A stretch of DNA of 56,390 nt, taken from IMG/VR virus record IMGVR_UViG_3300008450_000048, positions 1 to 56,390 of that record, one strand, 5' to 3'. A program made the translations under genes and the position numbers. Below the pieces are notes generated by a model. The model saw nothing but the letters and a program-made list of their open reading frames with translations. It was not told the DNA's origin and searched no databases. This DNA comes from a virus. Shown one piece after another: positions 1 to 56,390 of this stretch. Within the stretch, counting starts at the first letter, position 1; every line of letters begins with the position of its first letter.

Positions 1-114
1 CAATGCTGCGCTCCAGCTAGTAACAAAGTTTGCGTAGAACGTCCCTTCAGCATTGTTATACCAACTGCTGAAGTTCGCGCCCGTCATGCTTGCTTGATCC
101 GTTGACCTCGTCAC
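1..114. repeat. Left copy of the 114-bp terminal overlap
   Basis: Bases 1-114 are identical to 56277-56390. The repeat lies inside the adhesin gene, and the frame continues from codon 56388-56390 into codon 115-117 without a stop. This is what a circular molecule assembled with an overlap gives. A real direct terminal repeat in mid-gene is less likely. Confidence 0.9.
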
Positions 115-846
115 TTGAGAGCCGGCAGTGGCGATGTAGCTCGTTGCAAAGGAACCGGCCTCGAGCTGGGCGCCCCAGATAAAGATGCCGCTGGTGCCGT
201 CGCCTGCGTATGTGCCAGTTTGAAGGATGATCTGCAATTGACCCGAGGTGGCAGAGGACGCTGTGCCGGTCACAGAACATCTGAACCAACCATTGCCTAC
301 AGGCGTGATGCTGGTTGACGTGCCGCTGTTTAACGTAGCCGTAACAGCCGACAAGTCAAAAGTCGCCGTGATACCCCATCCACCACCGGCGTTTAACCTG
401 AAGGTCGTTCTTCCTGCGGCCTTTGCGAAGATTGAGTACGTGTAGGCTGTTCCGCTTACTGGAGCAAAAGAAACATAAGCATAGTGGGTAGAGGTAGTAG
501 CGTCTTCAGTAAGTTTGTCAGCAGTCGCATTGCCATCTGGAGAGACTTCGGTGTTTGCCGCAATGGTTGCGCCACTTTTTGTCCAAAACGCGTTATCGAA
601 CTGCTCGGAATATGTGAACAAATTTGTCCGCGACTCCTCGATCAGCAACCCCAGCGACTCCTCAGTCACCGGATCAAACGTGAAGCGAGGAACGCCCGAC
701 GCAGCCGTGCGCAGTACCCCATCCTTGTCGTAAAACGTCGCCGAGCTGGCGCGTGTGAAGGTCACACGCGGGTCGAGTGTTTTGGCGTTGGCGAAGTCCA
801 GCAGGAGTGCTGGACGAATCGCCGGGAAACTAGACGCGAGGCTCAT
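1..846 (-). CDS. Tail/appendage adhesin, N-terminal part (continues at the right end of the window)
   Basis: The ATG is at 846-844, and the frame stays open to base 1, giving about 282 codons here. Joined across the circle to 55917-56276, the protein is 401 residues. It begins MSLASSFPAIRP. It then has a beta-rich segment of the kind found in phage fibre proteins with carbohydrate-binding or LamG-like folds (motifs FDNAFW, NGWFRC and IWGAQLE). It is a clear paralogue of the protein at 54060-55907, which sits just upstream on the same strand. Its likely role is virion surface binding to host polysaccharide. The ribosome site is weak (GGGA about 9 bases before ATG). Family membership is inferred from motif style, so the exact fold is uncertain. 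Confidence 0.8.
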   Translation of the reverse strand, partial: MSLASSFPAIRPALLLDFANAKTLDPRVTFTRASSATFYDKDGVLRTAASGVPRFTFDPVTEESLGLLIEESRTNLFTYSEQFDNAFWTKSGATIAANTEVSPDGNATADKLTEDATTSTHYAYVSFAPVSGTAYTYSIFAKAAGRTTFRLNAGGGWGITATFDLSAVTATLNSGTSTSITPVGNGWFRCSVTGTASSATSGQLQIILQTGTYAGDGTSGIFIWGAQLEAGSFATSYIATAGSQVTRSTDQASMTGANFSSWYNNAEGTFYANFVTSWSAAL

Positions 847-874
847 GTTTGCTATCCCGGTTATTCAACAAACC

Positions 875-1195
875 TTATGCGCTCCAAGGAAGCGGTGGCG
901 TTACCACCGGAGGATTGATCTGATTTTGAATCTGTTGTGCTACAGCTTCTTCTGTCACATCCTTGTCCACACCATTTGCCCAAATCCAGCTTAGTACATC
1001 CTCTTGAGTTAAGTCTTCATAAGGTGTGAACTCACCACCGGCATAAGGTATCTGACAGGTGTTGATGACACTTGCAGAATAGTCACCCTCTGTACCAGCG
1101 CAAGTCCAGTGAACATTAAAAACCACATCTGCATTACCCTGCTCTTGTGGGTAGCAGTCCATCGCGGTGACTGACCAAGTAATCGTTGTTGCCAT
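875..1195 (-). CDS. Small conserved virion-associated protein (DUF7936-like)
   Basis: A 106-residue protein starting MATTITWSV. I chose the second of two adjacent ATGs because AGGAGG lies five bases before it; the first is only two bases away. Visible features are a beta-rich N-terminal half (GDYSASV), a central acidic patch (PYEDLTQEDVLSWIW) and a Pro-rich tail ending PPLPWSA. The pattern matches a small family commonly placed beside phage tail-fibre genes. Its function is not known. It lies between the large tail fibre and the adhesin, so a role in tail-appendage assembly is plausible. Confidence 0.7.
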   Translation of the reverse strand: MATTITWSVTAMDCYPQEQGNADVVFNVHWTCAGTEGDYSASVINTCQIPYAGGEFTPYEDLTQEDVLSWIWANGVDKDVTEEAVAQQIQNQINPPVVTPPLPWSA

Positions 1196-1207
1196 CATTA
1201 CCTCCTA

Positions 1208-4200
1208 TTAACTCAATCTGTAAACCGTAAAGGTGTTTGCTGCTGTTCTGCGGATTCTGAAGTGCGCTGAAACTCCTGTTGCAATTGTCAACGTACCTAA
1301 AGTGGTGTTGCCGTTAGCGCCAATAGTAATCGTGCCAGAAGCCGTATTAATAACCCACCAATCAAGGGCTACGTTATTTGCTGACCAAGTTAAAGCGCCT
1401 TCAATATCTGTTCCTGTGGGCAGGGTAATGGTGTAAGTCGTGCCTGTTGTGTTCAGAATACCTGTAATCAGTTCAGCGCCGGTCAGAGTAGCCAAAGCCG
1501 CTTTTGAAGTCGGTGCGCCCTGATAGGGCATGACAAGGTTACTGTTGAATTGCGTAATACCGGCGTTGTTGATGCGCATCCGCTCCGTAGACGAACTGCC
1601 GCCATCTGCCGTCGTACTGAATACCAAACGGCCCGGCATGTCGTTCGTGCCGGGGGTGCCGTCTACTTGAGCAGAGATTTGCGCGGCGCGAATAAACGCA
1701 GTGCCGTCTGCGCCCCACCATCTTAAATACCCAAGGTCGTCCCCAGACGCGACAACAGTCAAGCTTCCGTCCGTAGTTCCGCGAGACCGTTTAATGTCAA
1801 CAATAGACGCAGCGGTGGCGGTGGTTCCTGAATACGCTACAGAGGACAGCCCCGGAAATACACCTGAACCTGTTGCAACTACTGCTAGTTTTTGTTCACT
1901 AGAAATATTATTCGCAGTAGCCGTCGTACCCACCAACAACCGCCCACTCGCATCCAACGTCATCGCTTGGGTGAAGGTGATGGCGTTACCTGCGGTGCCG
2001 GATGGGGCAATAGACCAAGAATGTTTACCATCCTGCATTTGATAAGCAGTGGCAAAATCAGAAGTAATGTATTGCGTATTTCCGGTTACAACGTAAGCGT
2101 TTGAAAATAAATACAACGCTTCTGTGTCATTTCGTCCGGTGATAACTCCGGTATCGCCCAACTGCAAGGCATTGTAGTTACTAGACCAAGCACTCGGCGT
2201 AACGCCCAAGCCGAGGTTGCCGGAAGCATCCTTCACGATCTGGCCATTGCCGATCGTCAGCACATCGCTTGCGCCGTTGATGTTCGCTACGTTGATCGAC
2301 GCGCTGTCCTGATACGCCATCGAACCCAAGTACTGGTTCAGCGGAATCTGGTTCGCTGCCGTGCCAACGTCGTACTGCGAGGCCACCAGGTACTGGGTGC
2401 TGCCGACGGTTTCGCTGATCGTGCCGCCAGAAACAACAGTCGAGGTATTGGTGTTGGTAGTGGTACCGACAGTCAACCGGCTGTTGGAATCCAGCGTCAT
2501 CGCCTGTGTGAAGGTGATGGTGTTACCTGCCGTGCCGGAGGGGGCGGTTGACCACCGATGTTGACCACCGGTTTGCTGATAATGAGTTGCTGCTGCTGTG
2601 GCAGCGTAAATCCAGTTTGTTCCGTCGTAGTAAGCGTTGGAGGTGAAATATGAATTATTTGCGCTAAATGCCGCAATAGAAGTTCCCAACCTACTTACTT
2701 CAATCACTCTAGTTCCAACCCACGCACTCGGCACAACACCCAAGCCGAGGTTGCCTGCGCTGTCGATGCGCATGCGTTCGGTGTACGAAGCAGACGCAGT
2801 TCTAACACCAAACACCATGTCTGGAGTAAATCCAGATGCTTTACTTACGGCTCCCATGTAAGCATAGTGCCCAGCAGATGTTCCACCTAACGCGCCGACA
2901 ACTATGCCACTAAACTTATCAGCGGCTGCTGTATTGTTATTAAAGCAAAATAAATTATATCCAGCAGGAGCTGCTGTTGAAGCCCCAGAAGCTGCATAGG
3001 ATGTGTTATCAACCAGATTGAAATTAACAATCCCGCCATCCAATACGAATTTATAGCCTGCGGTATTGCTGGTTGTGCCAACCAGCACATTCCCCGCAAA
3101 GTAGTTCGCCGCCGTCCCCGACGCATAGATGTTCCACTTGTTCGTGCCGGAGGAAACTAGCGAGGTGATGCCGAAGTTGTTTGTGCCTTCGCTTAAATCT
3201 GGTATTTGGATAGCGTGGGCATTTGTAATTGTTGAACCCGCGCCTTTGGCAGTGACAGAGGCTTGTAGTCCATAAACATTGGCAATTGTCGTAGCGGCAG
3301 CGGCTGAACTTGCATAGGCAGCAACACCAGTAATAGATGACGCATCTGAACTACCTCTATAACCAAATGTTGAAATTGATGCTTGAGATTGGCTTGCCCC
3401 TACTGTGGGTTTTTGAACAAAAATATTTATGTTTTGGTTTGGCGCAACTCCCACCCCCATATAACCATTCACCGTCACGGTGTCGGTTGAAGCATCGCCA
3501 AGGGTGGTGTTGCCAGTGACGGTTAATGTTGGCGTAGTCAGCGCACCGGTCATGGTGTCGCCAGCCTTCAGAACATAAGCAGCACCAGGCAGGTAAGCCG
3601 CTACCCAAGCCGAGCCGTTGTAAACGCGCATTTCACCGACCGTGCTGTTGAAGTACAGCGCACCCGTCAGCAGCGCATTGCCATCATTGTCTACCGTCGG
3701 ATTGCTGGTCTTCGATCCAAGGTAGCGATCGTCAAACGAGTCGTAAGCCGCCTCAGCAGCGTTCGCACTTGCAAGCGCAGCACTCGCAGAACCCGATGCG
3801 CTTGTCGCGCTGTTAGCAGCATTGTTCGCGCTGGTCGCGGCCGCCGAAGCAGAAGCCGCGGCGCTGGTCGCCGAGCCAAGGATCGAGTCAACGTAGAACT
3901 TTGTGGCCGCATCCTGGTTCGCAGTCGGATCAGCCATGCTCACGATCTTCTGCGAACCCATGTTGATCTGGCCCGACATAGTGCCGCCGGCCTTCGCCAG
4001 CAGAGTGCCGACCGTCGTGTCGATCTCGGTCTTTGTGTACGCGTCCGTGATGCCGTAGCCGGCGATCGTCGTCGGGTTCGTACCTGCCGTCACTCGGCCA
4101 TACACGTCCACCGTCACCGACCGGTAGGTCGCAGCCGTCACACCGGTTGTCGCCAGATCAATGTTGTCAGTGTTGACCACGATGCGGCTGCTTGACGCCG

Positions 4201-5356
4201 TGCCCACATCCAGCGTGTTGCCGGTCTTCGTCAGACCCGCGCCAGCCGTGATCTGGCCTGCGCCGGAGAACTGCTCAAAGGTGATCGCGGTCGACCCCAG
4301 CGTGCCGCCTGCAGAGACCGTGCAGACCCAGCCAGAGTTGTCGTTGACCGTGCCCTGCTCCACGAACACAAACGCACCAGGCAGCTCGGCCCATGAATCC
4401 GCATCGGTGGATCGGGTCCAGCTGCCGGCCGCGACCACGTAGATGCCGTTTGCTGATGCCGTGGACTGGTTCTTGACCAGCACCCGGTCGCCAGCAATGA
4501 CCGCCACGCCGTCAATCGTCTGCGTGCCTGACAGGGTGATGTTGGCCGTCGTTGCCGCAACCACGCTGGCCTTGACATCCAGACCCTGCGCCACGCCGTC
4601 CACATAAGCCTTGGTCGCCGCATCCGCATCCGCGGTCGGTGTGCCCAGGCCCGTGATCTTGTTGGTGCCCATCGCGATGGCGCCAGACATGGTGCCGCCG
4701 GACAAGTTGAGCTTGAGTGCGAGTCCCGTGTCGACGTAGCCCTTCGTTGCCGCATCGCTTGCGTTCGTCGGCGTAGACAGGCCAGTGATCGTCCCAGCCG
4801 TGCCGGAACTCATGTCCAGCGTGCCGGTGATGGTCACATTGTTGAACGTGCTCGTGCCGCTGTTGGCGGTCACGTTACCGGTCACGTTGCCGGTCAGGTC
4901 GCCCGTCACGTTGCCGGTCACATTGCCGGTGACGTTGCCCGTCAGATTGCCGGTAAAGCCAGAGCTGGCAGAGACCGTCGTAAACGCGCCAGACGCAGGT
5001 GTGGTGCCGCCAATGGTCGTGCCGTTGATCGTGCCGCCTGCGATCGTCACAGCCGATCCCAGGTTCACCGCACCGTTTGCCGACAGCGTGGTGAAGCTAC
5101 CGGCGGCTCGAGTCGTCGCGCCAATCGGCGTGCTGTCGAGCGTTGAAGCGGTAATCGCAAGCGCCTGCAGTGCCGACGAAGCAATCAGCGCATCGCCAGC
5201 CGCATTGACCATCGCCACCTTGTAGCCATTGCCAGTCAAGGTGGGGAGCTTGGCAAAGCCAGCCGTTACAAGATCCAGCTCCGCACGCAGCGCCGCCGAT
5301 GAGCCTGGTGCATTGGGTGCCGGATAGGCGGAATGGTTGTAGTAGCTGTTTGGCAT
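1208..5356 (-). CDS. Large tail fibre protein
   Basis: A protein of 1382 residues. The N-terminus (MPNSYYNHSAYPAPNAPGSS) is typical of podovirus fibres. Next come repeated trimeric-fibre motifs: VTGNVTGN repeats near residue 140, and repeated copies of DAATKxYVD with GGTMSG. After an Ala/Ser-rich coiled stretch near residue 500, the motif DDRYLGSKTSNPTVDNDGN is followed by GEMRVYNGSAWV. The C-terminal half holds several copies of a module containing ERMRIDSAGNLGLG and SAWVGTRV-like strings. It should form the long receptor-binding fibre. No self-cleaving chaperone domain is visible at the C-terminus. It overlaps the upstream gene by one base (TAATG), so translation is coupled. Confidence 0.9.
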   Translation of the reverse strand: MPNSYYNHSAYPAPNAPGSSAALRAELDLVTAGFAKLPTLTGNGYKVAMVNAAGDALIASSALQALAITASTLDSTPIGATTRAAGSFTTLSANGAVNLGSAVTIAGGTINGTTIGGTTPASGAFTTVSASSGFTGNLTGNVTGNVTGNVTGDLTGNVTGNVTANSGTSTFNNVTITGTLDMSSGTAGTITGLSTPTNASDAATKGYVDTGLALKLNLSGGTMSGAIAMGTNKITGLGTPTADADAATKAYVDGVAQGLDVKASVVAATTANITLSGTQTIDGVAVIAGDRVLVKNQSTASANGIYVVAAGSWTRSTDADSWAELPGAFVFVEQGTVNDNSGWVCTVSAGGTLGSTAITFEQFSGAGQITAGAGLTKTGNTLDVGTASSSRIVVNTDNIDLATTGVTAATYRSVTVDVYGRVTAGTNPTTIAGYGITDAYTKTEIDTTVGTLLAKAGGTMSGQINMGSQKIVSMADPTANQDAATKFYVDSILGSATSAAASASAAATSANNAANSATSASGSASAALASANAAEAAYDSFDDRYLGSKTSNPTVDNDGNALLTGALYFNSTVGEMRVYNGSAWVAAYLPGAAYVLKAGDTMTGALTTPTLTVTGNTTLGDASTDTVTVNGYMGVGVAPNQNINIFVQKPTVGASQSQASISTFGYRGSSDASSITGVAAYASSAAAATTIANVYGLQASVTAKGAGSTITNAHAIQIPDLSEGTNNFGITSLVSSGTNKWNIYASGTAANYFAGNVLVGTTSNTAGYKFVLDGGIVNFNLVDNTSYAASGASTAAPAGYNLFCFNNNTAAADKFSGIVVGALGGTSAGHYAYMGAVSKASGFTPDMVFGVRTASASYTERMRIDSAGNLGLGVVPSAWVGTRVIEVSRLGTSIAAFSANNSYFTSNAYYDGTNWIYAATAAATHYQQTGGQHRWSTAPSGTAGNTITFTQAMTLDSNSRLTVGTTTNTNTSTVVSGGTISETVGSTQYLVASQYDVGTAANQIPLNQYLGSMAYQDSASINVANINGASDVLTIGNGQIVKDASGNLGLGVTPSAWSSNYNALQLGDTGVITGRNDTEALYLFSNAYVVTGNTQYITSDFATAYQMQDGKHSWSIAPSGTAGNAITFTQAMTLDASGRLLVGTTATANNISSEQKLAVVATGSGVFPGLSSVAYSGTTATAASIVDIKRSRGTTDGSLTVVASGDDLGYLRWWGADGTAFIRAAQISAQVDGTPGTNDMPGRLVFSTTADGGSSSTERMRINNAGITQFNSNLVMPYQGAPTSKAALATLTGAELITGILNTTGTTYTITLPTGTDIEGALTWSANNVALDWWVINTASGTITIGANGNTTLGTLTIATGVSAHFRIRRTAANTFTVYRLS

Positions 5357-7404
5357 TATCGAAGCCCTCGGCGCATTGAATAGTGGACGATCACGGTGTT
5401 CACCGTGAACGGTTTAAACAGGTTGGACACAGACGAAATACGGATGGCGATGTTCTCAGCCGTTCCCGTCACCTCAACCTCGGACGGCGAAATGTCGCGG
5501 CCATCCCAGACAAAGTTGTCCCAAGTGAATGAGTCCCAATAGGACGAACGCAAGTCGTTGCCATAGACCTGGTCAGCTGGCTGTTCAAGCTCAGACGTGC
5601 GATATCCAAGGTCATACGCAAACGAAAATTCAGCATACGAATCACCCGTCAGCTCCACGCTGGCGCGGCGATACCGCTTCAAAATCCGCGGCGAGTTGAT
5701 GCTGTTGTAAACCAATGTGATATTTGCGGAGATGTCTGCACCATCAAACGAAGTGCCAGCATCCAGCGTGTAAACGAATCCATTGGTCGATCCAAAATAC
5801 GAAGTCTCCGCACCGTCCGCATTACTGCCTTCTGAACAGCAGGTCACAGGGTTTGGAAACTGAACCGGGCCAGAACCAATCAGCTTGCCGTTGGCGACCG
5901 TCATGTAAAGCCCGGTGCCGTCACTGAAGAAAAGCCTGTACTGCCCCTTTTCGCGGTTCAGCACCGACGCTGTTGCCAACTGCCGACGAGCCTGGATGAA
6001 CGGACGGATGTTCATCGTCATTGAGTTCGACAGGAAGTTGCCGAAGTTCAGTGTCGTGGACATGCCCATCACGCCGCGCTGAGAGAGCGCATACGTCTGG
6101 TCAAGGTTTTGCGCGGTGTAACGCATCGCACCGCTGGCATTGTTAAAGTTCGACAGCTTGAAATCCGCTTCGCTGGAGCCGTACAGGATCGATGTTTCGT
6201 TTTCCGTGTAGACGCCTAGCGCGCCGCTTGTCTGGTCGCCTGGCAACTGCGGCAAGTTCGTGATGTCGTCATTCATCGCGATCTCGCCAGCACCCAGCAC
6301 CGGATCCCAGACGTAGGGATTGCCAATGCCAGAAAACTGCAGCGAGTGCCCGAAAGCTAAGAACAGATGCTGCTTGTGCGCGGCGATGCAGGTCGGCGCG
6401 TCCGGCGACATGGCGGTCGCAATCGGCACCAGGTACGTGCCGTCAAACTCAAATGCCCGGTTCTTGCCGTCGCAGAAGTACAGCTTCTGATTCGTCTGGC
6501 CGCCACCAAAGTTGGCAATGACTGTCTGCACTCGACCGTCTGCCGCCCAGGTCATCTGACTCTGCGTGCCGTTGGCCAGTGCGTACTTCGTCCCCCCGAC
6601 GTTGATGTGCTCGTTGTTTACAAAAGTTCCGGTCACCGAAGTGAAGATGATCCGGCCAGACGCATGCGGAGATCCGCCCCAAGCCCCGCCGGTGACGATC
6701 ACACGCCGGGCGATGCCTGTCGCGCCACTGGTGCCGCCGACAACGGTCGTGCCCTCAGCAATCTCTGTCGTGCCATCATCAAACGCCAGCTCAATGCCAA
6801 GCGTGACCGCAGTCCATCCACTGCCGCTGGACTTGTACATCGCCAGCGCCGTGCCGCCTACATTGTTTCGCCATGCATAGACATTGCCTTTGTAGTAGAC
6901 AACGCCTCGCACGGGACCGGAGCCAGGGACTGCCTGAATGTCAGACCTGTAGGCATCTGCCGCCAGCGCCTTGTAAGTCGCATCCAGTAAGCCATCAGCA
7001 ACCAGGTTGGAAATTGAGTTGATTGTGCCGACGTTGCTCGCGCCAACCAGCAGACCTTCTGACTCGAGAAACGTGCCAGTCTCTTTGGTGATGACAACAT
7101 CTCCACCAGAGACAGCAATAACCCGTCCGGTCGCAGATGATGTGTAGCCGGTGACGGTATTGCCTACCGCTACAGCACCAGTCAGTGTGCAGCTCAGTAC
7201 GCTGTACAGCGCAGCAGACGGCGCAGGGCGCCCATCAAACCGCTCATAGCCTGCAATGCGGGTATAGCCACCCGTGATCGAGCATTCAAAGTTTGCGCCA
7301 CGGCGCATGACGCCAGGCGGCAACGACAGCGTTGGCGTGACCTGATCCAAGCCGCCGTTCAGGCGGATCAAATCGTATCTAACCTGCGGTAGCGCCAAGC
7401 CCAT
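5356..7404 (-). CDS. Tail tube/nozzle-like virion structural protein
   Basis: A protein of 682 residues, MGLALPQVRYDLIRLNGGLDQ. It is beta-rich throughout with propeller-like blades (FDGTYLVPI, IAAHKQHLFLAFG, YFGSTNGFVYTLD) and no membrane segment. Proteins of this size and make-up, next to a head-tail adaptor and upstream of the fibre, usually form the distal tail tube or nozzle of podoviruses and carry the fibres. The assignment rests on position and composition rather than on a diagnostic motif. It lies 11 bases after the adaptor gene and overlaps the fibre start. Confidence 0.65.
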   Translation of the reverse strand: MGLALPQVRYDLIRLNGGLDQVTPTLSLPPGVMRRGANFECSITGGYTRIAGYERFDGRPAPSAALYSVLSCTLTGAVAVGNTVTGYTSSATGRVIAVSGGDVVITKETGTFLESEGLLVGASNVGTINSISNLVADGLLDATYKALAADAYRSDIQAVPGSGPVRGVVYYKGNVYAWRNNVGGTALAMYKSSGSGWTAVTLGIELAFDDGTTEIAEGTTVVGGTSGATGIARRVIVTGGAWGGSPHASGRIIFTSVTGTFVNNEHINVGGTKYALANGTQSQMTWAADGRVQTVIANFGGGQTNQKLYFCDGKNRAFEFDGTYLVPIATAMSPDAPTCIAAHKQHLFLAFGHSLQFSGIGNPYVWDPVLGAGEIAMNDDITNLPQLPGDQTSGALGVYTENETSILYGSSEADFKLSNFNNASGAMRYTAQNLDQTYALSQRGVMGMSTTLNFGNFLSNSMTMNIRPFIQARRQLATASVLNREKGQYRLFFSDGTGLYMTVANGKLIGSGPVQFPNPVTCCSEGSNADGAETSYFGSTNGFVYTLDAGTSFDGADISANITLVYNSINSPRILKRYRRASVELTGDSYAEFSFAYDLGYRTSELEQPADQVYGNDLRSSYWDSFTWDNFVWDGRDISPSEVEVTGTAENIAIRISSVSNLFKPFTVNTVIVHYSMRRGLR

Positions 7405-7415
7405 GTGTCAGTGCC

Positions 7416-8111
7416 TCAAGCCAACGGATTGCCCAAATAAACTTCCTGCAGCTGCTCACGCTCGAGCTGAGTCAGAAGGTTCTGATACTCCTGCTGACCG
7501 TGCTGTATGACTTCTGCAGCCGCTTCAAATAAGCCATACGAGATCATCGCCTTGTAGACGATCATCATGTGGTACGCATCTGGAATGTCTGGCGAGTCGC
7601 CATCGTTGACTAGCGCGTACGGCTTTTTCTGGTACTCACCTGTAATCAGGTAAACGTCGTCAGGGATCTGGCCAAGCATGATGGCCTTGCCCTGCGGGTT
7701 CTCGCCGAACACCACCGGACGGCCATTGACCTGCAAGTTGAAGCGGTACGTGTTGCGAAACACGTAGTACTCCCACTCCACCAGCCACTGCTCGTCCTGA
7801 ATGCCGATGCTCTGCTTCTGGCAGCGGAACGTGTCCTTGTACCAATAGCGAAGGTCCGTCATCAGGTTGCCAGTCAGCTGGTTTGTGATCGCCGTCGGCA
7901 GGTAGTCACCAGTACCGGCGACCGTCTCCCACTGAAACTTTTGACGCATCCAGTTCCAGGTGTTGTGCAGGCCTTGAATTTCCAGCCACGCTGAGTTGAC
8001 CCAGTTCACCAAACGCAGGTTGGCGCCGCTCTGCGCTAGAACCGAAGACGGTCCCGTGCCAGATGCACCAACTTCGGAACTGAGTCGCTGAACGAGCTGG
8101 AGGTAGTTCAT
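7416..8111 (-). CDS. Head-tail adaptor protein (tail tubular A / gp4-like)
   Basis: A protein of 231 residues, MNYLQLVQRLSSEVGASGTG. The N-terminal helix followed by RLVNWVNSAWLEIQ and, later, W-rich strands (WNWMRQKFQWE, RYWYKDTFRC) is the pattern of the phage adaptor family. These adaptors form a ring under the portal and close the DNA channel. The C-terminal helical part (YHMMIVYKAMISYG, then QQEYQNLLTQLERE) also fits. It lies between a small head gene and the tail-tube gene, as in many podoviruses. Confidence 0.75.
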   Translation of the reverse strand: MNYLQLVQRLSSEVGASGTGPSSVLAQSGANLRLVNWVNSAWLEIQGLHNTWNWMRQKFQWETVAGTGDYLPTAITNQLTGNLMTDLRYWYKDTFRCQKQSIGIQDEQWLVEWEYYVFRNTYRFNLQVNGRPVVFGENPQGKAIMLGQIPDDVYLITGEYQKKPYALVNDGDSPDIPDAYHMMIVYKAMISYGLFEAAAEVIQHGQQEYQNLLTQLEREQLQEVYLGNPLA

Positions 8112-8114
8112 GTC

Positions 8115-8588
8115 TTACACCGGGTTAGCAAGCATCTTGCGCAGCCAAGGCGCGCCCTGCTTCGGATTCGGATCGTGCGATACAGAGAACGGATACGTAA
8201 GCGACAAGACGTTTTCCTCTTGGAAGCCCATCGAACCATCCTGGTTGACGATCTTCTTCTGACGAACACGCGACTGCTTGGCTTGCGCCAATACAGCAAC
8301 GTGATACCTACGCAGCTTCTGAGGCTCACCGTTGCGCATCAGCAGACGATAGTCACCGTTGACATTCACCTCACAAAACTGCGGGTCGTTCTCATTGCCC
8401 GGTTCCATCAGGATGACTTCCATTTCGTCTCGCATGAAAGCTTCTTCATCCAGTGCATCAGTGCTCAGCACTCGATCAGTGTCGACTTCATGGCCGCCTT
8501 TTGTGGCTTCCGCCGCGGGCTGCACCTTGTTCACGATCTCCACGTCCTCAGACGAGACACCGCGCTTGCGCTCGTAGGTATTGGTCAT
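8115..8588 (-). CDS. Unrecognised head-region protein
   Basis: A protein of 157 residues, MTNTYERKRGVSS. The first 70 residues are charged and probably disordered. The middle (CEVNVNGDYRLLMRNGEPQKLRRYHVAVL) is a mixed alpha/beta segment with an AQAKQSRVRQKK basic helix. The C-terminus ends in KMLANPV. No family motif is recognised. It lies between the capsid cluster terminator and the adaptor gene, with three bases between it and the adaptor. A small structural or completion role is inferred from position only. Confidence 0.65.
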   Translation of the reverse strand: MTNTYERKRGVSSEDVEIVNKVQPAAEATKGGHEVDTDRVLSTDALDEEAFMRDEMEVILMEPGNENDPQFCEVNVNGDYRLLMRNGEPQKLRRYHVAVLAQAKQSRVRQKKIVNQDGSMGFQEENVLSLTYPFSVSHDPNPKQGAPWLRKMLANPV

Positions 8589-8612
8589 TGCTTAGTCTCC
8601 GTTACGTTAATC

Positions 8613-8645
8613 AAAGCAGGGAGCTGCCCGAAGGCAGCCCCCTTT
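8613..8645 (-). terminator. Intrinsic terminator after the capsid/decoration genes
   Basis: On the minus strand a 10-bp stem (8619-8628 with 8633-8642; one G-U pair) is closed by a UUCG tetraloop and followed by UGCUUUG. It lies just after the stop of the decoration-like gene and before the next gene. It probably limits read-through from the highly expressed capsid genes. Confidence 0.7.
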
Positions 8646-8651
8646 GCCGAC

Positions 8652-9167
8652 TTAGGCAGTCAGCGGGTTGGCCGGCATGTCGGCCAGGTTGTAGAAGGTG
8701 TCGGTGACACCCGCTGCCGACAGGTCGGTGCCGCCAGGAGTGAATGCCGTACCAGCGGTCAGCGCGATGCGCAGGCCACCGATCGGGCAAACACCAGCCG
8801 GAGCGTCAGGCCACTGCAGAGCAACGCGGCCGGCAGCCAGCTCGACGTTGTCCACGATCGGACCCGGCAGGATCGACACAGCACCAGCAGCATTCAGGAA
8901 GATGCCGTAAATACGAGTCGAACCATTCACGCCGCCGGTGAAGCCACCGTTGACGGCCTGAATACCACCGGCAGCAGCTTGATACACGGTAGGACCGCTG
9001 TAGCTGATGGCGATGTTGTCGGTGATGGCTTTCGAATAAAAACGACCATCGATGATGTAGTTGATGGCAGCAGCGATTTGGATGGTGTTGGCGTTGGTGC
9101 CTTCAGCCAGTTCGCCGCTGTTCAGAGCCATGGTCAAGCCACGGTTGAGAGATTGATTGTCAGACAT
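8652..9167 (-). CDS. Capsid decoration/head stabilising-like protein
   Basis: A protein of 171 residues, MSDNQSLNRGLTMALNSGEL. The N-terminal helix is followed by beta-rich sequence (NIAISYSGPTVYQ, STRIYGIFLNAAG, GRVALQW), with little charge and many Gly/Ala. Its place after the major capsid gene, with a strong terminator behind it, suggests an abundant head protein such as a decoration or cement protein. No diagnostic motif is recognised. An HNH gene separates it from the capsid gene. Confidence 0.65.
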   Translation of the reverse strand: MSDNQSLNRGLTMALNSGELAEGTNANTIQIAAAINYIIDGRFYSKAITDNIAISYSGPTVYQAAAGGIQAVNGGFTGGVNGSTRIYGIFLNAAGAVSILPGPIVDNVELAAGRVALQWPDAPAGVCPIGGLRIALTAGTAFTPGGTDLSAAGVTDTFYNLADMPANPLTA

Positions 9168-9178
9168 GATGTGTCCTT

Positions 9179-9676
9179 TCAGATTTCAAATGTTGCGTGT
9201 TTTTTCAGATTGACCTTGGCCGGAATGACTTGAAGATTGCTTTCCACATGCAGCCCGCAAACGTGTTTGCCACGCAGCGGGACAATGTGGTCCACATGCC
9301 ACTTGCCTCCCAACATCTTCTCTCTTACTTTAGCAATGTGATATGCCTCGGCAATAAAGAACTTGTTAGCCCAAGAAGGCGTCGCGCGCTTGATGTAATC
9401 AACACGAAGCGCATTTTCTGCAAGCTTCTTTGAGTTATCAATTGCACGAAGCCTTCTCTTGCTTTCGTTGAAAAGCTGCTGCGCACGCTTTGGATTACTC
9501 AGTCGCCACTCGCGAGAGCGAGAGATGTAGTTCTCTGCGTTATCGCGGTAATGCTTCTTGTTGTAAGCCTTGGCGCACTCACGGCACTTGTTGCTCACGC
9601 CAAACTTTGCCGTCGGATGCTTGTTGAAAGCATCCAATGACTTTTCCGTTTGGCAGTGAGAACAAGTCTTCATCAT
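9179..9676 (-). CDS. HNH homing endonuclease
   Basis: About 165 residues from ATG 9676. A longer frame starts with TTG at 9691, but GAGG lies five bases before the ATG. The N-terminus carries a zinc ribbon (CSHC, then CREC). The middle is basic and helical. The C-terminal HNH core reads WHVDHIVPL, then HVESNLQVIPAKVNLKK. Such genes are free-standing homing nucleases. This one separates the major capsid gene from the decoration-like gene, so it is probably an insertion. A copy of the dispersed operator-like motif with promoter-like boxes lies inside it near 9328-9343. Confidence 0.9.
   Translation of the reverse strand: MMKTCSHCQTEKSLDAFNKHPTAKFGVSNKCRECAKAYNKKHYRDNAENYISRSREWRLSNPKRAQQLFNESKRRLRAIDNSKKLAENALRVDYIKRATPSWANKFFIAEAYHIAKVREKMLGGKWHVDHIVPLRGKHVCGLHVESNLQVIPAKVNLKKHATFEI
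9328..9343 (-). promoter_or_regulatory. Possible intragenic operator-promoter within the HNH gene
   Basis: The plus-strand 16-mer ends in AATGTGATA. Read leftward, it lies between TTGCCG and TAAAGT with a 16-base spacer, the same arrangement as the intergenic operator-promoters of this genome. It would serve the decoration gene downstream. It is inside a coding region, so chance is a real alternative. Confidence 0.35.
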
Positions 9677-9691
9677 TTCGGCCTCAGTCAA

Positions 9692-10738
9692 TTACAAAGC
9701 AGAGCAGGCGCTTTCAATGCGAACCATCCAGTTTTCATTGAGACGGATCGCGTTCTTATAGAAGTTGGCGCCCACGTACCCGAACATGCCCATTGGGTTG
9801 GCGTGAGTGATTTGCTTTGCCGGCAGGTAGATCGGCTGAATGGCGTTCATGCCCTTCAGTGCAACCTGACCCCAAGCTTCTTGCGCGATCACCATGGTCG
9901 GATACACGTCTGCAGTGGTGCCAGTCGTGCCGCCGTTCGACAGGAAAGCGCCCGCAGTGACCGTGCCGCCTGCAGCCAGGAAAGGCTTGAAGTACGGCGA
10001 GGTGATGATGCGGAAGTTTTCAATCGTGCCGATCTCGCGCTCATGCACAGGCTTTTGCGCACCGTAGCGAGCAACCGGAACAAACACGTTCTGGCTGTTG
10101 ACAGTCAGACTACGAATGTCAGCTTCCATGTCGGTGTGGATGAACACCAGGTAGCCTGGTTCGATCGCGCTGGTGTTGAAGTTCACCGACGAAGCAAGCT
10201 TCTCGGTGACCATCTGAGCGTGTGCGTTTTCGAGCTGACGGCGAGCCTGGCGCAGCTTGTTTACGCTGATGCCGGTGTTGACCGAAGCGCGAGCTGTGCC
10301 GTTGGAGTACACGACGTTGGTGCCGCCGCGGACTACACCGTAGGAGATCAGCTCTTCGATCGATGCCATGTGCTCACCGACCAGCTTGACCATGTCGCCG
10401 GGGATGTCGTCCTCGTACATGTTCTCAGCCTTGCTCGAGAGCTTCATCAGAACGCCGTACTGCTGCAGGGTGACCTGCACGTCCTGATAAGCGATCGTGC
10501 GCGAGCCAGGAGTCACACCTTCCTGCAGCAGGTAGTTGCTGGCAGTGATGTTCGGTGCGCCGTTGGAGCCAGCGTCGATCGGCAGAGCGCGACGGAACAC
10601 AACGGTGTCAGTCTTGTTCTGCGGGATTTGTTTCTGGGTGCCGAAGGTGCTCAGCACTTTGATAGGCATGGCGTGCTTGAGCATCTCACGCTCAGCCATG
10701 ATGAGGTTCCGCGAGGGAACGAGCGAATAAGTTTGCAT
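9692..10738 (-). CDS. Major capsid protein (N4-gp56-like family)
   Basis: About 348 residues from ATG 10738 (MQTYSLVPSRNLIMAEREML). The frame also has TTG at 10744, but that overlaps the stop of the upstream gene and leaves no room for a ribosome site. Landmarks of the N4-gp56 type are DTVVFRRALPID early, QDVQVTLQQYGVLMKLSSKAENMYED, YGVVRGGTNVVYSNG, then GYLVFIHTDMEADIRSL and the late VALKGMNAIQPIYLPAK. It follows the scaffold gene, as expected. It should form the icosahedral shell with an HK97-like fold. Confidence 0.85.
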   Translation of the reverse strand: MQTYSLVPSRNLIMAEREMLKHAMPIKVLSTFGTQKQIPQNKTDTVVFRRALPIDAGSNGAPNITASNYLLQEGVTPGSRTIAYQDVQVTLQQYGVLMKLSSKAENMYEDDIPGDMVKLVGEHMASIEELISYGVVRGGTNVVYSNGTARASVNTGISVNKLRQARRQLENAHAQMVTEKLASSVNFNTSAIEPGYLVFIHTDMEADIRSLTVNSQNVFVPVARYGAQKPVHEREIGTIENFRIITSPYFKPFLAAGGTVTAGAFLSNGGTTGTTADVYPTMVIAQEAWGQVALKGMNAIQPIYLPAKQITHANPMGMFGYVGANFYKNAIRLNENWMVRIESACSAL

Positions 10739-10740
10739 GA

Positions 10741-11619
10741 TCAATTACCTTTCTGTCGATCAAGTTCGTCTAGATAGCGCCAGTACTCTTCGGGCGACAT
10801 ATCCTCTACGGCTTTCTGACGGACGTTGCCACCAGATCGGCCTGAAGGAATTGCCGCTGCAGAGCTAAGGCGCTGCGTTCTTTGCGACGACACCGACTTC
10901 ATGGCTTCGGCGTGCAGATCAAGCAGGCGGACCGCATCTTGCGGGCTTTCGCTCGCCGCAAGCATCTGCACTTCTCGAGGCTGGCGTTGCATCCAGCCCA
11001 TGAATTCGGGCGTCCTCACACGATCTTGCCAACCCGGATGCCGAATCTCGACTGCCATTTCGCTACGCATGCGTGCGAGTTCTTCTGCCGTGACACCGGG
11101 CTGCTGCATTTGCGGTTGCGGCATCGCTGCCTTGATCGCCTGCAGCTGCTCGTTCAAAGCAGCTTCCATCGCCTCTGCGAACTCTGGGTAGTCGCGCTTC
11201 AAAGACTCCATCGCCTTGGGGTTGCTCTGCGCTTCCCGGATCTCTCCGGCGGTTGGCGCTTCGCCGCCCTTCGCTGAGACCTGTTGAGCCGCCTGAAGCT
11301 GCTGCTTCAGTTGGCTGCCCAGACCTCCGATGTGGCCTTCTGCATTTCTAAGACGTTGCGTGACCTGGGTCAGCATCGTCTCAAGCCCAGCAATCTTGTC
11401 CAACAAAACAGACTCACTCGTCGGCGCCGCCTCTTCACCGCCATCAGCAGCATCGGCCTGATCGGCGGGTGCTTGGTCGGTGGGGTCGGCCGGAGTTGAA
11501 TCGTTTGCCGGCGGGTCTTCTTTCGCTTGGCGTGGGGCTTTGCCCGACTCCTCAGCATCCAGTTGATCCCAGATTTTCTGTGCTTCTTCTTGCGGGTTAA
11601 CTTGTTCCTGTGCGTTCAT
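10741..11619 (-). CDS. Scaffolding protein
   Basis: A protein of 292 residues, MNAQEQVNPQEEAQKIWDQL. Residues 1-70 are very acidic and low complexity (DPTDQAPADQADAADGGEEA). They are followed by a predicted coiled coil (LDKIAGLETMLTQVTQRLRNAEG), a Gln-rich stretch, and a basic C-terminus (KAVEDMSPEEYWRYLDELDRQKGN) suited to capsid binding. This make-up directly before the major capsid gene is typical of phage scaffolds. Its stop overlaps the region of the capsid start, so the two are coupled. Confidence 0.8.
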   Translation of the reverse strand: MNAQEQVNPQEEAQKIWDQLDAEESGKAPRQAKEDPPANDSTPADPTDQAPADQADAADGGEEAAPTSESVLLDKIAGLETMLTQVTQRLRNAEGHIGGLGSQLKQQLQAAQQVSAKGGEAPTAGEIREAQSNPKAMESLKRDYPEFAEAMEAALNEQLQAIKAAMPQPQMQQPGVTAEELARMRSEMAVEIRHPGWQDRVRTPEFMGWMQRQPREVQMLAASESPQDAVRLLDLHAEAMKSVSSQRTQRLSSAAAIPSGRSGGNVRQKAVEDMSPEEYWRYLDELDRQKGN

Positions 11620-11646
11620 AAAAGTTTTGTCTCACTTCGGTGTTGG

Positions 11647-11886
11647 TCATTGCTGACCATCTTCATCAACGCCGGCGAGTTCGTCGGGGTTGATCGCGGG
11701 ACTCAGGCTGGCCTCTTCGGCCAGGCTGAGAATTTTGTTCAGCTCACTGATCCCACCGCGAATCAGGGCTGTCTGTTCTATGCCGTACGACGGGTTGTCG
11801 TTCAGCTTTCGAAGCTCATCCACACGGTCCTGGATGTGTTTCGAAAGCCGCTTCCATGTTGCTGATCGGAAGTCCTCGGGTCGCAT
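11647..11886 (-). CDS. Small helical head-region protein
   Basis: A protein of 79 residues, MRPEDFRSATWKRLSKHIQDRV. It is mostly helical with an acidic tail (NPDELAGVDEDGQQ). No family is recognised. It is the first gene of the scaffold/capsid transcription unit, directly after the promoter-leader-terminator module at 11.9-12.0 kb. Confidence 0.6.
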   Translation of the reverse strand: MRPEDFRSATWKRLSKHIQDRVDELRKLNDNPSYGIEQTALIRGGISELNKILSLAEEASLSPAINPDELAGVDEDGQQ

Positions 11887-11894
11887 TCAATCTT

Positions 11895-11932
11895 TCAAAA
11901 AGGAAAGGGCCGCCGGTTGGGCAGCCCTTTTA
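11895..11932 (-). terminator. Leader terminator between the P12.0 promoter and the capsid operon
   Basis: On the minus strand an 11-bp stem with one G-U pair (11920-11930 with 11904-11914, five-base loop) is followed by CCUUUUUG. It stands downstream of the operator-promoter at 11991-12019 and before the first gene. Transcripts from that promoter must therefore pass it. An upstream hairpin (about 11955-11985, CGGGG with CCCCG plus an inner stem) precedes it. Confidence 0.8.
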
Positions 11933-11990
11933 AATTTCACACTTCGGAGAGGAGAAACGGGGAATGTCCAGAGACACTGCCCCGCGGGTG

Positions 11991-12019
11991 ATACTACAGC
12001 ATTGTGATAGCAGGTGCAA
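11991..12019 (-). promoter_or_regulatory. Leftward promoter with embedded operator (P12.0)
   Basis: Read leftward: TTGCAC (12019-12014), a 17-base spacer, then TAGTAT (11996-11991). The operator copy at 11994-12009 (TATCACAATGCTG on the minus strand) fills the spacer. It lies between the portal gene and the scaffold/capsid genes. A repressor bound here would block RNA polymerase directly. Confidence 0.75.
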
Positions 12020-12023
12020 CACC

Positions 12024-14255
12024 TTAGATCCCCGATCCTTGACGAACCTTGATGGCGGCCTCCGCATTGAAGATCTGCCGGGAGTTGTCGATCTTCAACA
12101 TCTCCAAACGCTCCTTGGCGGCCAGCTGCTCACGGGTCAGCTGCGCGTCCTGCCCCAGCTTCGTGAGCGCCAGATCCCGTTCCATGGCGCTGTCGGTCAT
12201 GGCGATCTCGTACTCGGCCTGCTCGCGCTGCGCGTTGTAGGCCAGGCTCTGAGACTTCAGATTCATCTCGGCCGTGTTGCGCTGCAACTCAAAATCGCGC
12301 TGCGCCTGGCGGTCCTGCAGCTCGAGCTGTTTGGCTTCCATGTTCATCTGCGCTGCCACGATCCGCGGATCCTGCGGTGCGCCCTGCTCGGCCTGTGCCT
12401 GCTGCTCCTGCGCCACCACGTCCTCCGGCTTCATGATCTCTTCAGGGTTCACGCGGAACGCCTTTAGGATCGCCTTCAGCTCCTCGCGCTCCTTCAAGTG
12501 CGGCGTGTAGCGCGGGTTGTTGGTGATGTTCGCCAGGTTCAGCAGCGCCTGGTTTTGGATGTCGCGCTCGATCAGCGCCGTGCTGCCGCGGGCATCGATT
12601 TCAAAGTCGCCCTTGATCGCAGGATCTGGATCGCTCGACATCTTCCAGTCGTAGTACCTGCCGATGTGCGGACGGGTGATCGAATCGTCGTACAGCTTCA
12701 CTCGCTGGCGCAGGACGGCATTGGCATTGTTATACAACATGACCATCCCGCCGACGGTCTCCGGCGCACTGCCCTGCTCGCCGCCCATGATCTGCGGCAT
12801 CGACGACTCCACGTCCGCAAACTGCATCGCGGCCTGCGCAATCGCCAGCAGCTCTTGCAGGTGGCTGTTGAACTCAAACACGCTGAACGCCTGGCGCACG
12901 TCAGCCATGTCGTCCTTGGCCAGCCAGATCTTGTTCGGCGTGATCTCCCACGAATTGTTCTGCGGGATGACCATGCCCTTCTTCATCACAATCTGGCCAC
13001 CGAGCGACGTGCGGCCGTTGTCCATCACCTGCCGCCATGCTGCGTTAACTACCCGCTGCTGGCTCTCCAGCTCGTCCGGCAGGCCGTAGCCGTAGGGGCT
13101 GCTGTCGCTCTTGCGCCAGCACCACACGTCCACCGGCAGGGTTTTGTCAGCGACCCAAGAATCCATCGCACCGATGACCTTGTCGTTGACGATCACCAGC
13201 ACGCCGAACGTCACGTCGGTCAACGGATCGCCCGTGCGAGATGACAGCATCTCCATCTCTTCCGGCTCAATCTCGCCGTGGTACGTCCACATCTCATAGC
13301 TGTCTTCTTTGATCGTGTCACGCAACACGCGACCCTCAGCCAGCCGCACGCGGTTCGGCTTTTCTCTCAGCACCTCGCGAATGACCTCGGTATCAAAGCC
13401 CGGCAGGCCGACGAGCTGTCGCAGTTCCTTGCGCGTCACATTGCGACGATAGAAAAATCCGCGGCCGCGCTGGTGATCATTGCCGCACGAAGGGTCGAAG
13501 AAAACATCCCACGGATCCAGGCGCATCGATGCCGGGACAATCGTCTCGTTGATCTGCAGCACCTGCGTGCCGTCCGGCTGCGGTAGCCAGACCTTGCTGG
13601 TCTGACGCGCAGGGAACGGGCCGTACATGACCATCGTGCCCAGCCGTATGCCGTCTTCAATGCCCTTGCGGCTCTCGCCGTTGTACTTGCACTCGGTCAG
13701 ACTGTCGTCGATCGACCGCTCCATGGCAGTCGCGGCTTCCTTCGCAGCCTGCATCACCACCTGTGCTTCTTCGTTGGCGGTCATGCCAGTCGGCTCGCCG
13801 GTCGTCGGATCAATGGTCTCGGCGTTGTTGCCGACCATGTCTGCCAAGTCTGGCAGTGGCGTTGGTTTCAGACCCCAGTTGCGATCGTCGACGGGGAACA
13901 GGATCTCGCACATGCGCGCGACCGCCTGGTCGACCTTCGGTCGTACGATGTTGATCACCACTCGAGAGCGGTTACCGTCTTGCGCCTTGCGCGCCGGCGG
14001 TCCGTTCTTCAACGTGTTCTCGAATTCGCTCGGGTTTGCCTCGCCACGGTCACCAAAGTACAGCTGGCTGTTGCGGCGCCAACGCTTCTCCACATCCGAC
14101 GTGCCGCGATGCTGGACCCACTCGTCGCGCATCTTGGTGAACATGCCGTGCAGCTTTTCAATTTCTTGACGCTGATGATGTTCGTACTGCTCTGGCGTCA
14201 TCAGCTCTTCGCCGACCATAACGGCCATGTCTTCTGGGATTTCTTTGGCATTCAT
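12024..14255 (-). CDS. Portal protein
   Basis: About 743 residues from ATG 14255, with AGGA seven bases upstream (a TTG two codons earlier is less likely). N-terminal helices are followed by RRNSQLYFGDRGEANPSEF and RSRVVINIVRPKVDQAVARM, then a long alpha/beta clip/stem region. The C-terminal third is a long Gln/Glu/Ala-rich coiled coil (QQAQAEQGAPQDPRI onward) like the barrel of P22-type portals. It lies directly after terL, with 15 bases between the genes. It forms the dodecameric vertex through which DNA enters and leaves. Confidence 0.85.
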   Translation of the reverse strand: MNAKEIPEDMAVMVGEELMTPEQYEHHQRQEIEKLHGMFTKMRDEWVQHRGTSDVEKRWRRNSQLYFGDRGEANPSEFENTLKNGPPARKAQDGNRSRVVINIVRPKVDQAVARMCEILFPVDDRNWGLKPTPLPDLADMVGNNAETIDPTTGEPTGMTANEEAQVVMQAAKEAATAMERSIDDSLTECKYNGESRKGIEDGIRLGTMVMYGPFPARQTSKVWLPQPDGTQVLQINETIVPASMRLDPWDVFFDPSCGNDHQRGRGFFYRRNVTRKELRQLVGLPGFDTEVIREVLREKPNRVRLAEGRVLRDTIKEDSYEMWTYHGEIEPEEMEMLSSRTGDPLTDVTFGVLVIVNDKVIGAMDSWVADKTLPVDVWCWRKSDSSPYGYGLPDELESQQRVVNAAWRQVMDNGRTSLGGQIVMKKGMVIPQNNSWEITPNKIWLAKDDMADVRQAFSVFEFNSHLQELLAIAQAAMQFADVESSMPQIMGGEQGSAPETVGGMVMLYNNANAVLRQRVKLYDDSITRPHIGRYYDWKMSSDPDPAIKGDFEIDARGSTALIERDIQNQALLNLANITNNPRYTPHLKEREELKAILKAFRVNPEEIMKPEDVVAQEQQAQAEQGAPQDPRIVAAQMNMEAKQLELQDRQAQRDFELQRNTAEMNLKSQSLAYNAQREQAEYEIAMTDSAMERDLALTKLGQDAQLTREQLAAKERLEMLKIDNSRQIFNAEAAIKVRQGSGI

Positions 14256-14270
14256 TTGCAATTCCTTTGA

Positions 14271-15764
14271 TCAATAGCCTGTGACTTCGTCCAGGGCAGC
14301 CCACACCGTCTCAGCGCCAGCCGGCATCGTGTTCCACGTTTCATCTTCATCTGGCCACGGCAGCGTCAAGCTCGGCTCGTCTAATCGCGCCAAACAGTCC
14401 ATGCCGTCATCGAACCGACCGACTGGGAACGTGGCGTACTCCACATCCAGCAGCTCTTGAATCAGCTCGTGCTGGTGGCCCTGCACATCCACGTAGTTGA
14501 GCGACTGCGGCATCCAAATGCGGCCGCCCTCGAACCACGGGATCAGGCGCCGGATGCGAGCGTTCTTCTCCACTGCACCGGCGACCTCAGTGATCTTGAA
14601 CCGGTACTGCCGGTGCTCCATCTCGTTTCTGATGTGCGATATGTCGCCCATCATTCCGTACCGCTCGTAGCGCACCTGCATCGGCTTGTGCTTCTTGTGC
14701 AGCTCGAAAAGTTTGTCCGCGCGCTGCGTCAACGTCAGCCGGTCAATGATCCCGTCAACGATGAATGCGTTGCCGTCGGCCGCAAGCCCCACCACCCACA
14801 TGACCGTGCGATCGCTGCGCTTGCGCTTGCCGGCCGACGTTTGCGGGTCGCCCGCCGGGTCGACCAGAATCACCTTGTTCATTTTCTTCGGCGCGTCGTT
14901 GTAGCGACAGATCCAGCTGCGCTTGAACTCCGCACCCTCGGCTGGCCGTGGCTCCTGCTGGTACAGCGAGATCCATGACCGCGGATCAGACTGCGCCTGG
15001 CGCACCATCTCATCCGTAAACCATTCTTTCCACAGCCGCTCGCCTGGCTCACGGCCCAGCGGGTCGTTGTCGCTTGCAACCATCGGCAGCTTGATGACCT
15101 CCCACCGCTGCGGCTCGCGCTCGAGCAGGCGGCCGGCCAGATCGTCCTCATGCCAGCGGGTCATGATCACCACGATCCGGCCACCCGGCTTCAGACGGGT
15201 CAGCAGATCGTTCGTCCACCACTCCCAAGTCTTCTCGCGCACGCGCTCGGAGTCCGCGTCCTCGCGGCTGCGCACCGGGTCGTCGACCACGATCAGGTCG
15301 CCGCGGCGGCCGGTAACGGATCCACCGACACCGACTGCCGTGTACTCACCACCGTGGTTAGTTCCCCACCGGCCGGCGGCCGTGCTGTCAGCGGCCAGCG
15401 TCACCTGCGGAAACAGCGCCTTGAACTCGACATCGTCCACGCCATTGCGCACCCGGCGGCCGAATCGCTCGGCCAGCTCGGCGGTGTGCGACGCCGCGAT
15501 CACCGACAGCTGCGGGTTGCGGCCAACAAAGTATTCGGGAAAGTAGACGCTGCCGTAGGTGGACTTCGCCGATCCTGGCGGCATCATCACCAGCAGCCGA
15601 TCGCATTCGCCCTTTTCGACCTTGTCCAGCGCGTTCGTCAGCAGGACGTGGTGCGGCGCCAGGCTCATGTCCTCCGGCAGGCGGTACGTGCAGTAGTGCG
15701 GGAACGACTCCCGCGCCTTGCGCCGGGAGAGCAGTTCGTTGGCGGCTTCGGCCGGCGCGATCAA
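14271..15764 (-). CDS. terL: Terminase large subunit
   Basis: A protein of 497 residues. Walker A is MMPPGSAKST (residues 60-69) and Walker B is DLIVVDD (156-162). The RNase H-like nuclease part has acidic residues in VDPAGD (near 302), YERYGMMGD (367-374) and FDDGMDC (451-457). The start is TTG at 15764 with GAGGA six bases upstream, overlapping the stop of the preceding gene. No ATG gives a complete ATPase domain. It cuts and pumps DNA into the prohead together with the small subunit encoded two genes upstream. Confidence 0.93.
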   Translation of the reverse strand: MIAPAEAANELLSRRKARESFPHYCTYRLPEDMSLAPHHVLLTNALDKVEKGECDRLLVMMPPGSAKSTYGSVYFPEYFVGRNPQLSVIAASHTAELAERFGRRVRNGVDDVEFKALFPQVTLAADSTAAGRWGTNHGGEYTAVGVGGSVTGRRGDLIVVDDPVRSREDADSERVREKTWEWWTNDLLTRLKPGGRIVVIMTRWHEDDLAGRLLEREPQRWEVIKLPMVASDNDPLGREPGERLWKEWFTDEMVRQAQSDPRSWISLYQQEPRPAEGAEFKRSWICRYNDAPKKMNKVILVDPAGDPQTSAGKRKRSDRTVMWVVGLAADGNAFIVDGIIDRLTLTQRADKLFELHKKHKPMQVRYERYGMMGDISHIRNEMEHRQYRFKITEVAGAVEKNARIRRLIPWFEGGRIWMPQSLNYVDVQGHQHELIQELLDVEYATFPVGRFDDGMDCLARLDEPSLTLPWPDEDETWNTMPAGAETVWAALDEVTGY

Positions 15765-16108
15765 TCTTTGTCCTCCGGCATAACGCCCTGCTCGTCGGGT
15801 CCAGCAAACGGACTCAAGCCAGCAGCCAGGCGCTTCTGCGCATGGAATACCGCCTTGCCGACGATCGCATCGGTTGGCTCGCCGTCCTCGAGCAAGTGCC
15901 GGATCTCGGCCTTGGTCAGGCCCGGCACCAAGAGCGGGATCTCCAACTCCTTGCCGTCGATGTTCACGCCGACCGACAGCTCGGTGGAGATGTCGCCATC
16001 GGGACGCTTCAACGCGCCAAAGAATCCCATGCCTTTCGGCGTGCCGTCAGTGCGGTTGCCGAAGTTCGCCGGATCGACCGGCATCTGATCTGCGACTAGC
16101 CCTGGCAT
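15761..16108 (-). CDS. Conserved small protein between terS and terL
   Basis: A protein of 115 residues, MPGLVADQMPVDPANFGNRTDG. It has the pattern ELSVGVNIDGKELEIPLLVPGLTKAEIRHLL, followed by a helix (DAIVGKAVFHAQKRLAAG). Similar short proteins often stand beside terminase genes, but their function is unknown. It overlaps terS by one base and terL by four, so it belongs to the packaging operon. Confidence 0.7.
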   Translation of the reverse strand: MPGLVADQMPVDPANFGNRTDGTPKGMGFFGALKRPDGDISTELSVGVNIDGKELEIPLLVPGLTKAEIRHLLEDGEPTDAIVGKAVFHAQKRLAAGLSPFAGPDEQGVMPEDKD

Positions 16109-16599
16109 TACGCGCCCTCCTGCATGCCCTTGGCAGCGATCGCCAGCAGCTCATCGTCCGTCATGGCCAAGAGCTTGATCGGACCGCCGCCTTGCCCCGT
16201 GTGCTCGATCGTCGCCTTGTCGTTGTAGGCGGCGTTCAGCTTCGCAGCGATCTTCATGTTCGTGTCGATCGCCACCTTCAGCCCGGCTGCATCGCCCTGC
16301 GCCGCCGCCTGGCGGCCGTAGTCCAGCGACGCCTCGATCAGGTTGTGCGAGCGCAGGATGTTCGCGTTCGCGTACGTCTCGCGGGTCTCCTCCGACTCCA
16401 TCAGGATCTGGCGCAGTTTCCAGCCGGCAATCTTGAACTTCAGGGTATCGGCAATCGACTGGAAGGATTCGCCCCACACGTAGCGGTCAAAGACCTCGTC
16501 GGCGACGGCCAAGACCTCGGCCTTCAGCTCGTCTGCGGCTTTACGCTTTGGCTCGACGTGCAGCGCCGGGCCGATGTTGGTGGGTCTGCCTTTCTTCAT
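16108..16599 (-). CDS. terS: Terminase small subunit
   Basis: A protein of 163 residues, MKKGRPTNIGPALHVEPKRK. After a basic N-terminus there is a helix-turn-helix-like segment (ESFQSIADTLKFKIAGWKL, residues about 43-61) for DNA recognition. A helical oligomerisation region (SHNLIEASLDYGRQAAAQGD) and a C-terminal tail follow. Size, order and domain layout fit a small terminase subunit that recognises the packaging site and recruits TerL. Confidence 0.8.
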   Translation of the reverse strand: MKKGRPTNIGPALHVEPKRKAADELKAEVLAVADEVFDRYVWGESFQSIADTLKFKIAGWKLRQILMESEETRETYANANILRSHNLIEASLDYGRQAAAQGDAAGLKVAIDTNMKIAAKLNAAYNDKATIEHTGQGGGPIKLLAMTDDELLAIAAKGMQEGA

Positions 16600-16600
16600 G

Positions 16601-16855
16601 TCACCACTTCACTTTGTTGGCCCAGTACGCCGCAGACATCTTGCCTTTGGCAATGTTGTCGGCGTGACGGGCTTTAAATGATTCGTTTCGCTTCGTGCCC
16701 TCGGGCGAACCTTTGACGCCCTGCTGGCCGAAGCGGATCAGCTTCACGTCGTCGCCGGACTTGGCCAGCACGACGTGCGATTTAGTCGGATGGCTGGGCG
16801 TGCGCTTCGGGCTGTTGTAGCCGGAGAACTCCATGCCGCGGTAAATGATGCCCAT
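16601..16855 (-). CDS. Small conserved basic phage protein
   Basis: A protein of 84 residues from ATG 16855 (MGIIYRGMEFSGYNSPKRTP). A longer frame upstream has no coding character and reads over the neighbouring gene, so it was dropped. The C-terminal half (IRFGQQGVKGSPEGTKRNES, then FKARHADN and AYWANKVKW) is a recognisable small basic family found near phage terminases. The many Lys/Arg residues suggest nucleic-acid contact. Function is unknown. Confidence 0.7.
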   Translation of the reverse strand: MGIIYRGMEFSGYNSPKRTPSHPTKSHVVLAKSGDDVKLIRFGQQGVKGSPEGTKRNESFKARHADNIAKGKMSAAYWANKVKW

Positions 16856-16862
16856 GATCAGC

Positions 16863-17036
16863 TCACTTTCTCGCGGTCTTGGCCGCAGCCTTGAAGTCGG
16901 ATTCCGACGGCGCGCCCTTGGACCCAGGCTTGCGCATCTTCTCGCCGCTGCCTGCCTTGATCCGCTCACGCTTTCGATGAATGTTGGCGTACAGGCCCTG
17001 CGATGCTGCCCTGCCAATGATTCCTCTGCCGTCCAT
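16863..17036 (-). CDS. Small basic protein of the packaging operon
   Basis: A protein of 57 residues, MDGRGIIGRAASQGLYANIH. I chose ATG 17036 because GGAG lies six bases before it; the longer frame from 17072 lacks a ribosome site. The rest is very basic (HRKRERIKAG, then KMRKPGSKGAPSESDFKAAA). Short proteins of this type occur beside terS in several phages. No function is known. It is the first gene after the P17.2 promoter-leader-terminator module. Confidence 0.65.
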   Translation of the reverse strand: MDGRGIIGRAASQGLYANIHRKRERIKAGSGEKMRKPGSKGAPSESDFKAAAKTARK

Positions 17037-17122
17037 CACCATCTCCGAAAAGGGTGGCCCCGCGATCTCCAACTTTCGTGGGAGACAGTTTCACTACGGT
17101 CAGAGCCGGGGGCCGTAGATAC

Positions 17123-17150
17123 GAAAAAAGCCCGCAGATGCGAGCTTTTC
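17123..17150 (-). terminator. Leader terminator between the P17.2 promoter and the packaging operon
   Basis: Minus strand: an 8-bp-capable stem (AGCTCG with CGGGCT, 17129-17146) followed by six U residues. A second hairpin (GGGGC-AGTGC-GCCCC, 17152-17166) lies immediately upstream. Both stand between the promoter at 17174-17202 and the first gene at 17036. Confidence 0.8.
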
Positions 17151-17173
17151 CGGGGCGCACTGCCCCGCCGGGG

Positions 17174-17202
17174 AATTTACACCAATGTGATACTTCGGTC
17201 AA
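17174..17202 (-). promoter_or_regulatory. Leftward promoter with embedded operator (P17.2)
   Basis: Read leftward: TTGACC (17202-17197), a 17-base spacer, TAAATT (17179-17174). The operator copy lies at 17177-17192 (TATCACATTGGTG on the minus strand). It overlaps the 3' end of the ribbon-helix-helix-like gene region and serves the packaging genes. Confidence 0.75.
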
Positions 17203-17471
17203 TCGTCGATCGTTTGCGGCAGGCGCTGCAGTCCCTGACGGGTGCAGAGCGCCAGAAAACGGATCGCCGCCTGGCACGCCTCGCGGTTGCTGGCGATGCC
17301 CCACTCCTTGCGGATGTACAGGATCGATGCCGACACGTCAGCGTCAAGAGCAAGCTGCAGCTGCCGCGTGCCCCGGTTCCTGCGCACCTTCTGCTGCCGC
17401 TCGGCGTCCGTCATCGCGTGCGGCTTGCGCGAGCGGAAGCCCATCTTCTTTGGCAAGCCGTTGTCAGTCAT
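17199..17471 (-). CDS. Small DNA-binding-like protein (possible ribbon-helix-helix)
   Basis: About 90 residues from ATG 17471 (MTDNGLPKKMGFRSRKPHAM). This start overlaps the stop of the upstream small gene (ATGACTGA). A start three codons earlier is possible. After a basic N-terminus the pattern RQLQLALDADVSASILYIRK, then NREACQAAIRFLAL, resembles a strand-helix-helix DNA-binding fold. No family can be named with confidence. Confidence 0.6.
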   Translation of the reverse strand: MTDNGLPKKMGFRSRKPHAMTDAERQQKVRRNRGTRQLQLALDADVSASILYIRKEWGIASNREACQAAIRFLALCTRQGLQRLPQTIDD

Positions 17472-17559
17472 GCTCACCATCTTTCGACATCACACACAGC
17501 GACGCCAGCAGGATGCCAGCCGCCGCACCGATCAGCATTCCAACGATTAACATTCCCAT
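17464..17559 (-). CDS. 31-residue single-span membrane protein
   Basis: ATG 17559 opens MGMLIVGMLIGAAAGILLAS, followed by LCVMSKDGEHD and stop at 17464. GAGG lies five bases before the ATG, and the stop overlaps the next start, so it is translated within the operon. One hydrophobic segment spans nearly the whole peptide. Function is unknown. Confidence 0.55.
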   Translation of the reverse strand: MGMLIVGMLIGAAAGILLASLCVMSKDGEHD

Positions 17560-17586
17560 GATTGCCTCGCGCAAGTATGTCAATGC

Positions 17587-17787
17587 TTATGCTGCCACTC
17601 GACGATACAGCGCGTCCATGAGCTTGGCCACATCCGCTGATCGGCCCGACTGGTTGGCGTAGATGCTGTCTGTCTTGCGTTCGATGCACATCCGGCAAAC
17701 CCATCTGGCGGTGTTGCGCAAGCGGCGCTTCTCTCCGGTGCTGCCGTCGCGCATAGCCTGGCAGCTGGTGCAGAACTTTTGGCTCAT
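17587..17787 (-). CDS. Small zinc-ribbon protein
   Basis: A protein of 66 residues from ATG 17787 (MSQKFCTSCQAMRDGSTGEK), with GGAG eight bases upstream and an ATGA overlap with the preceding gene. CxxC at residues 6-9 pairs with CRMC further on, giving a four-cysteine zinc ribbon. A basic linker lies between them. The rest is helical (ADVAKLMDALYRRV). Nucleic-acid binding is inferred only from the zinc ribbon. Confidence 0.6.
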   Translation of the reverse strand: MSQKFCTSCQAMRDGSTGEKRRLRNTARWVCRMCIERKTDSIYANQSGRSADVAKLMDALYRRVAA

Positions 17788-18347
17788 GTGTTTTTCTCCT
17801 TCAAGCTCACGCAAGTACCGCACAGTGCGCCATCGTCAGGCACGATACCGTCACCGCATGAGCAATAGACGCGCTGTGGCGGGGCGGTGCGTAGTTTGTC
17901 AATCCATTCTCTAGCTTCAGCGTCAAGTCTTTCCTGCGCTATTTCGTTAAAGCAGATGTACTGCTGCCAAAAGTCGGCGCAGTCATTCATCCACGCCACC
18001 GGCTCCGGTTCAGGTTGTGCAATACGCGCTGGTGTGACGTTCTTCAACGCCCAGTCAAGCCACTTAACGGGCGACATATCGTAATACCCATCAGGGCCGA
18101 CCGTAGAAAGCTCTTCACCTAATCGCATGGCTACGCTTTTCCATGCTGTGTTTGTCCATACGCTGGGGCCAAGCTGCGCTACTGACGCACCCGTGCTGTA
18201 GATATGCGTCACGCCCGATGGAGTCATCTTTAAGTCCCATCGCGAAAGTCTGGTGCGTAGCGCCTTCATCACATCAGCGCGATCGGTGGCGCGCCCCGAT
18301 TCAAAAGCGTCGAGTGCCTGCTCAAGCAGGTCGCGATCAGTCGTCAT
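17784..18347 (-). CDS. Unrecognised phage protein with C-terminal Cys motifs
   Basis: A protein of 187 residues, MTTDRDLLEQALDAFESG. The N-terminal helix region and the linker PEPEPVAWMND are common in phage proteins of unknown role. The C-terminal CSCGDGI, then CGTC suggests zinc binding. It is in the string of overlapping small genes between the Q-like gene and the packaging operon. Confidence 0.6.
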   Translation of the reverse strand: MTTDRDLLEQALDAFESGRATDRADVMKALRTRLSRWDLKMTPSGVTHIYSTGASVAQLGPSVWTNTAWKSVAMRLGEELSTVGPDGYYDMSPVKWLDWALKNVTPARIAQPEPEPVAWMNDCADFWQQYICFNEIAQERLDAEAREWIDKLRTAPPQRVYCSCGDGIVPDDGALCGTCVSLKEKNT

Positions 18348-18507
18348 CTTTCACCTCCCAGATCACTGTCGATCCCGGTGGCATTAACGCATCAGGATTG
18401 CATTCGCATGGCATGCCTGCGCCATCGCAGAAGATGCAGTTGTGAGCTTCTTTGTTCGGATGGTTCTCGCACACCCACAGCGTGCCGTTGCAGTTGGGGC
18501 AGGTCAT
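18337..18507 (-). CDS. Small multi-cysteine protein
   Basis: A protein of 56 residues from ATG 18507 (MTCPNCNGTLWVCENHPNKE), with AAGGA five bases upstream. It has eight cysteines in CPNC, VCENH, CIFCDGAGMPCEC. The pattern resembles a DnaJ-type zinc finger (CxxCxGxG-like). It overlaps its neighbours at both ends (ATGA upstream). Function is unknown; a chaperone-like zinc module is only a guess. Confidence 0.6.
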   Translation of the reverse strand: MTCPNCNGTLWVCENHPNKEAHNCIFCDGAGMPCECNPDALMPPGSTVIWEVKDDD

Positions 18508-18710
18508 GATCTTCCTTCGGTCATTTTTTTCTTGATGCTCGCGGGGATCTTCGGCTTCGGACACCAGCCGAGACAGTCGTCGCTCCAGTTACCAATGATC
18601 AGCACGCCGCCAGGATTCAAGAGCAGCACGCTGGCATTGCGTGGTGGTGGATCGATGTCAGGATCACGGAACCACAGTGCGTCGGTGGTCGGGTGTAAAG
18701 GGTCGCTCAT
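18504..18710 (-). CDS. Small phage protein (DUF551-like)
   Basis: A protein of 68 residues, MSDPLHPTTDALWFRDPDID. The core PPPRNASVLLLNPGGVLIIG, then CLGWCPKPKIP, resembles the short W...P...VL...G family seen in many phages. It is coupled to both neighbours by ATGA overlaps. No function is known. Confidence 0.6.
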   Translation of the reverse strand: MSDPLHPTTDALWFRDPDIDPPPRNASVLLLNPGGVLIIGNWSDDCLGWCPKPKIPASIKKKMTEGRS

Positions 18711-18808
18711 TCGTCCCCCATCATCAGCGTGATCCAGATCGCCATGCCGATTAGCAGCACCAGGCCGCCGGCTGCGATTAGTACGACGCCAAGAAACATA
18801 AGGGTCAT
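18707..18808 (-). CDS. 33-residue single-span membrane protein
   Basis: ATG 18808 opens MTLMFLGVVLIAAGGLVLLI, followed by GMAIWITLMMGDE and stop. Both ends overlap neighbours by ATGA, which supports translation. It is one hydrophobic helix with an acidic tail. Function is unknown. Confidence 0.55.
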   Translation of the reverse strand: MTLMFLGVVLIAAGGLVLLIGMAIWITLMMGDE

Positions 18809-19116
18809 GCTTGCATCTCCTTCATCAGGTATCGCAGCTCCACGGTCTGCGCTGCTTCGCGCAGCTTCGATACGTTGGTCTTCTTCATCACCTCAATCGC
18901 AATTGCAATGAACGTCTCGATCTCAGCGCGCTCTTCATCGCCCCAGCCGATCAAGCCTGCAATGGCAGACTGCATGCGCTCGTCTTTCAGCTTTGCCGCT
19001 CGCTCGACCAGGTACTCGAGATCCTCACGCGGGATGGCTGAGCGTTGCTGCAGCAGATCCGTCATGCGAGCGGCCTGCTCGGCAACGAAGTCAGCGTCGG
19101 GTCGTATGCGTCGCAT
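18805..19116 (-). CDS. Unrecognised helical protein
   Basis: A protein of 103 residues, MRRIRPDADFVAEQAARMTD. It is almost entirely helical and highly charged (REDLEYLVERAAKLKDERM, then EIETFIAIAIEVMKK). No family motif is seen. It overlaps the downstream small membrane gene. Confidence 0.55.
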   Translation of the reverse strand: MRRIRPDADFVAEQAARMTDLLQQRSAIPREDLEYLVERAAKLKDERMQSAIAGLIGWGDEERAEIETFIAIAIEVMKKTNVSKLREAAQTVELRYLMKEMQA

Positions 19117-19125
19117 CGTTAGCCT

Positions 19126-19320
19126 TCACAGACGGTGTTTGTTTCTGTTCTTCCGGCACCACTCGCGGTGCTCGGTGCTGAAGTCCGGGCTGATCTCAAC
19201 GAGCTGGCAAGAAGGCTTGTTCGGAACTTTGTCGAGCTGCGTTGCGAAGTACAGCGACCAACACGCGACTGCGGCCATGTACACGTACAGCAGCAGCTCT
19301 GTCGTCTTAATCTCTTTCAT
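19126..19320 (-). CDS. Small membrane-anchored protein
   Basis: A protein of 64 residues, MKEIKTTELLLYVYMAAVAC. A single N-terminal hydrophobic segment (residues about 9-26) is followed by a short polar tail with two cysteines (PSCQLV, EWCRK). It could be an inner-membrane anchor or a secreted peptide. Function is unknown. Confidence 0.5.
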   Translation of the reverse strand: MKEIKTTELLLYVYMAAVACWSLYFATQLDKVPNKPSCQLVEISPDFSTEHREWCRKNRNKHRL

Positions 19321-19330
19321 TGACTCCCCT

Positions 19331-19540
19331 TCATTCCGGTTTGCCCGTCATCAAGTCCACGAGCGCCGCATACGCAGCTTTGCTCTGCTCGTGCGTCTTG
19401 GCGCGCACCACGTCGTAGCCCAGCACGTACGCACGCGCCAGCCTTCTCAGCAGTGCTGCAGCCTCAACGTCGCCCTCGTCACGCGCACGGTCCAGCAACA
19501 TGTCAGCCAACTGCTCGGCCTTTCGCTCAATCGAATGCAT
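19331..19540 (-). CDS. Small helical protein, first gene after the P19.6 promoter
   Basis: A protein of 69 residues, MHSIERKAEQLADMLLDRAR. It is Ala/Arg-rich and helical. A strong ribosome site (AAGGAGGAG) lies just before the ATG. It follows the best sigma70-like promoter in the window with no terminator between. Function is unknown. Confidence 0.6.
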   Translation of the reverse strand: MHSIERKAEQLADMLLDRARDEGDVEAAALLRRLARAYVLGYDVVRAKTHEQSKAAYAALVDLMTGKPE

Positions 19541-19566
19541 GTCTCCTCCTTTTTTTGTGCTTTGGA

Positions 19567-19595
19567 ATTATAAGCTTTGTGATACTTCTAGCCAA
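19567..19595 (-). promoter_or_regulatory. Leftward promoter with embedded operator (P19.6, PR'-like position)
   Basis: Read leftward: TTGGCT (19595-19590), a 17-base spacer, consensus TATAAT (19572-19567). The operator copy at 19569-19584 (TATCACAAAGCTTATA on the minus strand) spans spacer and -10. It overlaps the 3' end of the Q-like gene, the same place as lambda PR' relative to Q. Confidence 0.8.
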
Positions 19596-19935
19596 GGGTT
19601 TTGTCGACAAAGTCCGCGACCATCTGCACCGCCTCGACCAGCAGTCGCTCGTCGTCCTCGCCGGCCGGCAACGTCTTGCGTGACCATGGCCTGAAGTGCC
19701 GGGACAGGACGCGGTAGTGCTCCGCATGCTTGGTGTGCAGGTGCTCGACGGCCGCGGCCACCGCCTGGATCTCGGCGCTTGAGTAGCCGAACACATCGAC
19801 CTCGGTGCTGATCTCGAGCAGGCCGCGGAAGGTCGGCGACACCGACGGCAGGCCAAGCCTCTGCTCAGCGTCGTGCCAGTCCGATCGCGCCCAGCCGTGC
19901 AGCAGCTCGGCAGCCCATGGCGGGTTCAGCTTCAC
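19588..19935 (-). CDS. Candidate late antiterminator (Q-like) by position; otherwise unrecognised
   Basis: A protein of 115 residues, MKLNPPWAAELLHGWARSDW. It is helical. The C-terminal half (EIQAVAAAVEHLHTKHAEHY, then HFRPWSRKTL) has the general look of small Q/ArpU-type regulators with a helix-turn-helix-like end. The position supports this: directly after RusA and an 82-residue small gene, and immediately before the P19.6 promoter, as lambdoid phages place Q. The sequence alone does not prove it. It could be an unrelated small helical protein. Confidence 0.4.
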   Translation of the reverse strand: MKLNPPWAAELLHGWARSDWHDAEQRLGLPSVSPTFRGLLEISTEVDVFGYSSAEIQAVAAAVEHLHTKHAEHYRVLSRHFRPWSRKTLPAGEDDERLLVEAVQMVADFVDKTLG

Positions 19936-20180
19936 ACACGCTCCAGCCTGCAGCCTTCCAGCTCGGTCCGCTTGACCTCGACCACGGTCCGCGTGTACGG
20001 CCAGCCTCGGCTGTCCACAAACACCACGCGCACGCGGTCGTCGCTCTGCCGCATTGATCGCGCTGCCTTGCCGATCGCCAAGTTGGCAAGCTTGCAGCGG
20101 CCAGTGACTGTCTCCCAGGTCTTCGCGCCGTACGGCCGCACCTGGCCGATGAAATAGCCGCTTATCTTTTTGAAAATCAT
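19932..20180 (-). CDS. Unrecognised small protein
   Basis: A protein of 82 residues, MIFKKISGYFIGQVRPYGAK. It is basic, with a beta-rich C-terminal part (RVRVVFVDSRGWPYTRTVVE). It overlaps both the RusA gene and the Q-like gene by ATGA. No family is recognised. Confidence 0.55.
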   Translation of the reverse strand: MIFKKISGYFIGQVRPYGAKTWETVTGRCKLANLAIGKAARSMRQSDDRVRVVFVDSRGWPYTRTVVEVKRTELEGCRLERV

Positions 20181-20593
20181 CGTGTCCCCTCCTCGCTGAC
20201 CTCGACCATCACCCGGCCGCCCTTCACCGGCTCGACCACCTCAAACCCGACGCGCCACTTGCTGTCGTCCACGCCCATCGCATCAGCCAGGCCATCGAGG
20301 CCGGCCTTCATGGACGCGAGCATGTTGTCCCAGTCCCTGGCCCGTTTGTCCGGCGGGAAGAACATCAGATCGACGCGTACGGCGTTTTCTGACCCCCGGA
20401 GGTATCCAAGCCCCGCCAGCTCGCCGATCGCCCTGCAGCGGGCGCGATAGACCCTTTTGAGCTTGCTCGTCACCGCCCAGTGCTCGCGCGCGTTCGGCGA
20501 CAGACGCCGATCAGGCCAAGGAATTTCCAGCAGGAAACTTCTTTTGTGACAAGTCACATTATTAATTTTTTCTATCACTTTGCTGATCTCCAT
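20177..20593 (-). CDS. rusA: RusA-family Holliday junction resolvase
   Basis: Up to 138 residues. The core starts at FLLEIPWPDRRLSPNAREHW and holds the catalytic aspartates in RARDWDNM (D87, D89), GLDGLAD (D100) and VDDSKW. RusA cuts four-way junctions and helps resolve branched DNA before packaging. The start is unclear. ATG 20593 has no ribosome site and lies within an operator copy; GTG at about 20578 has GGAG nine bases upstream. Two operator copies overlap the 5' end. Confidence 0.85.
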   Translation of the reverse strand: MEISKVIEKINNVTCHKRSFLLEIPWPDRRLSPNAREHWAVTSKLKRVYRARCRAIGELAGLGYLRGSENAVRVDLMFFPPDKRARDWDNMLASMKAGLDGLADAMGVDDSKWRVGFEVVEPVKGGRVMVEVSEEGTR

Positions 20594-20607
20594 TAATCAT
20601 TGTGATA
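20573..20607. promoter_or_regulatory. Tandem operator copies at the 5' end of rusA
   Basis: Two copies: 20573-20588 (TATCACTTTGCTGATC) and 20592-20607 (ending ATTGTGATA). The second overlaps the ATG at 20593-20591. The -10 for leftward transcription (TAATGG) is plausible but the -35 is poor, so they may act as roadblocks or as part of an autoregulated start. Confidence 0.5.
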
Positions 20608-20664
20608 GTTCTGCGGTGCGGCTTTTGGCGCAAACCGGGTGGACTTTTTGTGAAGTTTTTCTGG

Positions 20665-20885
20665 CCTGTCCGCCACCCATCCGCCTCTATCCGCCACCCC
20701 TAAAGGGTGTGGCGGATTGGCGGATAGCGCCCGCCAAAGATCCGCCAACTTATCCGCCAACTGCCACCACCTCAAAACCCGCATAAACACTGGCTTTTTT
20801 CGATGTCGCTGGCTTATCCGCCAGCTATCCGCCAAACATCCGCCAGTTGCCAATTTGATACGTCCGCCAAGCTATCCGCCAACAC
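20665..20885. other. Iteron block, probable replication origin
   Basis: The 305-base gap between rusA and the primase gene holds 13 copies of TATCCGCCA or close variants: eleven direct (20669, 20679, 20688, 20730, 20740, 20751, 20815, 20826, 20837, 20863, 20873) and two inverted (20710-20717, 20718-20726). A T-rich stretch lies on the left (20641-20665). Arrays like this, beside the replication initiator gene, are typical of initiator-bound origins such as lambda ori. An open frame of 86 codons crossing the array only reads the repeats and is not a gene. Confidence 0.75.
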
Positions 20886-20898
20886 TTTTGCCTATTTT

Positions 20899-22935
20899 TT
20901 AGGCAGATAAATCACTCGAATTCATGGCCAGAAAACCGGTCATGGACAGGTGATCTATTGCACTTTCGGAAAGATCCCAGCCGCCCTTGCCGCCGCTTGC
21001 GAGACCCTGATCCTTCATCGTTTTCATGATTCTGGAGATCGTCCGCTCGCTGCAACCGAGCGCGATCGCCATCGGCGGGACGCCCGGCCAGCGCGGATGC
21101 ATGGCCTTGGCCACGTCCAAAGCGGTCAGATCCGTGCCGTTGGTCCGCTTGCCGACCACGAAGTCCATGGGGTTCCCGTCGACCTCGATGTAGGCGCCCA
21201 TGATCTCGACATCGCATTCGTCGTTGATCCCAAGGCCGGTCTGGACGATCTTGAATCGCCGCTTGGCCGGCATCTCGGCGTCTTTCATTTTGGTAACTTG
21301 CATCTCGATCTGGCCCATCGATCCCTTGACCCAGATCTCCTGGTCCATGGCGCCTTTGAATGCGGAAGATCCCCGCGCACGGTCCATGTCATGGCCTGAG
21401 TGGTGGACGGTCATGACGTTGCACTTCCACCGCCGGCGGATGTACTCGTCCAGGTGCTCGATGAACATGTTCGCGTCCTGCTGCTTGTTCTCGTCCCCGT
21501 CGCCGAAGTTCCTGGCCAGCGTGTCGACGATCACCAGCGACGGTGCGTGCCCGGTCTGCGCGGCCAGCCGCTCGACTTCCAGCGACAGGCCTGCTGCCGC
21601 GTCAGCGTTCAGGATCATGACCGCCCGGTTGGACTTGAAGAGCGGAACGTCCTTGGACAGCTTCACGCCGCGCGCTTTCTGCCAGGCTGCGAATCGGCGT
21701 GCGAGACCGTTGTGGCCTTCGCCGGCGATGTAAAACACCGCTCCCTGCTTAACAGGCATCCCGTGCCAGGGTGTGCCGGTGGCAACACAGCAGGCGATGT
21801 CGACCACGGTGAAGGACTTGCCCCCGCCGGAGGGTCCAAAGACCATCGACAGGGCGTCCGTCTCGAGGTAGTTCTCGACCAGCCACTGGATGGGTTTTAA
21901 GTCGTTCAGCAGCTCGTCGACCTGCGTGAACAACGGCCGGTCTGGCTCTTGTGCCTGGATCTCGCCGGTCTCTGGATCGACGAACTGCAGTGCCGGGCGT
22001 GGCGGTGGCTTGTATTTCTCCTCAGCGCCGCGCACGCAGCGAGGGATGTCTTTGTATCGGCTCTCCCAGCGATCGTCTTTGGCGCCTGGATAGGCGTTCA
22101 TGAGGCCGCGCAGCATGTTCGTGACCGCCGCTGGGTGGGCGCCGGTTGAGATCATCGATGCGGCAATGATGTTCAGTGGCTCATGAAATGAGCCTGCCAT
22201 GACGGCCTGCACGGCTGCCTGCAGTTTCTCGTCCTGCGTTGTGCCGAACGAAGTCGGCATCGGAATTGAGAGGTTTGCTGCGGCCACCGATGCATTGCGC
22301 ACCGAGTCCAGATCCATGCCGACCGACGCGCATGCGTCTTCCAGTGTCAGCCGGATCTCCGGGCGCCAGACCAGCAGGCGATGCTTGAAGTGCCCCGTCA
22401 CCCGCGGCTTCTGGTTCGTCCCCTGCGGCAGGCGAACGTATCGAACAGAATTGTTGCCGGAGATGTCGCCGCCAATGAAGCCGCGCATGGTCATGGACTT
22501 CACGACCGCCGAGCACAGGTCTTCGTTGGCGCAATCTGGATCGTCGCCGTCTAAGAAGTAGCCAGCCTGGGTCTTGCCGGGTGATGTCTCGAGCACCCAC
22601 GAGGGTGGTGAGAAGAGGCTTTCGAGGTCCACGTCGTCGACCACCAGCGCCAGCATGCGAACGAAGGTGGACTTTCGCCGGTAGAAGTAGCCGTCCTGTG
22701 CCTTGCCGACTGCAGCAACGCTGAAGTAGGTATTGAACTCTCCCCAGCTGTCGCACATTGACCGCTCGTGGTCGGCCGGCGTGTAGACCACGCCCTTCCA
22801 CTTTGCGTCATCGCTGTTCGGGTTCCCGTGGAAGCGGTTGACCCACAGGCACGCGCCTTCTGGCGCACCCTGCGCCAGCTCGGCCAGGAAATCGGTGTTG
22901 GAAACTACAGCATTGTGATTCTCTTGTGTGCTCAT
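20899..22935 (-). CDS. Primase-helicase (RepB/AEP-like primase plus RepA-like AAA+ ATPase)
   Basis: A protein of 678 residues from ATG 22935 (MSTQENHNAVVSNTDFLAEL), with GGGGAGGG about ten bases upstream. A TTG start at 23025 is less likely. Residues 90-130 carry primase-like motifs (LALVVDDVD, ETSPGKTQAGYF). NNSVRYVRLPQGTN follows at about 161. Walker A is FGPSGGGKS (366-374), with FYIAGEGHNG and LVIVDTLARN downstream. The C-terminal 70 residues look like a winged helix (PPMAIALGCSERTISRIMKT). It should prime and unwind at the adjacent iteron origin. Confidence 0.85.
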   Translation of the reverse strand: MSTQENHNAVVSNTDFLAELAQGAPEGACLWVNRFHGNPNSDDAKWKGVVYTPADHERSMCDSWGEFNTYFSVAAVGKAQDGYFYRRKSTFVRMLALVVDDVDLESLFSPPSWVLETSPGKTQAGYFLDGDDPDCANEDLCSAVVKSMTMRGFIGGDISGNNSVRYVRLPQGTNQKPRVTGHFKHRLLVWRPEIRLTLEDACASVGMDLDSVRNASVAAANLSIPMPTSFGTTQDEKLQAAVQAVMAGSFHEPLNIIAASMISTGAHPAAVTNMLRGLMNAYPGAKDDRWESRYKDIPRCVRGAEEKYKPPPRPALQFVDPETGEIQAQEPDRPLFTQVDELLNDLKPIQWLVENYLETDALSMVFGPSGGGKSFTVVDIACCVATGTPWHGMPVKQGAVFYIAGEGHNGLARRFAAWQKARGVKLSKDVPLFKSNRAVMILNADAAAGLSLEVERLAAQTGHAPSLVIVDTLARNFGDGDENKQQDANMFIEHLDEYIRRRWKCNVMTVHHSGHDMDRARGSSAFKGAMDQEIWVKGSMGQIEMQVTKMKDAEMPAKRRFKIVQTGLGINDECDVEIMGAYIEVDGNPMDFVVGKRTNGTDLTALDVAKAMHPRWPGVPPMAIALGCSERTISRIMKTMKDQGLASGGKGGWDLSESAIDHLSMTGFLAMNSSDLSA
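22905..22920 (-). promoter_or_regulatory. Operator copy inside the primase 5' end
   Basis: The plus-strand 16-mer ends in CATTGTGATT. It lies 15-30 bases inside the primase gene. The minus-strand CACAATGCTGTAGT is shared with P12.0, but there is no good -35. It may act as a downstream roadblock for the P23.1 promoter. Confidence 0.5.
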
Positions 22936-23039
22936 CACGAAATTGCCCTCCCCTGCACTGCCGTGAGCGGGAAGGAAGGTGTGTGAGCGATGATTGTTTT
23001 GACTGCCACTGATGAACCCCCTCAATGCTTGAACCTGGA

Positions 23040-23078
23040 AAAAGAAAGCCGAACGGCAGGCGGCGGTTCAGTCCGCTT
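23040..23078 (-). terminator. Possible leader terminator upstream of the primase gene
   Basis: Minus strand: CUGAAC (23071-23066) can pair with GUUCGG (23054-23049, one G-U pair) and is followed by CUUUCUUUUUCC. It lies between the P23.1 promoter and the primase start. The loop is long (11 bases), so the structure is weaker than the other leader terminators. Confidence 0.4.
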
Positions 23079-23107
23079 TTCGGGAGCTACCCTAGCCGTG
23101 GCTCAAA

Positions 23108-23137
23108 ACTTAACCATTGTGATATTCAGCTGCTCAA
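23108..23137 (-). promoter_or_regulatory. Leftward promoter with embedded operator for the primase (P23.1)
   Basis: Read leftward: TTGAGC (23137-23132), an 18-base spacer, TTAAGT (23113-23108). The operator copy is 23109-23124 (minus-strand TATCACAATGG). It lies between the Cro-like gene and the primase gene. Confidence 0.65.
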
Positions 23138-23167
23138 TTTAGGTGCCAAATCCACCATAACGAGCAC

Positions 23168-23195
23168 TTGCACAAAACTTCACAGCTGTTATGCT
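23168..23195 (+). promoter_or_regulatory. Rightward promoter antisense to the Cro-like gene (PRE-like geometry)
   Basis: TTGCAC (23168-23173), a 16-base spacer, TATGCT (23190-23195). The spacer holds an operator-like 16-mer (23178-23193, CTTCACAGCTGTTATG). Transcription would run antisense through the Cro-like gene and then into the CI-like gene, the geometry of lambda PRE. Confidence 0.5.
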
Positions 23196-23380
23196 CTGCG
23201 CCTCAGAATCTCAGGTGATGCCTTGAGTTTGCCCTTGGTGATGTGCTCGAGCCGCAGCTGCTGCAAGTGGGGAATCTTCCCCCGAGTTCGCCACATGGAG
23301 ATGGTCGGCTGCTGCACGCCGAGTGCCTGGGCGACAGCGACTTGCGATCCGAAGAACTTGATGACTTGGTCTATTTTCAT
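23189..23380 (-). CDS. Cro-like helix-turn-helix regulator
   Basis: A protein of 63 residues, MKIDQVIKFFGSQVAVAQAL. The helix-turn-helix covers residues about 11-32 (SQVAVAQALGVQQPTISMWR), followed by KIPHLQQLRLEHITKGKLKA, the usual short Cro/YdaS-type end. It is divergent from the CI-like gene and is the first gene of the leftward replication arm. It is expected to repress lysogeny functions or moderate early transcription by binding the same operators as the CI-like protein. That binding is inferred. Confidence 0.8.
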   Translation of the reverse strand: MKIDQVIKFFGSQVAVAQALGVQQPTISMWRTRGKIPHLQQLRLEHITKGKLKASPEILRRRA

Positions 23381-23397
23381 GATGTGAATTATTGAGT

Positions 23398-23435
23398 TTG
23401 CAGGTACTTGCTCTAACAGTATAACTCTTGTGATG
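23398..23435. promoter_or_regulatory. Divergent promoter region with operator between the two regulators
   Basis: Rightward: TTGCAG (23398-23403), a 16-base spacer, TATAAC (23420-23425). Leftward: TATACT at 23423-23418 with a weak -35 near 23446-23441. The operator copy 23420-23435 (TATAACTCTTGTGATG) overlaps the rightward -10/start and lies in the leftward spacer. One bound dimer could therefore affect both directions. Confidence 0.65.
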
Positions 23436-23437
23436 GC

Positions 23438-23458
23438 GGAAAGGGAAGCCCCCTTTTT
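23438..23458 (+). terminator. Terminator-like hairpin in the leader of the CI-like gene
   Basis: AAAGGG (23440-23445), a five-base loop, CCCTTT (23451-23456), then more T residues. It lies between the promoter and the ATG at 23473, where an attenuator would be. No good ribosome site is seen before that ATG. Confidence 0.5.
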
Positions 23459-23472
23459 CCGCCTCTATTCCA

Positions 23473-23871
23473 ATGACAAAGCATGTTCCGCAAAACCACG
23501 TAGGCGATAAGCTTGATCCCGCATTTCAGTCCTGGGCCAAGAAGGCCTCTATAGGAGAGAGACTGAGGTGGTTACTTGAGTACCGGGACATGAAACAGAC
23601 GCAACTCGCAGAGACCATTGGCACCACGCAGGCGGCGATATCGAACATCGTCACCAACGCATCACGAAAACCCAGCGCACCGACGCTGCTCAGAATGGCA
23701 GCCGCCCTCCAGGCGTCCGCAGACTGGATCATCACCGGCGACGGGCACCCGTTTGAAGTCTCGACGGTAGGCAAGCGCGCCGAGAAAGACCTGCTGGCAG
23801 CGTTTCGGGACATGGATCCACAAGCCCAAGCGGCGCTGCTTGCTGCCGCGAAGGCGATGTCAAACAAATAA
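23473..23871 (+). CDS. CI-like repressor (XRE family, no peptidase domain)
   Basis: A protein of 132 residues, MTKHVPQNHVGDKLDPAFQS. An XRE helix-turn-helix lies at about residues 28-80 (GERLRWLLEYRDMKQTQLAE, then TIGTTQAAISNIV). The C-terminal 45 residues (KRAEKDLLAAFRDMDPQAQA) are helical. They lack the S24/LexA Ser-Lys protease domain, so RecA-stimulated self-cleavage is not expected. It leads the rightward arm that ends in int, as lambda cI does. It is the best candidate for the protein binding the dispersed operators. Confidence 0.8.
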   Translation: MTKHVPQNHVGDKLDPAFQSWAKKASIGERLRWLLEYRDMKQTQLAETIGTTQAAISNIVTNASRKPSAPTLLRMAAALQASADWIITGDGHPFEVSTVGKRAEKDLLAAFRDMDPQAQAALLAAAKAMSNK

Positions 23872-23923
23872 TTATCCTTGGCACTTCAGTAGTTGCCTCT
23901 ACTTATTTACCCTTGAAAACTTC

Positions 23924-23953
23924 TTGCAAGTAACTTCACAATGGTGATATATT
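23924..23953 (+). promoter_or_regulatory. Early rightward promoter with embedded operator (P23.9)
   Basis: TTGCAA (23924-23929), an 18-base spacer, TATATT (23948-23953). The operator copy is 23934-23949 (CTTCACAATGGTGATA), the most complete palindrome of the early promoters. It serves the small-gene operon from 24017. Confidence 0.8.
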
Positions 23954-23959
23954 GTCTCC

Positions 23960-23998
23960 GTGATCTCAACGATCACAGCTTTTCCGGGGCGACCGGAA
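23960..23998 (+). other. Two tandem hairpins at the 5' end of the P23.9 transcript
   Basis: Hairpin 1: GTGATC-TCAAC-GATCAC (23960-23976). Hairpin 2: TTCCGG-GGCGA-CCGGAA (23982-23998). They begin about seven bases after the -10 box. P25.9 has the same arrangement with a different sequence. They may stabilise the mRNA or act as put-like antitermination RNA. Confidence 0.6.
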
Positions 23999-24016
23999 CG
24001 AGTCAAGGAGACCAAC

Positions 24017-24232
24017 ATGAGCAACTATATTCACCAGCTGCAAAATCAAGTCAACGACTTGCAGCACGTCGTCATCACCCGCGCTGAGCGCGTCCAGGAA
24101 TTCCGGCAGCACCTGCTGTCGTCGAAGTTTCCCCCGATCCAGCATGACGGCAGCCGGGGCGATCTGGTCAGTGTGGCCGAAGTTTTCAACTGGCTGCGCT
24201 ACATCGAAAACCCTGCACTTGAGACCGTTTAA
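24017..24232 (+). CDS. Unrecognised small early protein
   Basis: A protein of 71 residues from ATG 24017 (MSNYIHQLQNQVNDLQHVVI), with AAGGAG five bases upstream; the frame opens earlier but without a ribosome site. The N-terminal 45 residues form a predicted coiled coil. The rest contains VSVAEVFNWLRYIENP. It resembles short early proteins of many proteobacterial phages. Function is unknown. Confidence 0.65.
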   Translation: MSNYIHQLQNQVNDLQHVVITRAERVQEFRQHLLSSKFPPIQHDGSRGDLVSVAEVFNWLRYIENPALETV

Positions 24233-24242
24233 GGAGACCGCC

Positions 24243-24500
24243 ATGCAAAAGCGCAACTACATCGCCGAGATCGATTCACGTGTCGCAGGCATCCCTTGCA
24301 AGATCGGCGTCGTTGAGTACTCCCGCTACGAGGGTTCGTATTCGTACAACGCACCCAGCGACATCGACTACTACGGCTACACCGAGATGGACTTCGACGT
24401 GCTGGACCGCCGCGGCCGCCCTGCTGCCTGGCTCGAGCGAAAGCTCGACAAGGACGAGCGCGCTGACATTGAGTACCTCATCTCTGATTACTTTTCTTAA
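24243..24500 (+). CDS. Unrecognised small early protein
   Basis: A protein of 85 residues, MQKRNYIAEIDSRVAGIPCK. It is beta-rich and acidic (SRYEGSYSYNAPSDIDYYGY, then EMDFDVLDRRGRPAAWLE). The phage-type pattern is familiar but no function is known. AAGGAG lies before the ATG. Confidence 0.65.
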   Translation: MQKRNYIAEIDSRVAGIPCKIGVVEYSRYEGSYSYNAPSDIDYYGYTEMDFDVLDRRGRPAAWLERKLDKDERADIEYLISDYFS

Positions 24501-24501
24501 C

Positions 24502-24517
24502 TATCACATTGCTTATT
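24502..24517. promoter_or_regulatory. Operator copy between early genes
   Basis: TATCACATTGCTTATT lies in the 28-base gap between two early genes, just before a ribosome site. No strong -35 is seen. It may be a roadblock site rather than a promoter operator. Confidence 0.5.
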
Positions 24518-24528
24518 TGGAGACCGAC

Positions 24529-24735
24529 ATGATCGACATGGCACAAGCAGACCGCACCCTTCGCGCCAAAGGCGACGGCAACGACAAAGTGTTTGAGAAC
24601 TTTCGCACCCGCTTGCGCGGCACGAACGACCAGGAATATCAGATCTACCTGGCCTGCGCCGACGACGGCAATGGTGGCGACATCACCCGCGGCGGTGCCC
24701 CGCTGAAGACCTATCAAGAATGGTTGATGAGCTGA
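24529..24735 (+). CDS. Unrecognised small early protein
   Basis: A protein of 68 residues from ATG 24529 (MIDMAQADRTLRAKGDGNDK), with TGGAGA upstream. It is hydrophilic, ending GGAPLKTYQEWLMS. Function is unknown. Its TGA overlaps the next ATG. Confidence 0.6.
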   Translation: MIDMAQADRTLRAKGDGNDKVFENFRTRLRGTNDQEYQIYLACADDGNGGDITRGGAPLKTYQEWLMS

Positions 24736-24824
24736 TGAGCCGCGCCCTTCGCATCGCTTACGTACTCGTGTACGCCGCTGCCCTGGTGGTGGCGTACATG
24801 GACCTTTTTATCTGGAGACCCTAA
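24735..24824 (+). CDS. 29-residue membrane peptide
   Basis: ATG 24735 overlaps the upstream stop, and the TAA overlaps the next ATG (TAATG). The peptide MSRALRIAYVLVYAAALVVA, then YMDLFIWRP, is one hydrophobic helix. Coupling at both ends supports translation. Function is unknown. Confidence 0.5.
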   Translation: MSRALRIAYVLVYAAALVVAYMDLFIWRP

Positions 24825-25114
24825 TGAGTCCATACAAAAACCACATCTTGCGCAACGCCAAGGGCATGTGCATCACGTCAGAGATCCTGCTTGACATGGT
24901 CGACATCTGCGGCCGCAGGCGTCCGTCATTCACAGGATTGAAAGATGCCGCAGTCGTTGACGGTGTTTGCAGCCTGCCGACCGCGCACACGAAGCTGCAC
25001 TGGCTAATCGACAACGGTTACCTAGTCTCAGAAATTAATCAACACGATCGCCGCGCCAAGATCTTGCGCGTGACTCTTAAAGGCGATCGCTATCTGCGTG
25101 AGGTGAACAAGTGA
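24824..25114 (+). CDS. Winged-helix-like small protein
   Basis: A protein of 96 residues, MSPYKNHILRNAKGMCITSE. The C-terminal half (TAHTKLHWLIDNGYLVSEIN, then DRRAKILRVTLKGDRYL) has the recognition helix and wing pattern of MarR-type DNA-binding folds. A transcription or DNA-metabolism role is possible. No named family can be assigned. Confidence 0.6.
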   Translation: MSPYKNHILRNAKGMCITSEILLDMVDICGRRRPSFTGLKDAAVVDGVCSLPTAHTKLHWLIDNGYLVSEINQHDRRAKILRVTLKGDRYLREVNK

Positions 25115-25263
25115 AACGCTACGGCATCCTCGACGACGACGATCGCGTCATCCGCTGGGTGTGGGACAAGCCTGGCGCTGGCTACCGGTATGTCGAAGTC
25201 AAGGTGCCGCGCCGTCGCAAGCCGCGCATTGATCTGAGCCAATTTGAAGAAGCACTTTTTTGA
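25111..25263 (+). CDS. 50-residue basic early protein (GTG start)
   Basis: GTG 25111 overlaps the upstream TGA (GTGA). The protein MKRYGILDDDDRVIRWVWDK has a basic segment (VKVPRRRKPRIDLSQFEEAL). Short phage proteins with the RWVW...Y.Y pattern are common but of unknown function. Confidence 0.55.
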   Translation: MKRYGILDDDDRVIRWVWDKPGAGYRYVEVKVPRRRKPRIDLSQFEEALF

Positions 25264-25273
25264 GGAACGCAAA

Positions 25274-25435
25274 ATGAGAAAGTATGAAACCCACTACGAC
25301 GACTGCGCTGCAAGTGTTTTTCCGCAACTTGCATGGGTAGCGTATGAGGAAGGCGCCTGCGGTGATGACATCCATGCTCGAGGCGCGACGCCCGAAGAAG
25401 CGATTGAGAACCTGCGCGAAATGCTGGACGACTAA
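25274..25435 (+). CDS. Small HicB-like fold protein
   Basis: A protein of 53 residues from ATG 25274 (MRKYETHYDDCAASVFPQLA), with GAGGA upstream. The pattern DDIHARGATPEEAIENLREM resembles the HicB-type antitoxin core, but there is no HicA partner beside it. It is therefore called only by fold resemblance. Confidence 0.5.
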   Translation: MRKYETHYDDCAASVFPQLAWVAYEEGACGDDIHARGATPEEAIENLREMLDD

Positions 25436-25453
25436 TTGACTGGAGTTTTTCTT

Positions 25454-25717
25454 ATGGGAAACAAAACAGCTCATCCTGTGTTTGATGTTTTAATTGAGCG
25501 TTTCGGTCTGAAAAACGATGTCGATATAAGCAGGCTAATTGGCTTTCAGTATTCGTATATCTGGAAGCTGCGCAATCGGATCGTTGCTGGCAGCCCTGCG
25601 GTTGCTCTGGCAATTCACGAAACATTCGGTATGCCGATCGCAGAGATCCGTTCTCTGGGCGGCGACGACTTCGTCGGCATCAGCCGGCCAACTAATCGTA
25701 CGGAGGTGCAAGCATGA
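25454..25717 (+). CDS. Third helix-turn-helix-like small regulator
   Basis: A protein of 87 residues from ATG 25454 (MGNKTAHPVFDVLIERFGLK). The segment NDVDISRLIGFQYSYIWKLR, then ETFGMPIAEIRSL, follows the plan of degenerate Cro/XRE-like proteins common in phages. It is in the early operon, 1.6 kb after the CI-like gene, so it could be an anti-repressor or a secondary regulator. Confidence 0.55.
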   Translation: MGNKTAHPVFDVLIERFGLKNDVDISRLIGFQYSYIWKLRNRIVAGSPAVALAIHETFGMPIAEIRSLGGDDFVGISRPTNRTEVQA

Positions 25718-25896
25718 ACAATCGCAAATGGCCACGAACATTGAACGAAGCTTTTCCAAACACCATTGAGTACAGCTGCGCAATCGAACGCCCCAGGCCA
25801 AGAAACTGGATTTCTTGGAATCGATTGATTGTCTGGTTTATTGTTGGCGGCCTTATCACAATGCTAATCCGAAATATCGTTTTACCCCTTGCATAA
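25714..25896 (+). CDS. Small membrane protein
   Basis: A protein of 60 residues, MNNRKWPRTLNEAFPNTIEY. A C-terminal hydrophobic helix (LIVWFIVGGLITMLI) follows a polar N-terminus. It overlaps the upstream gene by ATGA. Its last codons overlap the -35 box of P25.9. Function is unknown. Confidence 0.55.
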   Translation: MNNRKWPRTLNEAFPNTIEYSCAIERPRPRNWISWNRLIVWFIVGGLITMLIRNIVLPLA

Positions 25897-25916
25897 CTTC
25901 ACGCTTGTGATATTAT
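25889..25916 (+). promoter_or_regulatory. Early rightward promoter with embedded operator (P25.9)
   Basis: TTGCAT (25889-25894), a 16-base spacer, TATTAT (25911-25916). The operator copy is 25897-25912 (CTTCACGCTTGTGATA). It serves the gene at 25983. Confidence 0.75.
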
Positions 25917-25922
25917 GTGTCC

Positions 25923-25961
25923 GTGGTCAACGCATTGACCACCTGACCTGGCAGCACCAGG
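25923..25961 (+). other. Two tandem hairpins at the 5' end of the P25.9 transcript
   Basis: Hairpin 1: GTGGTCAA-CGCA-TTGACCAC (25923-25942). Hairpin 2: CCTGG-CAGCA-CCAGG (25947-25961). The start, just after the -10 box, and the gap between hairpins closely match the P23.9 leader, although the stem sequences differ. Confidence 0.65.
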
Positions 25962-25982
25962 CACTCTCAAAGGAGACGCATC

Positions 25983-26288
25983 ATGTTTGATCTGAACGAC
26001 ATCGAAGTTATCGAAGGCGACGCTGAAGTTTCTGAGCTTGAGTACTACGCCAGCATTCAGCGCGCCATCAACTCCGGCACCGCGTGGTCTTTCCAGGGCA
26101 GCTACGGCCGCGCCATGATGGACGCCATCGAAAGCGGCTACTGCCTGCTGGGTAAGGCCGGCGCCCGTGACTACTACGGCAACTACATCCCCAGCCGTGA
26201 CGAAGTCATGGAAGGCACCAAGGGTTCGATCAGCTACGTCCAGGACCGCATGGGCGAAGACTGGCTGTTCGAAATGGAAAACGTCTAA
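25983..26288 (+). CDS. Unrecognised early protein
   Basis: A protein of 101 residues, MFDLNDIEVIEGDAEVSELE. It is acidic, with an aromatic core (SIQRAINSGTAWSFQGSYGR, then GYCLLGKAGARDYYGNYIPS). Similar proteins are common in proteobacterial phages, function unknown. It is the first gene after P25.9 and has AAGGAGA upstream. Confidence 0.65.
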   Translation: MFDLNDIEVIEGDAEVSELEYYASIQRAINSGTAWSFQGSYGRAMMDAIESGYCLLGKAGARDYYGNYIPSRDEVMEGTKGSISYVQDRMGEDWLFEMENV

Positions 26289-26295
26289 CCGGAGG

Positions 26296-26311
26296 TATCA
26301 CAATGGCTATT
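26296..26311. promoter_or_regulatory. Operator-like motif overlapping a start codon
   Basis: TATCACAATGGCTATT lies between GGAGG and the gene starting at 26303 and contains its ATG. It closely matches the operator at 34360-34375. The site at 27365 has the same arrangement. No promoter boxes fit here. Confidence 0.4.
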
Positions 26312-26620
26312 TCCACCATCCCCTTTGCCCATGTCCGCGAGTTCTACGAACGCAACCAGCCCGACGGGCATTGGTTTGACGCGGCCACCATGCGCTTCTT
26401 TAAAACCAAGCTGCCTCAGATTGCTTACGAGTCTGAGGCCGGCATCCACTTTGTCACACGCGAAACAGACCCAGGCGGCGTGTCGGCCTACAGCGTGCGC
26501 CGCCAGCTGCCGAACGGTGAGATCAAGACTGTCGGCGAGTTTCACAGCTACAAGACGCGCGCCGCCGCTGCGACTGCCATTCGCCTGTTGAGCAAGGAGG
26601 CCAGCCATGTGGTGGTCTGA
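26303..26620 (+). CDS. Unrecognised early protein
   Basis: A protein of 105 residues, MAISTIPFAHVREFYERNQP. It has alpha/beta composition, with PDGHWFDAATMRFFKTKLPQ and later KTRAAAATAIRLL. The pattern with HWFD and MRFF is common in phages, function unknown. GGAGG lies before the ATG inside an operator-like motif. Confidence 0.65.
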   Translation: MAISTIPFAHVREFYERNQPDGHWFDAATMRFFKTKLPQIAYESEAGIHFVTRETDPGGVSAYSVRRQLPNGEIKTVGEFHSYKTRAAAATAIRLLSKEASHVVV

Positions 26621-26894
26621 ATCCTCCGGTCGCATTGAACTCAAGATGACACTGAAGCAGGCGCAGTCCTGCAGTCATCCTGGCCGCTGCGACGACGACG
26701 TTGTTGCCCTGCGCCAGGTGCCGGCCATCAAGCGCCAGCTCGAGAAGCTGGACCCGAAGCTGGTGGCCGACTGCCTGCGCGAGTACGGCGCCTGGGACGA
26801 AGAGCAGCTGGCCGACCATGAGTACAACTTGGACCGCCTGCTGTGGATCGCAGCGTGCGACATCGCTGAAGAAAACTTTCTGAAGACCGCTTGA
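26607..26894 (+). CDS. Unrecognised early protein
   Basis: A protein of 95 residues, MWWSESSGRIELKMTLKQAQ. AGGAGG lies six bases before the ATG. The segment CSHPGRCDDDVVALRQVPAI is followed by acidic helices (YGAWDEEQLADHEYNLDRLL). It overlaps the upstream gene by 14 bases. Function is unknown. Confidence 0.6.
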   Translation: MWWSESSGRIELKMTLKQAQSCSHPGRCDDDVVALRQVPAIKRQLEKLDPKLVADCLREYGAWDEEQLADHEYNLDRLLWIAACDIAEENFLKTA

Positions 26895-26918
26895 CGGACT
26901 TCACAATGCTGATATACT
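26891..26918 (+). promoter_or_regulatory. Early rightward promoter with embedded operator (P26.9)
   Basis: TTGACG (26891-26896), a 16-base spacer, TATACT (26913-26918). The operator copy is 26899-26914 (CTTCACAATGCTGATA). It serves the recombination genes. The leader has only a weak GGTT/AACC hairpin. Confidence 0.8.
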
Positions 26919-26960
26919 TAACCCCGGTTCATCAATAACCCACTCCCGAAAGGACGCATC

Positions 26961-27344
26961 ATGAAACCCATGACACTGCAAGACCTCATCAATCTCCGCA
27001 TCGCCGCCAAGCGCGAAGAAGACAAAGCCGTCCAGGCACGTCGCGATGTGGATGCTCAGATCGCCGAGCTGCTCAAAGACCCTGCCAAGCCTGAAGGCGC
27101 CGTATCCCAAAAGGTCGACGGCTTCAAGATCACCTGCACCTACAAAGTCGACCGCAAAGTATCTGCTGACGAGCTGCAAAAATCGTGGGACAAGCTGTCT
27201 CCTGAAGTGCAGGCCGTGTTCAAGTGGAAGCCCGATGTGTCGACCTCAGAGCTGCGCAAGCTCGACGACAAGCAGCAGCTCGCTGCTTCGAAGTTCATCA
27301 CGACAAACCCTGCTTCGCCGTCGATCAAGATCGAAGCGATCTGA
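26961..27344 (+). CDS. Conserved protein upstream of the Sak4-like gene
   Basis: A protein of 127 residues, MKPMTLQDLINLRIAAKREE. An N-terminal coiled coil is followed by beta strands (GFKITCTYKVDRKVSADELQ) and a C-terminus with ASKFITTNPASPSIKIEAI. Proteins of this type often precede Sak4/AAA_24 genes in phage recombination operons. Function is unknown. Confidence 0.65.
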   Translation: MKPMTLQDLINLRIAAKREEDKAVQARRDVDAQIAELLKDPAKPEGAVSQKVDGFKITCTYKVDRKVSADELQKSWDKLSPEVQAVFKWKPDVSTSELRKLDDKQQLAASKFITTNPASPSIKIEAI

Positions 27345-27364
27345 TTTCTTTTCACACTCGGAGA

Positions 27365-27380
27365 CATCACAATGGCTATA
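27365..27380. promoter_or_regulatory. Operator-like motif overlapping the start of the Sak4-like gene
   Basis: CATCACAATGGCTATA contains the ATG at 27372, just after GGAGA. It has the same arrangement as 26296. Both genes begin with the codons for MAIS, so part of the match may come from shared coding sequence. Confidence 0.35.
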
Positions 27381-28058
27381 TCCCTCAAGTCCACCAAGGA
27401 CGCCGCCCTTGACGGCATCAAGGTTCTCGTTCACGGCCCTGCCGGCGCTGGCAAGACCAGCCTGTGCGCGACCACCGGCGAACCGACCATCATCATCAGC
27501 GCCGAGTCCGGCTTGCTGTCGCTGCGTGGCGTCGACATCCCGGTCATCGAAGTCAAGACGCTCGAGCAAATGTACGAGGCGTACGACTTCGTCGTCAACG
27601 ATCCGCAGGGTCAGGCCTTCAAGTGGGTCTGCTTGGACTCCATCAGCGAGATCGCTGAGGTGGTGCTGAACCACGAGAAGAAAGTCGCCAAGGATCCGCG
27701 CCAGGCGTACGGCGCGCTGGCCGAGAAGATGACGGATCTGATCCGTGCCTTCCGCGACCTGCCTGGCCGCAACGTGTACTTCAGCTGCAAGCAGGAGCGC
27801 ACGAAGGACGAGCAGTCAGGCGCGATGCTCTATTACCCGGCCATGCCCGGCAACATGTTGAAGCAGGGCGTCGGCTACTTCTTCGATGAAGTCATGGCAC
27901 TGCGCGTTGAAAAGGATGCCGACGGCAATCCCACGCGCTGGCTGCAGACCAGCCGGGATTTCAATTACGAGGCGAAGGACCGGTCCGGTTGCTTGGACAT
28001 GTTCGAACCTCCAAACCTCGCGGACATCGCCGCGAAGATTTCTTCCACCGCCAATTAA
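27372..28058 (+). CDS. Sak4-like RecA-family recombination ATPase
   Basis: A protein of 228 residues, MAISLKSTKDAALDGIKVLV. Walker A is HGPAGAGKTS (21-30) and Walker B is WVCLDS (84-89). A RecA-like core of this length with AFRDLPGRNVYFSCKQER matches phage AAA_24/Sak4 single-strand annealing-type recombinases. These work with the SSB-like protein encoded next. The gene order with DUF669 and a Cas4-like nuclease supports this. Confidence 0.85.
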   Translation: MAISLKSTKDAALDGIKVLVHGPAGAGKTSLCATTGEPTIIISAESGLLSLRGVDIPVIEVKTLEQMYEAYDFVVNDPQGQAFKWVCLDSISEIAEVVLNHEKKVAKDPRQAYGALAEKMTDLIRAFRDLPGRNVYFSCKQERTKDEQSGAMLYYPAMPGNMLKQGVGYFFDEVMALRVEKDADGNPTRWLQTSRDFNYEAKDRSGCLDMFEPPNLADIAAKISSTAN

Positions 28059-28077
28059 TCCTGAAAGGACACCCATC

Positions 28078-28599
28078 ATGGCGCAATTTCAATTCGACAC
28101 CAACACCGTTGAGAAACGGGAAAACAACTTTGAGCTGCTGCCGGCAGGCTGGTACGTCGCTCAGGTCGTTGAGAGCGACATCGTCAACCTGAAGTCTGGC
28201 AACGGCCAGGCTATCAAGCTGACGTTTGATGTGCTCTCTGAAGGCCACCGCGGCCGCAAGATCTGGGCGCAGCTGAACGTCCGTCACAACAACCCGGAAG
28301 CTGAGCGCATTGCCCAGCAGCAGCTGCGTGAGCTGTGCGATTCGATCGGCGTGGTTCGCATGAACGACACCGTCGAGCTGCACAACAAGCCGATGCAGGT
28401 CCGCGTGAAGATCCGCAAGTCTGAGAACCCTCAGTACGAAGATCAGAACGAGATCAGCGGCTACAAGGCTGCTGGCGGTGCGGCTGCACCTGCCATGCAG
28501 ATACCTGCTCGAGCTGCTGCTCCTGCTGCAGCGGCCGCACCTGCTGCTGCTGCTCCGGCTGCTGCCACGCCGCCCTGGCAAAAGAAGAGCGCAGCGTAA
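28078..28599 (+). CDS. SSB-like DUF669 protein
   Basis: A protein of 173 residues from ATG 28078 (MAQFQFDTNTVEKRENNFEL). The beta-rich domain (PAGWYVAQVVESDIVNLKSG, then IWAQLNVRHNNPEAERIAQQ) is the DUF669 pattern, thought to bind single-stranded DNA. The C-terminal 40 residues are an Ala/Pro-rich linker ending WQKKSAA. It lies directly after the Sak4-like ATPase and is probably its partner. Confidence 0.8.
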   Translation: MAQFQFDTNTVEKRENNFELLPAGWYVAQVVESDIVNLKSGNGQAIKLTFDVLSEGHRGRKIWAQLNVRHNNPEAERIAQQQLRELCDSIGVVRMNDTVELHNKPMQVRVKIRKSENPQYEDQNEISGYKAAGGAAAPAMQIPARAAAPAAAAAPAAAAPAAATPPWQKKSAA

Positions 28600-28698
28600 C
28601 GATTGCGGGGAAAGCGGATGCTGGCGTGCGGCACTGCGTGAAGCGGAGCGCATTGCAGCCAGACGCAGCGAGTACCCCACCTTTTTTAGGAGACAAAC

Positions 28699-28848
28699 AT
28701 GTTTAAAGCGATTGTTGGACTGTGGCTTGCACTGACCGCCACGCTTGTGTGGGCCAACTGCACCACGCATACCTACTTTGTGAATGGCAAGACGGTCATT
28801 TGCACCACTTGCTGCTACGGCGGCAACTGCACCACCAACTGCTACTAA
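28699..28848 (+). CDS. Secreted six-cysteine peptide
   Basis: A protein of 49 residues from ATG 28699 (MFKAIVGLWLALTATLVWAN), with AGGAGA upstream. Residues 1-19 look like a signal peptide with an A-N cleavage site. The mature part of about 30 residues contains six cysteines (NC, IC, TCC, NC, NC) with Thr/Asn/Tyr, enough for three disulfides. An exported peptide is unexpected in a recombination operon. It could alter the periplasm or surface of the host, but no function is known. Confidence 0.6.
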   Translation: MFKAIVGLWLALTATLVWANCTTHTYFVNGKTVICTTCCYGGNCTTNCY

Positions 28849-28858
28849 GGAGAAAGCA

Positions 28859-29131
28859 ATGCAACAAAACCAACCACCCATCATCACCATCAAGATGGTC
28901 CCTGCCGGCGTTGAGCTGGTGCTCAATGCGCTGAATCAGCTGCCACGCGGACAAGTGGAAGGCCTGTGGCAAGAGATTGCCGGCCAGTACACCTATCAGA
29001 TGCAGGAGCTGCAGAAGGCCGCACAAGCCGCGCAAGCTGCTGAGGCTGCACAAGCACCGGCCGCTGCTGAAACCGCGCCTGAAGCGCCGTCTGACGACGC
29101 TGGCGCTGTCTCGCCGGGAGGTACTGAATGA
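28859..29131 (+). CDS. Unrecognised Ala-rich protein
   Basis: A protein of 90 residues from ATG 28859 (MQQNQPPIITIKMVPAGVEL). The first 45 residues (LNALNQLPRGQVEGLWQEIA) form a small helical domain. The rest is a low-complexity Ala/Gln/Pro tail. AAGGAGA lies upstream. Function is unknown. Confidence 0.55.
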   Translation: MQQNQPPIITIKMVPAGVELVLNALNQLPRGQVEGLWQEIAGQYTYQMQELQKAAQAAQAAEAAQAPAAAETAPEAPSDDAGAVSPGGTE

Positions 29132-29331
29132 TGTCTACCCGCATTTACGCAGTCCAGGGACTGGACACCTTTCGATTGATTGAAGCCGGCAGCAAGCAGG
29201 CCGCGATTCGTCATGCCGCAAAGGGCATCTTCTCTGCTGAAGTCGCCAATCAGAAGACACTGGTCGCTGCCATGACAGACGGCGTGCGCGTCGAGGTGGC
29301 AACGCCTGAGAAGGCTGAGGCGGAGGAGTAA
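29128..29331 (+). CDS. Unrecognised small protein
   Basis: A protein of 67 residues, MMSTRIYAVQGLDTFRLIEA. The pattern RLIEAGSKQAAIRHAAKGIF is typical of short phage proteins of unknown role. It overlaps the upstream gene. The first or second ATG may be used. Confidence 0.6.
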   Translation: MMSTRIYAVQGLDTFRLIEAGSKQAAIRHAAKGIFSAEVANQKTLVAAMTDGVRVEVATPEKAEAEE

Positions 29332-29332
29332 G

Positions 29333-29357
29333 CCAGCCGGCGGTGCGGCTGGTTTTA
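29333..29357 (+). terminator. Intrinsic terminator within the recombination region
   Basis: CCAGCCG (29333-29339), a six-base loop, CGGCTGG (29346-29352), then TTTT. It lies immediately after the stop of the preceding gene and 140 bases before the nuclease gene. Confidence 0.75.
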
Positions 29358-29498
29358 TGGCTTTTTCCCAGCAAACACCGGCAGCATGGGCTTGTGGCTC
29401 CTTATACGCGAGTGACCGTGCCGACTGACCGCCGTAAGCGGTGGCTGGGCCAACAGCCTGACACCCCGGAAAGACGGGGCCAACACAATGGAGAACAC
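29358..29498 (+). other. Structured 5' leader of the nuclease gene
   Basis: These 141 bases have no gene. They can form ACCGC-CGTAA-GCGGT (about 29428-29442), GGCTG-GGCCAA-CAGCC (29443-29458) and CCCCG-GAAAGA-CGGGG (29464-29479). The string GGGCCAACA occurs twice (29447-29455 and 29477-29485), the second just before the ribosome site. No known riboswitch class is recognised. It may be an antiterminator leader, an autoregulatory site or an RNA ligand element. Confidence 0.5.
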
Positions 29499-30566
29499 AT
29501 GGCAAAACCGCCCGAACCAATGCATTCAACTGCCGCCCTGATCTATCAGGCGTATGAGAACGACGCCGACTCCGGCAACCGCCCGCACCTGGGCGCGTCC
29601 CTGATCGGCCACGCCTGCGAACGCTATCTGTGGATGACGTTCCGATGGGTCGAAGACAAGAAGTTTGACGGCCGCATGCTGCGCCTATTCCAGACCGGCG
29701 ATCGTGAAGAGGCGCGCCTTGTTGCCAACCTGCGCCGCATCGGTGTGCAGGTGCATGACAAGACACCGGACGGCCAGCAGTGGCGCGTGTCCGATGTCGG
29801 CGGCCACTTCGGCGGCAGCATGGACGGCGCAGCTCTTGGACTGCCGGAAGCGCCGAAGACCTGGCACGTGCTCGAGTTCAAGACGCACAACGAGAAAAGC
29901 TTCAAAGAGCTGAGCAAGGGTGTGCGTGTGGCCAAGCCGCAGCACTACGCGCAGATGCAGATCTACATGGGTCTGACTGGAATGGACCGCGCTTTTTACA
30001 TGGCGGTCAACAAGAACAACGACGAGCTGTACACCGAGCGCGTGGAGTTTGACCCGGTTGAATTCGCCAGGCTGAAGGCGCGCGCTGAGCGTGTGATCAA
30101 TGCAACCGAGCCGCCGCTGAAGATCAGCGAAGACCCGAGCTGGTACGTCTGCAAGATGTGCGACTTCCACGAGCACTGCCACGGGACGGCTGCGCCGCAG
30201 GTCAACTGCCGCACGTGCGCTCACAGCACGCCGCAGATTAACGGCGAAGCGCGATGGTCCTGCTCTAGAGGCACCGCCGACTTGAACATCAGCAGTATTC
30301 CGATGGACCTGCAGCGCACCGGCTGCAGCTCGCACCGGTACATCCCGATCCTGCTGCAGAACTTCGCGACGCAGGCGGACTATGTCAATGGTGATGTTAT
30401 GTACACCGATTGCGATGGCATTGTGTTTGGCAACGGCGAGAACCCTGGATCGCTGACCAGCCATGACATCCGCAACCTGAAAGCAAAGTCACTGGCCGGT
30501 GGCATGGCAGAGCTGAAGAAGGAAATCGACGAGGTCTTCGGACCAGGCAGCAAGGTGGTCGCATGA
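29499..30566 (+). CDS. PD-(D/E)XK nuclease (Cas4/RecB-like phage exonuclease)
   Basis: A protein of 355 residues from ATG 29499 (MAKPPEPMHSTAALIYQAYE), with GGAG upstream. The nuclease core has GDREE (68-72), GSMDG (D109) and VLEFKTH (E126, K128), followed by the helix KPQHYAQMQIYMGL. The C-terminal part has several Cys residues (CKMCDFHEHC, CRTCAHS), possibly an Fe-S or zinc site as in Cas4/AddB-type enzymes. It should resect DNA ends for the Sak4/SSB-like recombination system. Confidence 0.85.
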   Translation: MAKPPEPMHSTAALIYQAYENDADSGNRPHLGASLIGHACERYLWMTFRWVEDKKFDGRMLRLFQTGDREEARLVANLRRIGVQVHDKTPDGQQWRVSDVGGHFGGSMDGAALGLPEAPKTWHVLEFKTHNEKSFKELSKGVRVAKPQHYAQMQIYMGLTGMDRAFYMAVNKNNDELYTERVEFDPVEFARLKARAERVINATEPPLKISEDPSWYVCKMCDFHEHCHGTAAPQVNCRTCAHSTPQINGEARWSCSRGTADLNISSIPMDLQRTGCSSHRYIPILLQNFATQADYVNGDVMYTDCDGIVFGNGENPGSLTSHDIRNLKAKSLAGGMAELKKEIDEVFGPGSKVVA

Positions 30567-30946
30567 GCAATGGACTCACATGCCCTTACTGCGAGCAACA
30601 AGCCCAGCTGACTACCGGCGACTACATCTACCCGCACCGCAAAGACCTTGCATCAAAACAGTTCTGGGTTTGCTGGCCATGCGATGCGTATGTCGGATGC
30701 CACGGCAGCAGCAACCGTCCGCTTGGGCGCCTGGCCAACGAGGAGCTGCGCAAAGCCAGGACTGCTGCGCATGCGGCCTTCGATCCGCTGTGGAGATCAA
30801 GAAGATTCAGCCGCACGCGTGCGTATGTGTGGCTTGCCAGTCAACTCGGTATCAAAACATCCGAATGCCACATCGCAATGTTTGATGTCGAAAAGTGCAA
30901 GTCAACCGTGGCAGCCGTTTACTCACTGAGCGAGGTGGCATCGTGA
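30563..30946 (+). CDS. Zinc-finger phage protein (DUF3268-like)
   Basis: A protein of 127 residues, MSNGLTCPYCEQQAQLTTGD. CPYC (7-10) and CWPCDAYVGCH form a zinc ribbon. They are followed by the family pattern NRPLGRLANEELRKARTAAH and AFDPLWRS. It overlaps the nuclease gene and the helicase gene. DNA-processing co-factor is a guess from the neighbours. Confidence 0.75.
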   Translation: MSNGLTCPYCEQQAQLTTGDYIYPHRKDLASKQFWVCWPCDAYVGCHGSSNRPLGRLANEELRKARTAAHAAFDPLWRSRRFSRTRAYVWLASQLGIKTSECHIAMFDVEKCKSTVAAVYSLSEVAS

Positions 30947-32556
30947 AGCTTCGCCCCTATCAAGAGCGCGCGCTCGACGAGCTGTGGACCTGGTTCGGTA
31001 AACACAACGACGGCAATCCGATCGTCGAGGCCTGCGTTGGCGCCGGCAAGTCGCTGATGATTGCGGCTCTCGCGCAGCGAGCTGACGCCGAGTTTCCCGG
31101 CACCCGCATCCTGGTGCTGGTGCATCAGAAAGAATTGCTCGAGCAAAACGTCGAGAAGATCCTGGCCATCTGGCCGCAGGCGAACGTGGGCCTGTACAGC
31201 GCAGGCGCCGGGCGCAAAGACCTGGGCCGGCAGATCACGTACGCCACGATCGGCAGCATTTGGAGGGACGCGCACCTGCTGGGCCGCATCGACATCGTGC
31301 TGGCCGACGAGTGCCACCTGATCAACCCGAAAGAGGAAGGCATGTGGCGGGGGTTCCTGTCGGACCTGGCCAGGTACAACCCGAGCACGCGCTGCATTGG
31401 CTGGACGGGCACGCCCTTCCGCGGCAATGGCGTGTGGCTGACGGCTGGCGACACGCCCCTGTTCACCAACATCAGCACCCGGGTGACGATGCGCGAGCTG
31501 CTCGAGCTGGGCTTCCTGTCGCCGCTCGTGCCGGCCACCACGGTCACGAAGATCGACGCGCACGACGTGCGAACCAGTGGCGACGATTACGTGGTCAGCG
31601 AGCTGGCCAAGGTGACCGACACCGAGGAGCTGGTCGAGGCGACGTGCGATGAGATCGTGCAGCTGGCCGCCGATCGCCGCCGCTGGCTGGTCTTTGCCGT
31701 GACGATTGAGCATGCCCAGCACGTGCGAGACGCGTTGCGTGCGCGAGGCGTGGTGGCCGAGATGGTCAGCGCCAAGACGCCGAAGGGTGAGCGTGCGCAG
31801 CTGATTGCCGACTTCCGCGCCGGGCGCATCAAGTGCCTGGTCAATGTTGCGGTGCTGACGACTGGCTTCGATGTGCCGGCCGTGGACTTCATTGCCTTGC
31901 TGCGCGCGACCAAGTCACCGGTCCTGTACGTGCAGATCGCTGGCCGCGGGATGCGGATTGCGGACGGGAAGACCGACTGCCTGTGGGCTGACTTCACCGA
32001 CACGACGATCAACATGGGGCCGGTGGATGCGGTCAAAGGCCGAGTGCCGAGCGGCGTGCGCAAGGGTGAAGCGCCGACCAAGCTGTGCCCTGAGTGCGGC
32101 AGCCAGAACCCGGCAGCTGCGACAGAGTGCATCGACTGTGGCTACCTGTTCCCGGAGCCGGAGCGCATCAAGCACGGCACACGTGCGTCGGCGGCCGCGG
32201 TGCTGAGCAGCCAGAAGGAAACGATGTTCTCGACCGTGCCGGTGAGTGAGGTGCGCTATCACCTGCATCGCAAAGAGGGCAGCCCACCAAGCCTGCGCGT
32301 GGAGTACTACGACGGCTTGATGCGCCAGGCCAGCGAGTGGGTGTGCCTCTCACACATCGGCTATGCGCGAAGGAAGGCAGAGGTTTGGTGGAATGCGCGC
32401 AGCACGATCGACGCGATACCAGGCAGCACCGAGCAGGCGCTCGAGTGGCTGGAATACAGCGACGCGATCCTGCGCAAACCGGCGGCGATCATGGTCACGA
32501 AGAAGGACAAGTATCCAGAAATCGTCTCGTATCACTGGGAGAGGGAGACAGCATGA
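30943..32556 (+). CDS. DEAD/DEAH-box superfamily 2 helicase
   Basis: A protein of 537 residues from GTG 30943 (MKLRPYQERALDELWTWFGK), overlapping the upstream TGA. Motif I is VGAGKS (32-37), motif II DECH (122-125), motif III WTGTPFRG. Motifs V/VI are TTGFDVPAVD and QIAGRGMRIADGK. A CPEC...CIDCGY zinc ribbon follows near residue 385. It resembles phage helicases of the SSL2/RecG-like group that work in recombination-dependent replication. Confidence 0.9.
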   Translation: MKLRPYQERALDELWTWFGKHNDGNPIVEACVGAGKSLMIAALAQRADAEFPGTRILVLVHQKELLEQNVEKILAIWPQANVGLYSAGAGRKDLGRQITYATIGSIWRDAHLLGRIDIVLADECHLINPKEEGMWRGFLSDLARYNPSTRCIGWTGTPFRGNGVWLTAGDTPLFTNISTRVTMRELLELGFLSPLVPATTVTKIDAHDVRTSGDDYVVSELAKVTDTEELVEATCDEIVQLAADRRRWLVFAVTIEHAQHVRDALRARGVVAEMVSAKTPKGERAQLIADFRAGRIKCLVNVAVLTTGFDVPAVDFIALLRATKSPVLYVQIAGRGMRIADGKTDCLWADFTDTTINMGPVDAVKGRVPSGVRKGEAPTKLCPECGSQNPAAATECIDCGYLFPEPERIKHGTRASAAAVLSSQKETMFSTVPVSEVRYHLHRKEGSPPSLRVEYYDGLMRQASEWVCLSHIGYARRKAEVWWNARSTIDAIPGSTEQALEWLEYSDAILRKPAAIMVTKKDKYPEIVSYHWERETA

Positions 32557-32756
32557 GTCCGGCCGAGATACAAGTGAAGATCAACATCGCTCAGCGAGAG
32601 GCGGACTTCTGGAAAGACATCCTGCAAAAGAAGTCGTGCGGATTCTGCAAGCACTGGCAGCACCCTGGTTGCGAGCTGGCCGACGGCGCCGAGCCACCGG
32701 CGGATGTGGTGAAGGTCGGCTGCGATGTGTGGAATTGGGACGGAATTCCGTTCTAG
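32553..32756 (+). CDS. Small Cys-containing protein
   Basis: A protein of 67 residues from ATG 32553 (MSPAEIQVKINIAQREADFW). After an N-terminal helix come CGFCKHWQHPGCEL and VGCDVWNWDGIPF, a probable zinc site. It overlaps the helicase stop (ATGA). Function is unknown. Confidence 0.6.
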   Translation: MSPAEIQVKINIAQREADFWKDILQKKSCGFCKHWQHPGCELADGAEPPADVVKVGCDVWNWDGIPF

Positions 32757-32769
32757 GGGCGACAAGGGA

Positions 32770-32811
32770 TTGCAGGGGGTGATGCCGGGCCGTACAATCA
32801 CATTGCTGATA
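32770..32811 (+). promoter_or_regulatory. Promoter with operator for the xis-int pair
   Basis: TTGCAG (32770-32775), a 17-base spacer, TACAAT (32793-32798). The operator copy is 32796-32811 (AATCACATTGCTGATA) and overlaps -10 and the start point. It lies 18 bases before the excisionase gene. Confidence 0.7.
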
Positions 32812-32828
32812 GTTCGCAGGGGAGCACA

Positions 32829-33032
32829 ATGAGCATTGAAATAAGCGCCGCCGCACGGTATGTCAGGCTGCCTCTCTTTGAGCGGCTGACTGGCTACACG
32901 CAGAAAGCCGTGCGGCGCAAGATCGAATCGGGCGCCTGGCTCGAGGGGCGGGAGTACCGCCGCGCGCCGGACGGGCACATCATTGTCGACATGCATGGGT
33001 ATCAAAAATGGGTAGAGAAATCCCCGGCGTAG
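32829..33032 (+). CDS. xis: Excisionase-like protein
   Basis: A protein of 67 residues, MSIEISAAARYVRLPLFERL. The winged-helix pattern LTGYTQKAVRRKIESGAWLE, then YRRAPDGHIIVDMHGYQKWV, matches phage excisionases placed before integrases. It overlaps int by 25 bases. It should direct the integrase toward excision by bending attP/attR DNA. Confidence 0.85.
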   Translation: MSIEISAAARYVRLPLFERLTGYTQKAVRRKIESGAWLEGREYRRAPDGHIIVDMHGYQKWVEKSPA

Positions 33033-34201
33033 ACATCCGTGACGGCAGCCTGCGGCTGTGCTTCACGTATGAAGGCGAGCGCCATCGCAAAACCTTGCTG
33101 GTCAACGGCAAGCCCCTCGCCCCCACGAAGCCCAACATTGCCTTCGCGTCCAAGCAGATCAAAGAGATCAAGGACAAGATCCGGCTGGGCGTGTTCGTCA
33201 TGGCCGAGTACTTCCCCGAGGACGGCAACGCAGGGGCGAGCCTGACAGTCGCAAGCCAGCTCGACAGCTGGCTGGCTGGCCAGCGCATCGAGAACTCCAC
33301 CAAGGCCGGCTACACCAGCGCCATCAAGTTTTGGAAGAACGCGCCCTACAACGAGGCCAAGACCGGCAAGCTGGGCGATCTGCCCCTGCGCCAGCTGGTG
33401 CCCAGCCAGATCAACATAGCGATCGCCAGCAAGGCAGACCTGTCTGGCAAGACCATCAACAATTACGTGTCCGTGCTGCGCGAGGCGCTGAACTCAGCGG
33501 TCACCGATCGCGTGCTGGCTACGAACCCGGCGGACGTGGTCAAGCGCGCCAAGTATCAGAAGCCGGTCGCGGATCCGTTCAGCGCCGAGGAGCGCGAGAA
33601 GATCATCGCCAAGGTCGCCGAGCGTCACCCGGGCCAGGTGGCCAACCTGGTCGAGTTCTGGTTCTGGACCGGGCTGCGCACGTCGGAGCTGTTCGGCCTG
33701 TGCTGGCGGCACGTAGACCTGGCGTCCGGCACGATGCTGGTGACCGAGGTGGTGGTCCGCGGCGAAGAGAAGGACCGCACGAAGACCGATGTCGCCCGGA
33801 CGGTCAGGCTCAATAGTCGGGCCTTGGCCGCGCTCCAGCGCCAGCGCAAGCACACCCAGATGGCAGACGACGGGAGGGTCTTCCACGACCCGCGTTACGA
33901 CGCCGGGTGGTATGAGGAGCGCGCCTTCCGTCGAAGCTTCTGGGAGCCTGTATTAAAGGCGCTGGGCATGCGTTACCGCCGGCCCTACAACTGCCGCCAC
34001 ACGTACGCCACGGCCATGCTGATGGCCGGCATGACGCCGGCGTTCTGCGCCAAGCAGCTGGGGCACAGCGTGGAGATGTTCCTGAAGACCTATGCCAAGT
34101 GGATTGACGGCAATCAGGACGCCGCCGAGATGGCAAGACTCGAAAAAGCAATTGTCCCCGGAGTGTCCCCAGCTTCCCCTGCCGTCCCCGCAAGTGCTTG
34201 A
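33008..34201 (+). CDS. int: Tyrosine integrase
   Basis: A protein of 397 residues, MGREIPGVDIRDGSLRLCFT. An Arm-binding-like N-terminus and a core-binding domain (SLTVASQLDSWLAGQRIENS) precede the catalytic domain. Visible catalytic residues are R224 (TGLRTSEL), K259 (RTKT), R330 (PYNCRHTYAT), H353 (LGHS) and Y362 (KTYAKW). The box II histidine position is tyrosine (Y327), as in some phage integrases. It ends 17 bases before the tRNA-His-derived attP. Confidence 0.93.
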   Translation: MGREIPGVDIRDGSLRLCFTYEGERHRKTLLVNGKPLAPTKPNIAFASKQIKEIKDKIRLGVFVMAEYFPEDGNAGASLTVASQLDSWLAGQRIENSTKAGYTSAIKFWKNAPYNEAKTGKLGDLPLRQLVPSQINIAIASKADLSGKTINNYVSVLREALNSAVTDRVLATNPADVVKRAKYQKPVADPFSAEEREKIIAKVAERHPGQVANLVEFWFWTGLRTSELFGLCWRHVDLASGTMLVTEVVVRGEEKDRTKTDVARTVRLNSRALAALQRQRKHTQMADDGRVFHDPRYDAGWYEERAFRRSFWEPVLKALGMRYRRPYNCRHTYATAMLMAGMTPAFCAKQLGHSVEMFLKTYAKWIDGNQDAAEMARLEKAIVPGVSPASPAVPASA

Positions 34202-34218
34202 TTTTGTGGTGAAATTGG

Positions 34219-34246
34219 TGGGGTGGCTGATGGGACTCGAACCCAT
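34219..34246 (-). other. Presumed attP: 3' end of a tRNA-His gene
   Basis: Read on the minus strand, this 28-base segment is the T arm (TTCGAGTCCCAT), the acceptor strand CAGCCAC, discriminator C and CCA of bacterial tRNA-His. The rest of the tRNA is missing, so it is not a gene. A tRNA 3' end directly downstream of int is the standard sign of attP; integration would rebuild the host tRNA. Confidence 0.85.
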
Positions 34247-34347
34247 TCTACGGGGGAAGCTGGGGGTTTTGAGGGGAGCTATGTGCTTGATTCGATTTAA
34301 GCCGAATCCCCTCACTTCCCCGTCATTACCAAAGTTTGTCCCTGAGT

Positions 34348-34376
34348 TTGTCCCTGAAGTATCACAATGCTATTGA
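34348..34376 (+). promoter_or_regulatory. Promoter with embedded operator after attP (P34.4)
   Basis: TTGTCC (34348-34353), a 17-base spacer, TATTGA (34371-34376). The operator copy is 34360-34375 (TATCACAATGCTATTG). The repeat GTTTGTCCCTGA occurs twice just upstream. The next ATG is at 34390, with GGAG before it. The rest of 34202-34347 holds attP and no gene. Confidence 0.65.
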
Positions 34377-34389
34377 AATGGAGACTCCT

Positions 34390-34677
34390 ATGAACCACCC
34401 AGAAGTTCCCCAGCATCGCGCCACCGTCACCCTGTCTGACATCACCGCCAAGGTCAAGAAGACGACCTACACGATCCTGCCAGACACCACCACGACCGTC
34501 TGCCAGCTCCACATGGAGAACGGCTACGTGATCCTGGGCACCAGCGCCTGCGTTGACCCGGCCAAGTTCAGCCAGGCAACCGGCGAGAAGTTCGCCTACG
34601 AGGACGCCATCAACAAGGCCTGGCCGCTCGAGGGCTACCTGCTGGCTGAAGAGATCTTCCAAAGGGGGAAAGCATGA
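34390..34677 (+). CDS. Gp49/gp66-like phage protein
   Basis: A protein of 95 residues from ATG 34390 (MNHPEVPQHRATVTLSDITA). The core DTTTTVCQLHMENGYVILGT, then ACVDPAKFSQATGEKFAYED and KAWPLEGYLLAEE, matches the phage gp49 family. Proteins of this family are common in temperate and virulent phages, and their role is not known. Confidence 0.75.
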   Translation: MNHPEVPQHRATVTLSDITAKVKKTTYTILPDTTTTVCQLHMENGYVILGTSACVDPAKFSQATGEKFAYEDAINKAWPLEGYLLAEEIFQRGKA

Positions 34678-34925
34678 GAGACGCAGAAATCAGACCCGGC
34701 CCCATTGAAATCACGCCACCCGCAGACCCTTGGATTCACCGCTCAGATGGCATGCGCTGCCGCACCTGCATGTGGTTTGTAACCAAGCCGACCGACTACC
34801 CGACCAAGCCGGATGTTCGGATTGTTGGCCGCTGCCGCCGCCATGCGCCGACGATGGGCGGCTACCCGGTCGTGTATCAAACCGACTGGTGTGGCGACCA
34901 CCGAGTGGACGAGAACAAAGTATGA
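34674..34925 (+). CDS. Small Cys-rich protein
   Basis: A protein of 83 residues, MRDAEIRPGPIEITPPADPW. CRTCMWF and GRCRRHAP plus DWCGDH give four cysteines and histidines for a zinc site. The pattern MRC.TC.WF is common in phages, function unknown. It overlaps both neighbours. Confidence 0.6.
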   Translation: MRDAEIRPGPIEITPPADPWIHRSDGMRCRTCMWFVTKPTDYPTKPDVRIVGRCRRHAPTMGGYPVVYQTDWCGDHRVDENKV

Positions 34926-35563
34926 GCTTCGTCTGCCCCCTCCCACCCATCAAGGTGCTCGTCCGAGCCGAGTACCTATATGACCACCAGTCCGGCCACA
35001 ACGACCTCGTGGAGGGCGTCTGGTGCAGCGTGAAGGCCCACCGCGGTGAGGCCTTCCGCTTTGAGACCTACCTGCCCCAGTACGCCGCCCTGTTCGACAA
35101 GCTACCGATCAGTGCGTTTCTGTGGACCGACCAGGTTCCCAAGGCCGATCTGTTGCCTTTGGACATGCTCCAGATCTGGGACGCCCTGTCGTACCACGTG
35201 ACCGTAATTGAGAAGCCACTGCTCCAAGGGCTGCGGGCGCAGTTCTTCGGCAAGGACCGGCAGATCCACACCGGCCGGTACATGTTCACCCTGGACGGCT
35301 GCAGCCCGGATCCGCGAATCCCGGACTTCACTTTCGTGGAGACCATGGACGAGCACAAGTCCTACAACCTGCTGCAGCTGGACAACGGGCAGTTCGCCCT
35401 GCAGCCGAACAACCGCTGCCAGTTTTTTGACCCTGCGCTCAATCCGCAGGAGATCAAGACACCCGACTTCAAGGTGGCAACCACCAAGTACACGGTTGAG
35501 GACAAGGCGAAGTGGCGGCTGGGCGATACCACCTCTGTGACCTACGACGGGAGAACCGAATGA
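34922..35563 (+). CDS. Unrecognised 213-residue protein
   Basis: From ATG 34922 (MSFVCPLPPIKVLVRAEYLY). It is alpha/beta, with GVWCSVKAHRGEAFRFETYL, FLWTDQVPKADLLPLDMLQI and GRYMFTLDGCSPDPRIPDFT. Proteins with this sequence plan occur in phages without known function. It overlaps both neighbours in the operon. Confidence 0.65.
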   Translation: MSFVCPLPPIKVLVRAEYLYDHQSGHNDLVEGVWCSVKAHRGEAFRFETYLPQYAALFDKLPISAFLWTDQVPKADLLPLDMLQIWDALSYHVTVIEKPLLQGLRAQFFGKDRQIHTGRYMFTLDGCSPDPRIPDFTFVETMDEHKSYNLLQLDNGQFALQPNNRCQFFDPALNPQEIKTPDFKVATTKYTVEDKAKWRLGDTTSVTYDGRTE

Positions 35564-35892
35564 GCGCCGCCCTGTATTCCATTGCCAACGTGCAGCACGC
35601 CCTCATGGCGCTCAAAGAAAAGATCGCCCCGGAGAAGTGGGCCGAGACACCGCTCCCGATCATCGTCGCGCCAAGCTGGTGGATGGAAGAAGTCCGCAAG
35701 GAGATGGGTGTTGAAGAAGGCTTTGAACCCGGCGAGATCCACGGCTGCCACGTGACCCGCACGAACCATGTCAATGAACCGTACCTGCTGGATCACGATG
35801 GGGTGATGTATCCCATCTTGCCGGCCTGGCTGCGCGCCAGCAATTCAACCAAAGAAGAGGGAGACAAAGATGAAAGCAACAGTGACGTTTGA
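35560..35892 (+). CDS. Unrecognised 110-residue protein
   Basis: From ATG 35560 (MSAALYSIANVQHALMALKE). Helices are followed by LPIIVAPSWWMEEVRKEMGV and an acidic tail. It overlaps the upstream gene by ATGA and the next gene by 23 bases. Function is unknown. Confidence 0.6.
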   Translation: MSAALYSIANVQHALMALKEKIAPEKWAETPLPIIVAPSWWMEEVRKEMGVEEGFEPGEIHGCHVTRTNHVNEPYLLDHDGVMYPILPAWLRASNSTKEEGDKDESNSDV

Positions 35893-36037
35893 AGACGAAG
35901 GCGATCAGGTCAAGGTCAGCATTGACTTCGGCGAGGACGGCGGCAACGAACTCAGCCCAGCGCACCAGATGGCAGTCATGGCCACGCAGATGGCAGCGCA
36001 GGCAATGGGATCCATGGGCGAAGGGGAAGTGCAATGA
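35870..36037 (+). CDS. 55-residue acidic protein
   Basis: ATG 35870 (MKATVTFEDEGDQVKVSIDF), with GAGGGAGA upstream; the TGA overlaps the next ATG. An N-terminal beta hairpin is followed by a Met/Ala-rich helix (AHQMAVMATQMAAQAMGSMG). Similar short proteins are found in phage early operons. Function is unknown. Confidence 0.6.
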   Translation: MKATVTFEDEGDQVKVSIDFGEDGGNELSPAHQMAVMATQMAAQAMGSMGEGEVQ

Positions 36038-36345
36038 ACCGCATGAGCTACCGAGAGGTCGAGCTGGAGATCCTGCGCTGGGCAGAAGACCGTCGCATCA
36101 TCCCGAACGCAACGCCCACCAGTCAGCTGCTGAAGGCAGTCAGCGAGATGGGCGAGCTGGCCGACGCAGAAGGCAAGCGCAACAGAGAACTGATTAGGGA
36201 TGCCGTCGGCGATGTGATGGTGTGCCTGATCAACTACTGTGCCCTGCGCGACATAGACATCGTCTCGTGCATGGCAGACGCGTATGACCAGATCAAGGAC
36301 CGCCGCGGCACGCTCATGCCTGACGGCACCTTCGTCAAAGAGTAA
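36034..36345 (+). CDS. MazG-like nucleotide pyrophosphohydrolase
   Basis: A protein of 103 residues, MNRMSYREVELEILRWAEDR. The all-alpha NTP-PPase signature is visible: ExxE in LLKAVSEMGELADAEG and the EAD-type second motif RDAVGDVMVCLINYC. It may cleave (d)NTPs or alarmones during infection. It is the last gene of the rightward arm, before the terminator. Confidence 0.75.
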   Translation: MNRMSYREVELEILRWAEDRRIIPNATPTSQLLKAVSEMGELADAEGKRNRELIRDAVGDVMVCLINYCALRDIDIVSCMADAYDQIKDRRGTLMPDGTFVKE

Positions 36346-36372
36346 AGACGGGGGCATTGCCCCCATCCTTTA
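36346..36372. terminator. Bidirectional terminator between the two arms
   Basis: GGGGGC-ATT-GCCCCC (36350-36364) lies between the convergent MazG-like gene and the giant virion gene. Short T-rich tracts lie on both sides (ATCCTTTATC, and TCTTTACTC on the other strand). Confidence 0.75.
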
Positions 36373-39300
36373 TCTCAGACCCGCCGCTCGTTCCTTGTTG
36401 TCCTGCAGTTTCTGACGGCGCTCAAGCTTGTAGTCCTGCGCCTTCTCTTGCACCTTCTCGCTCGGTTCGTATTCCAACACTTCCTTGCTCAGGAACTTAC
36501 CCGACTCAACGTCGCGCTTCATCTGCATGAAAAGCGCATTGAAGTCTCGAGCCACGCTCACTCGCTCGCGCTGAATGTCTTTTCGCATCTGAGTGATGTC
36601 AGACTTTGACAGCGAATCATCGCTGGCAATTTCCAGCTCACGCTTGCGCAGCTCGCTCATCAAGTCGGTGTAGACCTTCGCTGCTTTACCCAGCGACTGC
36701 AGGCCGACGTTCTCTTCGTCGTACTCAAACTTGATACCCATCTTTGCACGACGGCCAGCCTCGTCGGCTGCCTTCATGACATCCGCACGGCGCTTGTAGT
36801 ACTCCGACAAGTCGGTGCTCTCATCAGCCTCGCCGTAGAAAGCTTTCAGGATCGGGATGTCCTTTGAGTTGATGTCAGCAACCGGGTCCATCATCTTGCT
36901 TGGGATGTTGACGAACACTGACGACAGGAAGTCGCCGGTGCCGCCAGTCACGTTGCGCACCACGTTGCGAATCGTGCCCGGAGCTAGATCAATACCGCCG
37001 GCCACAGCCGCATCGCCACCAGTTGACGAGTTCAGCCAACGCGCCAGGCGCTGCTCCCACGAACCGGCCATCGCCGGCGTGTAGTTCTCCGAGTCCGGTC
37101 TCTGGTCGAAGGGACTCTTGGCTGGCGACGTGGGCTTGCCAAACGCATCCACGCCTGCGCCGAACTGAATGCCCACGTCGACGATCGACGGGGCCGCGGC
37201 CAGCGCCACCTCCACCGGCTTGCTCGGATCGAACGCACCACCCATCGGGTTGAATGCACCAAAGACAACCGAGGTCATATTGATCGCAGCCTGACCCACG
37301 GTCTTGCCACGCTTGGCGTCTTCGCCGTGGCGCAGCACGTCAGCGATCTGATAGCCCAACGTGCTGAACACATTCAGTCCGTACTGGATTGGTATTTTCA
37401 TGTACCGGCCGCGGCTGCCGACGCGGGCGTAACCGGTTCCAATCAGCGGGTCACCTGGCGGCAGCATGATGATGATGTTGCGCTGCTTGATATCGTCAGG
37501 GATCTTGTCCCAGTACGCTTGACCATCGTCGTCGTCACCACCAGTAGACGCCGCCATGAACGCCAGCGCGGTGGAAAAACCAGTCAATGCAGTCATTAGA
37601 CCCATCACGTACGGGTTGCGCAGATTCTTCAGTGTCTTTGCCGTACCCTGCACGCCTGCATTGAAGAACACATAAGCCGTGTTCATCGCACTGCCCCACT
37701 CGCCCTTGCGGTTGAAGTTGGTCGACACTTCCTTCGCAATTGATGCCGCTCTTGCAGGTGACAGACCCATCTCACGGGCTGCCTTGTAGGCGGCAAAGCG
37801 GGCTTGCGTTTCGCTGTACTGGCCGACCCACTCCAGCGTGTCCAACAGACCCTTGGCCGCACGGTAGGTCGCGAACTTCGTACCGGATCCACCTTCCCAG
37901 GTCATCATCCGGCGCAGCTCTTTCTGCATGTCCTTTGTGTTGCGCATGTGCCAGCCGCCAGTGGTCGCACCTGCTGCCCGGAACTCTTCATAGATCGGGC
38001 CAGACTGTTTCGGATTGGCGTAGTTCTTGATGAACAAGGCCATTCCTTTCGGACCCAGATCAGCCAGCATGGAAGTCGATGCAAAGCCGAAGTCCTTGAC
38101 TGCGTTGGTTACGCCGAACGCCGGGTTGAATCGGGTCAAGGTGTTGCGCATCAGGTTGGTAAACCAGCCAAGGTTCTTGACCAAAAACTTCGTCACCTCG
38201 CCGGTCTCGTCCTTACCAGCCTGGCGCAGTGCGCGAACCAGCAGCGGATCGTTGACCTTGATGTAAACCTCTTTGCCGTCCACCTTGACCGACACGGTGT
38301 CTTCACCCTTGTCGATCAGCTTGTTGTACTGAACCATGCCGGTCTGCTTGTTGAACGATGCCGCTGTGCGCTTGGCATCGATCTCCCACAGATCCGGGTC
38401 AGGGTTGGTGGTGACAAGATCCAAGAACTTCTTCGCGACATTGTTGCGCTCTGCTCGAGCGATCGCACGCTCGTAGTCGCTGATGATGTTCTCGATGATG
38501 TGACCAGCGCGCGACGTTCTACCCAGAGCGCGAACAGTTTCTTTGCCGCGGATGTTGAATCCCTTGCCGCCACCCACCCGTGGGCTGCGCACCTGCTCAC
38601 CTGAAACGAGATCGCTCTCGTCAGTGATAAAGCCACGCAGCGGTACGTAGTAGCTGTATTGATTTTCGTATGCGTCGAACTCATCCTGCGAGATCAGACC
38701 CTCATCCAGCAGCACCAGTCGGGTGGTGGAGGTGATCGCCATCAGATCCTTGTGGATGTCCTGCAGATCCTGCAGTTTGCCGTCAGCCTGATACGCATTG
38801 ATGATGTCGTCGGCTTCCTGATCCGTCATGCCGGAGCCTTCGTCGGATGCCAGTCGCGCGTTACGCGATGACATCTCCGCGTTGCGCTCTTTCGCATGCA
38901 TCGCATAGGCGTACAGCGCCAGGTCGCTTGTCTCGAGCTTGGCCGCACGGAGCTTGGCCAGCATTGGCTTAACAGTCTTGTCCTTGAACTCAGTGAGCTG
39001 CTCTTGCAGGCGACCGTACGAAAGCGCCTCTGCAAGGTAAACGTCCTGAGCCTCGTCGACCACGCCGCCCTGCTCCGCGATCGCGTCCTGCACTTGCTTC
39101 ATGCGCAGGAAATAGTCTTGCCAGATTCGCCGCTGTTTTGCCGTGAGTGTCTCGCCTTTCAGGTAGAACTTCTGACCTTGAATAGGCTGCTGCCGCGGGC
39201 TGAAGCGGATGTCGTCAAAGCTGTCCACGTTGGCCAGCATCTGAGGTGACAGGCGCTCACCTTTGCCATCGAGCACAGCCTGCAGACCGCGCAGGATCGG

Positions 39301-42300
39301 CGCGTCTGAGCGCAGGCCAAGCAATCCCTTGGCCTTCTGCAGCATCTCGCCCAACCACTGCTTGGCCTGGCGGATCCACGAGCCTGCCTCATAGCGGCGC
39401 TTCAGGATGTCGGTCGCATTGACCGCCCAGTACTCGCTCGGGTTGACCAGCTGATAGTGATCGTCAGCGCTTAGCGTGCCGTCGGAGAATGCATTGCGGA
39501 CAAGCTTCTGCGCAGCCTGATCACCGGCCATTGCAGGCAGCATCTGCTCAAGTGCAGCGCGCTGCTTTTCGTCAGCCTTCGACAGCGCTTTGCTGTACGC
39601 ATTCGCCCACTCTTTGCGGATGCCATCTTGCACAGCAGACGGCATCATCCGCTCGGTGTGGTGCAGGATCTCGTGAACAGCGGTGCCCTCGTTCGCCCTG
39701 CCTTTGAAGACCCGCATGATCTCGGCGGCAGGGTTGTAGTCGCCGGCGGCACCGCGCTGGTTGGCGGGCTGCTCGCGCACGCTGATGCCAAGACCTTCTG
39801 CCATGGCAGGGTTCTGAGCCAGCGCCCACAGCGCAAACTCGGTTGTATCGTAGTCGACCTCGTTGCGACGGCGAGCTGCCAGCAGTTTCTCGCGGACGAT
39901 GTCTGCGCCACGCTCGCGCTTGCTGAGGATGCGGTTGGCTTCCTTGGTCGCAGTGACATTGGCCATGCGGTCCGCAAGCAATCGCACCTGAAGCTCGAAC
40001 TCAGCAGGCGTGAGCTTGCCGTCGTCGAGCTTTTTGATGATGCCGTTTATCTTGCGCGACGCCTGCACACGCGGCGTGTCAACGATCTGGTATCCCTGGT
40101 AAGCCAGCTGGCTGATGCCGCTGCGGTCTTCGCGCTGGCTGAACGCCGGCATATCGCCGACCAGTCCTTCGCTCCAGGTCCACTCTGGCATCAAGCCAGT
40201 CTTTTGATCAGCAAAGACGGTGTCCTCGACCTTGGCGGTACGGTTGCTCTCGCCGTAAGGACCGTAATTCAGCCAGCTGTTTTGACCGCGGGTCTCGCTG
40301 GTAATCGCGCCTCGTGCGCTGCCAGTGAACAGACGCACGTGCGCCTGCCAGGCATTCTCTTCGCCTTGCTCCCGGAAGCCGGCGCCCTCGAGGCCATGGC
40401 CGAATGCATCATGCACTGCACGGAATAGGTCGTTGGCCAGCACACGCTTTTGCTTGCCGTACACCGAGCCGTACGGCCACGTGATGCCGGTGTCCTGCAG
40501 CATGACGTTGTCAACCGGCGCTTCGGTGGTGCCAAACCCCGCTTCGGTCGCAAAGACGCCCATACGCTTCTTGGCCCGCAGCTCGCGCATCGCGTTCCAC
40601 GGATTGCCGTCGTAGGGGTCGTTGGTCTCGTCGAAGAAATAGAACTTGTAGCCAGCCTTTTCCAACGCCTTGTATTGCGCAATGGTCTGACGGACTAAGT
40701 TCTCGTAGGCTTCCTTGACCGCTGGATCTTGAGGCGCATGAGGCATGTCCTCATACGCCTGCGCGATGCGCTTGGCGCGCTCTGGATCTACTTGGACGTA
40801 TTCGGCTTGACGCTTGAGGTCGATGCCGTTGTCTCGGGCGTACTGCTCTGCGACTGCGACGAGCTGCTCGTCTGGCCCCGTGGCGCCGTCAATGCGCGGC
40901 GCACCATCGAGCGGCGCAAGGCCTCTGCCTTGATCGCGTCCTGCTCGGTCTCCGGCGTCGCGTCGGCTGAACTTGATTTCGCCGGCATCGCCCCATCCGT
41001 ACTCGTTGCTGAACTCGGTGAAGACGCGCTGGACCCTGGGCGCGAGTACAGCTCTGGCCCAGTCGAGAACATCGGATCGTCCGGCGGCACTAATCCTTTG
41101 TACGTAGCTTTCCCCATTCGGGTTCTCCTTCCAATTATTTGTCGGCATGTCGCCATCGGAAGCGAACACACGGTATTCGAACTCAGGCAACACCCCTTCA
41201 GCAACCGAGACAATGTCGGACTGAAGTATGTCGTTTGTGATTATACCAAAGTTCACAACTCTTATACCAGTGGGCGAGCTAACAAAAGCGAAGCTGTCCT
41301 GCCAGCCTTCCTTGCCGTTGTCGGCCATCCACTGGCCAACCGCCTGCTCGAGATCCGCCGCCTCGCGGGGGTTGATCGGCCTGCCAAGGTTGATGTCCAG
41401 GCCGTTCGCGTCGCGCTTCGTGCCGGCGTAGAAGGGGCGGTGCCAGCCCACGCCCTCCTGCCGGGCGACCAAGCCGGCCACCGCGGCGTACACATTGAGC
41501 GCCTCGGCCTGCGCCGGGTCGACCTTGGATTTACCCTCTTCGCCCTTGGCCGGCGCCATGGCCACGCCAAGCTGGGTGCTCGGCGACACCTCGCCTTGCC
41601 ACACGCCGGGGACCAGGATGTCGTTGTCGACAAGCAAGCCCAACCGCATGGCCAGCATGTCGTTGCCCTGCTCATCAAAGAAGGTCTTCTGGACGGCCTG
41701 CTGGAAGGCGACCTGCTGCGCATACGGCGCACTGTGAATCCCCGGCAGAACGCCTGTGGTGCGGCCAGGACGGGCCTCAAAAGAAACCTGCCCGATGTGG
41801 CGCTTCAGGCCATCGCCAAAGTCAAACTTCGCCTGCTGCGTGTCGTCCTTCGTGACATCGTGTTCGAACGAATACTTGAGCCAGTTGTCGCGATGCTTTT
41901 GCGCATCGATGATGACGCGTTTCTTCTTGCCGTCGGCGTCGCGCTCAAAGCGGATCCAACCTTTCTTCTCGCTGCTTGCCTCGGTGCGCTTCTTAACTCC
42001 GGCGTTTTCCATCCGTGCCTTCATCGCCACCCAGATGGCAGCCTGCACTTGCTGCGGCTCCCAGCCCAGCTCAGCAGCCAAGCGGTTGGTCTCGTTCTCC
42101 ATGAACGCATACTGTGTCTGGGTCGGCGCATCGTTGTCGTACTGACCGGCACGCATCATCCACATGTCGATCGTTGCGCCCTGCTTGCCGGCGGTCGAAG
42201 GATCGATCTCGCGCAGTAGGTTGAAGAAGAAGTTGCCGGTCTTCTCGCCCTTCCAGAATGCGTCGACATCCTGCATCGCCTCGGTCGCCTTGCGATCCTG

Positions 42301-45300
42301 GCTGCCAGTCTTAACGCTGATCGGCTGGCCGTTCTTGTACTGCGCCCACGCACGCAGCGCGAACGTGGAGTTGGCATCAACTTTCGCCTGCGGTGAGTAG
42401 ATCGCCAGCAGCGCAACGAACTTGCGCGCTTCCTGCACGTCGCCGCCCACCATCTTCAGGACTTCTTTGCCGCTGTTCTCGTACCAATAGCGACCCGGCG
42501 CGCCCTCGTCCGCCAGCTGGCGCAGGATCTTGCGCAGTGTCGGAATCTTGCCCGGCGTGTTGAATTTCGCAGGCGCACCGATGTACTTGCCGTCCTTCAT
42601 GGGCAGCTTGTCGAGCACCGCGCCGGCTCGGCTGTATGCAGTCTTCCTGCCTTCCAGCGCAGCCTTGACTCGAGGCGCTGCAGACGTGGTGAACACGATG
42701 CCGTCTTTGGTGACGCGACCCTTCACGTCATCCGGGATCTGCGCACGGATAGCATCCGGGTCACCGTAGACCACGGCCGTGCCGTCCTTCATCGTGCGAA
42801 CTTCAAAGTCACCTACCTGTTCTGCGCCACGGCGGGACATGACAGGCTCGGCTGTCTGCTCTGTCTGAACCTGCACTTGCTGTTCAGCCAGGTTGCCTTT
42901 GCGGAACTGGATCAGCGCATCGCGCGCCACCATCTTGGCTTTGTTCAGATCGCGGATGTACTGGTCGACCTTCGCGGACTCTTTGGTGCCCTGAGTCTTA
43001 CCGCCCTTCAGCTTGGCAATCAGGTTGTCGACGACGGCCAGCCAGCGCCGCACAAAACCTTCGAAGCCCTGCGGATCTTGCTGTGCCAGATCAATCAAGA
43101 ATTCCCGGTCTTGCGCACGGTTGCCAAGGAAGTCGGCAACCATCTCCGAGCGCGTGGCCGGTGCAGTCATGAACGCCTGCACCTTAGCTTCACGCTCTGC
43201 GGGATCGGCAATCTTTGCAAGATCAGCCTTGTGCAGGAAGTTTTCGATGTAGGCGCGCTTGCCCTCATCGGTCATGTCATCAAAGATGCTGTCAAGCTGC
43301 GCGGTAAATTCCTGCGCAGACTTGCTGCCAGAAGCTGCCAGCTGCTCTGCTACGTGACGCAGCTCGTGCAGCACCGTCTTCGGTGCATCGATCGCTGTTG
43401 AATCAAGCGACGTGTTGACGAACGCAATACCGCCCAGCGCAAACCCGTTGTCGCCCCTTGGATCGCTGTATGCGACAACGCGATTGCCGGTGCCAGTCGC
43501 ATCACCAAAGATACGGCCAAGCGCGCTGACAGTGGTCTCTGCATCCGCATCGGGAGTGCCGAGCTTTGGCGCATCCGGCAAACGACCGCGGGTGACAAGA
43601 TCATCTAGGTACGCTTGTACGCTGGCTCGAGAATCGGGAGCGCGTGGATTTCGGGCAAACTCTGCAAGGACGGCGTCAGGCACCGGCGACTGTCGGTCGA
43701 GGAGGTCTGGGAGCTGTCTTGCTGAGGCTGCTGGTACTTCTTGTCCTTGCGCTTCTGCTTGGACGGCTTGAGCGGTTTGAGCGACACGGGGCGTCTCCTG
43801 TGTGGGGGCGTTCAGCCCAATGGTTTCCACGGTGCCGGCGGCGGTTCCGGCGGCGGGTAATGCTTGTCTTGTGGGGGCAGCGGGTACTTGGGCATCGAAC
43901 TTTTCGTATCCAGCCAAGCGGTACTTACCGCTCGGCATTTGCTCAACCTTCCAGTCGAGCGTGGGGAACATGCGCTGACGGCCAGGCAATGCCTGCCCGG
44001 CGTCAGCCTCGGTGACATAGCCATCTCCACGCCGGCCAGTCCATTGCTCAACCGGCTGTGTATTAGCATTGTTATCTTGCTGCGGATTCAAGGCAGCCTG
44101 AACACGTGCGGCCAGGTCCTGATCAGTGGCGCGCTGGTCAACCTGCGGCAGCCTACTTAGACCGGGAGGCAGTTCTCCGGCTCGGCCTCGAGCAGCCACA
44201 TCCGCCCCAGCATTGGCTGTAATGCTTCCGGCATCTCCACCAATTCGTGCGGTGTCATCGATACCAAGTCCTGGAATGCCCAGGCTTCCGCCAAGCTGAT
44301 CGCTCCCTGTGAGACTGCCCAAGCCAGTTGCGGCTCTAGTTGCGCTATCTGTGCTGACATCAGGAACCTCCGTAGAAGCAGGAACAATGATCGGAGCCAG
44401 GCCAGCCTTCGCGCTTGGGCTGTCGGCAGGTGTGAAGTTCATCTCGCTGCGCATAGGCGCAGCTGTAGCAACGTCGCCGGGTGGGCGCGTTGTCTGCGAA
44501 GGGTCAATCAGTGTCGGGTCATACGTCTTGGGATCCAGCAGGTACGTGGCTGTGAGATCACCCGCGCTGGCCATCTGATCCTGCTGTTGCTGCTGCTGCG
44601 CGTCTTTGTACTGACTGCGAATGGCAGCTGCACTGAATGGCGCCGACGTGACGAGCGCGGTTCCCATTGCTTCTGGAACGCCCTCAAACAGCGACTGCTT
44701 AGGATCGACAGTGCGAGTCACCACGTTACTGCCCAGCTGCGTGCCGCCCTCCTCGAGCTGCTCACCGACCAGATCTTTGCCGGCGGTCTTTGCCATCCCC
44801 TTGACGGTCAGCGCCTCTGCCGCAGTCTTACCCAAGCCTCGAGAAGCGATCGCAGCCTCAGCACCAGCGTAGCCAAGCAGACCAAGCGGAGCGGTAATTA
44901 GAGCCGCCATCCTGGCCTTGGTCGTGGCGATCTCTTCGATCGCCTGCGACTCAGTCTTGCCTTCCTTAACCAGCTTCTGGAAGTCGGGGTTCTGCCTCCA
45001 AACGGACAGAGGAACTTTGTCCCGGTCGGTCAGGTTTTCGTACACGTTGCCAGCCGCATCACCGCCAGCCATGACCATGGATGCACCCACGCCGCCGGTC
45101 GTTGTGCCGATGGCTCTACCGGCTGTGGAAAGACCGCCGCCGGTGATTGCCTCGCTCACAGCGACAGCAGGACTCACCCGGCCAGCAACATTCACTGCGC
45201 CAGATGTAGCCGCGCCGACCACTCGTGCTGCGCCCACAATGCCAAGGAAGTTCGGCAACTGTTTGGCAGCTTCAGAAATAGTCAGCGTTGGGTCAGTGAC

Positions 45301-46101
45301 GAGCTGCTGCACTGTCGCCACGTACTGATTGAAGAAACCTTCTTCGCTGAGAACACGCTCCCTGAAACGCTCACGGCTTGCCTTCAGGACATCGGACTCT
45401 GCCGCCTGCAGTTCCTTCTGCGTCTCGCGCAGTGTCTGAGCAATCTCGCTGCTGGGCGCAATGATGTTGATGGGTAGTTGAACGAGACCGACACCACCCT
45501 GCGACAGACTTGAGATTGTGTCGATCGCCCACTCACCAGGCGTTCTAAACTCTTCTGCCTTGGCGTCGCGTGCTCCACGAATATTGACCGGGTCTTTTGC
45601 TTTCTTTACCAGCTCACCAAAGCTTGGCGCGTTGACGCGCTCCATACCTTTGGCAGTACGCTGAACGACTGCGTTGTCGCTCTTTGCCAATCCGCTGCGC
45701 ACAAGGTCAGCTTGAGATGCAGTCTCGGAAGAGATGGGGCCGGCACCGTACGACAAACGGCGATCCAAGTCAGAACGCACTTGCTCGGGCGTGGCTTTGT
45801 AACCATCCATCACGCTCTTTGGTTCCGGCTTGAAAAAGTCGGCCACGCGCTGAATGATGCCGCGCTCATCCTTGGCAGGATTCAGCGGGTTGTCGACAGT
45901 GTCGCGCTTGCCTGGCTGGGGTGCAGCGCGGGGAACTGATGTGGTAGCAAGGAACTGATCCCTTGCAATAGACAAATCTTCTTGCGGAACTTGAGGCGCG
46001 ATCACCGATTCAAAATACTGGTTACGAGCCTCTTCCTGTTCTTCAAGAGAGAGGGCCTGGAATGCGGGGCTTCCCGCTACGTCAGACCATTTCTTTGCCA
46101 T
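36370..46101 (-). CDS. Giant polyvalent virion protein (3243 residues, LPD38-like C-terminus)
   Basis: The N-terminus (MAKKWSDVAGSPAFQALSLE) is common to phage polyvalent proteins. A hydrophobic Gly/Ala stretch lies at about 285-335. A zincin-like motif VLHELRH is near residue 910. A long region with GAPGRYWYENSGKEV follows at about 1185-1650. A His-rich domain (FRAVHDAFGH, ENAWQAH) is near 1900, and a second zincin motif VHEILHHTE is near 2144. The C-terminal third (about 2600-3035) has the amphipathic and membrane-like helices of LPD38. It is probably packaged and ejected with the DNA to protect it or form a trans-envelope path. The peptidase roles are inferred only from motifs. Confidence 0.8.
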   Translation of the reverse strand: MAKKWSDVAGSPAFQALSLEEQEEARNQYFESVIAPQVPQEDLSIARDQFLATTSVPRAAPQPGKRDTVDNPLNPAKDERGIIQRVADFFKPEPKSVMDGYKATPEQVRSDLDRRLSYGAGPISSETASQADLVRSGLAKSDNAVVQRTAKGMERVNAPSFGELVKKAKDPVNIRGARDAKAEEFRTPGEWAIDTISSLSQGGVGLVQLPINIIAPSSEIAQTLRETQKELQAAESDVLKASRERFRERVLSEEGFFNQYVATVQQLVTDPTLTISEAAKQLPNFLGIVGAARVVGAATSGAVNVAGRVSPAVAVSEAITGGGLSTAGRAIGTTTGGVGASMVMAGGDAAGNVYENLTDRDKVPLSVWRQNPDFQKLVKEGKTESQAIEEIATTKARMAALITAPLGLLGYAGAEAAIASRGLGKTAAEALTVKGMAKTAGKDLVGEQLEEGGTQLGSNVVTRTVDPKQSLFEGVPEAMGTALVTSAPFSAAAIRSQYKDAQQQQQQDQMASAGDLTATYLLDPKTYDPTLIDPSQTTRPPGDVATAAPMRSEMNFTPADSPSAKAGLAPIIVPASTEVPDVSTDSATRAATGLGSLTGSDQLGGSLGIPGLGIDDTARIGGDAGSITANAGADVAARGRAGELPPGLSRLPQVDQRATDQDLAARVQAALNPQQDNNANTQPVEQWTGRRGDGYVTEADAGQALPGRQRMFPTLDWKVEQMPSGKYRLAGYEKFDAQVPAAPTRQALPAAGTAAGTVETIGLNAPTQETPRVAQTAQAVQAEAQGQEVPAASARQLPDLLDRQSPVPDAVLAEFARNPRAPDSRASVQAYLDDLVTRGRLPDAPKLGTPDADAETTVSALGRIFGDATGTGNRVVAYSDPRGDNGFALGGIAFVNTSLDSTAIDAPKTVLHELRHVAEQLAASGSKSAQEFTAQLDSIFDDMTDEGKRAYIENFLHKADLAKIADPAEREAKVQAFMTAPATRSEMVADFLGNRAQDREFLIDLAQQDPQGFEGFVRRWLAVVDNLIAKLKGGKTQGTKESAKVDQYIRDLNKAKMVARDALIQFRKGNLAEQQVQVQTEQTAEPVMSRRGAEQVGDFEVRTMKDGTAVVYGDPDAIRAQIPDDVKGRVTKDGIVFTTSAAPRVKAALEGRKTAYSRAGAVLDKLPMKDGKYIGAPAKFNTPGKIPTLRKILRQLADEGAPGRYWYENSGKEVLKMVGGDVQEARKFVALLAIYSPQAKVDANSTFALRAWAQYKNGQPISVKTGSQDRKATEAMQDVDAFWKGEKTGNFFFNLLREIDPSTAGKQGATIDMWMMRAGQYDNDAPTQTQYAFMENETNRLAAELGWEPQQVQAAIWVAMKARMENAGVKKRTEASSEKKGWIRFERDADGKKKRVIIDAQKHRDNWLKYSFEHDVTKDDTQQAKFDFGDGLKRHIGQVSFEARPGRTTGVLPGIHSAPYAQQVAFQQAVQKTFFDEQGNDMLAMRLGLLVDNDILVPGVWQGEVSPSTQLGVAMAPAKGEEGKSKVDPAQAEALNVYAAVAGLVARQEGVGWHRPFYAGTKRDANGLDINLGRPINPREAADLEQAVGQWMADNGKEGWQDSFAFVSSPTGIRVVNFGIITNDILQSDIVSVAEGVLPEFEYRVFASDGDMPTNNWKENPNGESYVQRISAAGRSDVLDWARAVLAPRVQRVFTEFSNEYGWGDAGEIKFSRRDAGDRAGRDQGRGLAPLDGAPRIDGATGPDEQLVAVAEQYARDNGIDLKRQAEYVQVDPERAKRIAQAYEDMPHAPQDPAVKEAYENLVRQTIAQYKALEKAGYKFYFFDETNDPYDGNPWNAMRELRAKKRMGVFATEAGFGTTEAPVDNVMLQDTGITWPYGSVYGKQKRVLANDLFRAVHDAFGHGLEGAGFREQGEENAWQAHVRLFTGSARGAITSETRGQNSWLNYGPYGESNRTAKVEDTVFADQKTGLMPEWTWSEGLVGDMPAFSQREDRSGISQLAYQGYQIVDTPRVQASRKINGIIKKLDDGKLTPAEFELQVRLLADRMANVTATKEANRILSKRERGADIVREKLLAARRRNEVDYDTTEFALWALAQNPAMAEGLGISVREQPANQRGAAGDYNPAAEIMRVFKGRANEGTAVHEILHHTERMMPSAVQDGIRKEWANAYSKALSKADEKQRAALEQMLPAMAGDQAAQKLVRNAFSDGTLSADDHYQLVNPSEYWAVNATDILKRRYEAGSWIRQAKQWLGEMLQKAKGLLGLRSDAPILRGLQAVLDGKGERLSPQMLANVDSFDDIRFSPRQQPIQGQKFYLKGETLTAKQRRIWQDYFLRMKQVQDAIAEQGGVVDEAQDVYLAEALSYGRLQEQLTEFKDKTVKPMLAKLRAAKLETSDLALYAYAMHAKERNAEMSSRNARLASDEGSGMTDQEADDIINAYQADGKLQDLQDIHKDLMAITSTTRLVLLDEGLISQDEFDAYENQYSYYVPLRGFITDESDLVSGEQVRSPRVGGGKGFNIRGKETVRALGRTSRAGHIIENIISDYERAIARAERNNVAKKFLDLVTTNPDPDLWEIDAKRTAASFNKQTGMVQYNKLIDKGEDTVSVKVDGKEVYIKVNDPLLVRALRQAGKDETGEVTKFLVKNLGWFTNLMRNTLTRFNPAFGVTNAVKDFGFASTSMLADLGPKGMALFIKNYANPKQSGPIYEEFRAAGATTGGWHMRNTKDMQKELRRMMTWEGGSGTKFATYRAAKGLLDTLEWVGQYSETQARFAAYKAAREMGLSPARAASIAKEVSTNFNRKGEWGSAMNTAYVFFNAGVQGTAKTLKNLRNPYVMGLMTALTGFSTALAFMAASTGGDDDDGQAYWDKIPDDIKQRNIIIMLPPGDPLIGTGYARVGSRGRYMKIPIQYGLNVFSTLGYQIADVLRHGEDAKRGKTVGQAAINMTSVVFGAFNPMGGAFDPSKPVEVALAAAPSIVDVGIQFGAGVDAFGKPTSPAKSPFDQRPDSENYTPAMAGSWEQRLARWLNSSTGGDAAVAGGIDLAPGTIRNVVRNVTGGTGDFLSSVFVNIPSKMMDPVADINSKDIPILKAFYGEADESTDLSEYYKRRADVMKAADEAGRRAKMGIKFEYDEENVGLQSLGKAAKVYTDLMSELRKRELEIASDDSLSKSDITQMRKDIQRERVSVARDFNALFMQMKRDVESGKFLSKEVLEYEPSEKVQEKAQDYKLERRQKLQDNKERAAGLR

Positions 46102-46104
46102 AGT

Positions 46105-47079
46105 TTATTTCCAGAGAGTTGAATAATCTTTTTTGCCAGTGTTCTTGTCACCAGTTTTTGAAGCCGATGAAGGATTAGCATCTCCCCGCGCTTCTCTCAT
46201 TTGCTTCAACACATTGTCGAGATCTTGTTTCAATTGATCGCGACGCTTCGGATCACGCTCATCCTTGATTGCTTTGCGAAGTGTCTCGGCTTGCGCCTCA
46301 AGCCGGACTTTAGGGCTGCTGCTGTTTGATCCACCACGACCAGTACGCGGGCGACTTGCGCTGATGGTCGCTGCATCAGCCCTCTGCTGATCGATAGGAA
46401 GCTTCGCCTCAAAACGCTCTTGCTTGTTTTCAAGCTCAATCTGCTTCAGCACACTGGTGCGAACATCCTTGTAGTAGTTGATGATGTTCTGATCAGCACC
46501 AATCTCAATCGCGGCCTTCGACTCGTCATCAATGCGTCGCAGTGCGCGCTGACTAGGATCACCAGCACCGTCGATGTAACCAGCCTTGCGGTAGACATCG
46601 CGGTACTGCGGATTCTGTTTGATCAGCTCAGCGAACTGCTCTGGCGTGGTACTCGGAGACTTGCCTTTGATCTGCGACGACAGTCCGGCCAAGCGTTGGG
46701 TGTCAGCCTCAAGCTGGGTCGCATCACGCTGCGCCTCAACCTCATCAGCGCGCTTGCTAATGTCAACCAAGTCTTGCTTCGCTCGTGCGCGGGTGGCCTC
46801 GAGCTTCTCTTCAGCCAACTTCGCTTTCAATCGCTCAAGCGCCTCAGCCTTCTCTTGAGCAGCCTTGGCAGCCGCGTCTTGGCGGTCAAGCAGTGCAGCA
46901 TCTCGAGCAGCCTGCCGCTCGGCAGCCGCTTCGTAGCTCTTCTCTTGACGCGCAGCGTAGGCATCCTCACGCGCAGCCTGGCGGCGGTCTGCAATGTCGG
47001 CAAGCATGAACCTGCCAAACGAATCGCCCGCGTCAGAAATGCCTTTACCGATTCCAGCCCAGATCAGACCGCTGCCCAT
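46105..47079 (-). CDS. Internal virion protein (coiled coil)
   Basis: A protein of 324 residues, MGSGLIWAGIGKGISDAGDS. Residues about 30-130 form a long Ala/Glu/Arg-rich coiled coil (REDAYAARQEKSYEAAAERQ). The C-terminus is charged and disordered. It lies between two other internal-protein candidates and the giant protein gene, in the place of ejection proteins in podoviruses. Confidence 0.65.
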   Translation of the reverse strand: MGSGLIWAGIGKGISDAGDSFGRFMLADIADRRQAAREDAYAARQEKSYEAAAERQAARDAALLDRQDAAAKAAQEKAEALERLKAKLAEEKLEATRARAKQDLVDISKRADEVEAQRDATQLEADTQRLAGLSSQIKGKSPSTTPEQFAELIKQNPQYRDVYRKAGYIDGAGDPSQRALRRIDDESKAAIEIGADQNIINYYKDVRTSVLKQIELENKQERFEAKLPIDQQRADAATISASRPRTGRGGSNSSSPKVRLEAQAETLRKAIKDERDPKRRDQLKQDLDNVLKQMREARGDANPSSASKTGDKNTGKKDYSTLWK

Positions 47080-47081
47080 AA

Positions 47082-47585
47082 TTACACCTCTTCTGTGTTC
47101 TCTTCCGCTGCTTGACGGAACACCGACGGATCAACTTGACTCATCGCCTGGTCAAGCTGAGACGTATCCAATCCTTGCTCTTGCAGATAGCGAAGAACCA
47201 TTTGCTTGAATGCCATCGCTACATTCTCCGGCTGCGGATCAAGACCAGACGCGTTAGCGATCTCCACTACTTCTTCGAGAACTTTCATCGCCAACGGCAC
47301 AAGCAGCTCGTCAGGTACTTGCCCGTTCGTTCTCTCATCTATAACTGCTGTGATATCGTAGGCAACATTCGCCAACGCATCTGTCAGATCGCCAGCAGAT
47401 TTCAACTGCTTTGATACATCCATGGCAGCTTCGTTGCTGTACAAAGACTCCATCGCCAGCGCAAGAGCTTCCTGAAACTTCGGGTCGCTTTCGTCAACCT
47501 CTGGCTCACCTTGATTGGCACCCATTGCCATCTCTGGCGGCATGCCCTCTGCTTCCTGCATTTCATTTGCAATTAATCCGGCCAT
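47082..47585 (-). CDS. Acidic virion-associated protein
   Basis: A protein of 167 residues, MAGLIANEMQEAEGMPPEMA. It is acidic and helical (DELLVPLAMKVLEEVVEIAN). It is two bases from the next gene and part of the internal-protein operon. No family is recognised. An operator-like string (47335-47350) occurs inside but may be chance. Confidence 0.6.
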   Translation of the reverse strand: MAGLIANEMQEAEGMPPEMAMGANQGEPEVDESDPKFQEALALAMESLYSNEAAMDVSKQLKSAGDLTDALANVAYDITAVIDERTNGQVPDELLVPLAMKVLEEVVEIANASGLDPQPENVAMAFKQMVLRYLQEQGLDTSQLDQAMSQVDPSVFRQAAEENTEEV

Positions 47586-47595
47586 GATTTACTCC

Positions 47596-48507
47596 TTATG
47601 CAGTTGGCATCGCGTACGGGTTGTAGGGCGCCAAGCGGCGGCGCATGTCTTCTGCGTACCTTTCTTGTGGCGTCATGTAACCGGCAACCAGACCGGTCTG
47701 CGGGGATTGCGCATACGTTCCAGGTGATGAAGCAGCAGGGTCTGCGTTACCAGAACCCGACCACCAGCTTGTGCCGACGTTTTCGTTGTAACGATTGCGA
47801 GCCAATTGAGCTTGCTCTTGCTCGTACCTGCGCTGCTCTTCCATCGCCTTCTGCTGACCAGCGCCTTGGATCGCGCCCCCTGCGAGCTGCATGCTGCCCT
47901 GCACAGCAGCCATCTTTCCGTAGTCACCTAAGCTGTTCCAAGCGCCGGAGATAATGCCGGGATTGGGAGGTGGCGCAGTTACGGCTTGAGCTGGTGAAGT
48001 CCAATATGTACCTGGCGTAGTAGCGGCACTAGCCGGCGCTGAAGATAAAGTTGTGCCAGCCGCGGTCTGGCCGCTCGGGCCAACGCTTCCGTATCCACCA
48101 GCGCCAGCAGGGAAGCCGCCACCAGCAGCAGACACAGCCGCCGCATTCGCTGCGTTTACCGCAGAAGAACCAGCTGCATAAGAGCCGGTAAAGCCGCTGC
48201 CAAGCGAGCTGCCTGCTGCTGAGAATTGGCCGCCCATCGCCGCGCTTGCCGCGCCGGTTAGACCAGACCAAGCGTTTGCGATGCCAGCCGTAGCGCCCTT
48301 TAGGGCGCCCCCTATAGTCCCCATAAATCCCGTGCTGGCAGAGGCACCTCCCATGGCCCCCATGATGGCTGCGCCACCAAAGTAAACGGTTGCCGCAGCA
48401 AGCAAGACTTTGCCGATCGGAGACTTGGCAACACTCTTGACGACGTTGACTACACCTTTGACGACCTTGCCAATTGCTCGGCCAACACTCTTAACAACTT
48501 TACTCAT
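47596..48507 (-). CDS. Gly/Ala-rich internal virion protein with amphipathic N-terminus
   Basis: A protein of 303 residues, MSKVVKSVGRAIGKVVKGVV. The first 50 residues are a repeated V-K-x amphipathic helix leading to a hydrophobic Ala/Gly segment (VLLAAATVYFGGAAIMGAMG). The middle is low complexity. The C-terminus has a coiled segment (QQKAMEEQRRYEQEQAQLAR). It should be a membrane-active ejection protein. Confidence 0.7.
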   Translation of the reverse strand: MSKVVKSVGRAIGKVVKGVVNVVKSVAKSPIGKVLLAAATVYFGGAAIMGAMGGASASTGFMGTIGGALKGATAGIANAWSGLTGAASAAMGGQFSAAGSSLGSGFTGSYAAGSSAVNAANAAAVSAAGGGFPAGAGGYGSVGPSGQTAAGTTLSSAPASAATTPGTYWTSPAQAVTAPPPNPGIISGAWNSLGDYGKMAAVQGSMQLAGGAIQGAGQQKAMEEQRRYEQEQAQLARNRYNENVGTSWWSGSGNADPAASSPGTYAQSPQTGLVAGYMTPQERYAEDMRRRLAPYNPYAMPTA

Positions 48508-48944
48508 GATGCACCTCTTACGTATGTGAGATTTAGCGACTCGCGTGAGAACCCGACCCGTTTAAAGAATCGAACAAGCCTCGGATCAACACCAGGCTCA
48601 AGCTCAATGATTGCCAGCTTGATGGCTGGACGACTCTTTACCCAACGAACAAACTCCCGCAGCAATGGCAAGCCAGCACCCGGTACACGGCTGTAGTAAA
48701 GCAGCACGGAGCACTGCATCCGTTCAAACCAGAATGCTGGCTGTACACACGCCCCCATTGCCGCCACCACCTTGCCCGCATCTTCAGCAACCCACACAAA
48801 GTGCGCCGGCCCCAAGCACGTCTTAGCCGTCTCTGCCATCGCTTCTCGGTCAATGCGCACCGGCAGCGGGTCTTTCGACACCGACTCAACGGCGATGTCA
48901 ACGATGGCTGGAATGTCGCTCATGGTTGCTTTTCTAAAGATCAT
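48504..48944 (-). CDS. GNAT N-acetyltransferase
   Basis: A protein of 146 residues from ATG 48944 (MIFRKATMSDIPAIVDIAVE), overlapping the upstream stop by ATGA; a longer frame to 48992 reads into that gene. The GNAT fold is seen in FVWVAEDAGKVVAAMGACVQ, then YYSRVPGAGLPLLREFVRWV and FFKRVGFSRESLNLTYV. Its place between two internal virion genes suggests it modifies a virion protein or acts in late infection. The substrate is unknown. Confidence 0.8.
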   Translation of the reverse strand: MIFRKATMSDIPAIVDIAVESVSKDPLPVRIDREAMAETAKTCLGPAHFVWVAEDAGKVVAAMGACVQPAFWFERMQCSVLLYYSRVPGAGLPLLREFVRWVKSRPAIKLAIIELEPGVDPRLVRFFKRVGFSRESLNLTYVRGAS

Positions 48945-50419
48945 GCAGTCGGTAAACCTGGAATGGTTGTTCCGTAAAACTTGTTCGCCCACGCAATCTG
49001 CGAGTTCGCGTAATTAATCACGCTTTGAATTGCACGGCTCTTGGGGCTTGATCCAGCCGGAGCCGTTCCATCAACCTTTCCACTCAAGTTCGGATCAGCA
49101 CCAATCGTGTTAATGCTGGCAGCCGTTGTGTTACTGATCTGCAAAGCAAAGTTCGCCGGAATCTGCGAGTTGGTCAGGTTTTTCTGGAAAGCTTGCGCAT
49201 CGTCTTGCAAGAAGATTTGCTGCTGACGATCCAGTCCTGCCTGCGCAGCAGTGAACGACTGCTGCATCTGAGTGATCGCAACCTGATGCGCTTGCTGATC
49301 GTTCTGCATCTTCTCCTGCTGAACACGATCCAAGCTCGACTGAGAAGCGGCAAAGTCGTTCTGCGCTTTCTGCAAAGCCATCTGGTTGGCCGCGCTCTTG
49401 TCTTGCAAGAACGCCTGCTGCGCGCGCTCGAGGGCAGACTGCGAAGCAGAAAAATCCTGCTGGAATTTTGTGAGGTCTTTCTGCAGCACTGCTTGACGCT
49501 CAACCAATGTGGTTTGCTGCGTACGGTCAAGAGCCGACTGAGCTGCATTAAAGTCGTTCTGCGCCTTCTGGAGCGCCATCTGATTTGCTGCGCTCTTGTC
49601 CTGCAAAAATGCTTGTTGAGCACGATCCAATGCAGACTGAGCGGCAGTAAAGTTTTGCTGACTGGTCTGCAGGTTGGTCTGCAGACTACGATCCAACGAA
49701 GATTGCCCGGCTTGGAACGTCTGCTGCTCGCGCTGCAAGGAGGTCTGCTGCGTACGATCCAGCGCACTCTGCGCAGCCGCAAAGTTCTGTTGAGCCACTT
49801 GCAAAGCTTGTTGAGCTTCAATGCTCTTGTCTGCCAATGCAGTCTGCTGCGCACGGTCAAGCTGTGCCTGAGCAGCCGTAAAGTTCTGCTTGACGTTTTC
49901 CAGAGTCGAAGTGAACGACTGCGACCCCAGACGCTCAGATGTCGTGAACTGACGATTGATGTTGGATTGACCGGCCTCAAACTCTTGAGCACCTTTCTGC
50001 AAGCCAAACTGGTTGATGGCACCAGCGCCAAACTCGTTGGCGCGATTTGTCGCACCCATGTTTTCAGATGCCGTCACCGCATAGGTCTGCGCATCCTGCT
50101 GCGCCATCGGCAGCGCACGGTCAACCATGGCGGCCACGCCTGCGCCCTGATTCATGGAGCTGTTGACCAGACCCCGCTGCGCCATGCCTTGTGTGGCCAG
50201 CGTTCTGGCGCGCTGCATAAGCGGGCTGTCTTTTGACAGGATGCTGTTGACCTGCCCTTGTACCGTCTCAGTCTGGGCGTTGACTTGGCGCGTCTGTGGA
50301 TCGTAAGTTGCGACACTGTTAGACGGCGGCAGCGCCGAAGCTACCAAGCCAGTCGTTGTGTTCGGATTGGTCGCAGACTTCTGCTGGGTGTCAAAGGGGT
50401 TTTGAACAGTCGTAGCCAT
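48941..50419 (-). CDS. Repeat-rich coiled-coil virion protein
   Basis: A protein of 492 residues, MATTVQNPFDTQQKSATNPN. Residues about 170-410 hold eight copies of a motif of the type NFTAAQSALDRAQQ, separated by 4-20 residues. A 25-residue string starting RAQQAFLQDKSAANQMALQK occurs twice without change. The region is predicted helical and Gln/Ala-rich. The C-terminus ends FYGTTIPGLPTA. It is the first gene after the P50.5 module and opens the internal-protein operon. Confidence 0.7.
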   Translation of the reverse strand: MATTVQNPFDTQQKSATNPNTTTGLVASALPPSNSVATYDPQTRQVNAQTETVQGQVNSILSKDSPLMQRARTLATQGMAQRGLVNSSMNQGAGVAAMVDRALPMAQQDAQTYAVTASENMGATNRANEFGAGAINQFGLQKGAQEFEAGQSNINRQFTTSERLGSQSFTSTLENVKQNFTAAQAQLDRAQQTALADKSIEAQQALQVAQQNFAAAQSALDRTQQTSLQREQQTFQAGQSSLDRSLQTNLQTSQQNFTAAQSALDRAQQAFLQDKSAANQMALQKAQNDFNAAQSALDRTQQTTLVERQAVLQKDLTKFQQDFSASQSALERAQQAFLQDKSAANQMALQKAQNDFAASQSSLDRVQQEKMQNDQQAHQVAITQMQQSFTAAQAGLDRQQQIFLQDDAQAFQKNLTNSQIPANFALQISNTTAASINTIGADPNLSGKVDGTAPAGSSPKSRAIQSVINYANSQIAWANKFYGTTIPGLPTA

Positions 50420-50430
50420 CTCCGGCCTTT

Positions 50431-50460
50431 CAAACAGAAACGCCCCGACAAAGCGGGGCG
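50431..50460 (-). terminator. Leader terminator between the P50.5 promoter and the internal-protein operon
   Basis: Minus strand: CGCCCCG-CUUUGU-CGGGGCG (50441-50460) followed by UUUCUGUUUG. A hairpin upstream (GCGGG with CCCGC, 50464-50492, plus an inner TGCG/CGCA stem) stands first in the leader. Confidence 0.85.
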
Positions 50461-50497
50461 AGCGCGGGCTGCGAGAAAGCGCAATAACCCGCAGTCA

Positions 50498-50527
50498 ATT
50501 CTAAACCAATGTGATACTCAATGCCAA
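50498..50527 (-). promoter_or_regulatory. Leftward promoter with embedded operator (P50.5)
   Basis: Read leftward: TTGGCA (50527-50522), an 18-base spacer, TAGAAT (50503-50498). The operator copy is 50501-50516 (minus-strand TATCACATTGG). It serves the genes for internal virion proteins. Confidence 0.75.
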
Positions 50528-51001
50528 TCATTTCTGCCTCAAGGTTTCGTACTGGGTGAGGCACTGCCGGAGGGCTGCCCGGAGTTCGTCAGCTCGGGCA
50601 GCTTCCCTTGCAAGAAACTCTGCATCCGGTCGAGAAAGCTCGGCTCCAGTACAACTTGTGACGGCGGGTCCAGTGCTGGTGGCACCGGGCACGGGACGGG
50701 CTTCGGGGGTGGGGCGCTCGGGGCGCTGGCGCAGGCTTGCAGTAAGAGCAACAGCCCTAGCGTTAAGGTCACGGATCTCACGGTCTTTGTCCTTTCTGAG
50801 TTGATCGGCAGTTGTCTGCAGTTCCTGCTCCTTTTGCCGGGCTGCTTCCATCGCCATGGCATGCGCTTCAGCCTGCTGGGTGCGCTCTTTGTCCCACTGC
50901 TGCTGGACATGCGCCCGGCCAGCCGTGTCGCCCTTCATGTAACCGGTGACCGTGGCCACGCTTAGCGCCACCACGAACCCGACGATCAGCCACGGGTTCA
51001 T
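50528..51001 (-). CDS. Rz: i-spanin Rz
   Basis: A protein of 157 residues, MNPWLIVGFVVALSVATVTG. An N-terminal membrane anchor is followed by a long periplasmic coiled coil (QQWDKERTQQAEAHAMAMEA, then KDREIRDLNARAVALTASLR) and a Cys/Tyr C-terminus (CLTQYETLRQK). It spans the periplasm together with Rz1 to fuse inner and outer membranes at lysis. Its ATG overlaps the upstream stop. Confidence 0.85.
   Translation of the reverse strand: MNPWLIVGFVVALSVATVTGYMKGDTAGRAHVQQQWDKERTQQAEAHAMAMEAARQKEQELQTTADQLRKDKDREIRDLNARAVALTASLRQRPERPTPEARPVPGATSTGPAVTSCTGAELSRPDAEFLAREAARADELRAALRQCLTQYETLRQK
50539..50781 (-). CDS. Rz1: o-spanin Rz1, embedded in Rz
   Basis: An 80-residue lipoprotein in another frame inside Rz. 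I chose GTG 50781 (MRSVTLTLGLLLLLQACASA); the frame extends upstream but without a signal sequence. The lipobox LLQAC is at residues 13-17, and the mature part is Pro-rich (PSAPPPKPVPCPVPPALDPP) as usual for Rz1. Full embedding within Rz is the classic lambda-like arrangement. Confidence 0.8.
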   Translation of the reverse strand: MRSVTLTLGLLLLLQACASAPSAPPPKPVPCPVPPALDPPSQVVLEPSFLDRMQSFLQGKLPELTNSGQPSGSASPSTKP

Positions 51002-51162
51002 TTCTGCCCCGGCACTTTTTTGCCTTCAAGCTTCTTGTGAACCTTGATGGTCTTGCAGACTTCCTTCTTAGTCTTCGGATCTTCCCGGCAAACCTTCTTC
51101 ATCTCCCCGCCGGCAAACGCGACCAGGGGGACAAACGCAATAAGTGCAATCAGCTTTTTCAT
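50998..51162 (-). CDS. Small secreted two-cysteine protein
   Basis: A protein of 54 residues from ATG 51162 (MKKLIALIAFVPLVAFAGGE), with GGAGA upstream. A signal peptide with an AFA-G cleavage site is followed by a basic mature part with two cysteines (KVCRED, KEVCKTIKVHKKL). It is in the lysis cassette between holin and Rz. Similar short periplasmic proteins occur there in other phages. Function is unknown. Confidence 0.6.
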   Translation of the reverse strand: MKKLIALIAFVPLVAFAGGEMKKVCREDPKTKKEVCKTIKVHKKLEGKKVPGQK

Positions 51163-51178
51163 CGGGATCTCCTTTGGG

Positions 51179-51631
51179 TTATATGCGGGCAGATGGGCCG
51201 GGTTCCGACAGCTCCGGTTCGTCCGCGGCTGGTGGTGCTTTCTTGCCGGTGTATCCCGTGGCTACCTGGCTGCTGGAAAACGTCGGCTCAATCCGGCGTG
51301 GTGCCGGCGCAGGCGCTGCTGGTGCTATCTCCGGCACGTTGTTACTGGCTGTGCCATTGAGCTTCTCCTGCGTACGGCCCCAGGCTGCCAAGCCAAGCAC
51401 GGCGCCCATGGCCATGTGAAACAGGCCGGCGCCCTGCAGCGTCATCGGCTGCCACTGCCGGAACGCGTCGTTCGCAGACTCGGTTTCCCAAAACTGGATG
51501 ACCGCCCACAGAATCGGTGCCAGCACGAAGTCGAAGATGCACACGCCCATGTACATCCAGCCCATGGCCGGACGCCACTTCGTGTTCATCCAATCGTCTT
51601 TGGCCTGCTCGCTCTTCGATTTCTTTGTCAT
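51179..51631 (-). CDS. Holin (Holin_3TM-like)
   Basis: A protein of 150 residues from ATG 51631 (MTKKSKSEQAKDDWMNTKWR), with GGAGG upstream; a longer frame to 51712 runs into the endolysin gene. Two clear membrane segments are seen (GWMYMGVCIFDFVLAPILWA and GLFHMAMGAVLGLAAWG). The KWRPAMGWMYM start is typical of the family. The C-terminus is Pro/Ala-rich. It lies directly after the endolysin gene. Confidence 0.8.
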   Translation of the reverse strand: MTKKSKSEQAKDDWMNTKWRPAMGWMYMGVCIFDFVLAPILWAVIQFWETESANDAFRQWQPMTLQGAGLFHMAMGAVLGLAAWGRTQEKLNGTASNNVPEIAPAAPAPAPRRIEPTFSSSQVATGYTGKKAPPAADEPELSEPGPSARI

Positions 51632-51632
51632 G

Positions 51633-52250
51633 TCAGCCTCCCAAAACATGCAGCGCGTGTTCGTAATGCTTGATGCGATCCGCCAAACCCAGCTCGCCGC
51701 CATTGATCGCACGAGTCAGACCCCGGATGTCACCCTTGTCGGCAAAGCGGTTCAGATTGTTGGTCTCCCAAAACCAGCAGGCTGACTGCGCCGCACCCTC
51801 AAACGTCATCAGGTACTCCGGCACATCATCGATGTCCATCTCGAGCGAGTCGGCAAACGCCTGGTAGTTGTTGCGGCCAGTCAACTGAATCAATCCGCGG
51901 CCGCAGAACCGCCAGCCATCGCCGCTGGCCTCGTCGCCGTTGCCCATGCGGTTCGCGTACGCCCGATTGGCGATGTGCATCTGCTTGCCGATGCGGGATG
52001 CGTAATCATTGGCGATCGCGTCGGTCGGGAAGTACCGTGGCCAGATCTTGCGCAGTGTGGCGGCTCTGTAGTTCAGGTTCTCTTTCAACGTCGTGAACCC
52101 GCCAGACTCGTGGGCGCACTGCGCGACAAATGCAGCAATGCGATTGGGGGTGTTGATGTCGTAATCGGGAAGCAGCTGCTCAAGCGCCGCGTGCCAGTCG
52201 GCGACATACGGATTCTTTGGCAAAATCTTCCTGAGTTGTGCTTCCGTCAT
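51633..52250 (-). CDS. Endolysin, GH19 chitinase-like muramidase
   Basis: 205 residues from ATG 52250 (MTEAQLRKILPKNPYVADWH). The two GH19 glutamates are seen in QCAHESGGF (E48) and LKENLNYRA (E57). CGRGLIQLTGRNNYQAFADS follows. No signal peptide is present, so it depends on the holin for export. A TTG start two codons earlier is possible but gives a poorer ribosome site spacing. Confidence 0.9.
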   Translation of the reverse strand: MTEAQLRKILPKNPYVADWHAALEQLLPDYDINTPNRIAAFVAQCAHESGGFTTLKENLNYRAATLRKIWPRYFPTDAIANDYASRIGKQMHIANRAYANRMGNGDEASGDGWRFCGRGLIQLTGRNNYQAFADSLEMDIDDVPEYLMTFEGAAQSACWFWETNNLNRFADKGDIRGLTRAINGGELGLADRIKHYEHALHVLGG

Positions 52251-52252
52251 AG

Positions 52253-52537
52253 TCAATCTCTCCTATCTATTTCCGCATCGTTTTCCTTTTTGATCTGCCT
52301 TCGCAGCTCACGCATTCGCTTGACTTCTTCTACTGCTAAACCTGTTGCTCTCTCTGCCATGTACCTTGCGTTGTTCATGTCCATGTACATGACGCCCATG
52401 ACCGGCAGCGCGATCACTAGCACAAGACACAAGACCACCACGGCGACGAGTAGAGACCACGGTACGTGTGGCTCGTCCGAACTAGAAGGAGCACTCCGAC
52501 GTACCACGCCACGACGAAAAGGATTGCTCCAACCCAT
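52253..52537 (-). CDS. Single-span membrane protein before the endolysin
   Basis: A protein of 94 residues, MGWSNPFRRGVVRRSAPSSS. A central membrane helix (WSLLVAVVVLCLVLVIALPV) is followed by a charged coiled tail (EVKRMRELRRQIKKENDAEI). It could be an antiholin or pinholin by position. Its first 121 bases overlap the upstream gene in another frame, which is unusual; the start may lie further in. Confidence 0.55.
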   Translation of the reverse strand: MGWSNPFRRGVVRRSAPSSSDEPHVPWSLLVAVVVLCLVLVIALPVMGVMYMDMNNARYMAERATGLAVEEVKRMRELRRQIKKENDAEIDRRD

Positions 52538-53127
52538 ACCGCTTCTTCCTTACGCTTTCTTTTTAACCTGCGCCTATGCACTGCCTCTGTTTGCAATCGT
52601 GCGGTCTCCCGCCTGTGCGCCTCATCCTGCTCGACAACAATTTGCTTCCACATCTTTTCGTACTTCGTCCACAAGTCACCCAGCTCCGGTGGCGCCTTGT
52701 AGACCATCGTCTCGCGAAGCTCTGCCAGCATTGCATCCAGCCTTGAGCGGATGATCACGCGGTTTAAAGCGCGCTTGCTTACCGACTCACTGCCGGTGTA
52801 AATCTCCTTGGCCTGAGCCTCCTGCTCGATGAACGCTTTGCCGATCGCGTCGTAGGCGTCCATCAATGCGCCCAGGTCATTGCCGATCTGCAAGAACACA
52901 TCGTTCGGATCAGACCTGCCAATCTCCTGCACCCGCTGTACTTCTTCGTTGTACTGAATCTTCTGCGCGTTCGTCGGATTCGGGATCTTCTGAAACTGCG
53001 ACTTCAAATCATCCAGTACATCCTTAACCTCGCCTGCGGCGCCCTTGATGTCCTTGTAGAGCTGACATCCTTTCTTAACTGCCGCAACAGCAGCGTTGGC
53101 AGCAGCAAGTAAGGTGAGCGGATCCAC
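52417..53127 (-). CDS. Conserved phage protein with a C-terminal membrane helix
   Basis: A protein of 236 residues, MDPLTLLAAANAAVAAVKKG. The N-terminal pattern CQLYKDIKGAAGEVKDVLDD is well known from many podovirus genomes. A charged helical centre leads to KRKRKEEAVWVGAILFVVAW, a C-terminal membrane anchor. Function is unknown. It overlaps the next gene by 121 bases. Confidence 0.65.
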   Translation of the reverse strand: MDPLTLLAAANAAVAAVKKGCQLYKDIKGAAGEVKDVLDDLKSQFQKIPNPTNAQKIQYNEEVQRVQEIGRSDPNDVFLQIGNDLGALMDAYDAIGKAFIEQEAQAKEIYTGSESVSKRALNRVIIRSRLDAMLAELRETMVYKAPPELGDLWTKYEKMWKQIVVEQDEAHRRETARLQTEAVHRRRLKRKRKEEAVWVGAILFVVAWYVGVLLLVRTSHTYRGLYSSPWWSCVLC

Positions 53128-53128
53128 T

Positions 53129-53395
53129 TCACTTGTCGGCTTTCTCGTTCACCCGGTCAAACAAAAGACCAATGGCGTCCTTAACTTCTTTGAAGCCCTC
53201 CCTCATGTCAGCCTTTAGTTCGCCAACGGCTTCGCGGAAATCTTGTCGACGAACGAAGTCTTGGTTGACCTCACGGTTCAACTCTTTGACATCTTTGCGA
53301 AGCTCTGAAATCACATCCCAGATCATCTTCAAGACCCATCCCCCTGCGGCACTTGCTACGCCAATCAATATGTTGAAAAGAATCTGTCCGTCCAT
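53129..53395 (-). CDS. Membrane-anchored coiled-coil protein (XhlA/holin-like)
   Basis: About 88 residues from ATG 53395 (MDGQILFNILIGVASAAGGW). One N-terminal membrane helix precedes a charged coiled coil (SELRKDVKELNREVNQDFVR). This plan fits small hemolysin XhlA-like or holin-associated proteins. It is at the start of the lysis region. Confidence 0.55.
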   Translation of the reverse strand: MDGQILFNILIGVASAAGGWVLKMIWDVISELRKDVKELNREVNQDFVRRQDFREAVGELKADMREGFKEVKDAIGLLFDRVNEKADK

Positions 53396-53397
53396 GC

Positions 53398-53766
53398 TCA
53401 CCCCAAGAAATGAAGCTTGTAGATCGTGGAGTCGTACAGAGCCACAATCTCATCAATAATGTTTTGCATCTGCGTCTCCTCCTTCGGCACCGCCTTGTAA
53501 CGATTGGCGACAATCCATTTGCGCTGAGACTGCAGAGCCGCCTTGATCTCACTCGGAAACTCGTTGTCCAACAGCGGGATCTGAATCAGCTCCAGCATCG
53601 CGCCCTGGTACGCCTCAGCGATCTGATCAGCCAGATCAATCACTGCCGGGTAAAAGCCGCCCAACGCCTCGTGCTTGGCAAAGCTGCCCGGTCCAGTCGC
53701 GGCGAGGTGCGCCCGGTGGGCGAGGTCTCGAGCGAGAAAAAGTACTGCGATGAATTGGCCGATCAT
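53398..53766 (-). CDS. Conserved phage protein (DUF5856-like)
   Basis: A protein of 122 residues from ATG 53766 (MIGQFIAVLFLARDLAHRAH), with TAGGAG six bases upstream. The helical pattern with AKHEALGGFYPAVIDLADQI and YQGAMLELIQIPLL is that of DUF5856, a possible four-helix fold. Function is unknown. The frame reaches 53808 but without a ribosome site. Confidence 0.65.
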   Translation of the reverse strand: MIGQFIAVLFLARDLAHRAHLAATGPGSFAKHEALGGFYPAVIDLADQIAEAYQGAMLELIQIPLLDNEFPSEIKAALQSQRKWIVANRYKAVPKEETQMQNIIDEIVALYDSTIYKLHFLG

Positions 53767-53774
53767 GGTCGCTC

Positions 53775-53790
53775 CTACATCATTGTGATA
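53775..53790. promoter_or_regulatory. Operator copy at the stop of the upstream gene
   Basis: The 16-mer ends in ATTGTGATA (minus strand TATCACAATGATGTAG). It covers the TGA of the gene at 53780 and lies just before the ribosome site of the gene at 53766. The -35 and -10 are poor, so it may act as a roadblock. Confidence 0.5.
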
Positions 53791-54049
53791 CTTCAGGCTC
53801 GACTTCAACCTGGATCAGGCCAGCCTCAATTGCCATCGATGTGAATTCCGCTTCGTCGGCGAAGACGTAGAAGAACGTCTCATGCCCCGCGTACACACGG
53901 CTGGGGCTGTTGGGCGTGACCTGCTTGTCGGCAAACGCCTCGACCGGCTCTGGCGTGTTGACGTGCCAGCCGGGGAGCGCGGCCATGACCGGCAGATCGT
54001 TGCCCTCTTCGTCTTGGGTAGTCTCGTACATGATTCCGATGATGTCCAT
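53780..54049 (-). CDS. Unrecognised small protein near the adhesins
   Basis: A protein of 89 residues, MDIIGIMYETTQDEEGNDLP. It is acidic and beta-rich (PGWHVNTPEPVEAFADKQVT, then VYAGHETFFYVFADEAEF). Similar proteins follow tail-fibre genes in many phages, function unknown. Confidence 0.65.
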   Translation of the reverse strand: MDIIGIMYETTQDEEGNDLPVMAALPGWHVNTPEPVEAFADKQVTPNSPSRVYAGHETFFYVFADEAEFTSMAIEAGLIQVEVEPEVSQ

Positions 54050-54059
54050 GTTGTTGTCC

Positions 54060-55907
54060 TTAAACGGTGGTGAGAGCTTGAAGCTGGGCGTTGGTCAGGC
54101 GTGCCGGGTAATAGGCAAGTTTTTTGACGGTGCCGTTGAGCTGTGCTCCCAAGGAATAGCTTCCGATAAAAAACGAACCCGCTCCAACAGCAGGTACAAC
54201 ACCCGATGTATCGGGAGTACCTAGCGAACCTTGGGCGGCAGCTGAAAAGTCGTTGACCTTATAGGCACCCGCCATTTTGAAAGACACGCCGGCTGTAACT
54301 GAGCCGGAGGAAATCAATGCTTGAGTAACATTGCTGTCGCGAACGAACCAAGATCCAGCGCCGGCATTCGTATACATGCTCATCCGAGTTTGAGCGTTGA
54401 TATCAGCTGACAGGTAAGTCTGCCCCGTTGCGGGAGACGGACTAACTGTTTCGGCGTACATCGTCCCCTCATCAGCCCGATACCAGCTCGAAAAGTTCGT
54501 CCCCGTCATGCTGGCTGCATCAGCCGAGCGGGTGACTTGCGATGCGACGGTGGGGATGTAGCTGGTGGCGAAGGCGCCTGCTTCGAGTTGAGCGCCCCAG
54601 ATAAAGATGCCTGAGAAACCGTTGCCTTGGTAAGCCTGAAGGCGTGTTGCAGCGGTGGAATTGACCACCGCAATGATGAATCGCCCAGAGGCGGTGGCTG
54701 ATGCGGTATCAGTAAATTGGCAGCGTAGCCACCCGTTACCAACGGGCGTTATGCTGGCCGTCTTACCGCCAAGAGATGAGCCAAGAGTGCCGGTTGCCAA
54801 GTCAAAATTCTGAAAAGCATTTCCGTTGCCCTGCATTGATGTGGATGATGTTATTTGCAAAACAGAACGCTCTGCTTGTTTTGCAAAAATTGTGATCGTG
54901 TATGCGACCCCAGACGTTATTGAAACATCTTGTGCAAACCAATGCGCCTCATTAGAAGATGATTCAACCCACTTATCACCCGTCAAACTGCCATCAGGCG
55001 CAACAACTGTATTGGCTGTGATGCTTGAGGCGGTCTTTGTCCAAGCCGCATTATCAAACTCCTCACTCCGCAACACCAGATTTGTCCTGCCCTCCTCAAT
55101 CTCCAGCCCCAAGCTTTCTCGCGTGACCGGGTTGTGTTCAAACCGAGCCACGTTCGCCGCAGCGGTGAGCAACTGCGGAACGTAGTTCGTGACCGCCTGC
55201 GTGGTCGTGGCGGTGTAGGCGGTGACGCTGGAGCGTTGCTCTACTTGAGCGCCCCAGAGGTGGATAGTTCTGCTTGTCCCTGTATATACAGGGAAACCGC
55301 TCGACGTTATTGCACTACCGTCGGACATCCCTATTTGAATGCCGTTGGAAGAAATGTTTGCTCCAACCTGCGCCACGAGGACACAGCGATACCACCCATT
55401 ACCAACAGATGTAATGGACGTTGACGTTACAGAAAATCCTGTTCCAAGTGCGCCGCTCGTTGAAAGAGTACCGGCTGAAATATCAAAGACAGCATAAACA
55501 ATGTTTCCAGACGCGCCACGAAGTGTGATGAAGACATATTGACCGTCTACGTTTTTTGCAAATATCGATGCGGCGTAAGTTGTGTTGGCTGAAATAGAAA
55601 AACTTGTGTTGAAGTAATGACCTACAGCAGCGGTCGTTCCTTCACTTAGAGTGTCCGCCGTCGTTGTTCCGTCCGGGGCTGTCGTTGCATCTGCAGTAAA
55701 AATCGAATTCTGTTTAACCCACGCAGCGTTATCAAACTCCTGACTCCGCAACAGCAAATTCTCCTCAGCCTTCGACACCGTATGGTCGTCGTAGTACGTC
55801 GCCGTCGATGCGCGAGTGAAGGTGATGCGCGGATCAAGCGATCGCGTGGCAGCAAAGTCCAGCGCCAGGCTGGGGCGCACGGTCGGGAAGTTGGCTGAAA
55901 GACTCAT
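54060..55907 (-). CDS. Tail/appendage adhesin with two carbohydrate-binding-like modules
   Basis: A protein of 615 residues, MSLSANFPTVRPSLALDFAA. Two modules with the same plan follow each other. The first has FDNAAWVKQNSIFTADATTA and NGWYRCVLVAQVG. The second has FDNAAWTKTASSITANTVVA and NGWLRCQFTDTAS. A LamG-like C-terminus (LNGTVKKLAYYPARLTNAQL) ends the protein. It is a paralogue of the adjacent adhesin, which has one such module. Both end in NAQLQAL-type tails. It should bind host surface sugars. Confidence 0.85.
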   Translation of the reverse strand: MSLSANFPTVRPSLALDFAATRSLDPRITFTRASTATYYDDHTVSKAEENLLLRSQEFDNAAWVKQNSIFTADATTAPDGTTTADTLSEGTTAAVGHYFNTSFSISANTTYAASIFAKNVDGQYVFITLRGASGNIVYAVFDISAGTLSTSGALGTGFSVTSTSITSVGNGWYRCVLVAQVGANISSNGIQIGMSDGSAITSSGFPVYTGTSRTIHLWGAQVEQRSSVTAYTATTTQAVTNYVPQLLTAAANVARFEHNPVTRESLGLEIEEGRTNLVLRSEEFDNAAWTKTASSITANTVVAPDGSLTGDKWVESSSNEAHWFAQDVSITSGVAYTITIFAKQAERSVLQITSSTSMQGNGNAFQNFDLATGTLGSSLGGKTASITPVGNGWLRCQFTDTASATASGRFIIAVVNSTAATRLQAYQGNGFSGIFIWGAQLEAGAFATSYIPTVASQVTRSADAASMTGTNFSSWYRADEGTMYAETVSPSPATGQTYLSADINAQTRMSMYTNAGAGSWFVRDSNVTQALISSGSVTAGVSFKMAGAYKVNDFSAAAQGSLGTPDTSGVVPAVGAGSFFIGSYSLGAQLNGTVKKLAYYPARLTNAQLQALTTV

Positions 55908-55916
55908 TGCTGTTCC

Positions 55917-56390
55917 TTATGCTGTTAATGCTTGAAGCTGTGCGTTCGTCAGGCGCTGCGGGTAGTAGGCGATTTTCTTAAACGTGCCGCTGAATGCATT
56001 GCCGCCTCCGGCTGATAAGCTTCCGATATTGAATACTGATAAAACACCTGTCTTTGAAAACGAGCCGGTCGTTATGCTTCCGCCATTCAAAGTTGCGCTT
56101 ACTTGTTTGGTTGCGGCAACCAAACCCGTAGCGACTCTTGCATTGATGTTGAGAACCGACGACGTAATAGCCGAGACTGTTGTGCCGTCAAACGAAGAAA
56201 TTCCTGAAGAACCCGCCGGTATATAGTTAATGCGCTCATTGGCACTATTTGCACCTAACACGCCTACTGTGTATGGCAATGCTGCGCTCCAGCTAGTAAC
56301 AAAGTTTGCGTAGAACGTCCCTTCAGCATTGTTATACCAACTGCTGAAGTTCGCGCCCGTCATGCTTGCTTGATCCGTTGACCTCGTCAC
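55917..56390 (-). CDS. Tail/appendage adhesin, C-terminal part (continues at the left end of the window)
   Basis: 157 codons plus stop. The frame continues through the contig end into 115-846, giving a 401-residue protein. This part holds the LamG-like C-terminal domain (SMTGANFSSWYNNAEGTFYA, then FSGTFKKIAYYPQRLTNAQL). It lies nine bases upstream of the paralogous adhesin, so the two are transcribed together. Confidence 0.85.
   Translation of the reverse strand: MTRSTDQASMTGANFSSWYNNAEGTFYANFVTSWSAALPYTVGVLGANSANERINYIPAGSSGISSFDGTTVSAITSSVLNINARVATGLVAATKQVSATLNGGSITTGSFSKTGVLSVFNIGSLSAGGGNAFSGTFKKIAYYPQRLTNAQLQALTA
56277..56390. repeat. Right copy of the 114-bp terminal overlap
   Basis: Identical to 1-114. 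See the left copy for the reasons to read this as circularity. Confidence 0.9.

Follow-up and report, generated by a model that had tools for sequence, protein, structure and literature searches.

Genome map and the three late leaders

The window (the whole stretch of DNA analysed here, 56,390 bases) belongs to an uncultured temperate phage. A 114-base direct repeat is found at both ends (1–114 and 56277–56390), and the contig therefore probably represents a circular map in full. The plus-strand genes extend from a CI-like repressor gene at 23473 up to about 36.3 kb. The remaining genes are on the minus strand: they begin with a P22-type Cro, continue with a primase-helicase and RusA, and lead into the late genes, which pass around the circle; the last of them encodes a 3,243-aa protein and ends at 36370. 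The landmarks of the early region are as follows.

20177–20593, minus strand: RusA-like Holliday junction resolvase, the synteny marker
23189–23380, minus strand: P22-type Cro (PF14549, 61.9 bits)
23473–23871, plus strand: CI-like HTH repressor of 132 aa; a peptidase domain was not found in family scans

A sequence-only reading of this DNA had described a promoter, a hairpin and a terminator lying before the first gene at P12.0, P17.2 and P50.5. This anatomy is borne out at all three places, all on the minus strand. Each module consists, in this order, of a sigma-70-type promoter, an element CGGGnnAnTnY, a 5′-terminal hairpin, an intrinsic terminator and then the first gene. P17.2 heads the terminase and portal block, P12.0 heads the scaffold-like, capsid, tail and lysis genes, and P50.5 heads a block encoding a coiled-coil protein and the giant protein. 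All parts listed below are on the minus strand.

P12.0
11991–12019, minus: core promoter, −35 TTGCAC (12019–12014), 17-bp spacer, −10 TAGTAT (11996–11991), with homologues in relatives
11995–12009, minus: operator-like site in the spacer, TATCACAATGCTGTA (24.5 bits)
11973–11984, minus: leader element CGGGGCAGTGTC, 6 nt past the −10 (22.6 bits, window out of training)
11957–11986, minus: 5′-terminal leader hairpin (class z = −7.7)
11895–11932, minus: intrinsic terminator ahead of the next gene, stem 11930–11904 followed by CCTTTTTGA

P17.2
17174–17202, minus: core promoter, −35 TTGACC, 17-bp spacer, −10 TAAATT; the −35 overlaps the stop codon of the gene at 17199–17480
17178–17192, minus: operator-like site in the spacer, TATCACATTGGTGTA (22.8 bits)
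17156–17167, minus: leader element CGGGGCAGTGCG, 6 nt past the −10 (23.3 bits)
17152–17166, minus: 5′-terminal hairpin GGGGC-AGTGC-GCCCC (class z = −10.7)
17122–17152, minus: intrinsic terminator GAAAAGCTCGCATCTGCGGGCTTTTTT, from folding

P50.5
50498–50527, minus: core promoter, −35 TTGGCA, 18-bp spacer, −10 TAGAAT, with homologues in near-complete relatives
50502–50516, minus: operator-like site in the spacer, TATCACATTGGTTTA (23.6 bits)
50480–50491, minus: leader element CGGGTTATTGCG, 6 nt past the −10 (23.3 bits)
50466–50492, minus: 5′-terminal leader hairpin (whole-leader z only −1.7)
50430–50462, minus: intrinsic terminator with a weak T tract, CGCCCCGCTTTGTCGGGGCG followed by TTTCTGTTTG

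Counted alone, terminator-like hairpins in the window are not significantly enriched (17 found versus 17.4 expected), and promoter-like sites show no excess over shuffles. The modules are therefore judged real by their shared rigid layout and not by signal counts.

Three other features were seen in the late region. In the interval that separates the P17.2 terminator from the terminase genes (17054–17115, minus strand), a block of the form GGCCCCCGGC...GTCTCCC...GGGGCC is conserved in relatives and is a possible cos or terminase site. A strong hairpin lies behind the gene at 8652–9167 (8590–8635, minus strand) and has a TTCG loop in most relatives. An internal terminator at 8615 was considered here and rejected: the hairpin is kept in relatives and the T tract is mostly absent from them, so it was not counted as a terminator; it is perhaps an mRNA-stabilising end. 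The gene adjoining the capsid gene (9179–9691, minus strand) is HNH/endonuclease VII-like and possibly encodes a homing endonuclease.

The leaders in related phages

We collected relatives through a terminase search, which gave 72 related contigs. Because these are metagenomic contigs, some module copies are near-duplicates. The comparison of leaders in related phages, which the sequence-only reading had proposed, places modules at the same three positions in dozens of relatives. In the close family (TerL identity of at least 77%) there are about 60 distinct copies; a broader count, 66, takes in a few matches due to chance, such as those of L054, L063 and L086. Three modules are present in the near-complete relatives, apart from one (G004) that has four. 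Modules are also present in records found independently via the protein encoded at 19588. The module was not found in distant relatives (TerL identity below 50%) or in the GenBank phages MW202426 and StenR_269. One contig with a good late module and a TerL of 78% identity (L152) had been binned as a Chloroflexota MAG, and is probably a phage contig placed in that bin.

The P17.2 module exists in 35 of the 35 relatives holding the region; 32 were detected by a regular expression, and three were recognised by eye, two with the module further upstream (L007 and L008) and one with a changed −10 (L039). In 12 records the portal gene is followed at once by the P12.0 module. In other records 0.7–4 kb of accessory genes stand behind the portal gene and the module still fronts its usual downstream gene, as judged in records long enough to show the site. 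Thus, the P12.0 module is not merely the end of the upstream operon. This bears on the possibility that the modules are ordinary operon borders, where terminators of upstream operons and promoters of the next ones stand in an incidental order and the terminators are leaky. All three modules are intergenic and the T tract of the P50.5 terminator is weak, as such borders would allow. However, every copy has its promoter ahead of its terminator, the module goes with its downstream gene even where different genes stand upstream, and incidental borders leave the rigid spacing described below unexplained; we regard this explanation as quite improbable.

We then investigated the leader element. A start string common to the P12.0 and P17.2 leaders had been noticed before; it is real, and P50.5 has a form of it as well (CGGGTTATTGCG), which had been missed. 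CGGGnnAnTnY begins exactly 6 nt after the −10 at all three window modules and is predicted to occupy about +1 to +11 of the transcript. A scoring matrix trained on the relatives alone, with the window excluded, finds exactly three sites in the window (22.6, 23.3 and 23.3 bits); the next best site scores 10.1 bits, and the maximum in shuffled windows is 13.7 bits. The 6-nt distance is kept in nearly all module copies, and constant spacing of this kind suggests that the element acts in connection with polymerase at the promoter. Within the element, the A is nearly invariant and is followed four bases on by a pyrimidine, and these two positions could represent a degenerate −10-like element; the −10-like sigma-pause hexamer nAnnnT occurs in only 44% of module copies. 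CGGGnnAnTnY may also resemble the general pause consensus.

If transcription starts 7–8 bases past the −10, as assumed here, the RNA begins with GGG. Each predicted leader RNA has one 5′-end hairpin and a terminator hairpin, and that of P12.0 has a small extra stem between them. Compared with shuffles, the leaders fold with z = −4.0 (P12.0), −4.7 (P17.2) and −1.7 (P50.5). When only the first 18–36 bases are compared with shuffles that keep the conserved 11, z is −10.7 for the P17.2 class and −7.7 for the P12.0 class, the classes having been sorted by a script that left a few P12.0-type leaders in the former and two chance matches in the latter; it is −1.7 for the P50.5 class of four sequences. 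Folding at P50.5 is unexceptional against shuffles in this respect, and the case for this module therefore rests on conservation in relatives. Across relatives, the module terminator stems fold at −11.7 to −23.6 kcal/mol. The stem pairs of the P17.2 hairpin vary in relatives with the pairing kept (GGGG/CCCC, GGGA/TCCC, GGGC/GCCC and GGAG/CTCC), while covariation in the inner stem of P12.0 was not convincing against slid controls.

Such folds raise the possibility that the modules make stable hairpin RNAs of 45–90 nt that act in trans, the late genes being transcribed by read-through or from elsewhere. Lambda 6S RNA and the int-alpA RNA are examples of short stable hairpin RNAs with which the leaders can be compared. 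The leaders do fold as a 5′-terminal hairpin plus a terminator, their folding exceeds that of shuffles retaining the conserved 11 nt, and the int-alpA sRNA family occurs in another leader of the same phage (see below). On the other hand, the sole conserved sequence is +1 to +11, whose distance from the −10 is fixed and which lies largely within the hairpin, whereas the single-stranded middle varies among loci and relatives. In addition, the three copies always head late operons, and the P17.2 leader matches no Rfam family above threshold. Late leaders dedicated to trans-acting RNAs thus appear unlikely.

Candidate factors and a proposed repeated antitermination switch

Of the genes between RusA and P17.2, two small ones occur universally among the relatives.

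19588–19935, minus strand: 115-aa protein, candidate Q-like antiterminator by universal presence, gene order and a weak Q profile match
17199–17480, minus strand: 93-aa protein, second candidate late regulator, universal and immediately upstream of P17.2

The 115-aa protein (19588) is present in every relative holding the region, and the order RusA, small orf, 19588 matches rusA, ylcG, quuD(Q) in prophage DLP12. When compared by hhalign to a profile built from eight QuuD-type Q proteins, the 19588 family profile aligned in order over 63 columns (P = 0.0018, probability 15%), and its score of 24.2 exceeded those of all 60 column-shuffled controls (maximum 21.0), which is suggestive of kinship to Q. 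Neither PF06530 (the Pfam family of Q) nor any other Pfam, PHROG or NCBIfam family matched 19588. Its AlphaFold model (pLDDT 79.5) matched no solved structure or Q fold in the PDB, a sequence search for solved structures returned none, matches in the viral fold library were all unnamed or doubtful (E 0.04 or worse), and no relatives were found among GenBank phages. The suspicion that 19588 may be an antiterminator had arisen from the sequence; the backing for it is circumstantial (universality, the RusA-orf-Q order and the weak profile match). Taken alone, the assignment of 19588 as the likely antiterminator has slightly less than even odds.

The 93-aa protein (17199) shows no similarity to the QuuD-type Q profile. 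It is predicted to have a strand-helix-helix fold with a basic N-terminus, where the strand is our assignment for an extended segment that precedes the two helices. Fold matches to it in the PDB are weak (E 1.7 or worse), with antitoxins among them. A phage protein such as 17199 might bind the 5′-terminal hairpin, or the hairpin might act alone like the put RNA of HK022. The short stem and loop at P17.2, with pairing kept by different pairs, fit such an RNA site, and 17199 is universal, basic at its N-terminus and encoded right before P17.2. However, the pairing partners in the hairpin differ between P17.2 and P12.0, the inner stem of P12.0 lacks convincing covariation, and an RNA site needs no fixed distance from the −10. 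We consider antitermination through an RNA site or another factor of this kind improbable.

Several PR′-tR′-like modules in one genome, as first proposed from the sequence, are well supported by the anatomy of the modules and by their conservation across dozens of relatives. Our preferred reading, to which we give a probability of roughly 0.6, is that they form a Q-like processive antitermination switch that operates at three points in the late region, so that reading of the late genes would probably require a phage protein that takes RNA polymerase past the stop. The host RNA polymerase would start at the sigma-70 promoter of each module, which is recognised from its sequence, and the conserved first transcribed bases would slow or mark it. 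When the phage factor is missing, the polymerase would stop after 40–90 nt at the intrinsic terminator and release a short RNA that has two main hairpins. An antiterminator from the early operon, most likely 19588, would load onto the early complex and make the polymerase terminator-resistant, so that the late genes are read. Repeating the module would add antiterminated polymerases again along the approximately 37-kb late region. It is a more tentative suggestion, one that we would not favour at present, that CGGGnnAnTnY is a new element for antiterminator loading or pausing that acts in the first transcribed bases and not in the −35/−10 spacer, and that one factor serves three to four late promoters per phage.

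A single Q switch, as in lambda, is the textbook form of late control. The modules described here share with the lambdoid PR′-tR′ and Q systems (lambda, 21 and 82/DLP12 QuuD) a sigma-70 late promoter, a terminator before the first late gene and a candidate Q in the RusA-orf-Q position. They differ in being three and not one, in having no common spacer element and a conserved element just downstream of the −10 instead, and in that the candidate protein is only weakly Q-like. We found no element common to all modules in the −35/−10 spacers; a module-specific Q-binding element (QBE) is a separate possibility. The Q proteins of phages 21 and lambda depend on two elements, one for binding that is located between −35 and −10 and a −10-like one for pausing in the first transcribed bases (PMC6606751), and AlpA of Pseudomonas aeruginosa acts likewise at two promoters and needs a −10-like sequence (PMC7969949, PMC9371919). 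The combination of a promoter-proximal terminator with an antiterminator is thus known from lambda and 21 Q (PMC6606751) and from AlpA (PMC7969949). AlpA is similar to our proposal in that one antiterminator serves more than one promoter and the terminators lie upstream of the first gene; unlike here, its element GGGACG is located between −35 and −10, and it controls host genes at two loci and not a phage late region (PMC7969949, PMC9371919). GafZ of the Caulobacter gene transfer agent antiterminates phage-like late genes from a dedicated promoter, but its element is also between −35 and −10, it has one target and it acts jointly with GafY and IHF (PMC11150451).

If our reading of a repeated Q-like switch is true, the switch recurs at every late block with a rigid element tied to the transcription start, and this would show antitermination to be capable of a modular form. 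The approximately 60 natural variants are material for learning what an antiterminator needs at a promoter, and late promoters and terminators would become predictable in a group of uncultured phages.

Operator sites and the primase and CI leaders

The operator-like sites within the modules belong to a larger set, TATCACAATG. The 15-mer TATCACAwTGnTnTA has 28 matches of at least 12 bits in the window, compared with 0–4 in shuffles, and 17 of the 18 strong sites point with transcription. The orientation was taken from the gene map, as strand assignment by longest ORF was misled by shadow ORFs in this GC-rich DNA. In the window the operator lies in the spacer of P12.0, P17.2 and P50.5. In the P50.5 modules of four relatives (G002, G003, G007 and G016) it lies over the −35 region, and it is absent from nine P17.2 copies of the G003 group. 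Thus, the operator, which had been described as part of the module, is more probably a binding site for a repressor or for Cro, distinct from the element behind the −10. We also considered TATCACAATG as a Q-binding element and rejected it as a general explanation, since its place varies and some modules have no site. The P22-type Cro (23189–23380) is likely to bind the operators. In a lysogen, the CI-like or Cro-like repressor at these sites would hold the same late promoters off.

Two further leaders had been taken as weaker versions of the module, and neither is one. The stretch at 23040–23078 in the primase leader is part of an int-alpA RNA and has no late element.

23034–23102, minus strand: int-alpA RNA in the primase leader (RF02996, 42.8 bits against a gathering threshold of 35.8, positions 1–71 of 71)

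The cro and primase genes flank this RNA, which follows directly on an operator site and has a terminator at its end. Full-length int-alpA RNAs were also found in two relatives, L080 of G003 (7943–8008, minus strand) and L130 of G015 (6–76, plus strand). The int-alpA RNA shares a phage with the late leaders but differs from them as an RNA and lacks their element. In the CI leader, 23438–23458 is a hairpin with no T run, no terminator and no element.

Palindromic forms of the operator, TATCACAATTGTGAA, are located near the immunity genes of G001. Other sites are asymmetric and scattered, some of them inside genes, and often stand just before ribosome-binding sites (examples of such scattered sites are 53790, 24502, 26296 and 34360 in the window; 47241, 48744 and 50620 in G001). 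As a lead, the sites before ribosome-binding sites recall the stoperators of L5-type phages. The TATCACAATG sites resemble these stoperators (PMC9283540) in being asymmetric, scattered, oriented with transcription and placed in promoters or short intergenic gaps; they differ in that some overlap promoters and in that the immunity region has palindromic versions. The L5-type repressor has two domains, binds as a monomer and halts elongation, whereas family scans place the repressor of this phage among the DicA/P22-like HTH proteins. An operator site also overlaps the start of a DUF5856 gene (53398–53808, minus strand; PHROG 858, ‘starvation-inducible regulator’), which is present in five near-complete relatives.

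Follow-up and report, generated by a model that had tools for sequence, protein, structure and literature searches.

A dispersed palindrome in a podovirus genome as a putative operator set of its CI/Cro switch

Results

The switch region and its sites

The window, the whole 56,390-nucleotide stretch of IMGVR_UViG_3300008450_000048, is 6.4% non-coding, and no tRNA genes were found in it. It carries a divergent cro/cI pair, together with copies of one palindrome lying between these genes and upstream of, between or inside others (Table 1). Among solved phage structures, those closest to the CI-like protein are the P22 C2 and 434 repressors. Only an HTH was found in this protein, with no peptidase/S24 (LexA-like cleavable C-terminal) domain, and Pfam gives no second DNA-binding (Stoperator) domain in CI or Cro, which match HTH models alone.

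Table 1. Genes of the switch and putative operator sites in the window
Feature	Position	Strand	Evidence
Sense-oriented site inside structural gene	5707..5722	-	same place in G002, G012; exceeds synonymous shuffles
Sense-oriented coding site	8291..8306	-	same place in G005, G008, G010, G012
Sense-oriented coding site	9328..9343	-	score 22.7
Putative operator upstream of scaffold/capsid operon (TTGCAC-N17-TAGTAT)	11994..12009	-	orthologue has site in 5/6 relatives
Sense-oriented site inside portal gene	12719..12734	-	score 19.0; same offset in G011
Putative operator, promoter TTGACC-N17-TAAATT, terminase side	17177..17192	-	promoter match
Putative operator, promoter TTGGCT-N17-TATAAT	19569..19584	-	promoter 10/12
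Weaker second site next to 20592	20573..20588	-	score 14
Site on 5' side of 20177 gene	20592..20607	-	matrix match
Site within first primase codons	22905..22920	-	matrix match
Putative operator upstream of primase-helicase operon	23109..23124	-	score 29.4; also G002, G006, G008, G011
Putative operator over cro stop codon	23178..23193	-	most other genomes have it here
cro, 63 aa, P22_Cro family	23189..23380	-	PF14549 4.9e-17
Putative operator between cro and cI, TATAACTCTTGTGATG	23420..23435	.	most relatives have a site roughly here
cI-like repressor gene, 132 aa	23473..23871	+	Pfam HTH_3 3e-10; PHROG repressor families
Putative operator, early rightward promoter TTGCAA-N18-TATATT	23934..23949	+	kept in cI-deleted L194
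Junction site, right after stop codon, before SD of 24529	24502..24517	+	position
Extra oriented site upstream of 25983	25854..25869	+	matrix match
Putative operator in 25983-operon promoter (TTGCAT/TATTAT)	25897..25912	+	promoter match
Start-codon site GGAGG-TATCACA-ATG, 26303 gene	26296..26311	+	position, matrix match
Putative operator, promoter TTGACG-N16-TATACT before 26970/sak4 operon	26899..26914	+	promoter 10/12
sak4 start-codon site GGAGA-CATCACA-ATG	27365..27380	+	also at sak4 start in G002, G006, G010
Site upstream of small gene preceding integrase	32796..32811	+	position, matrix match
Junction site upstream of 34390 gene	34360..34375	+	position, matrix match
Sense-oriented site inside 3243-aa giant gene	44061..44076	-	similar offset in G002, G006, G010, G011, G012
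Sense-oriented coding site	47340..47355	-	score 15.2
Putative operator, promoter TTGGCA-N18-TAGAAT, 48941 virion operon	50501..50516	-	orthologue site 87-100 b upstream, 8/8 relatives
Junction site upstream of 53398 gene	53775..53790	-	orthologue site <=20 b upstream, 6/7 relatives
Sense-oriented coding site	56321..56336	-	equals site 45-60 via 114-b terminal repeat

Motif and abundance

Unbiased searches recover the motif. TATCAC-N4-GTGATA ranks first among intergenic dyads (7 against 0.15 expected), and ATTGTGATA is the most over-represented 9-mer (7 against 0.10). With up to two mismatches, TATCACNNNNGTGATA occurs 8 times where dinucleotide shuffles predict 0.8 (maximum 4 among 200), and 7 of the 8 matches are intergenic. 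The site is 16 b long and its dyad, TATCAC-4-GTGATA, is perfect at several copies, with a systematic asymmetry: the strong half is TTGTGATA and the other half is weak. A candidate second motif, TATCAC-1-GTGATA, which comes first by dyad count in the relatives G006 and G005, was rejected as the TATCACA half with a degenerate second half. Simple DnaA- and CRP-type readings were likewise rejected on site geometry; in the CRP site, TGTGA-N6-TCACA, the arrangement is reversed, and the spacing of the DnaA box, TTATNCACA, is unlike that of the phage motif.

With a previous matrix, trained partly on coding sites, the count was 32 sites against 1.6 in shuffles. Because the first matrix was contaminated by homologous coding segments (the cas4 exonuclease 'GACATA'), it was retrained on intergenic sites only. 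A matrix trained solely on intergenic sites from other phages finds, at scores of at least 12, 20 intergenic matches in the window (3.66/kb) and 11 coding matches (0.22/kb). Equal coding and intergenic frequencies, which a first-pass annotation of this DNA had named as fatal to its proposal of a dispersed operator, are not what we see: intergenic DNA is about 17-fold denser in sites per kb. The coding matches at 30381 and 17576 resemble conserved protein or false matches.

That annotation had listed about 17 copies. The described kind of sequence is present at all 17, and the total was too low, the actual count being about 30; sites missing from the list include 5707, 8291, 9328, 12719, 25854, 26296, 27365, 44061, 47340 and 45. 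Its description of nearly all listed copies as intergenic is close to correct, the exceptions being 22905, in the primase gene, and 23178, which overlaps the end of cro.

Promoter sites and oriented sites

Roughly half of the sites fall between the -35 and -10 elements of sigma70-like promoters. The first-pass annotation counted at least nine, and 10 of its 17 sites do so (match of at least 8/12, 16-18 b spacing, along the direction of transcription) against 2.0 expected by letter shuffling. A site occupies the promoter spacer or -10 of the operons for cro, primase, early functions, terminase/capsid and internal proteins. Across the family set, distant-class sites have an in-register promoter match of 7.6/12, compared with 5.4-5.5 in controls, and 47 of 91 such sites reach a match of at least 8, compared with 1 and 3 in controls.

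The remaining sites fall at start codons (SD-TATCACA-ATG), just after stop codons or within genes. The proposed set of dispersed promoter operators around the divergent cro/cI pair is supported and is conserved in relatives, but it is incomplete, about half of the copies lying away from promoters. The TATCACA half almost always reads along transcription. At start-class sites the promoter match is no better than in the control (5.6 against 5.5), and their TATCACA-ATG after the SD is near-invariant. Their sense:antisense ratio is 23:0, partly forced because TATCACA-ATG supplies the ATG in one orientation only; the ratio is 27:4 in the junction class and 41:6 in the coding class, where synonymous shuffles give 3.1:0.6. 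Within the window, coding sites stand at 8:0 against 0.5 in synonymous-codon shuffles, a number reached by 0 of 300 shuffles, and intergenic sites at 15:4. G011 gives 12:0 by the full matrix; its leave-one-out count came out reversed, since a matrix close to symmetry can flip.

Conservation in related phages

The same sites, which the first-pass annotation suggested looking for in related phages, occur in nine related virus records, and most relatives have 14-28 intergenic sites. Orthologues of site-bearing genes carry a site in 64 of 97 cases, against 13 of 186 for other genes, although such family-wide counts are not independent events since some sites are homologous across genomes. For the gene behind the 26899 site, all 7 relatives have a site 55-65 b upstream of the orthologue. 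At the cro stop codon, other genomes mostly have a perfect CTTCAC-N4-GTGATA with centres GCGC, ACCC, GCTC, GAGC or AGAC; such perfect dyads around a 4-b centre that varies, seen in most relatives, are the signature of a dimer site.

The cro gene is conserved in near full-length relatives. In 7 related records cro has a divergent cI orthologue beside it, and cI is deleted or truncated in several relatives. Those that have lost cI (G011, L194, L200, L215, L218 and L220) keep cro and their site densities; in G011 a short 5' piece of cI is left, and no tyrosine integrase was detected. Three more distant records with Sak4 and/or TerL homologues (G013, G015 and G016) have zero sites at scores of at least 14, and a search for Cro in them gave no match. 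In more distant Cro lineages (L224, L226 and L227), sites of the TATCAC-N4-GTGATA type are few or absent. A Cro-profile search of genome contigs for a host returned weak, unrelated matches only, and no close phage was found in the cultured phage collection. The site itself, with its number, positions, orientation, conservation and co-occurrence with Cro/CI, can be read directly from these genomes.

Discussion

A dispersed operator set

We propose that the motif is the dispersed operator set of the CI/Cro switch, combining promoter operators with 'stoperator'-like elongation blocks; on the sequence evidence, we consider this likely. The phage's own immunity regulators, the CI-like 23473 protein and probably the 23189 Cro at the same sites, would recognise it. 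In a lysogen, repressor would occupy the roughly 30 sites. At promoters it would cover the spacer and -10, stopping initiation operon by operon, late virion operons included. At start codons, junctions and in long genes, bound repressor would obstruct the advancing RNA polymerase, so blocking leak-through transcription, like L5 stoperators. During lytic growth, CI would be lost and the genome opened, with Cro damping early genes. We infer the identity of the binding protein, the promoter repression and the elongation block; because the sites lie in promoters, gene starts, junctions and genes, the repressor probably silences every operon directly. Against this proposal, besides the shared ancestry of some sites and the partly forced start-class orientation noted above, strict orientation has no obvious reason in a symmetric dimer, and cI-less phages that keep their sites would also be expected if Cro alone used them.

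One alternative is that only the promoter palindromes function and that start, junction and coding copies are by-products. They would stem from cryptic promoters of low strength, from habits of codon or SD usage, or from protein conservation. The half of sites in good promoters fits this account, as do the matches at 30381 and 17576. However, start-class sites keep their near-invariant sequence with no promoter signal, and coding sites are oriented and exceed synonymous-codon shuffles; a pure promoter-operator model leaves these oriented copies, about half of the total, unexplained, and we think it rather unlikely. Cro might instead be the main reader and a governor of the lytic phase, with CI secondary, as the six cI-less relatives and the scarcity of such sites in distant Cro lineages would suggest. 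Yet the cI losses may be recent, as with D29, where stoperators persist although no working repressor is made (PMC5712189), and sites cover late operons, which a typical Cro need not silence. We regard a main role for Cro as unlikely.

Sense orientation and placement at SD/start codons and within genes could also reflect an RNA-level element, with a factor acting in translation or termination binding UAUCACAAUG in mRNA. This is highly improbable, since perfect dyads occur, promoter copies sit in the -35 to -10 interval, ahead of the transcript start, and conserved arms 4 b apart around a variable centre are a DNA-dimer pattern. It is harder still to credit that host factors of the CRP or DnaA kind bind the motif, or that it marks boundaries at which recombination is promoted: although sites lie at gene junctions and recombination occurs at stoperators among L5 relatives (PMC5712189), the phage sites go together with Cro/CI and are missing in the three distant records with Sak4/TerL homologues.

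Returning to the dispersed operator set of CI/Cro, we tentatively suggest, at somewhat short of an even chance, that this podovirus family independently evolved orientation-dependent, genome-wide stoperator immunity, acting by elongation blocks, atop a lambda-type CI/Cro switch. The family is temperate and Gram-negative-type and comes from metagenomes; its system would rely on small single-HTH proteins and on sites that coincide with start codons and stop-SD junctions or lie in coding sequence.

Relation to known systems

As in lambda and P22, an operator separates divergent cI and cro genes, and the Cro here belongs to the P22_Cro family. Here, however, sites are genome-wide, one rather than three lies between cro and cI, and the 132-aa CI has no cleavable C-terminal domain. 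The half-site TATCAC is the same as in lambda operators. P1 C1 similarly has 22 asymmetric, widely dispersed operators that control many operons, but its 17-b asymmetric site, ATTGCTCTAATAAATTT, is unrelated to the consensus here, and the cited account of P1 (PMC8546580) includes neither strict orientation nor start-codon or coding copies, both present here. T1 and Stevie have 16-20 asymmetric, mostly intergenic repeats along transcription that have been likened to stoperators (PMC4319613); those repeats differ in sequence, belong to lytic phages and have no assigned function. The text of the paper on the Bcep22-like phage JC1 mentions a repressor and lysogeny, and 'operator' and 'promoter' were not found in it.

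Direct phage-wide operon silencing has previously been described mainly in mycobacteriophages. Stoperators are textbook for cluster A, where the puzzle is why orientation matters, and we know of no Cro of the common kind there. Like the phage described here, L5 and cluster A have dispersed (20-30), predominantly intergenic sites, a few of them in promoters (PMC6550527, PMC9283540, PMC5712189), with one predominant orientation to transcription, and the sites are kept in a repressor-deleted relative; G011, with its cI remnant and undetected integrase, is comparable to D29 beside L5 (PMC5712189). In contrast, the 13-14 b sites of L5 lack dyad symmetry, whereas ours are 16 b and partly dyadic, and the L5 repressor is a monomer with HTH and Stoperator domains rather than a small single-HTH CI/Cro. 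The divergent cro/cI pair and Gram-negative-type sigma70 promoters also differ from L5. The L5 repressor handles orientation through its second DNA-binding domain (PMC9283540). If our proposal is correct, a second stoperator system, with an unrelated small repressor and dyadic sites, would make the orientation question testable, and the many sequenced relatives, natural cI-deletion derivatives included, would help to test it. Operon-by-operon prophage silencing that extends to late genes would then be a recurring strategy, and the motif provides a ready-made sequence tag with which the immunity groups of uncultured phages can be predicted.

Results

The window is 56,390 b long and ends in an exact 114-b terminal repeat; the record is therefore circular or terminally redundant, with its two end genes being one, and probably represents a complete genome whose unique sequence amounts to about 56.28 kb. 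Among the encoded proteins are TerL, a major head protein, a portal related to HMO-2011-like podovirus portals, a 3243-aa giant protein, primase-helicase, Sak4, SSB, a Cas4-type exonuclease and a helicase, together with a tyrosine integrase, a Cro of the P22 type and a short HTH_3 protein resembling CI. With the 20-30 kb region as query, no close cultured phage was found at the DNA level, and the relatives compared here are IMG/VR contigs. A non-coding region of roughly 230 b past the primase gene's 3' end holds nine copies of TCCGCCA and two of TGGCGGA, versus four and two in the rest of the genome, and looks like an iteron-type replication origin.

Features of the window and their positions
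Feature	Position	Remark
Terminal repeat	1-114 and 56277-56390	
Leftward genes	1-23.4 kb	
Repeat stretch	20660-20890	
cro	23189..23380 (-)	63 aa
cro/cI divergence point	23.4 kb	
cI	23473..23871 (+)	132 aa
Rightward genes	23.4-36.3 kb	
Early promoter	26899	TTGACG-N16-TATACT
Gene 26970	26970	site 55-65 b upstream in 7/7 relatives
Leftward genes	36.3 kb to end	
Virion gene	48941	site 87-100 b upstream of start in 8/8 relatives

The dispersed palindrome proposed in the first-pass annotation is real. Near-matches exceed those in dinucleotide shuffles by mismatch counts, and the motif was recovered by unbiased dyad discovery in intergenic DNA, independently by unbiased 9-mer counts, and again by a matrix trained on other phages. 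The window contains about 30 sites, including all 17 originally listed, at a matrix density of 3.66/kb between genes versus 0.22/kb within them.

Distant-class sites do lie in sigma70-like promoters, as had been claimed: in-register promoter match was 7.6/12 versus about 5.4-5.5 in flanking controls (n=91 unique sense sites). In one layout the TATCAC half-site follows the -35 and the second half merges into the -10 (TTGACC-GAAGTATCACATTGGTG-TAAATT); in the early-promoter layout CTTCAC follows the -35 and GTGATA runs into the -10. Start-class sites have the order SD-TATCACA-ATG and no promoter signal (5.6 versus 5.5 in control). Junction sites directly follow a stop codon and extend into the SD (in the related virus G006, TAAATATCACATTGCTATAGGAG). 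Orientation with versus against transcription is 23:0 for start, 27:4 for junction and 15:4 for the window's intergenic sites.

When synonymous codons were shuffled within genes, preserving proteins and codon use, the window's 8 sense coding sites compared with 0.5 expected, and 0/300 shuffles reached 8. Eight genomes held 41 sense and 6 antisense coding sites versus 3.1 and 0.6, some of which are homologues of one another across genomes. These copies are therefore not explained by protein sequence, SDs or start codons, and their excess is the strongest evidence that oriented non-promoter copies are selected at the DNA level. Two perfect palindromes with similar flanks within the giant gene (G006 8427, G012 30390) are possibly internal promoter-operators.

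In five relatives (G002, G006, G008, G011 and G012) the motif likewise ranked at or near the top of the intergenic dyads, and matrix sites occur in every near full-length relative carrying Cro. G005 (45 kb, TerL 97% identical) has sites; no Cro was found in this record, which may be a fragment. Three records (G013, G015 and G016) have no site scoring at least 14 and no Cro match, though they share Sak4 and/or TerL homologues. Site positions are conserved gene by gene: a site was present at 64/97 orthologues of site-bearing genes versus 13/186 of other genes; G009, which is close to G010, was excluded from training and pair counts. At the cro 3' end, most genomes carry a perfect dyad with a differing 4-b centre. 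Two members of a more distant Cro lineage (L227, L226) have few sites by this matrix; an enriched TTCACA-2-TGTGAA dyad in L227 suggests shifted operator specificity.

Discussion

The site and its anatomy are established from the sequence, whereas binding, repression and elongation block are inferred. We conclude that CI would bind at promoters and silence the prophage one operon at a time. Most likely it would also block elongation, stopping readthrough at oriented non-promoter sites, and the promoter sites, at a minimum, are probably also used by Cro.

Natural cI losses bear on these roles. G011 keeps cro and operators, with cI reduced to a short 5' remnant and no detectable tyrosine integrase; five other relatives (L194, L200, L215, L218 and L220, the last three in one common arrangement) have cro with no adjoining cI, and they too retain operators. 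All six are apparently virulent derivatives. D29, a repressor-deletion derivative, likewise retains its stoperators (PMC5712189) but, unlike G011, also its integration genes. These losses and the D29 parallel suggest that CI is the immunity repressor, and are compatible with Cro also using the sites. The tyrosine integrase search in G008 gave no match, though cI and cro are present; it may have another integration type or be an incomplete record.

Site orientation is the remaining difficulty. In the L5 type, a repressor monomer binds through two different domains (PMC9283540); in contrast, the proteins here are single-HTH and the sites partly dyadic. Because two defining features of the L5 family do not hold, we do not class the window system as a member, and its likeness to the L5 stoperator set lies in the inferred mode of working.
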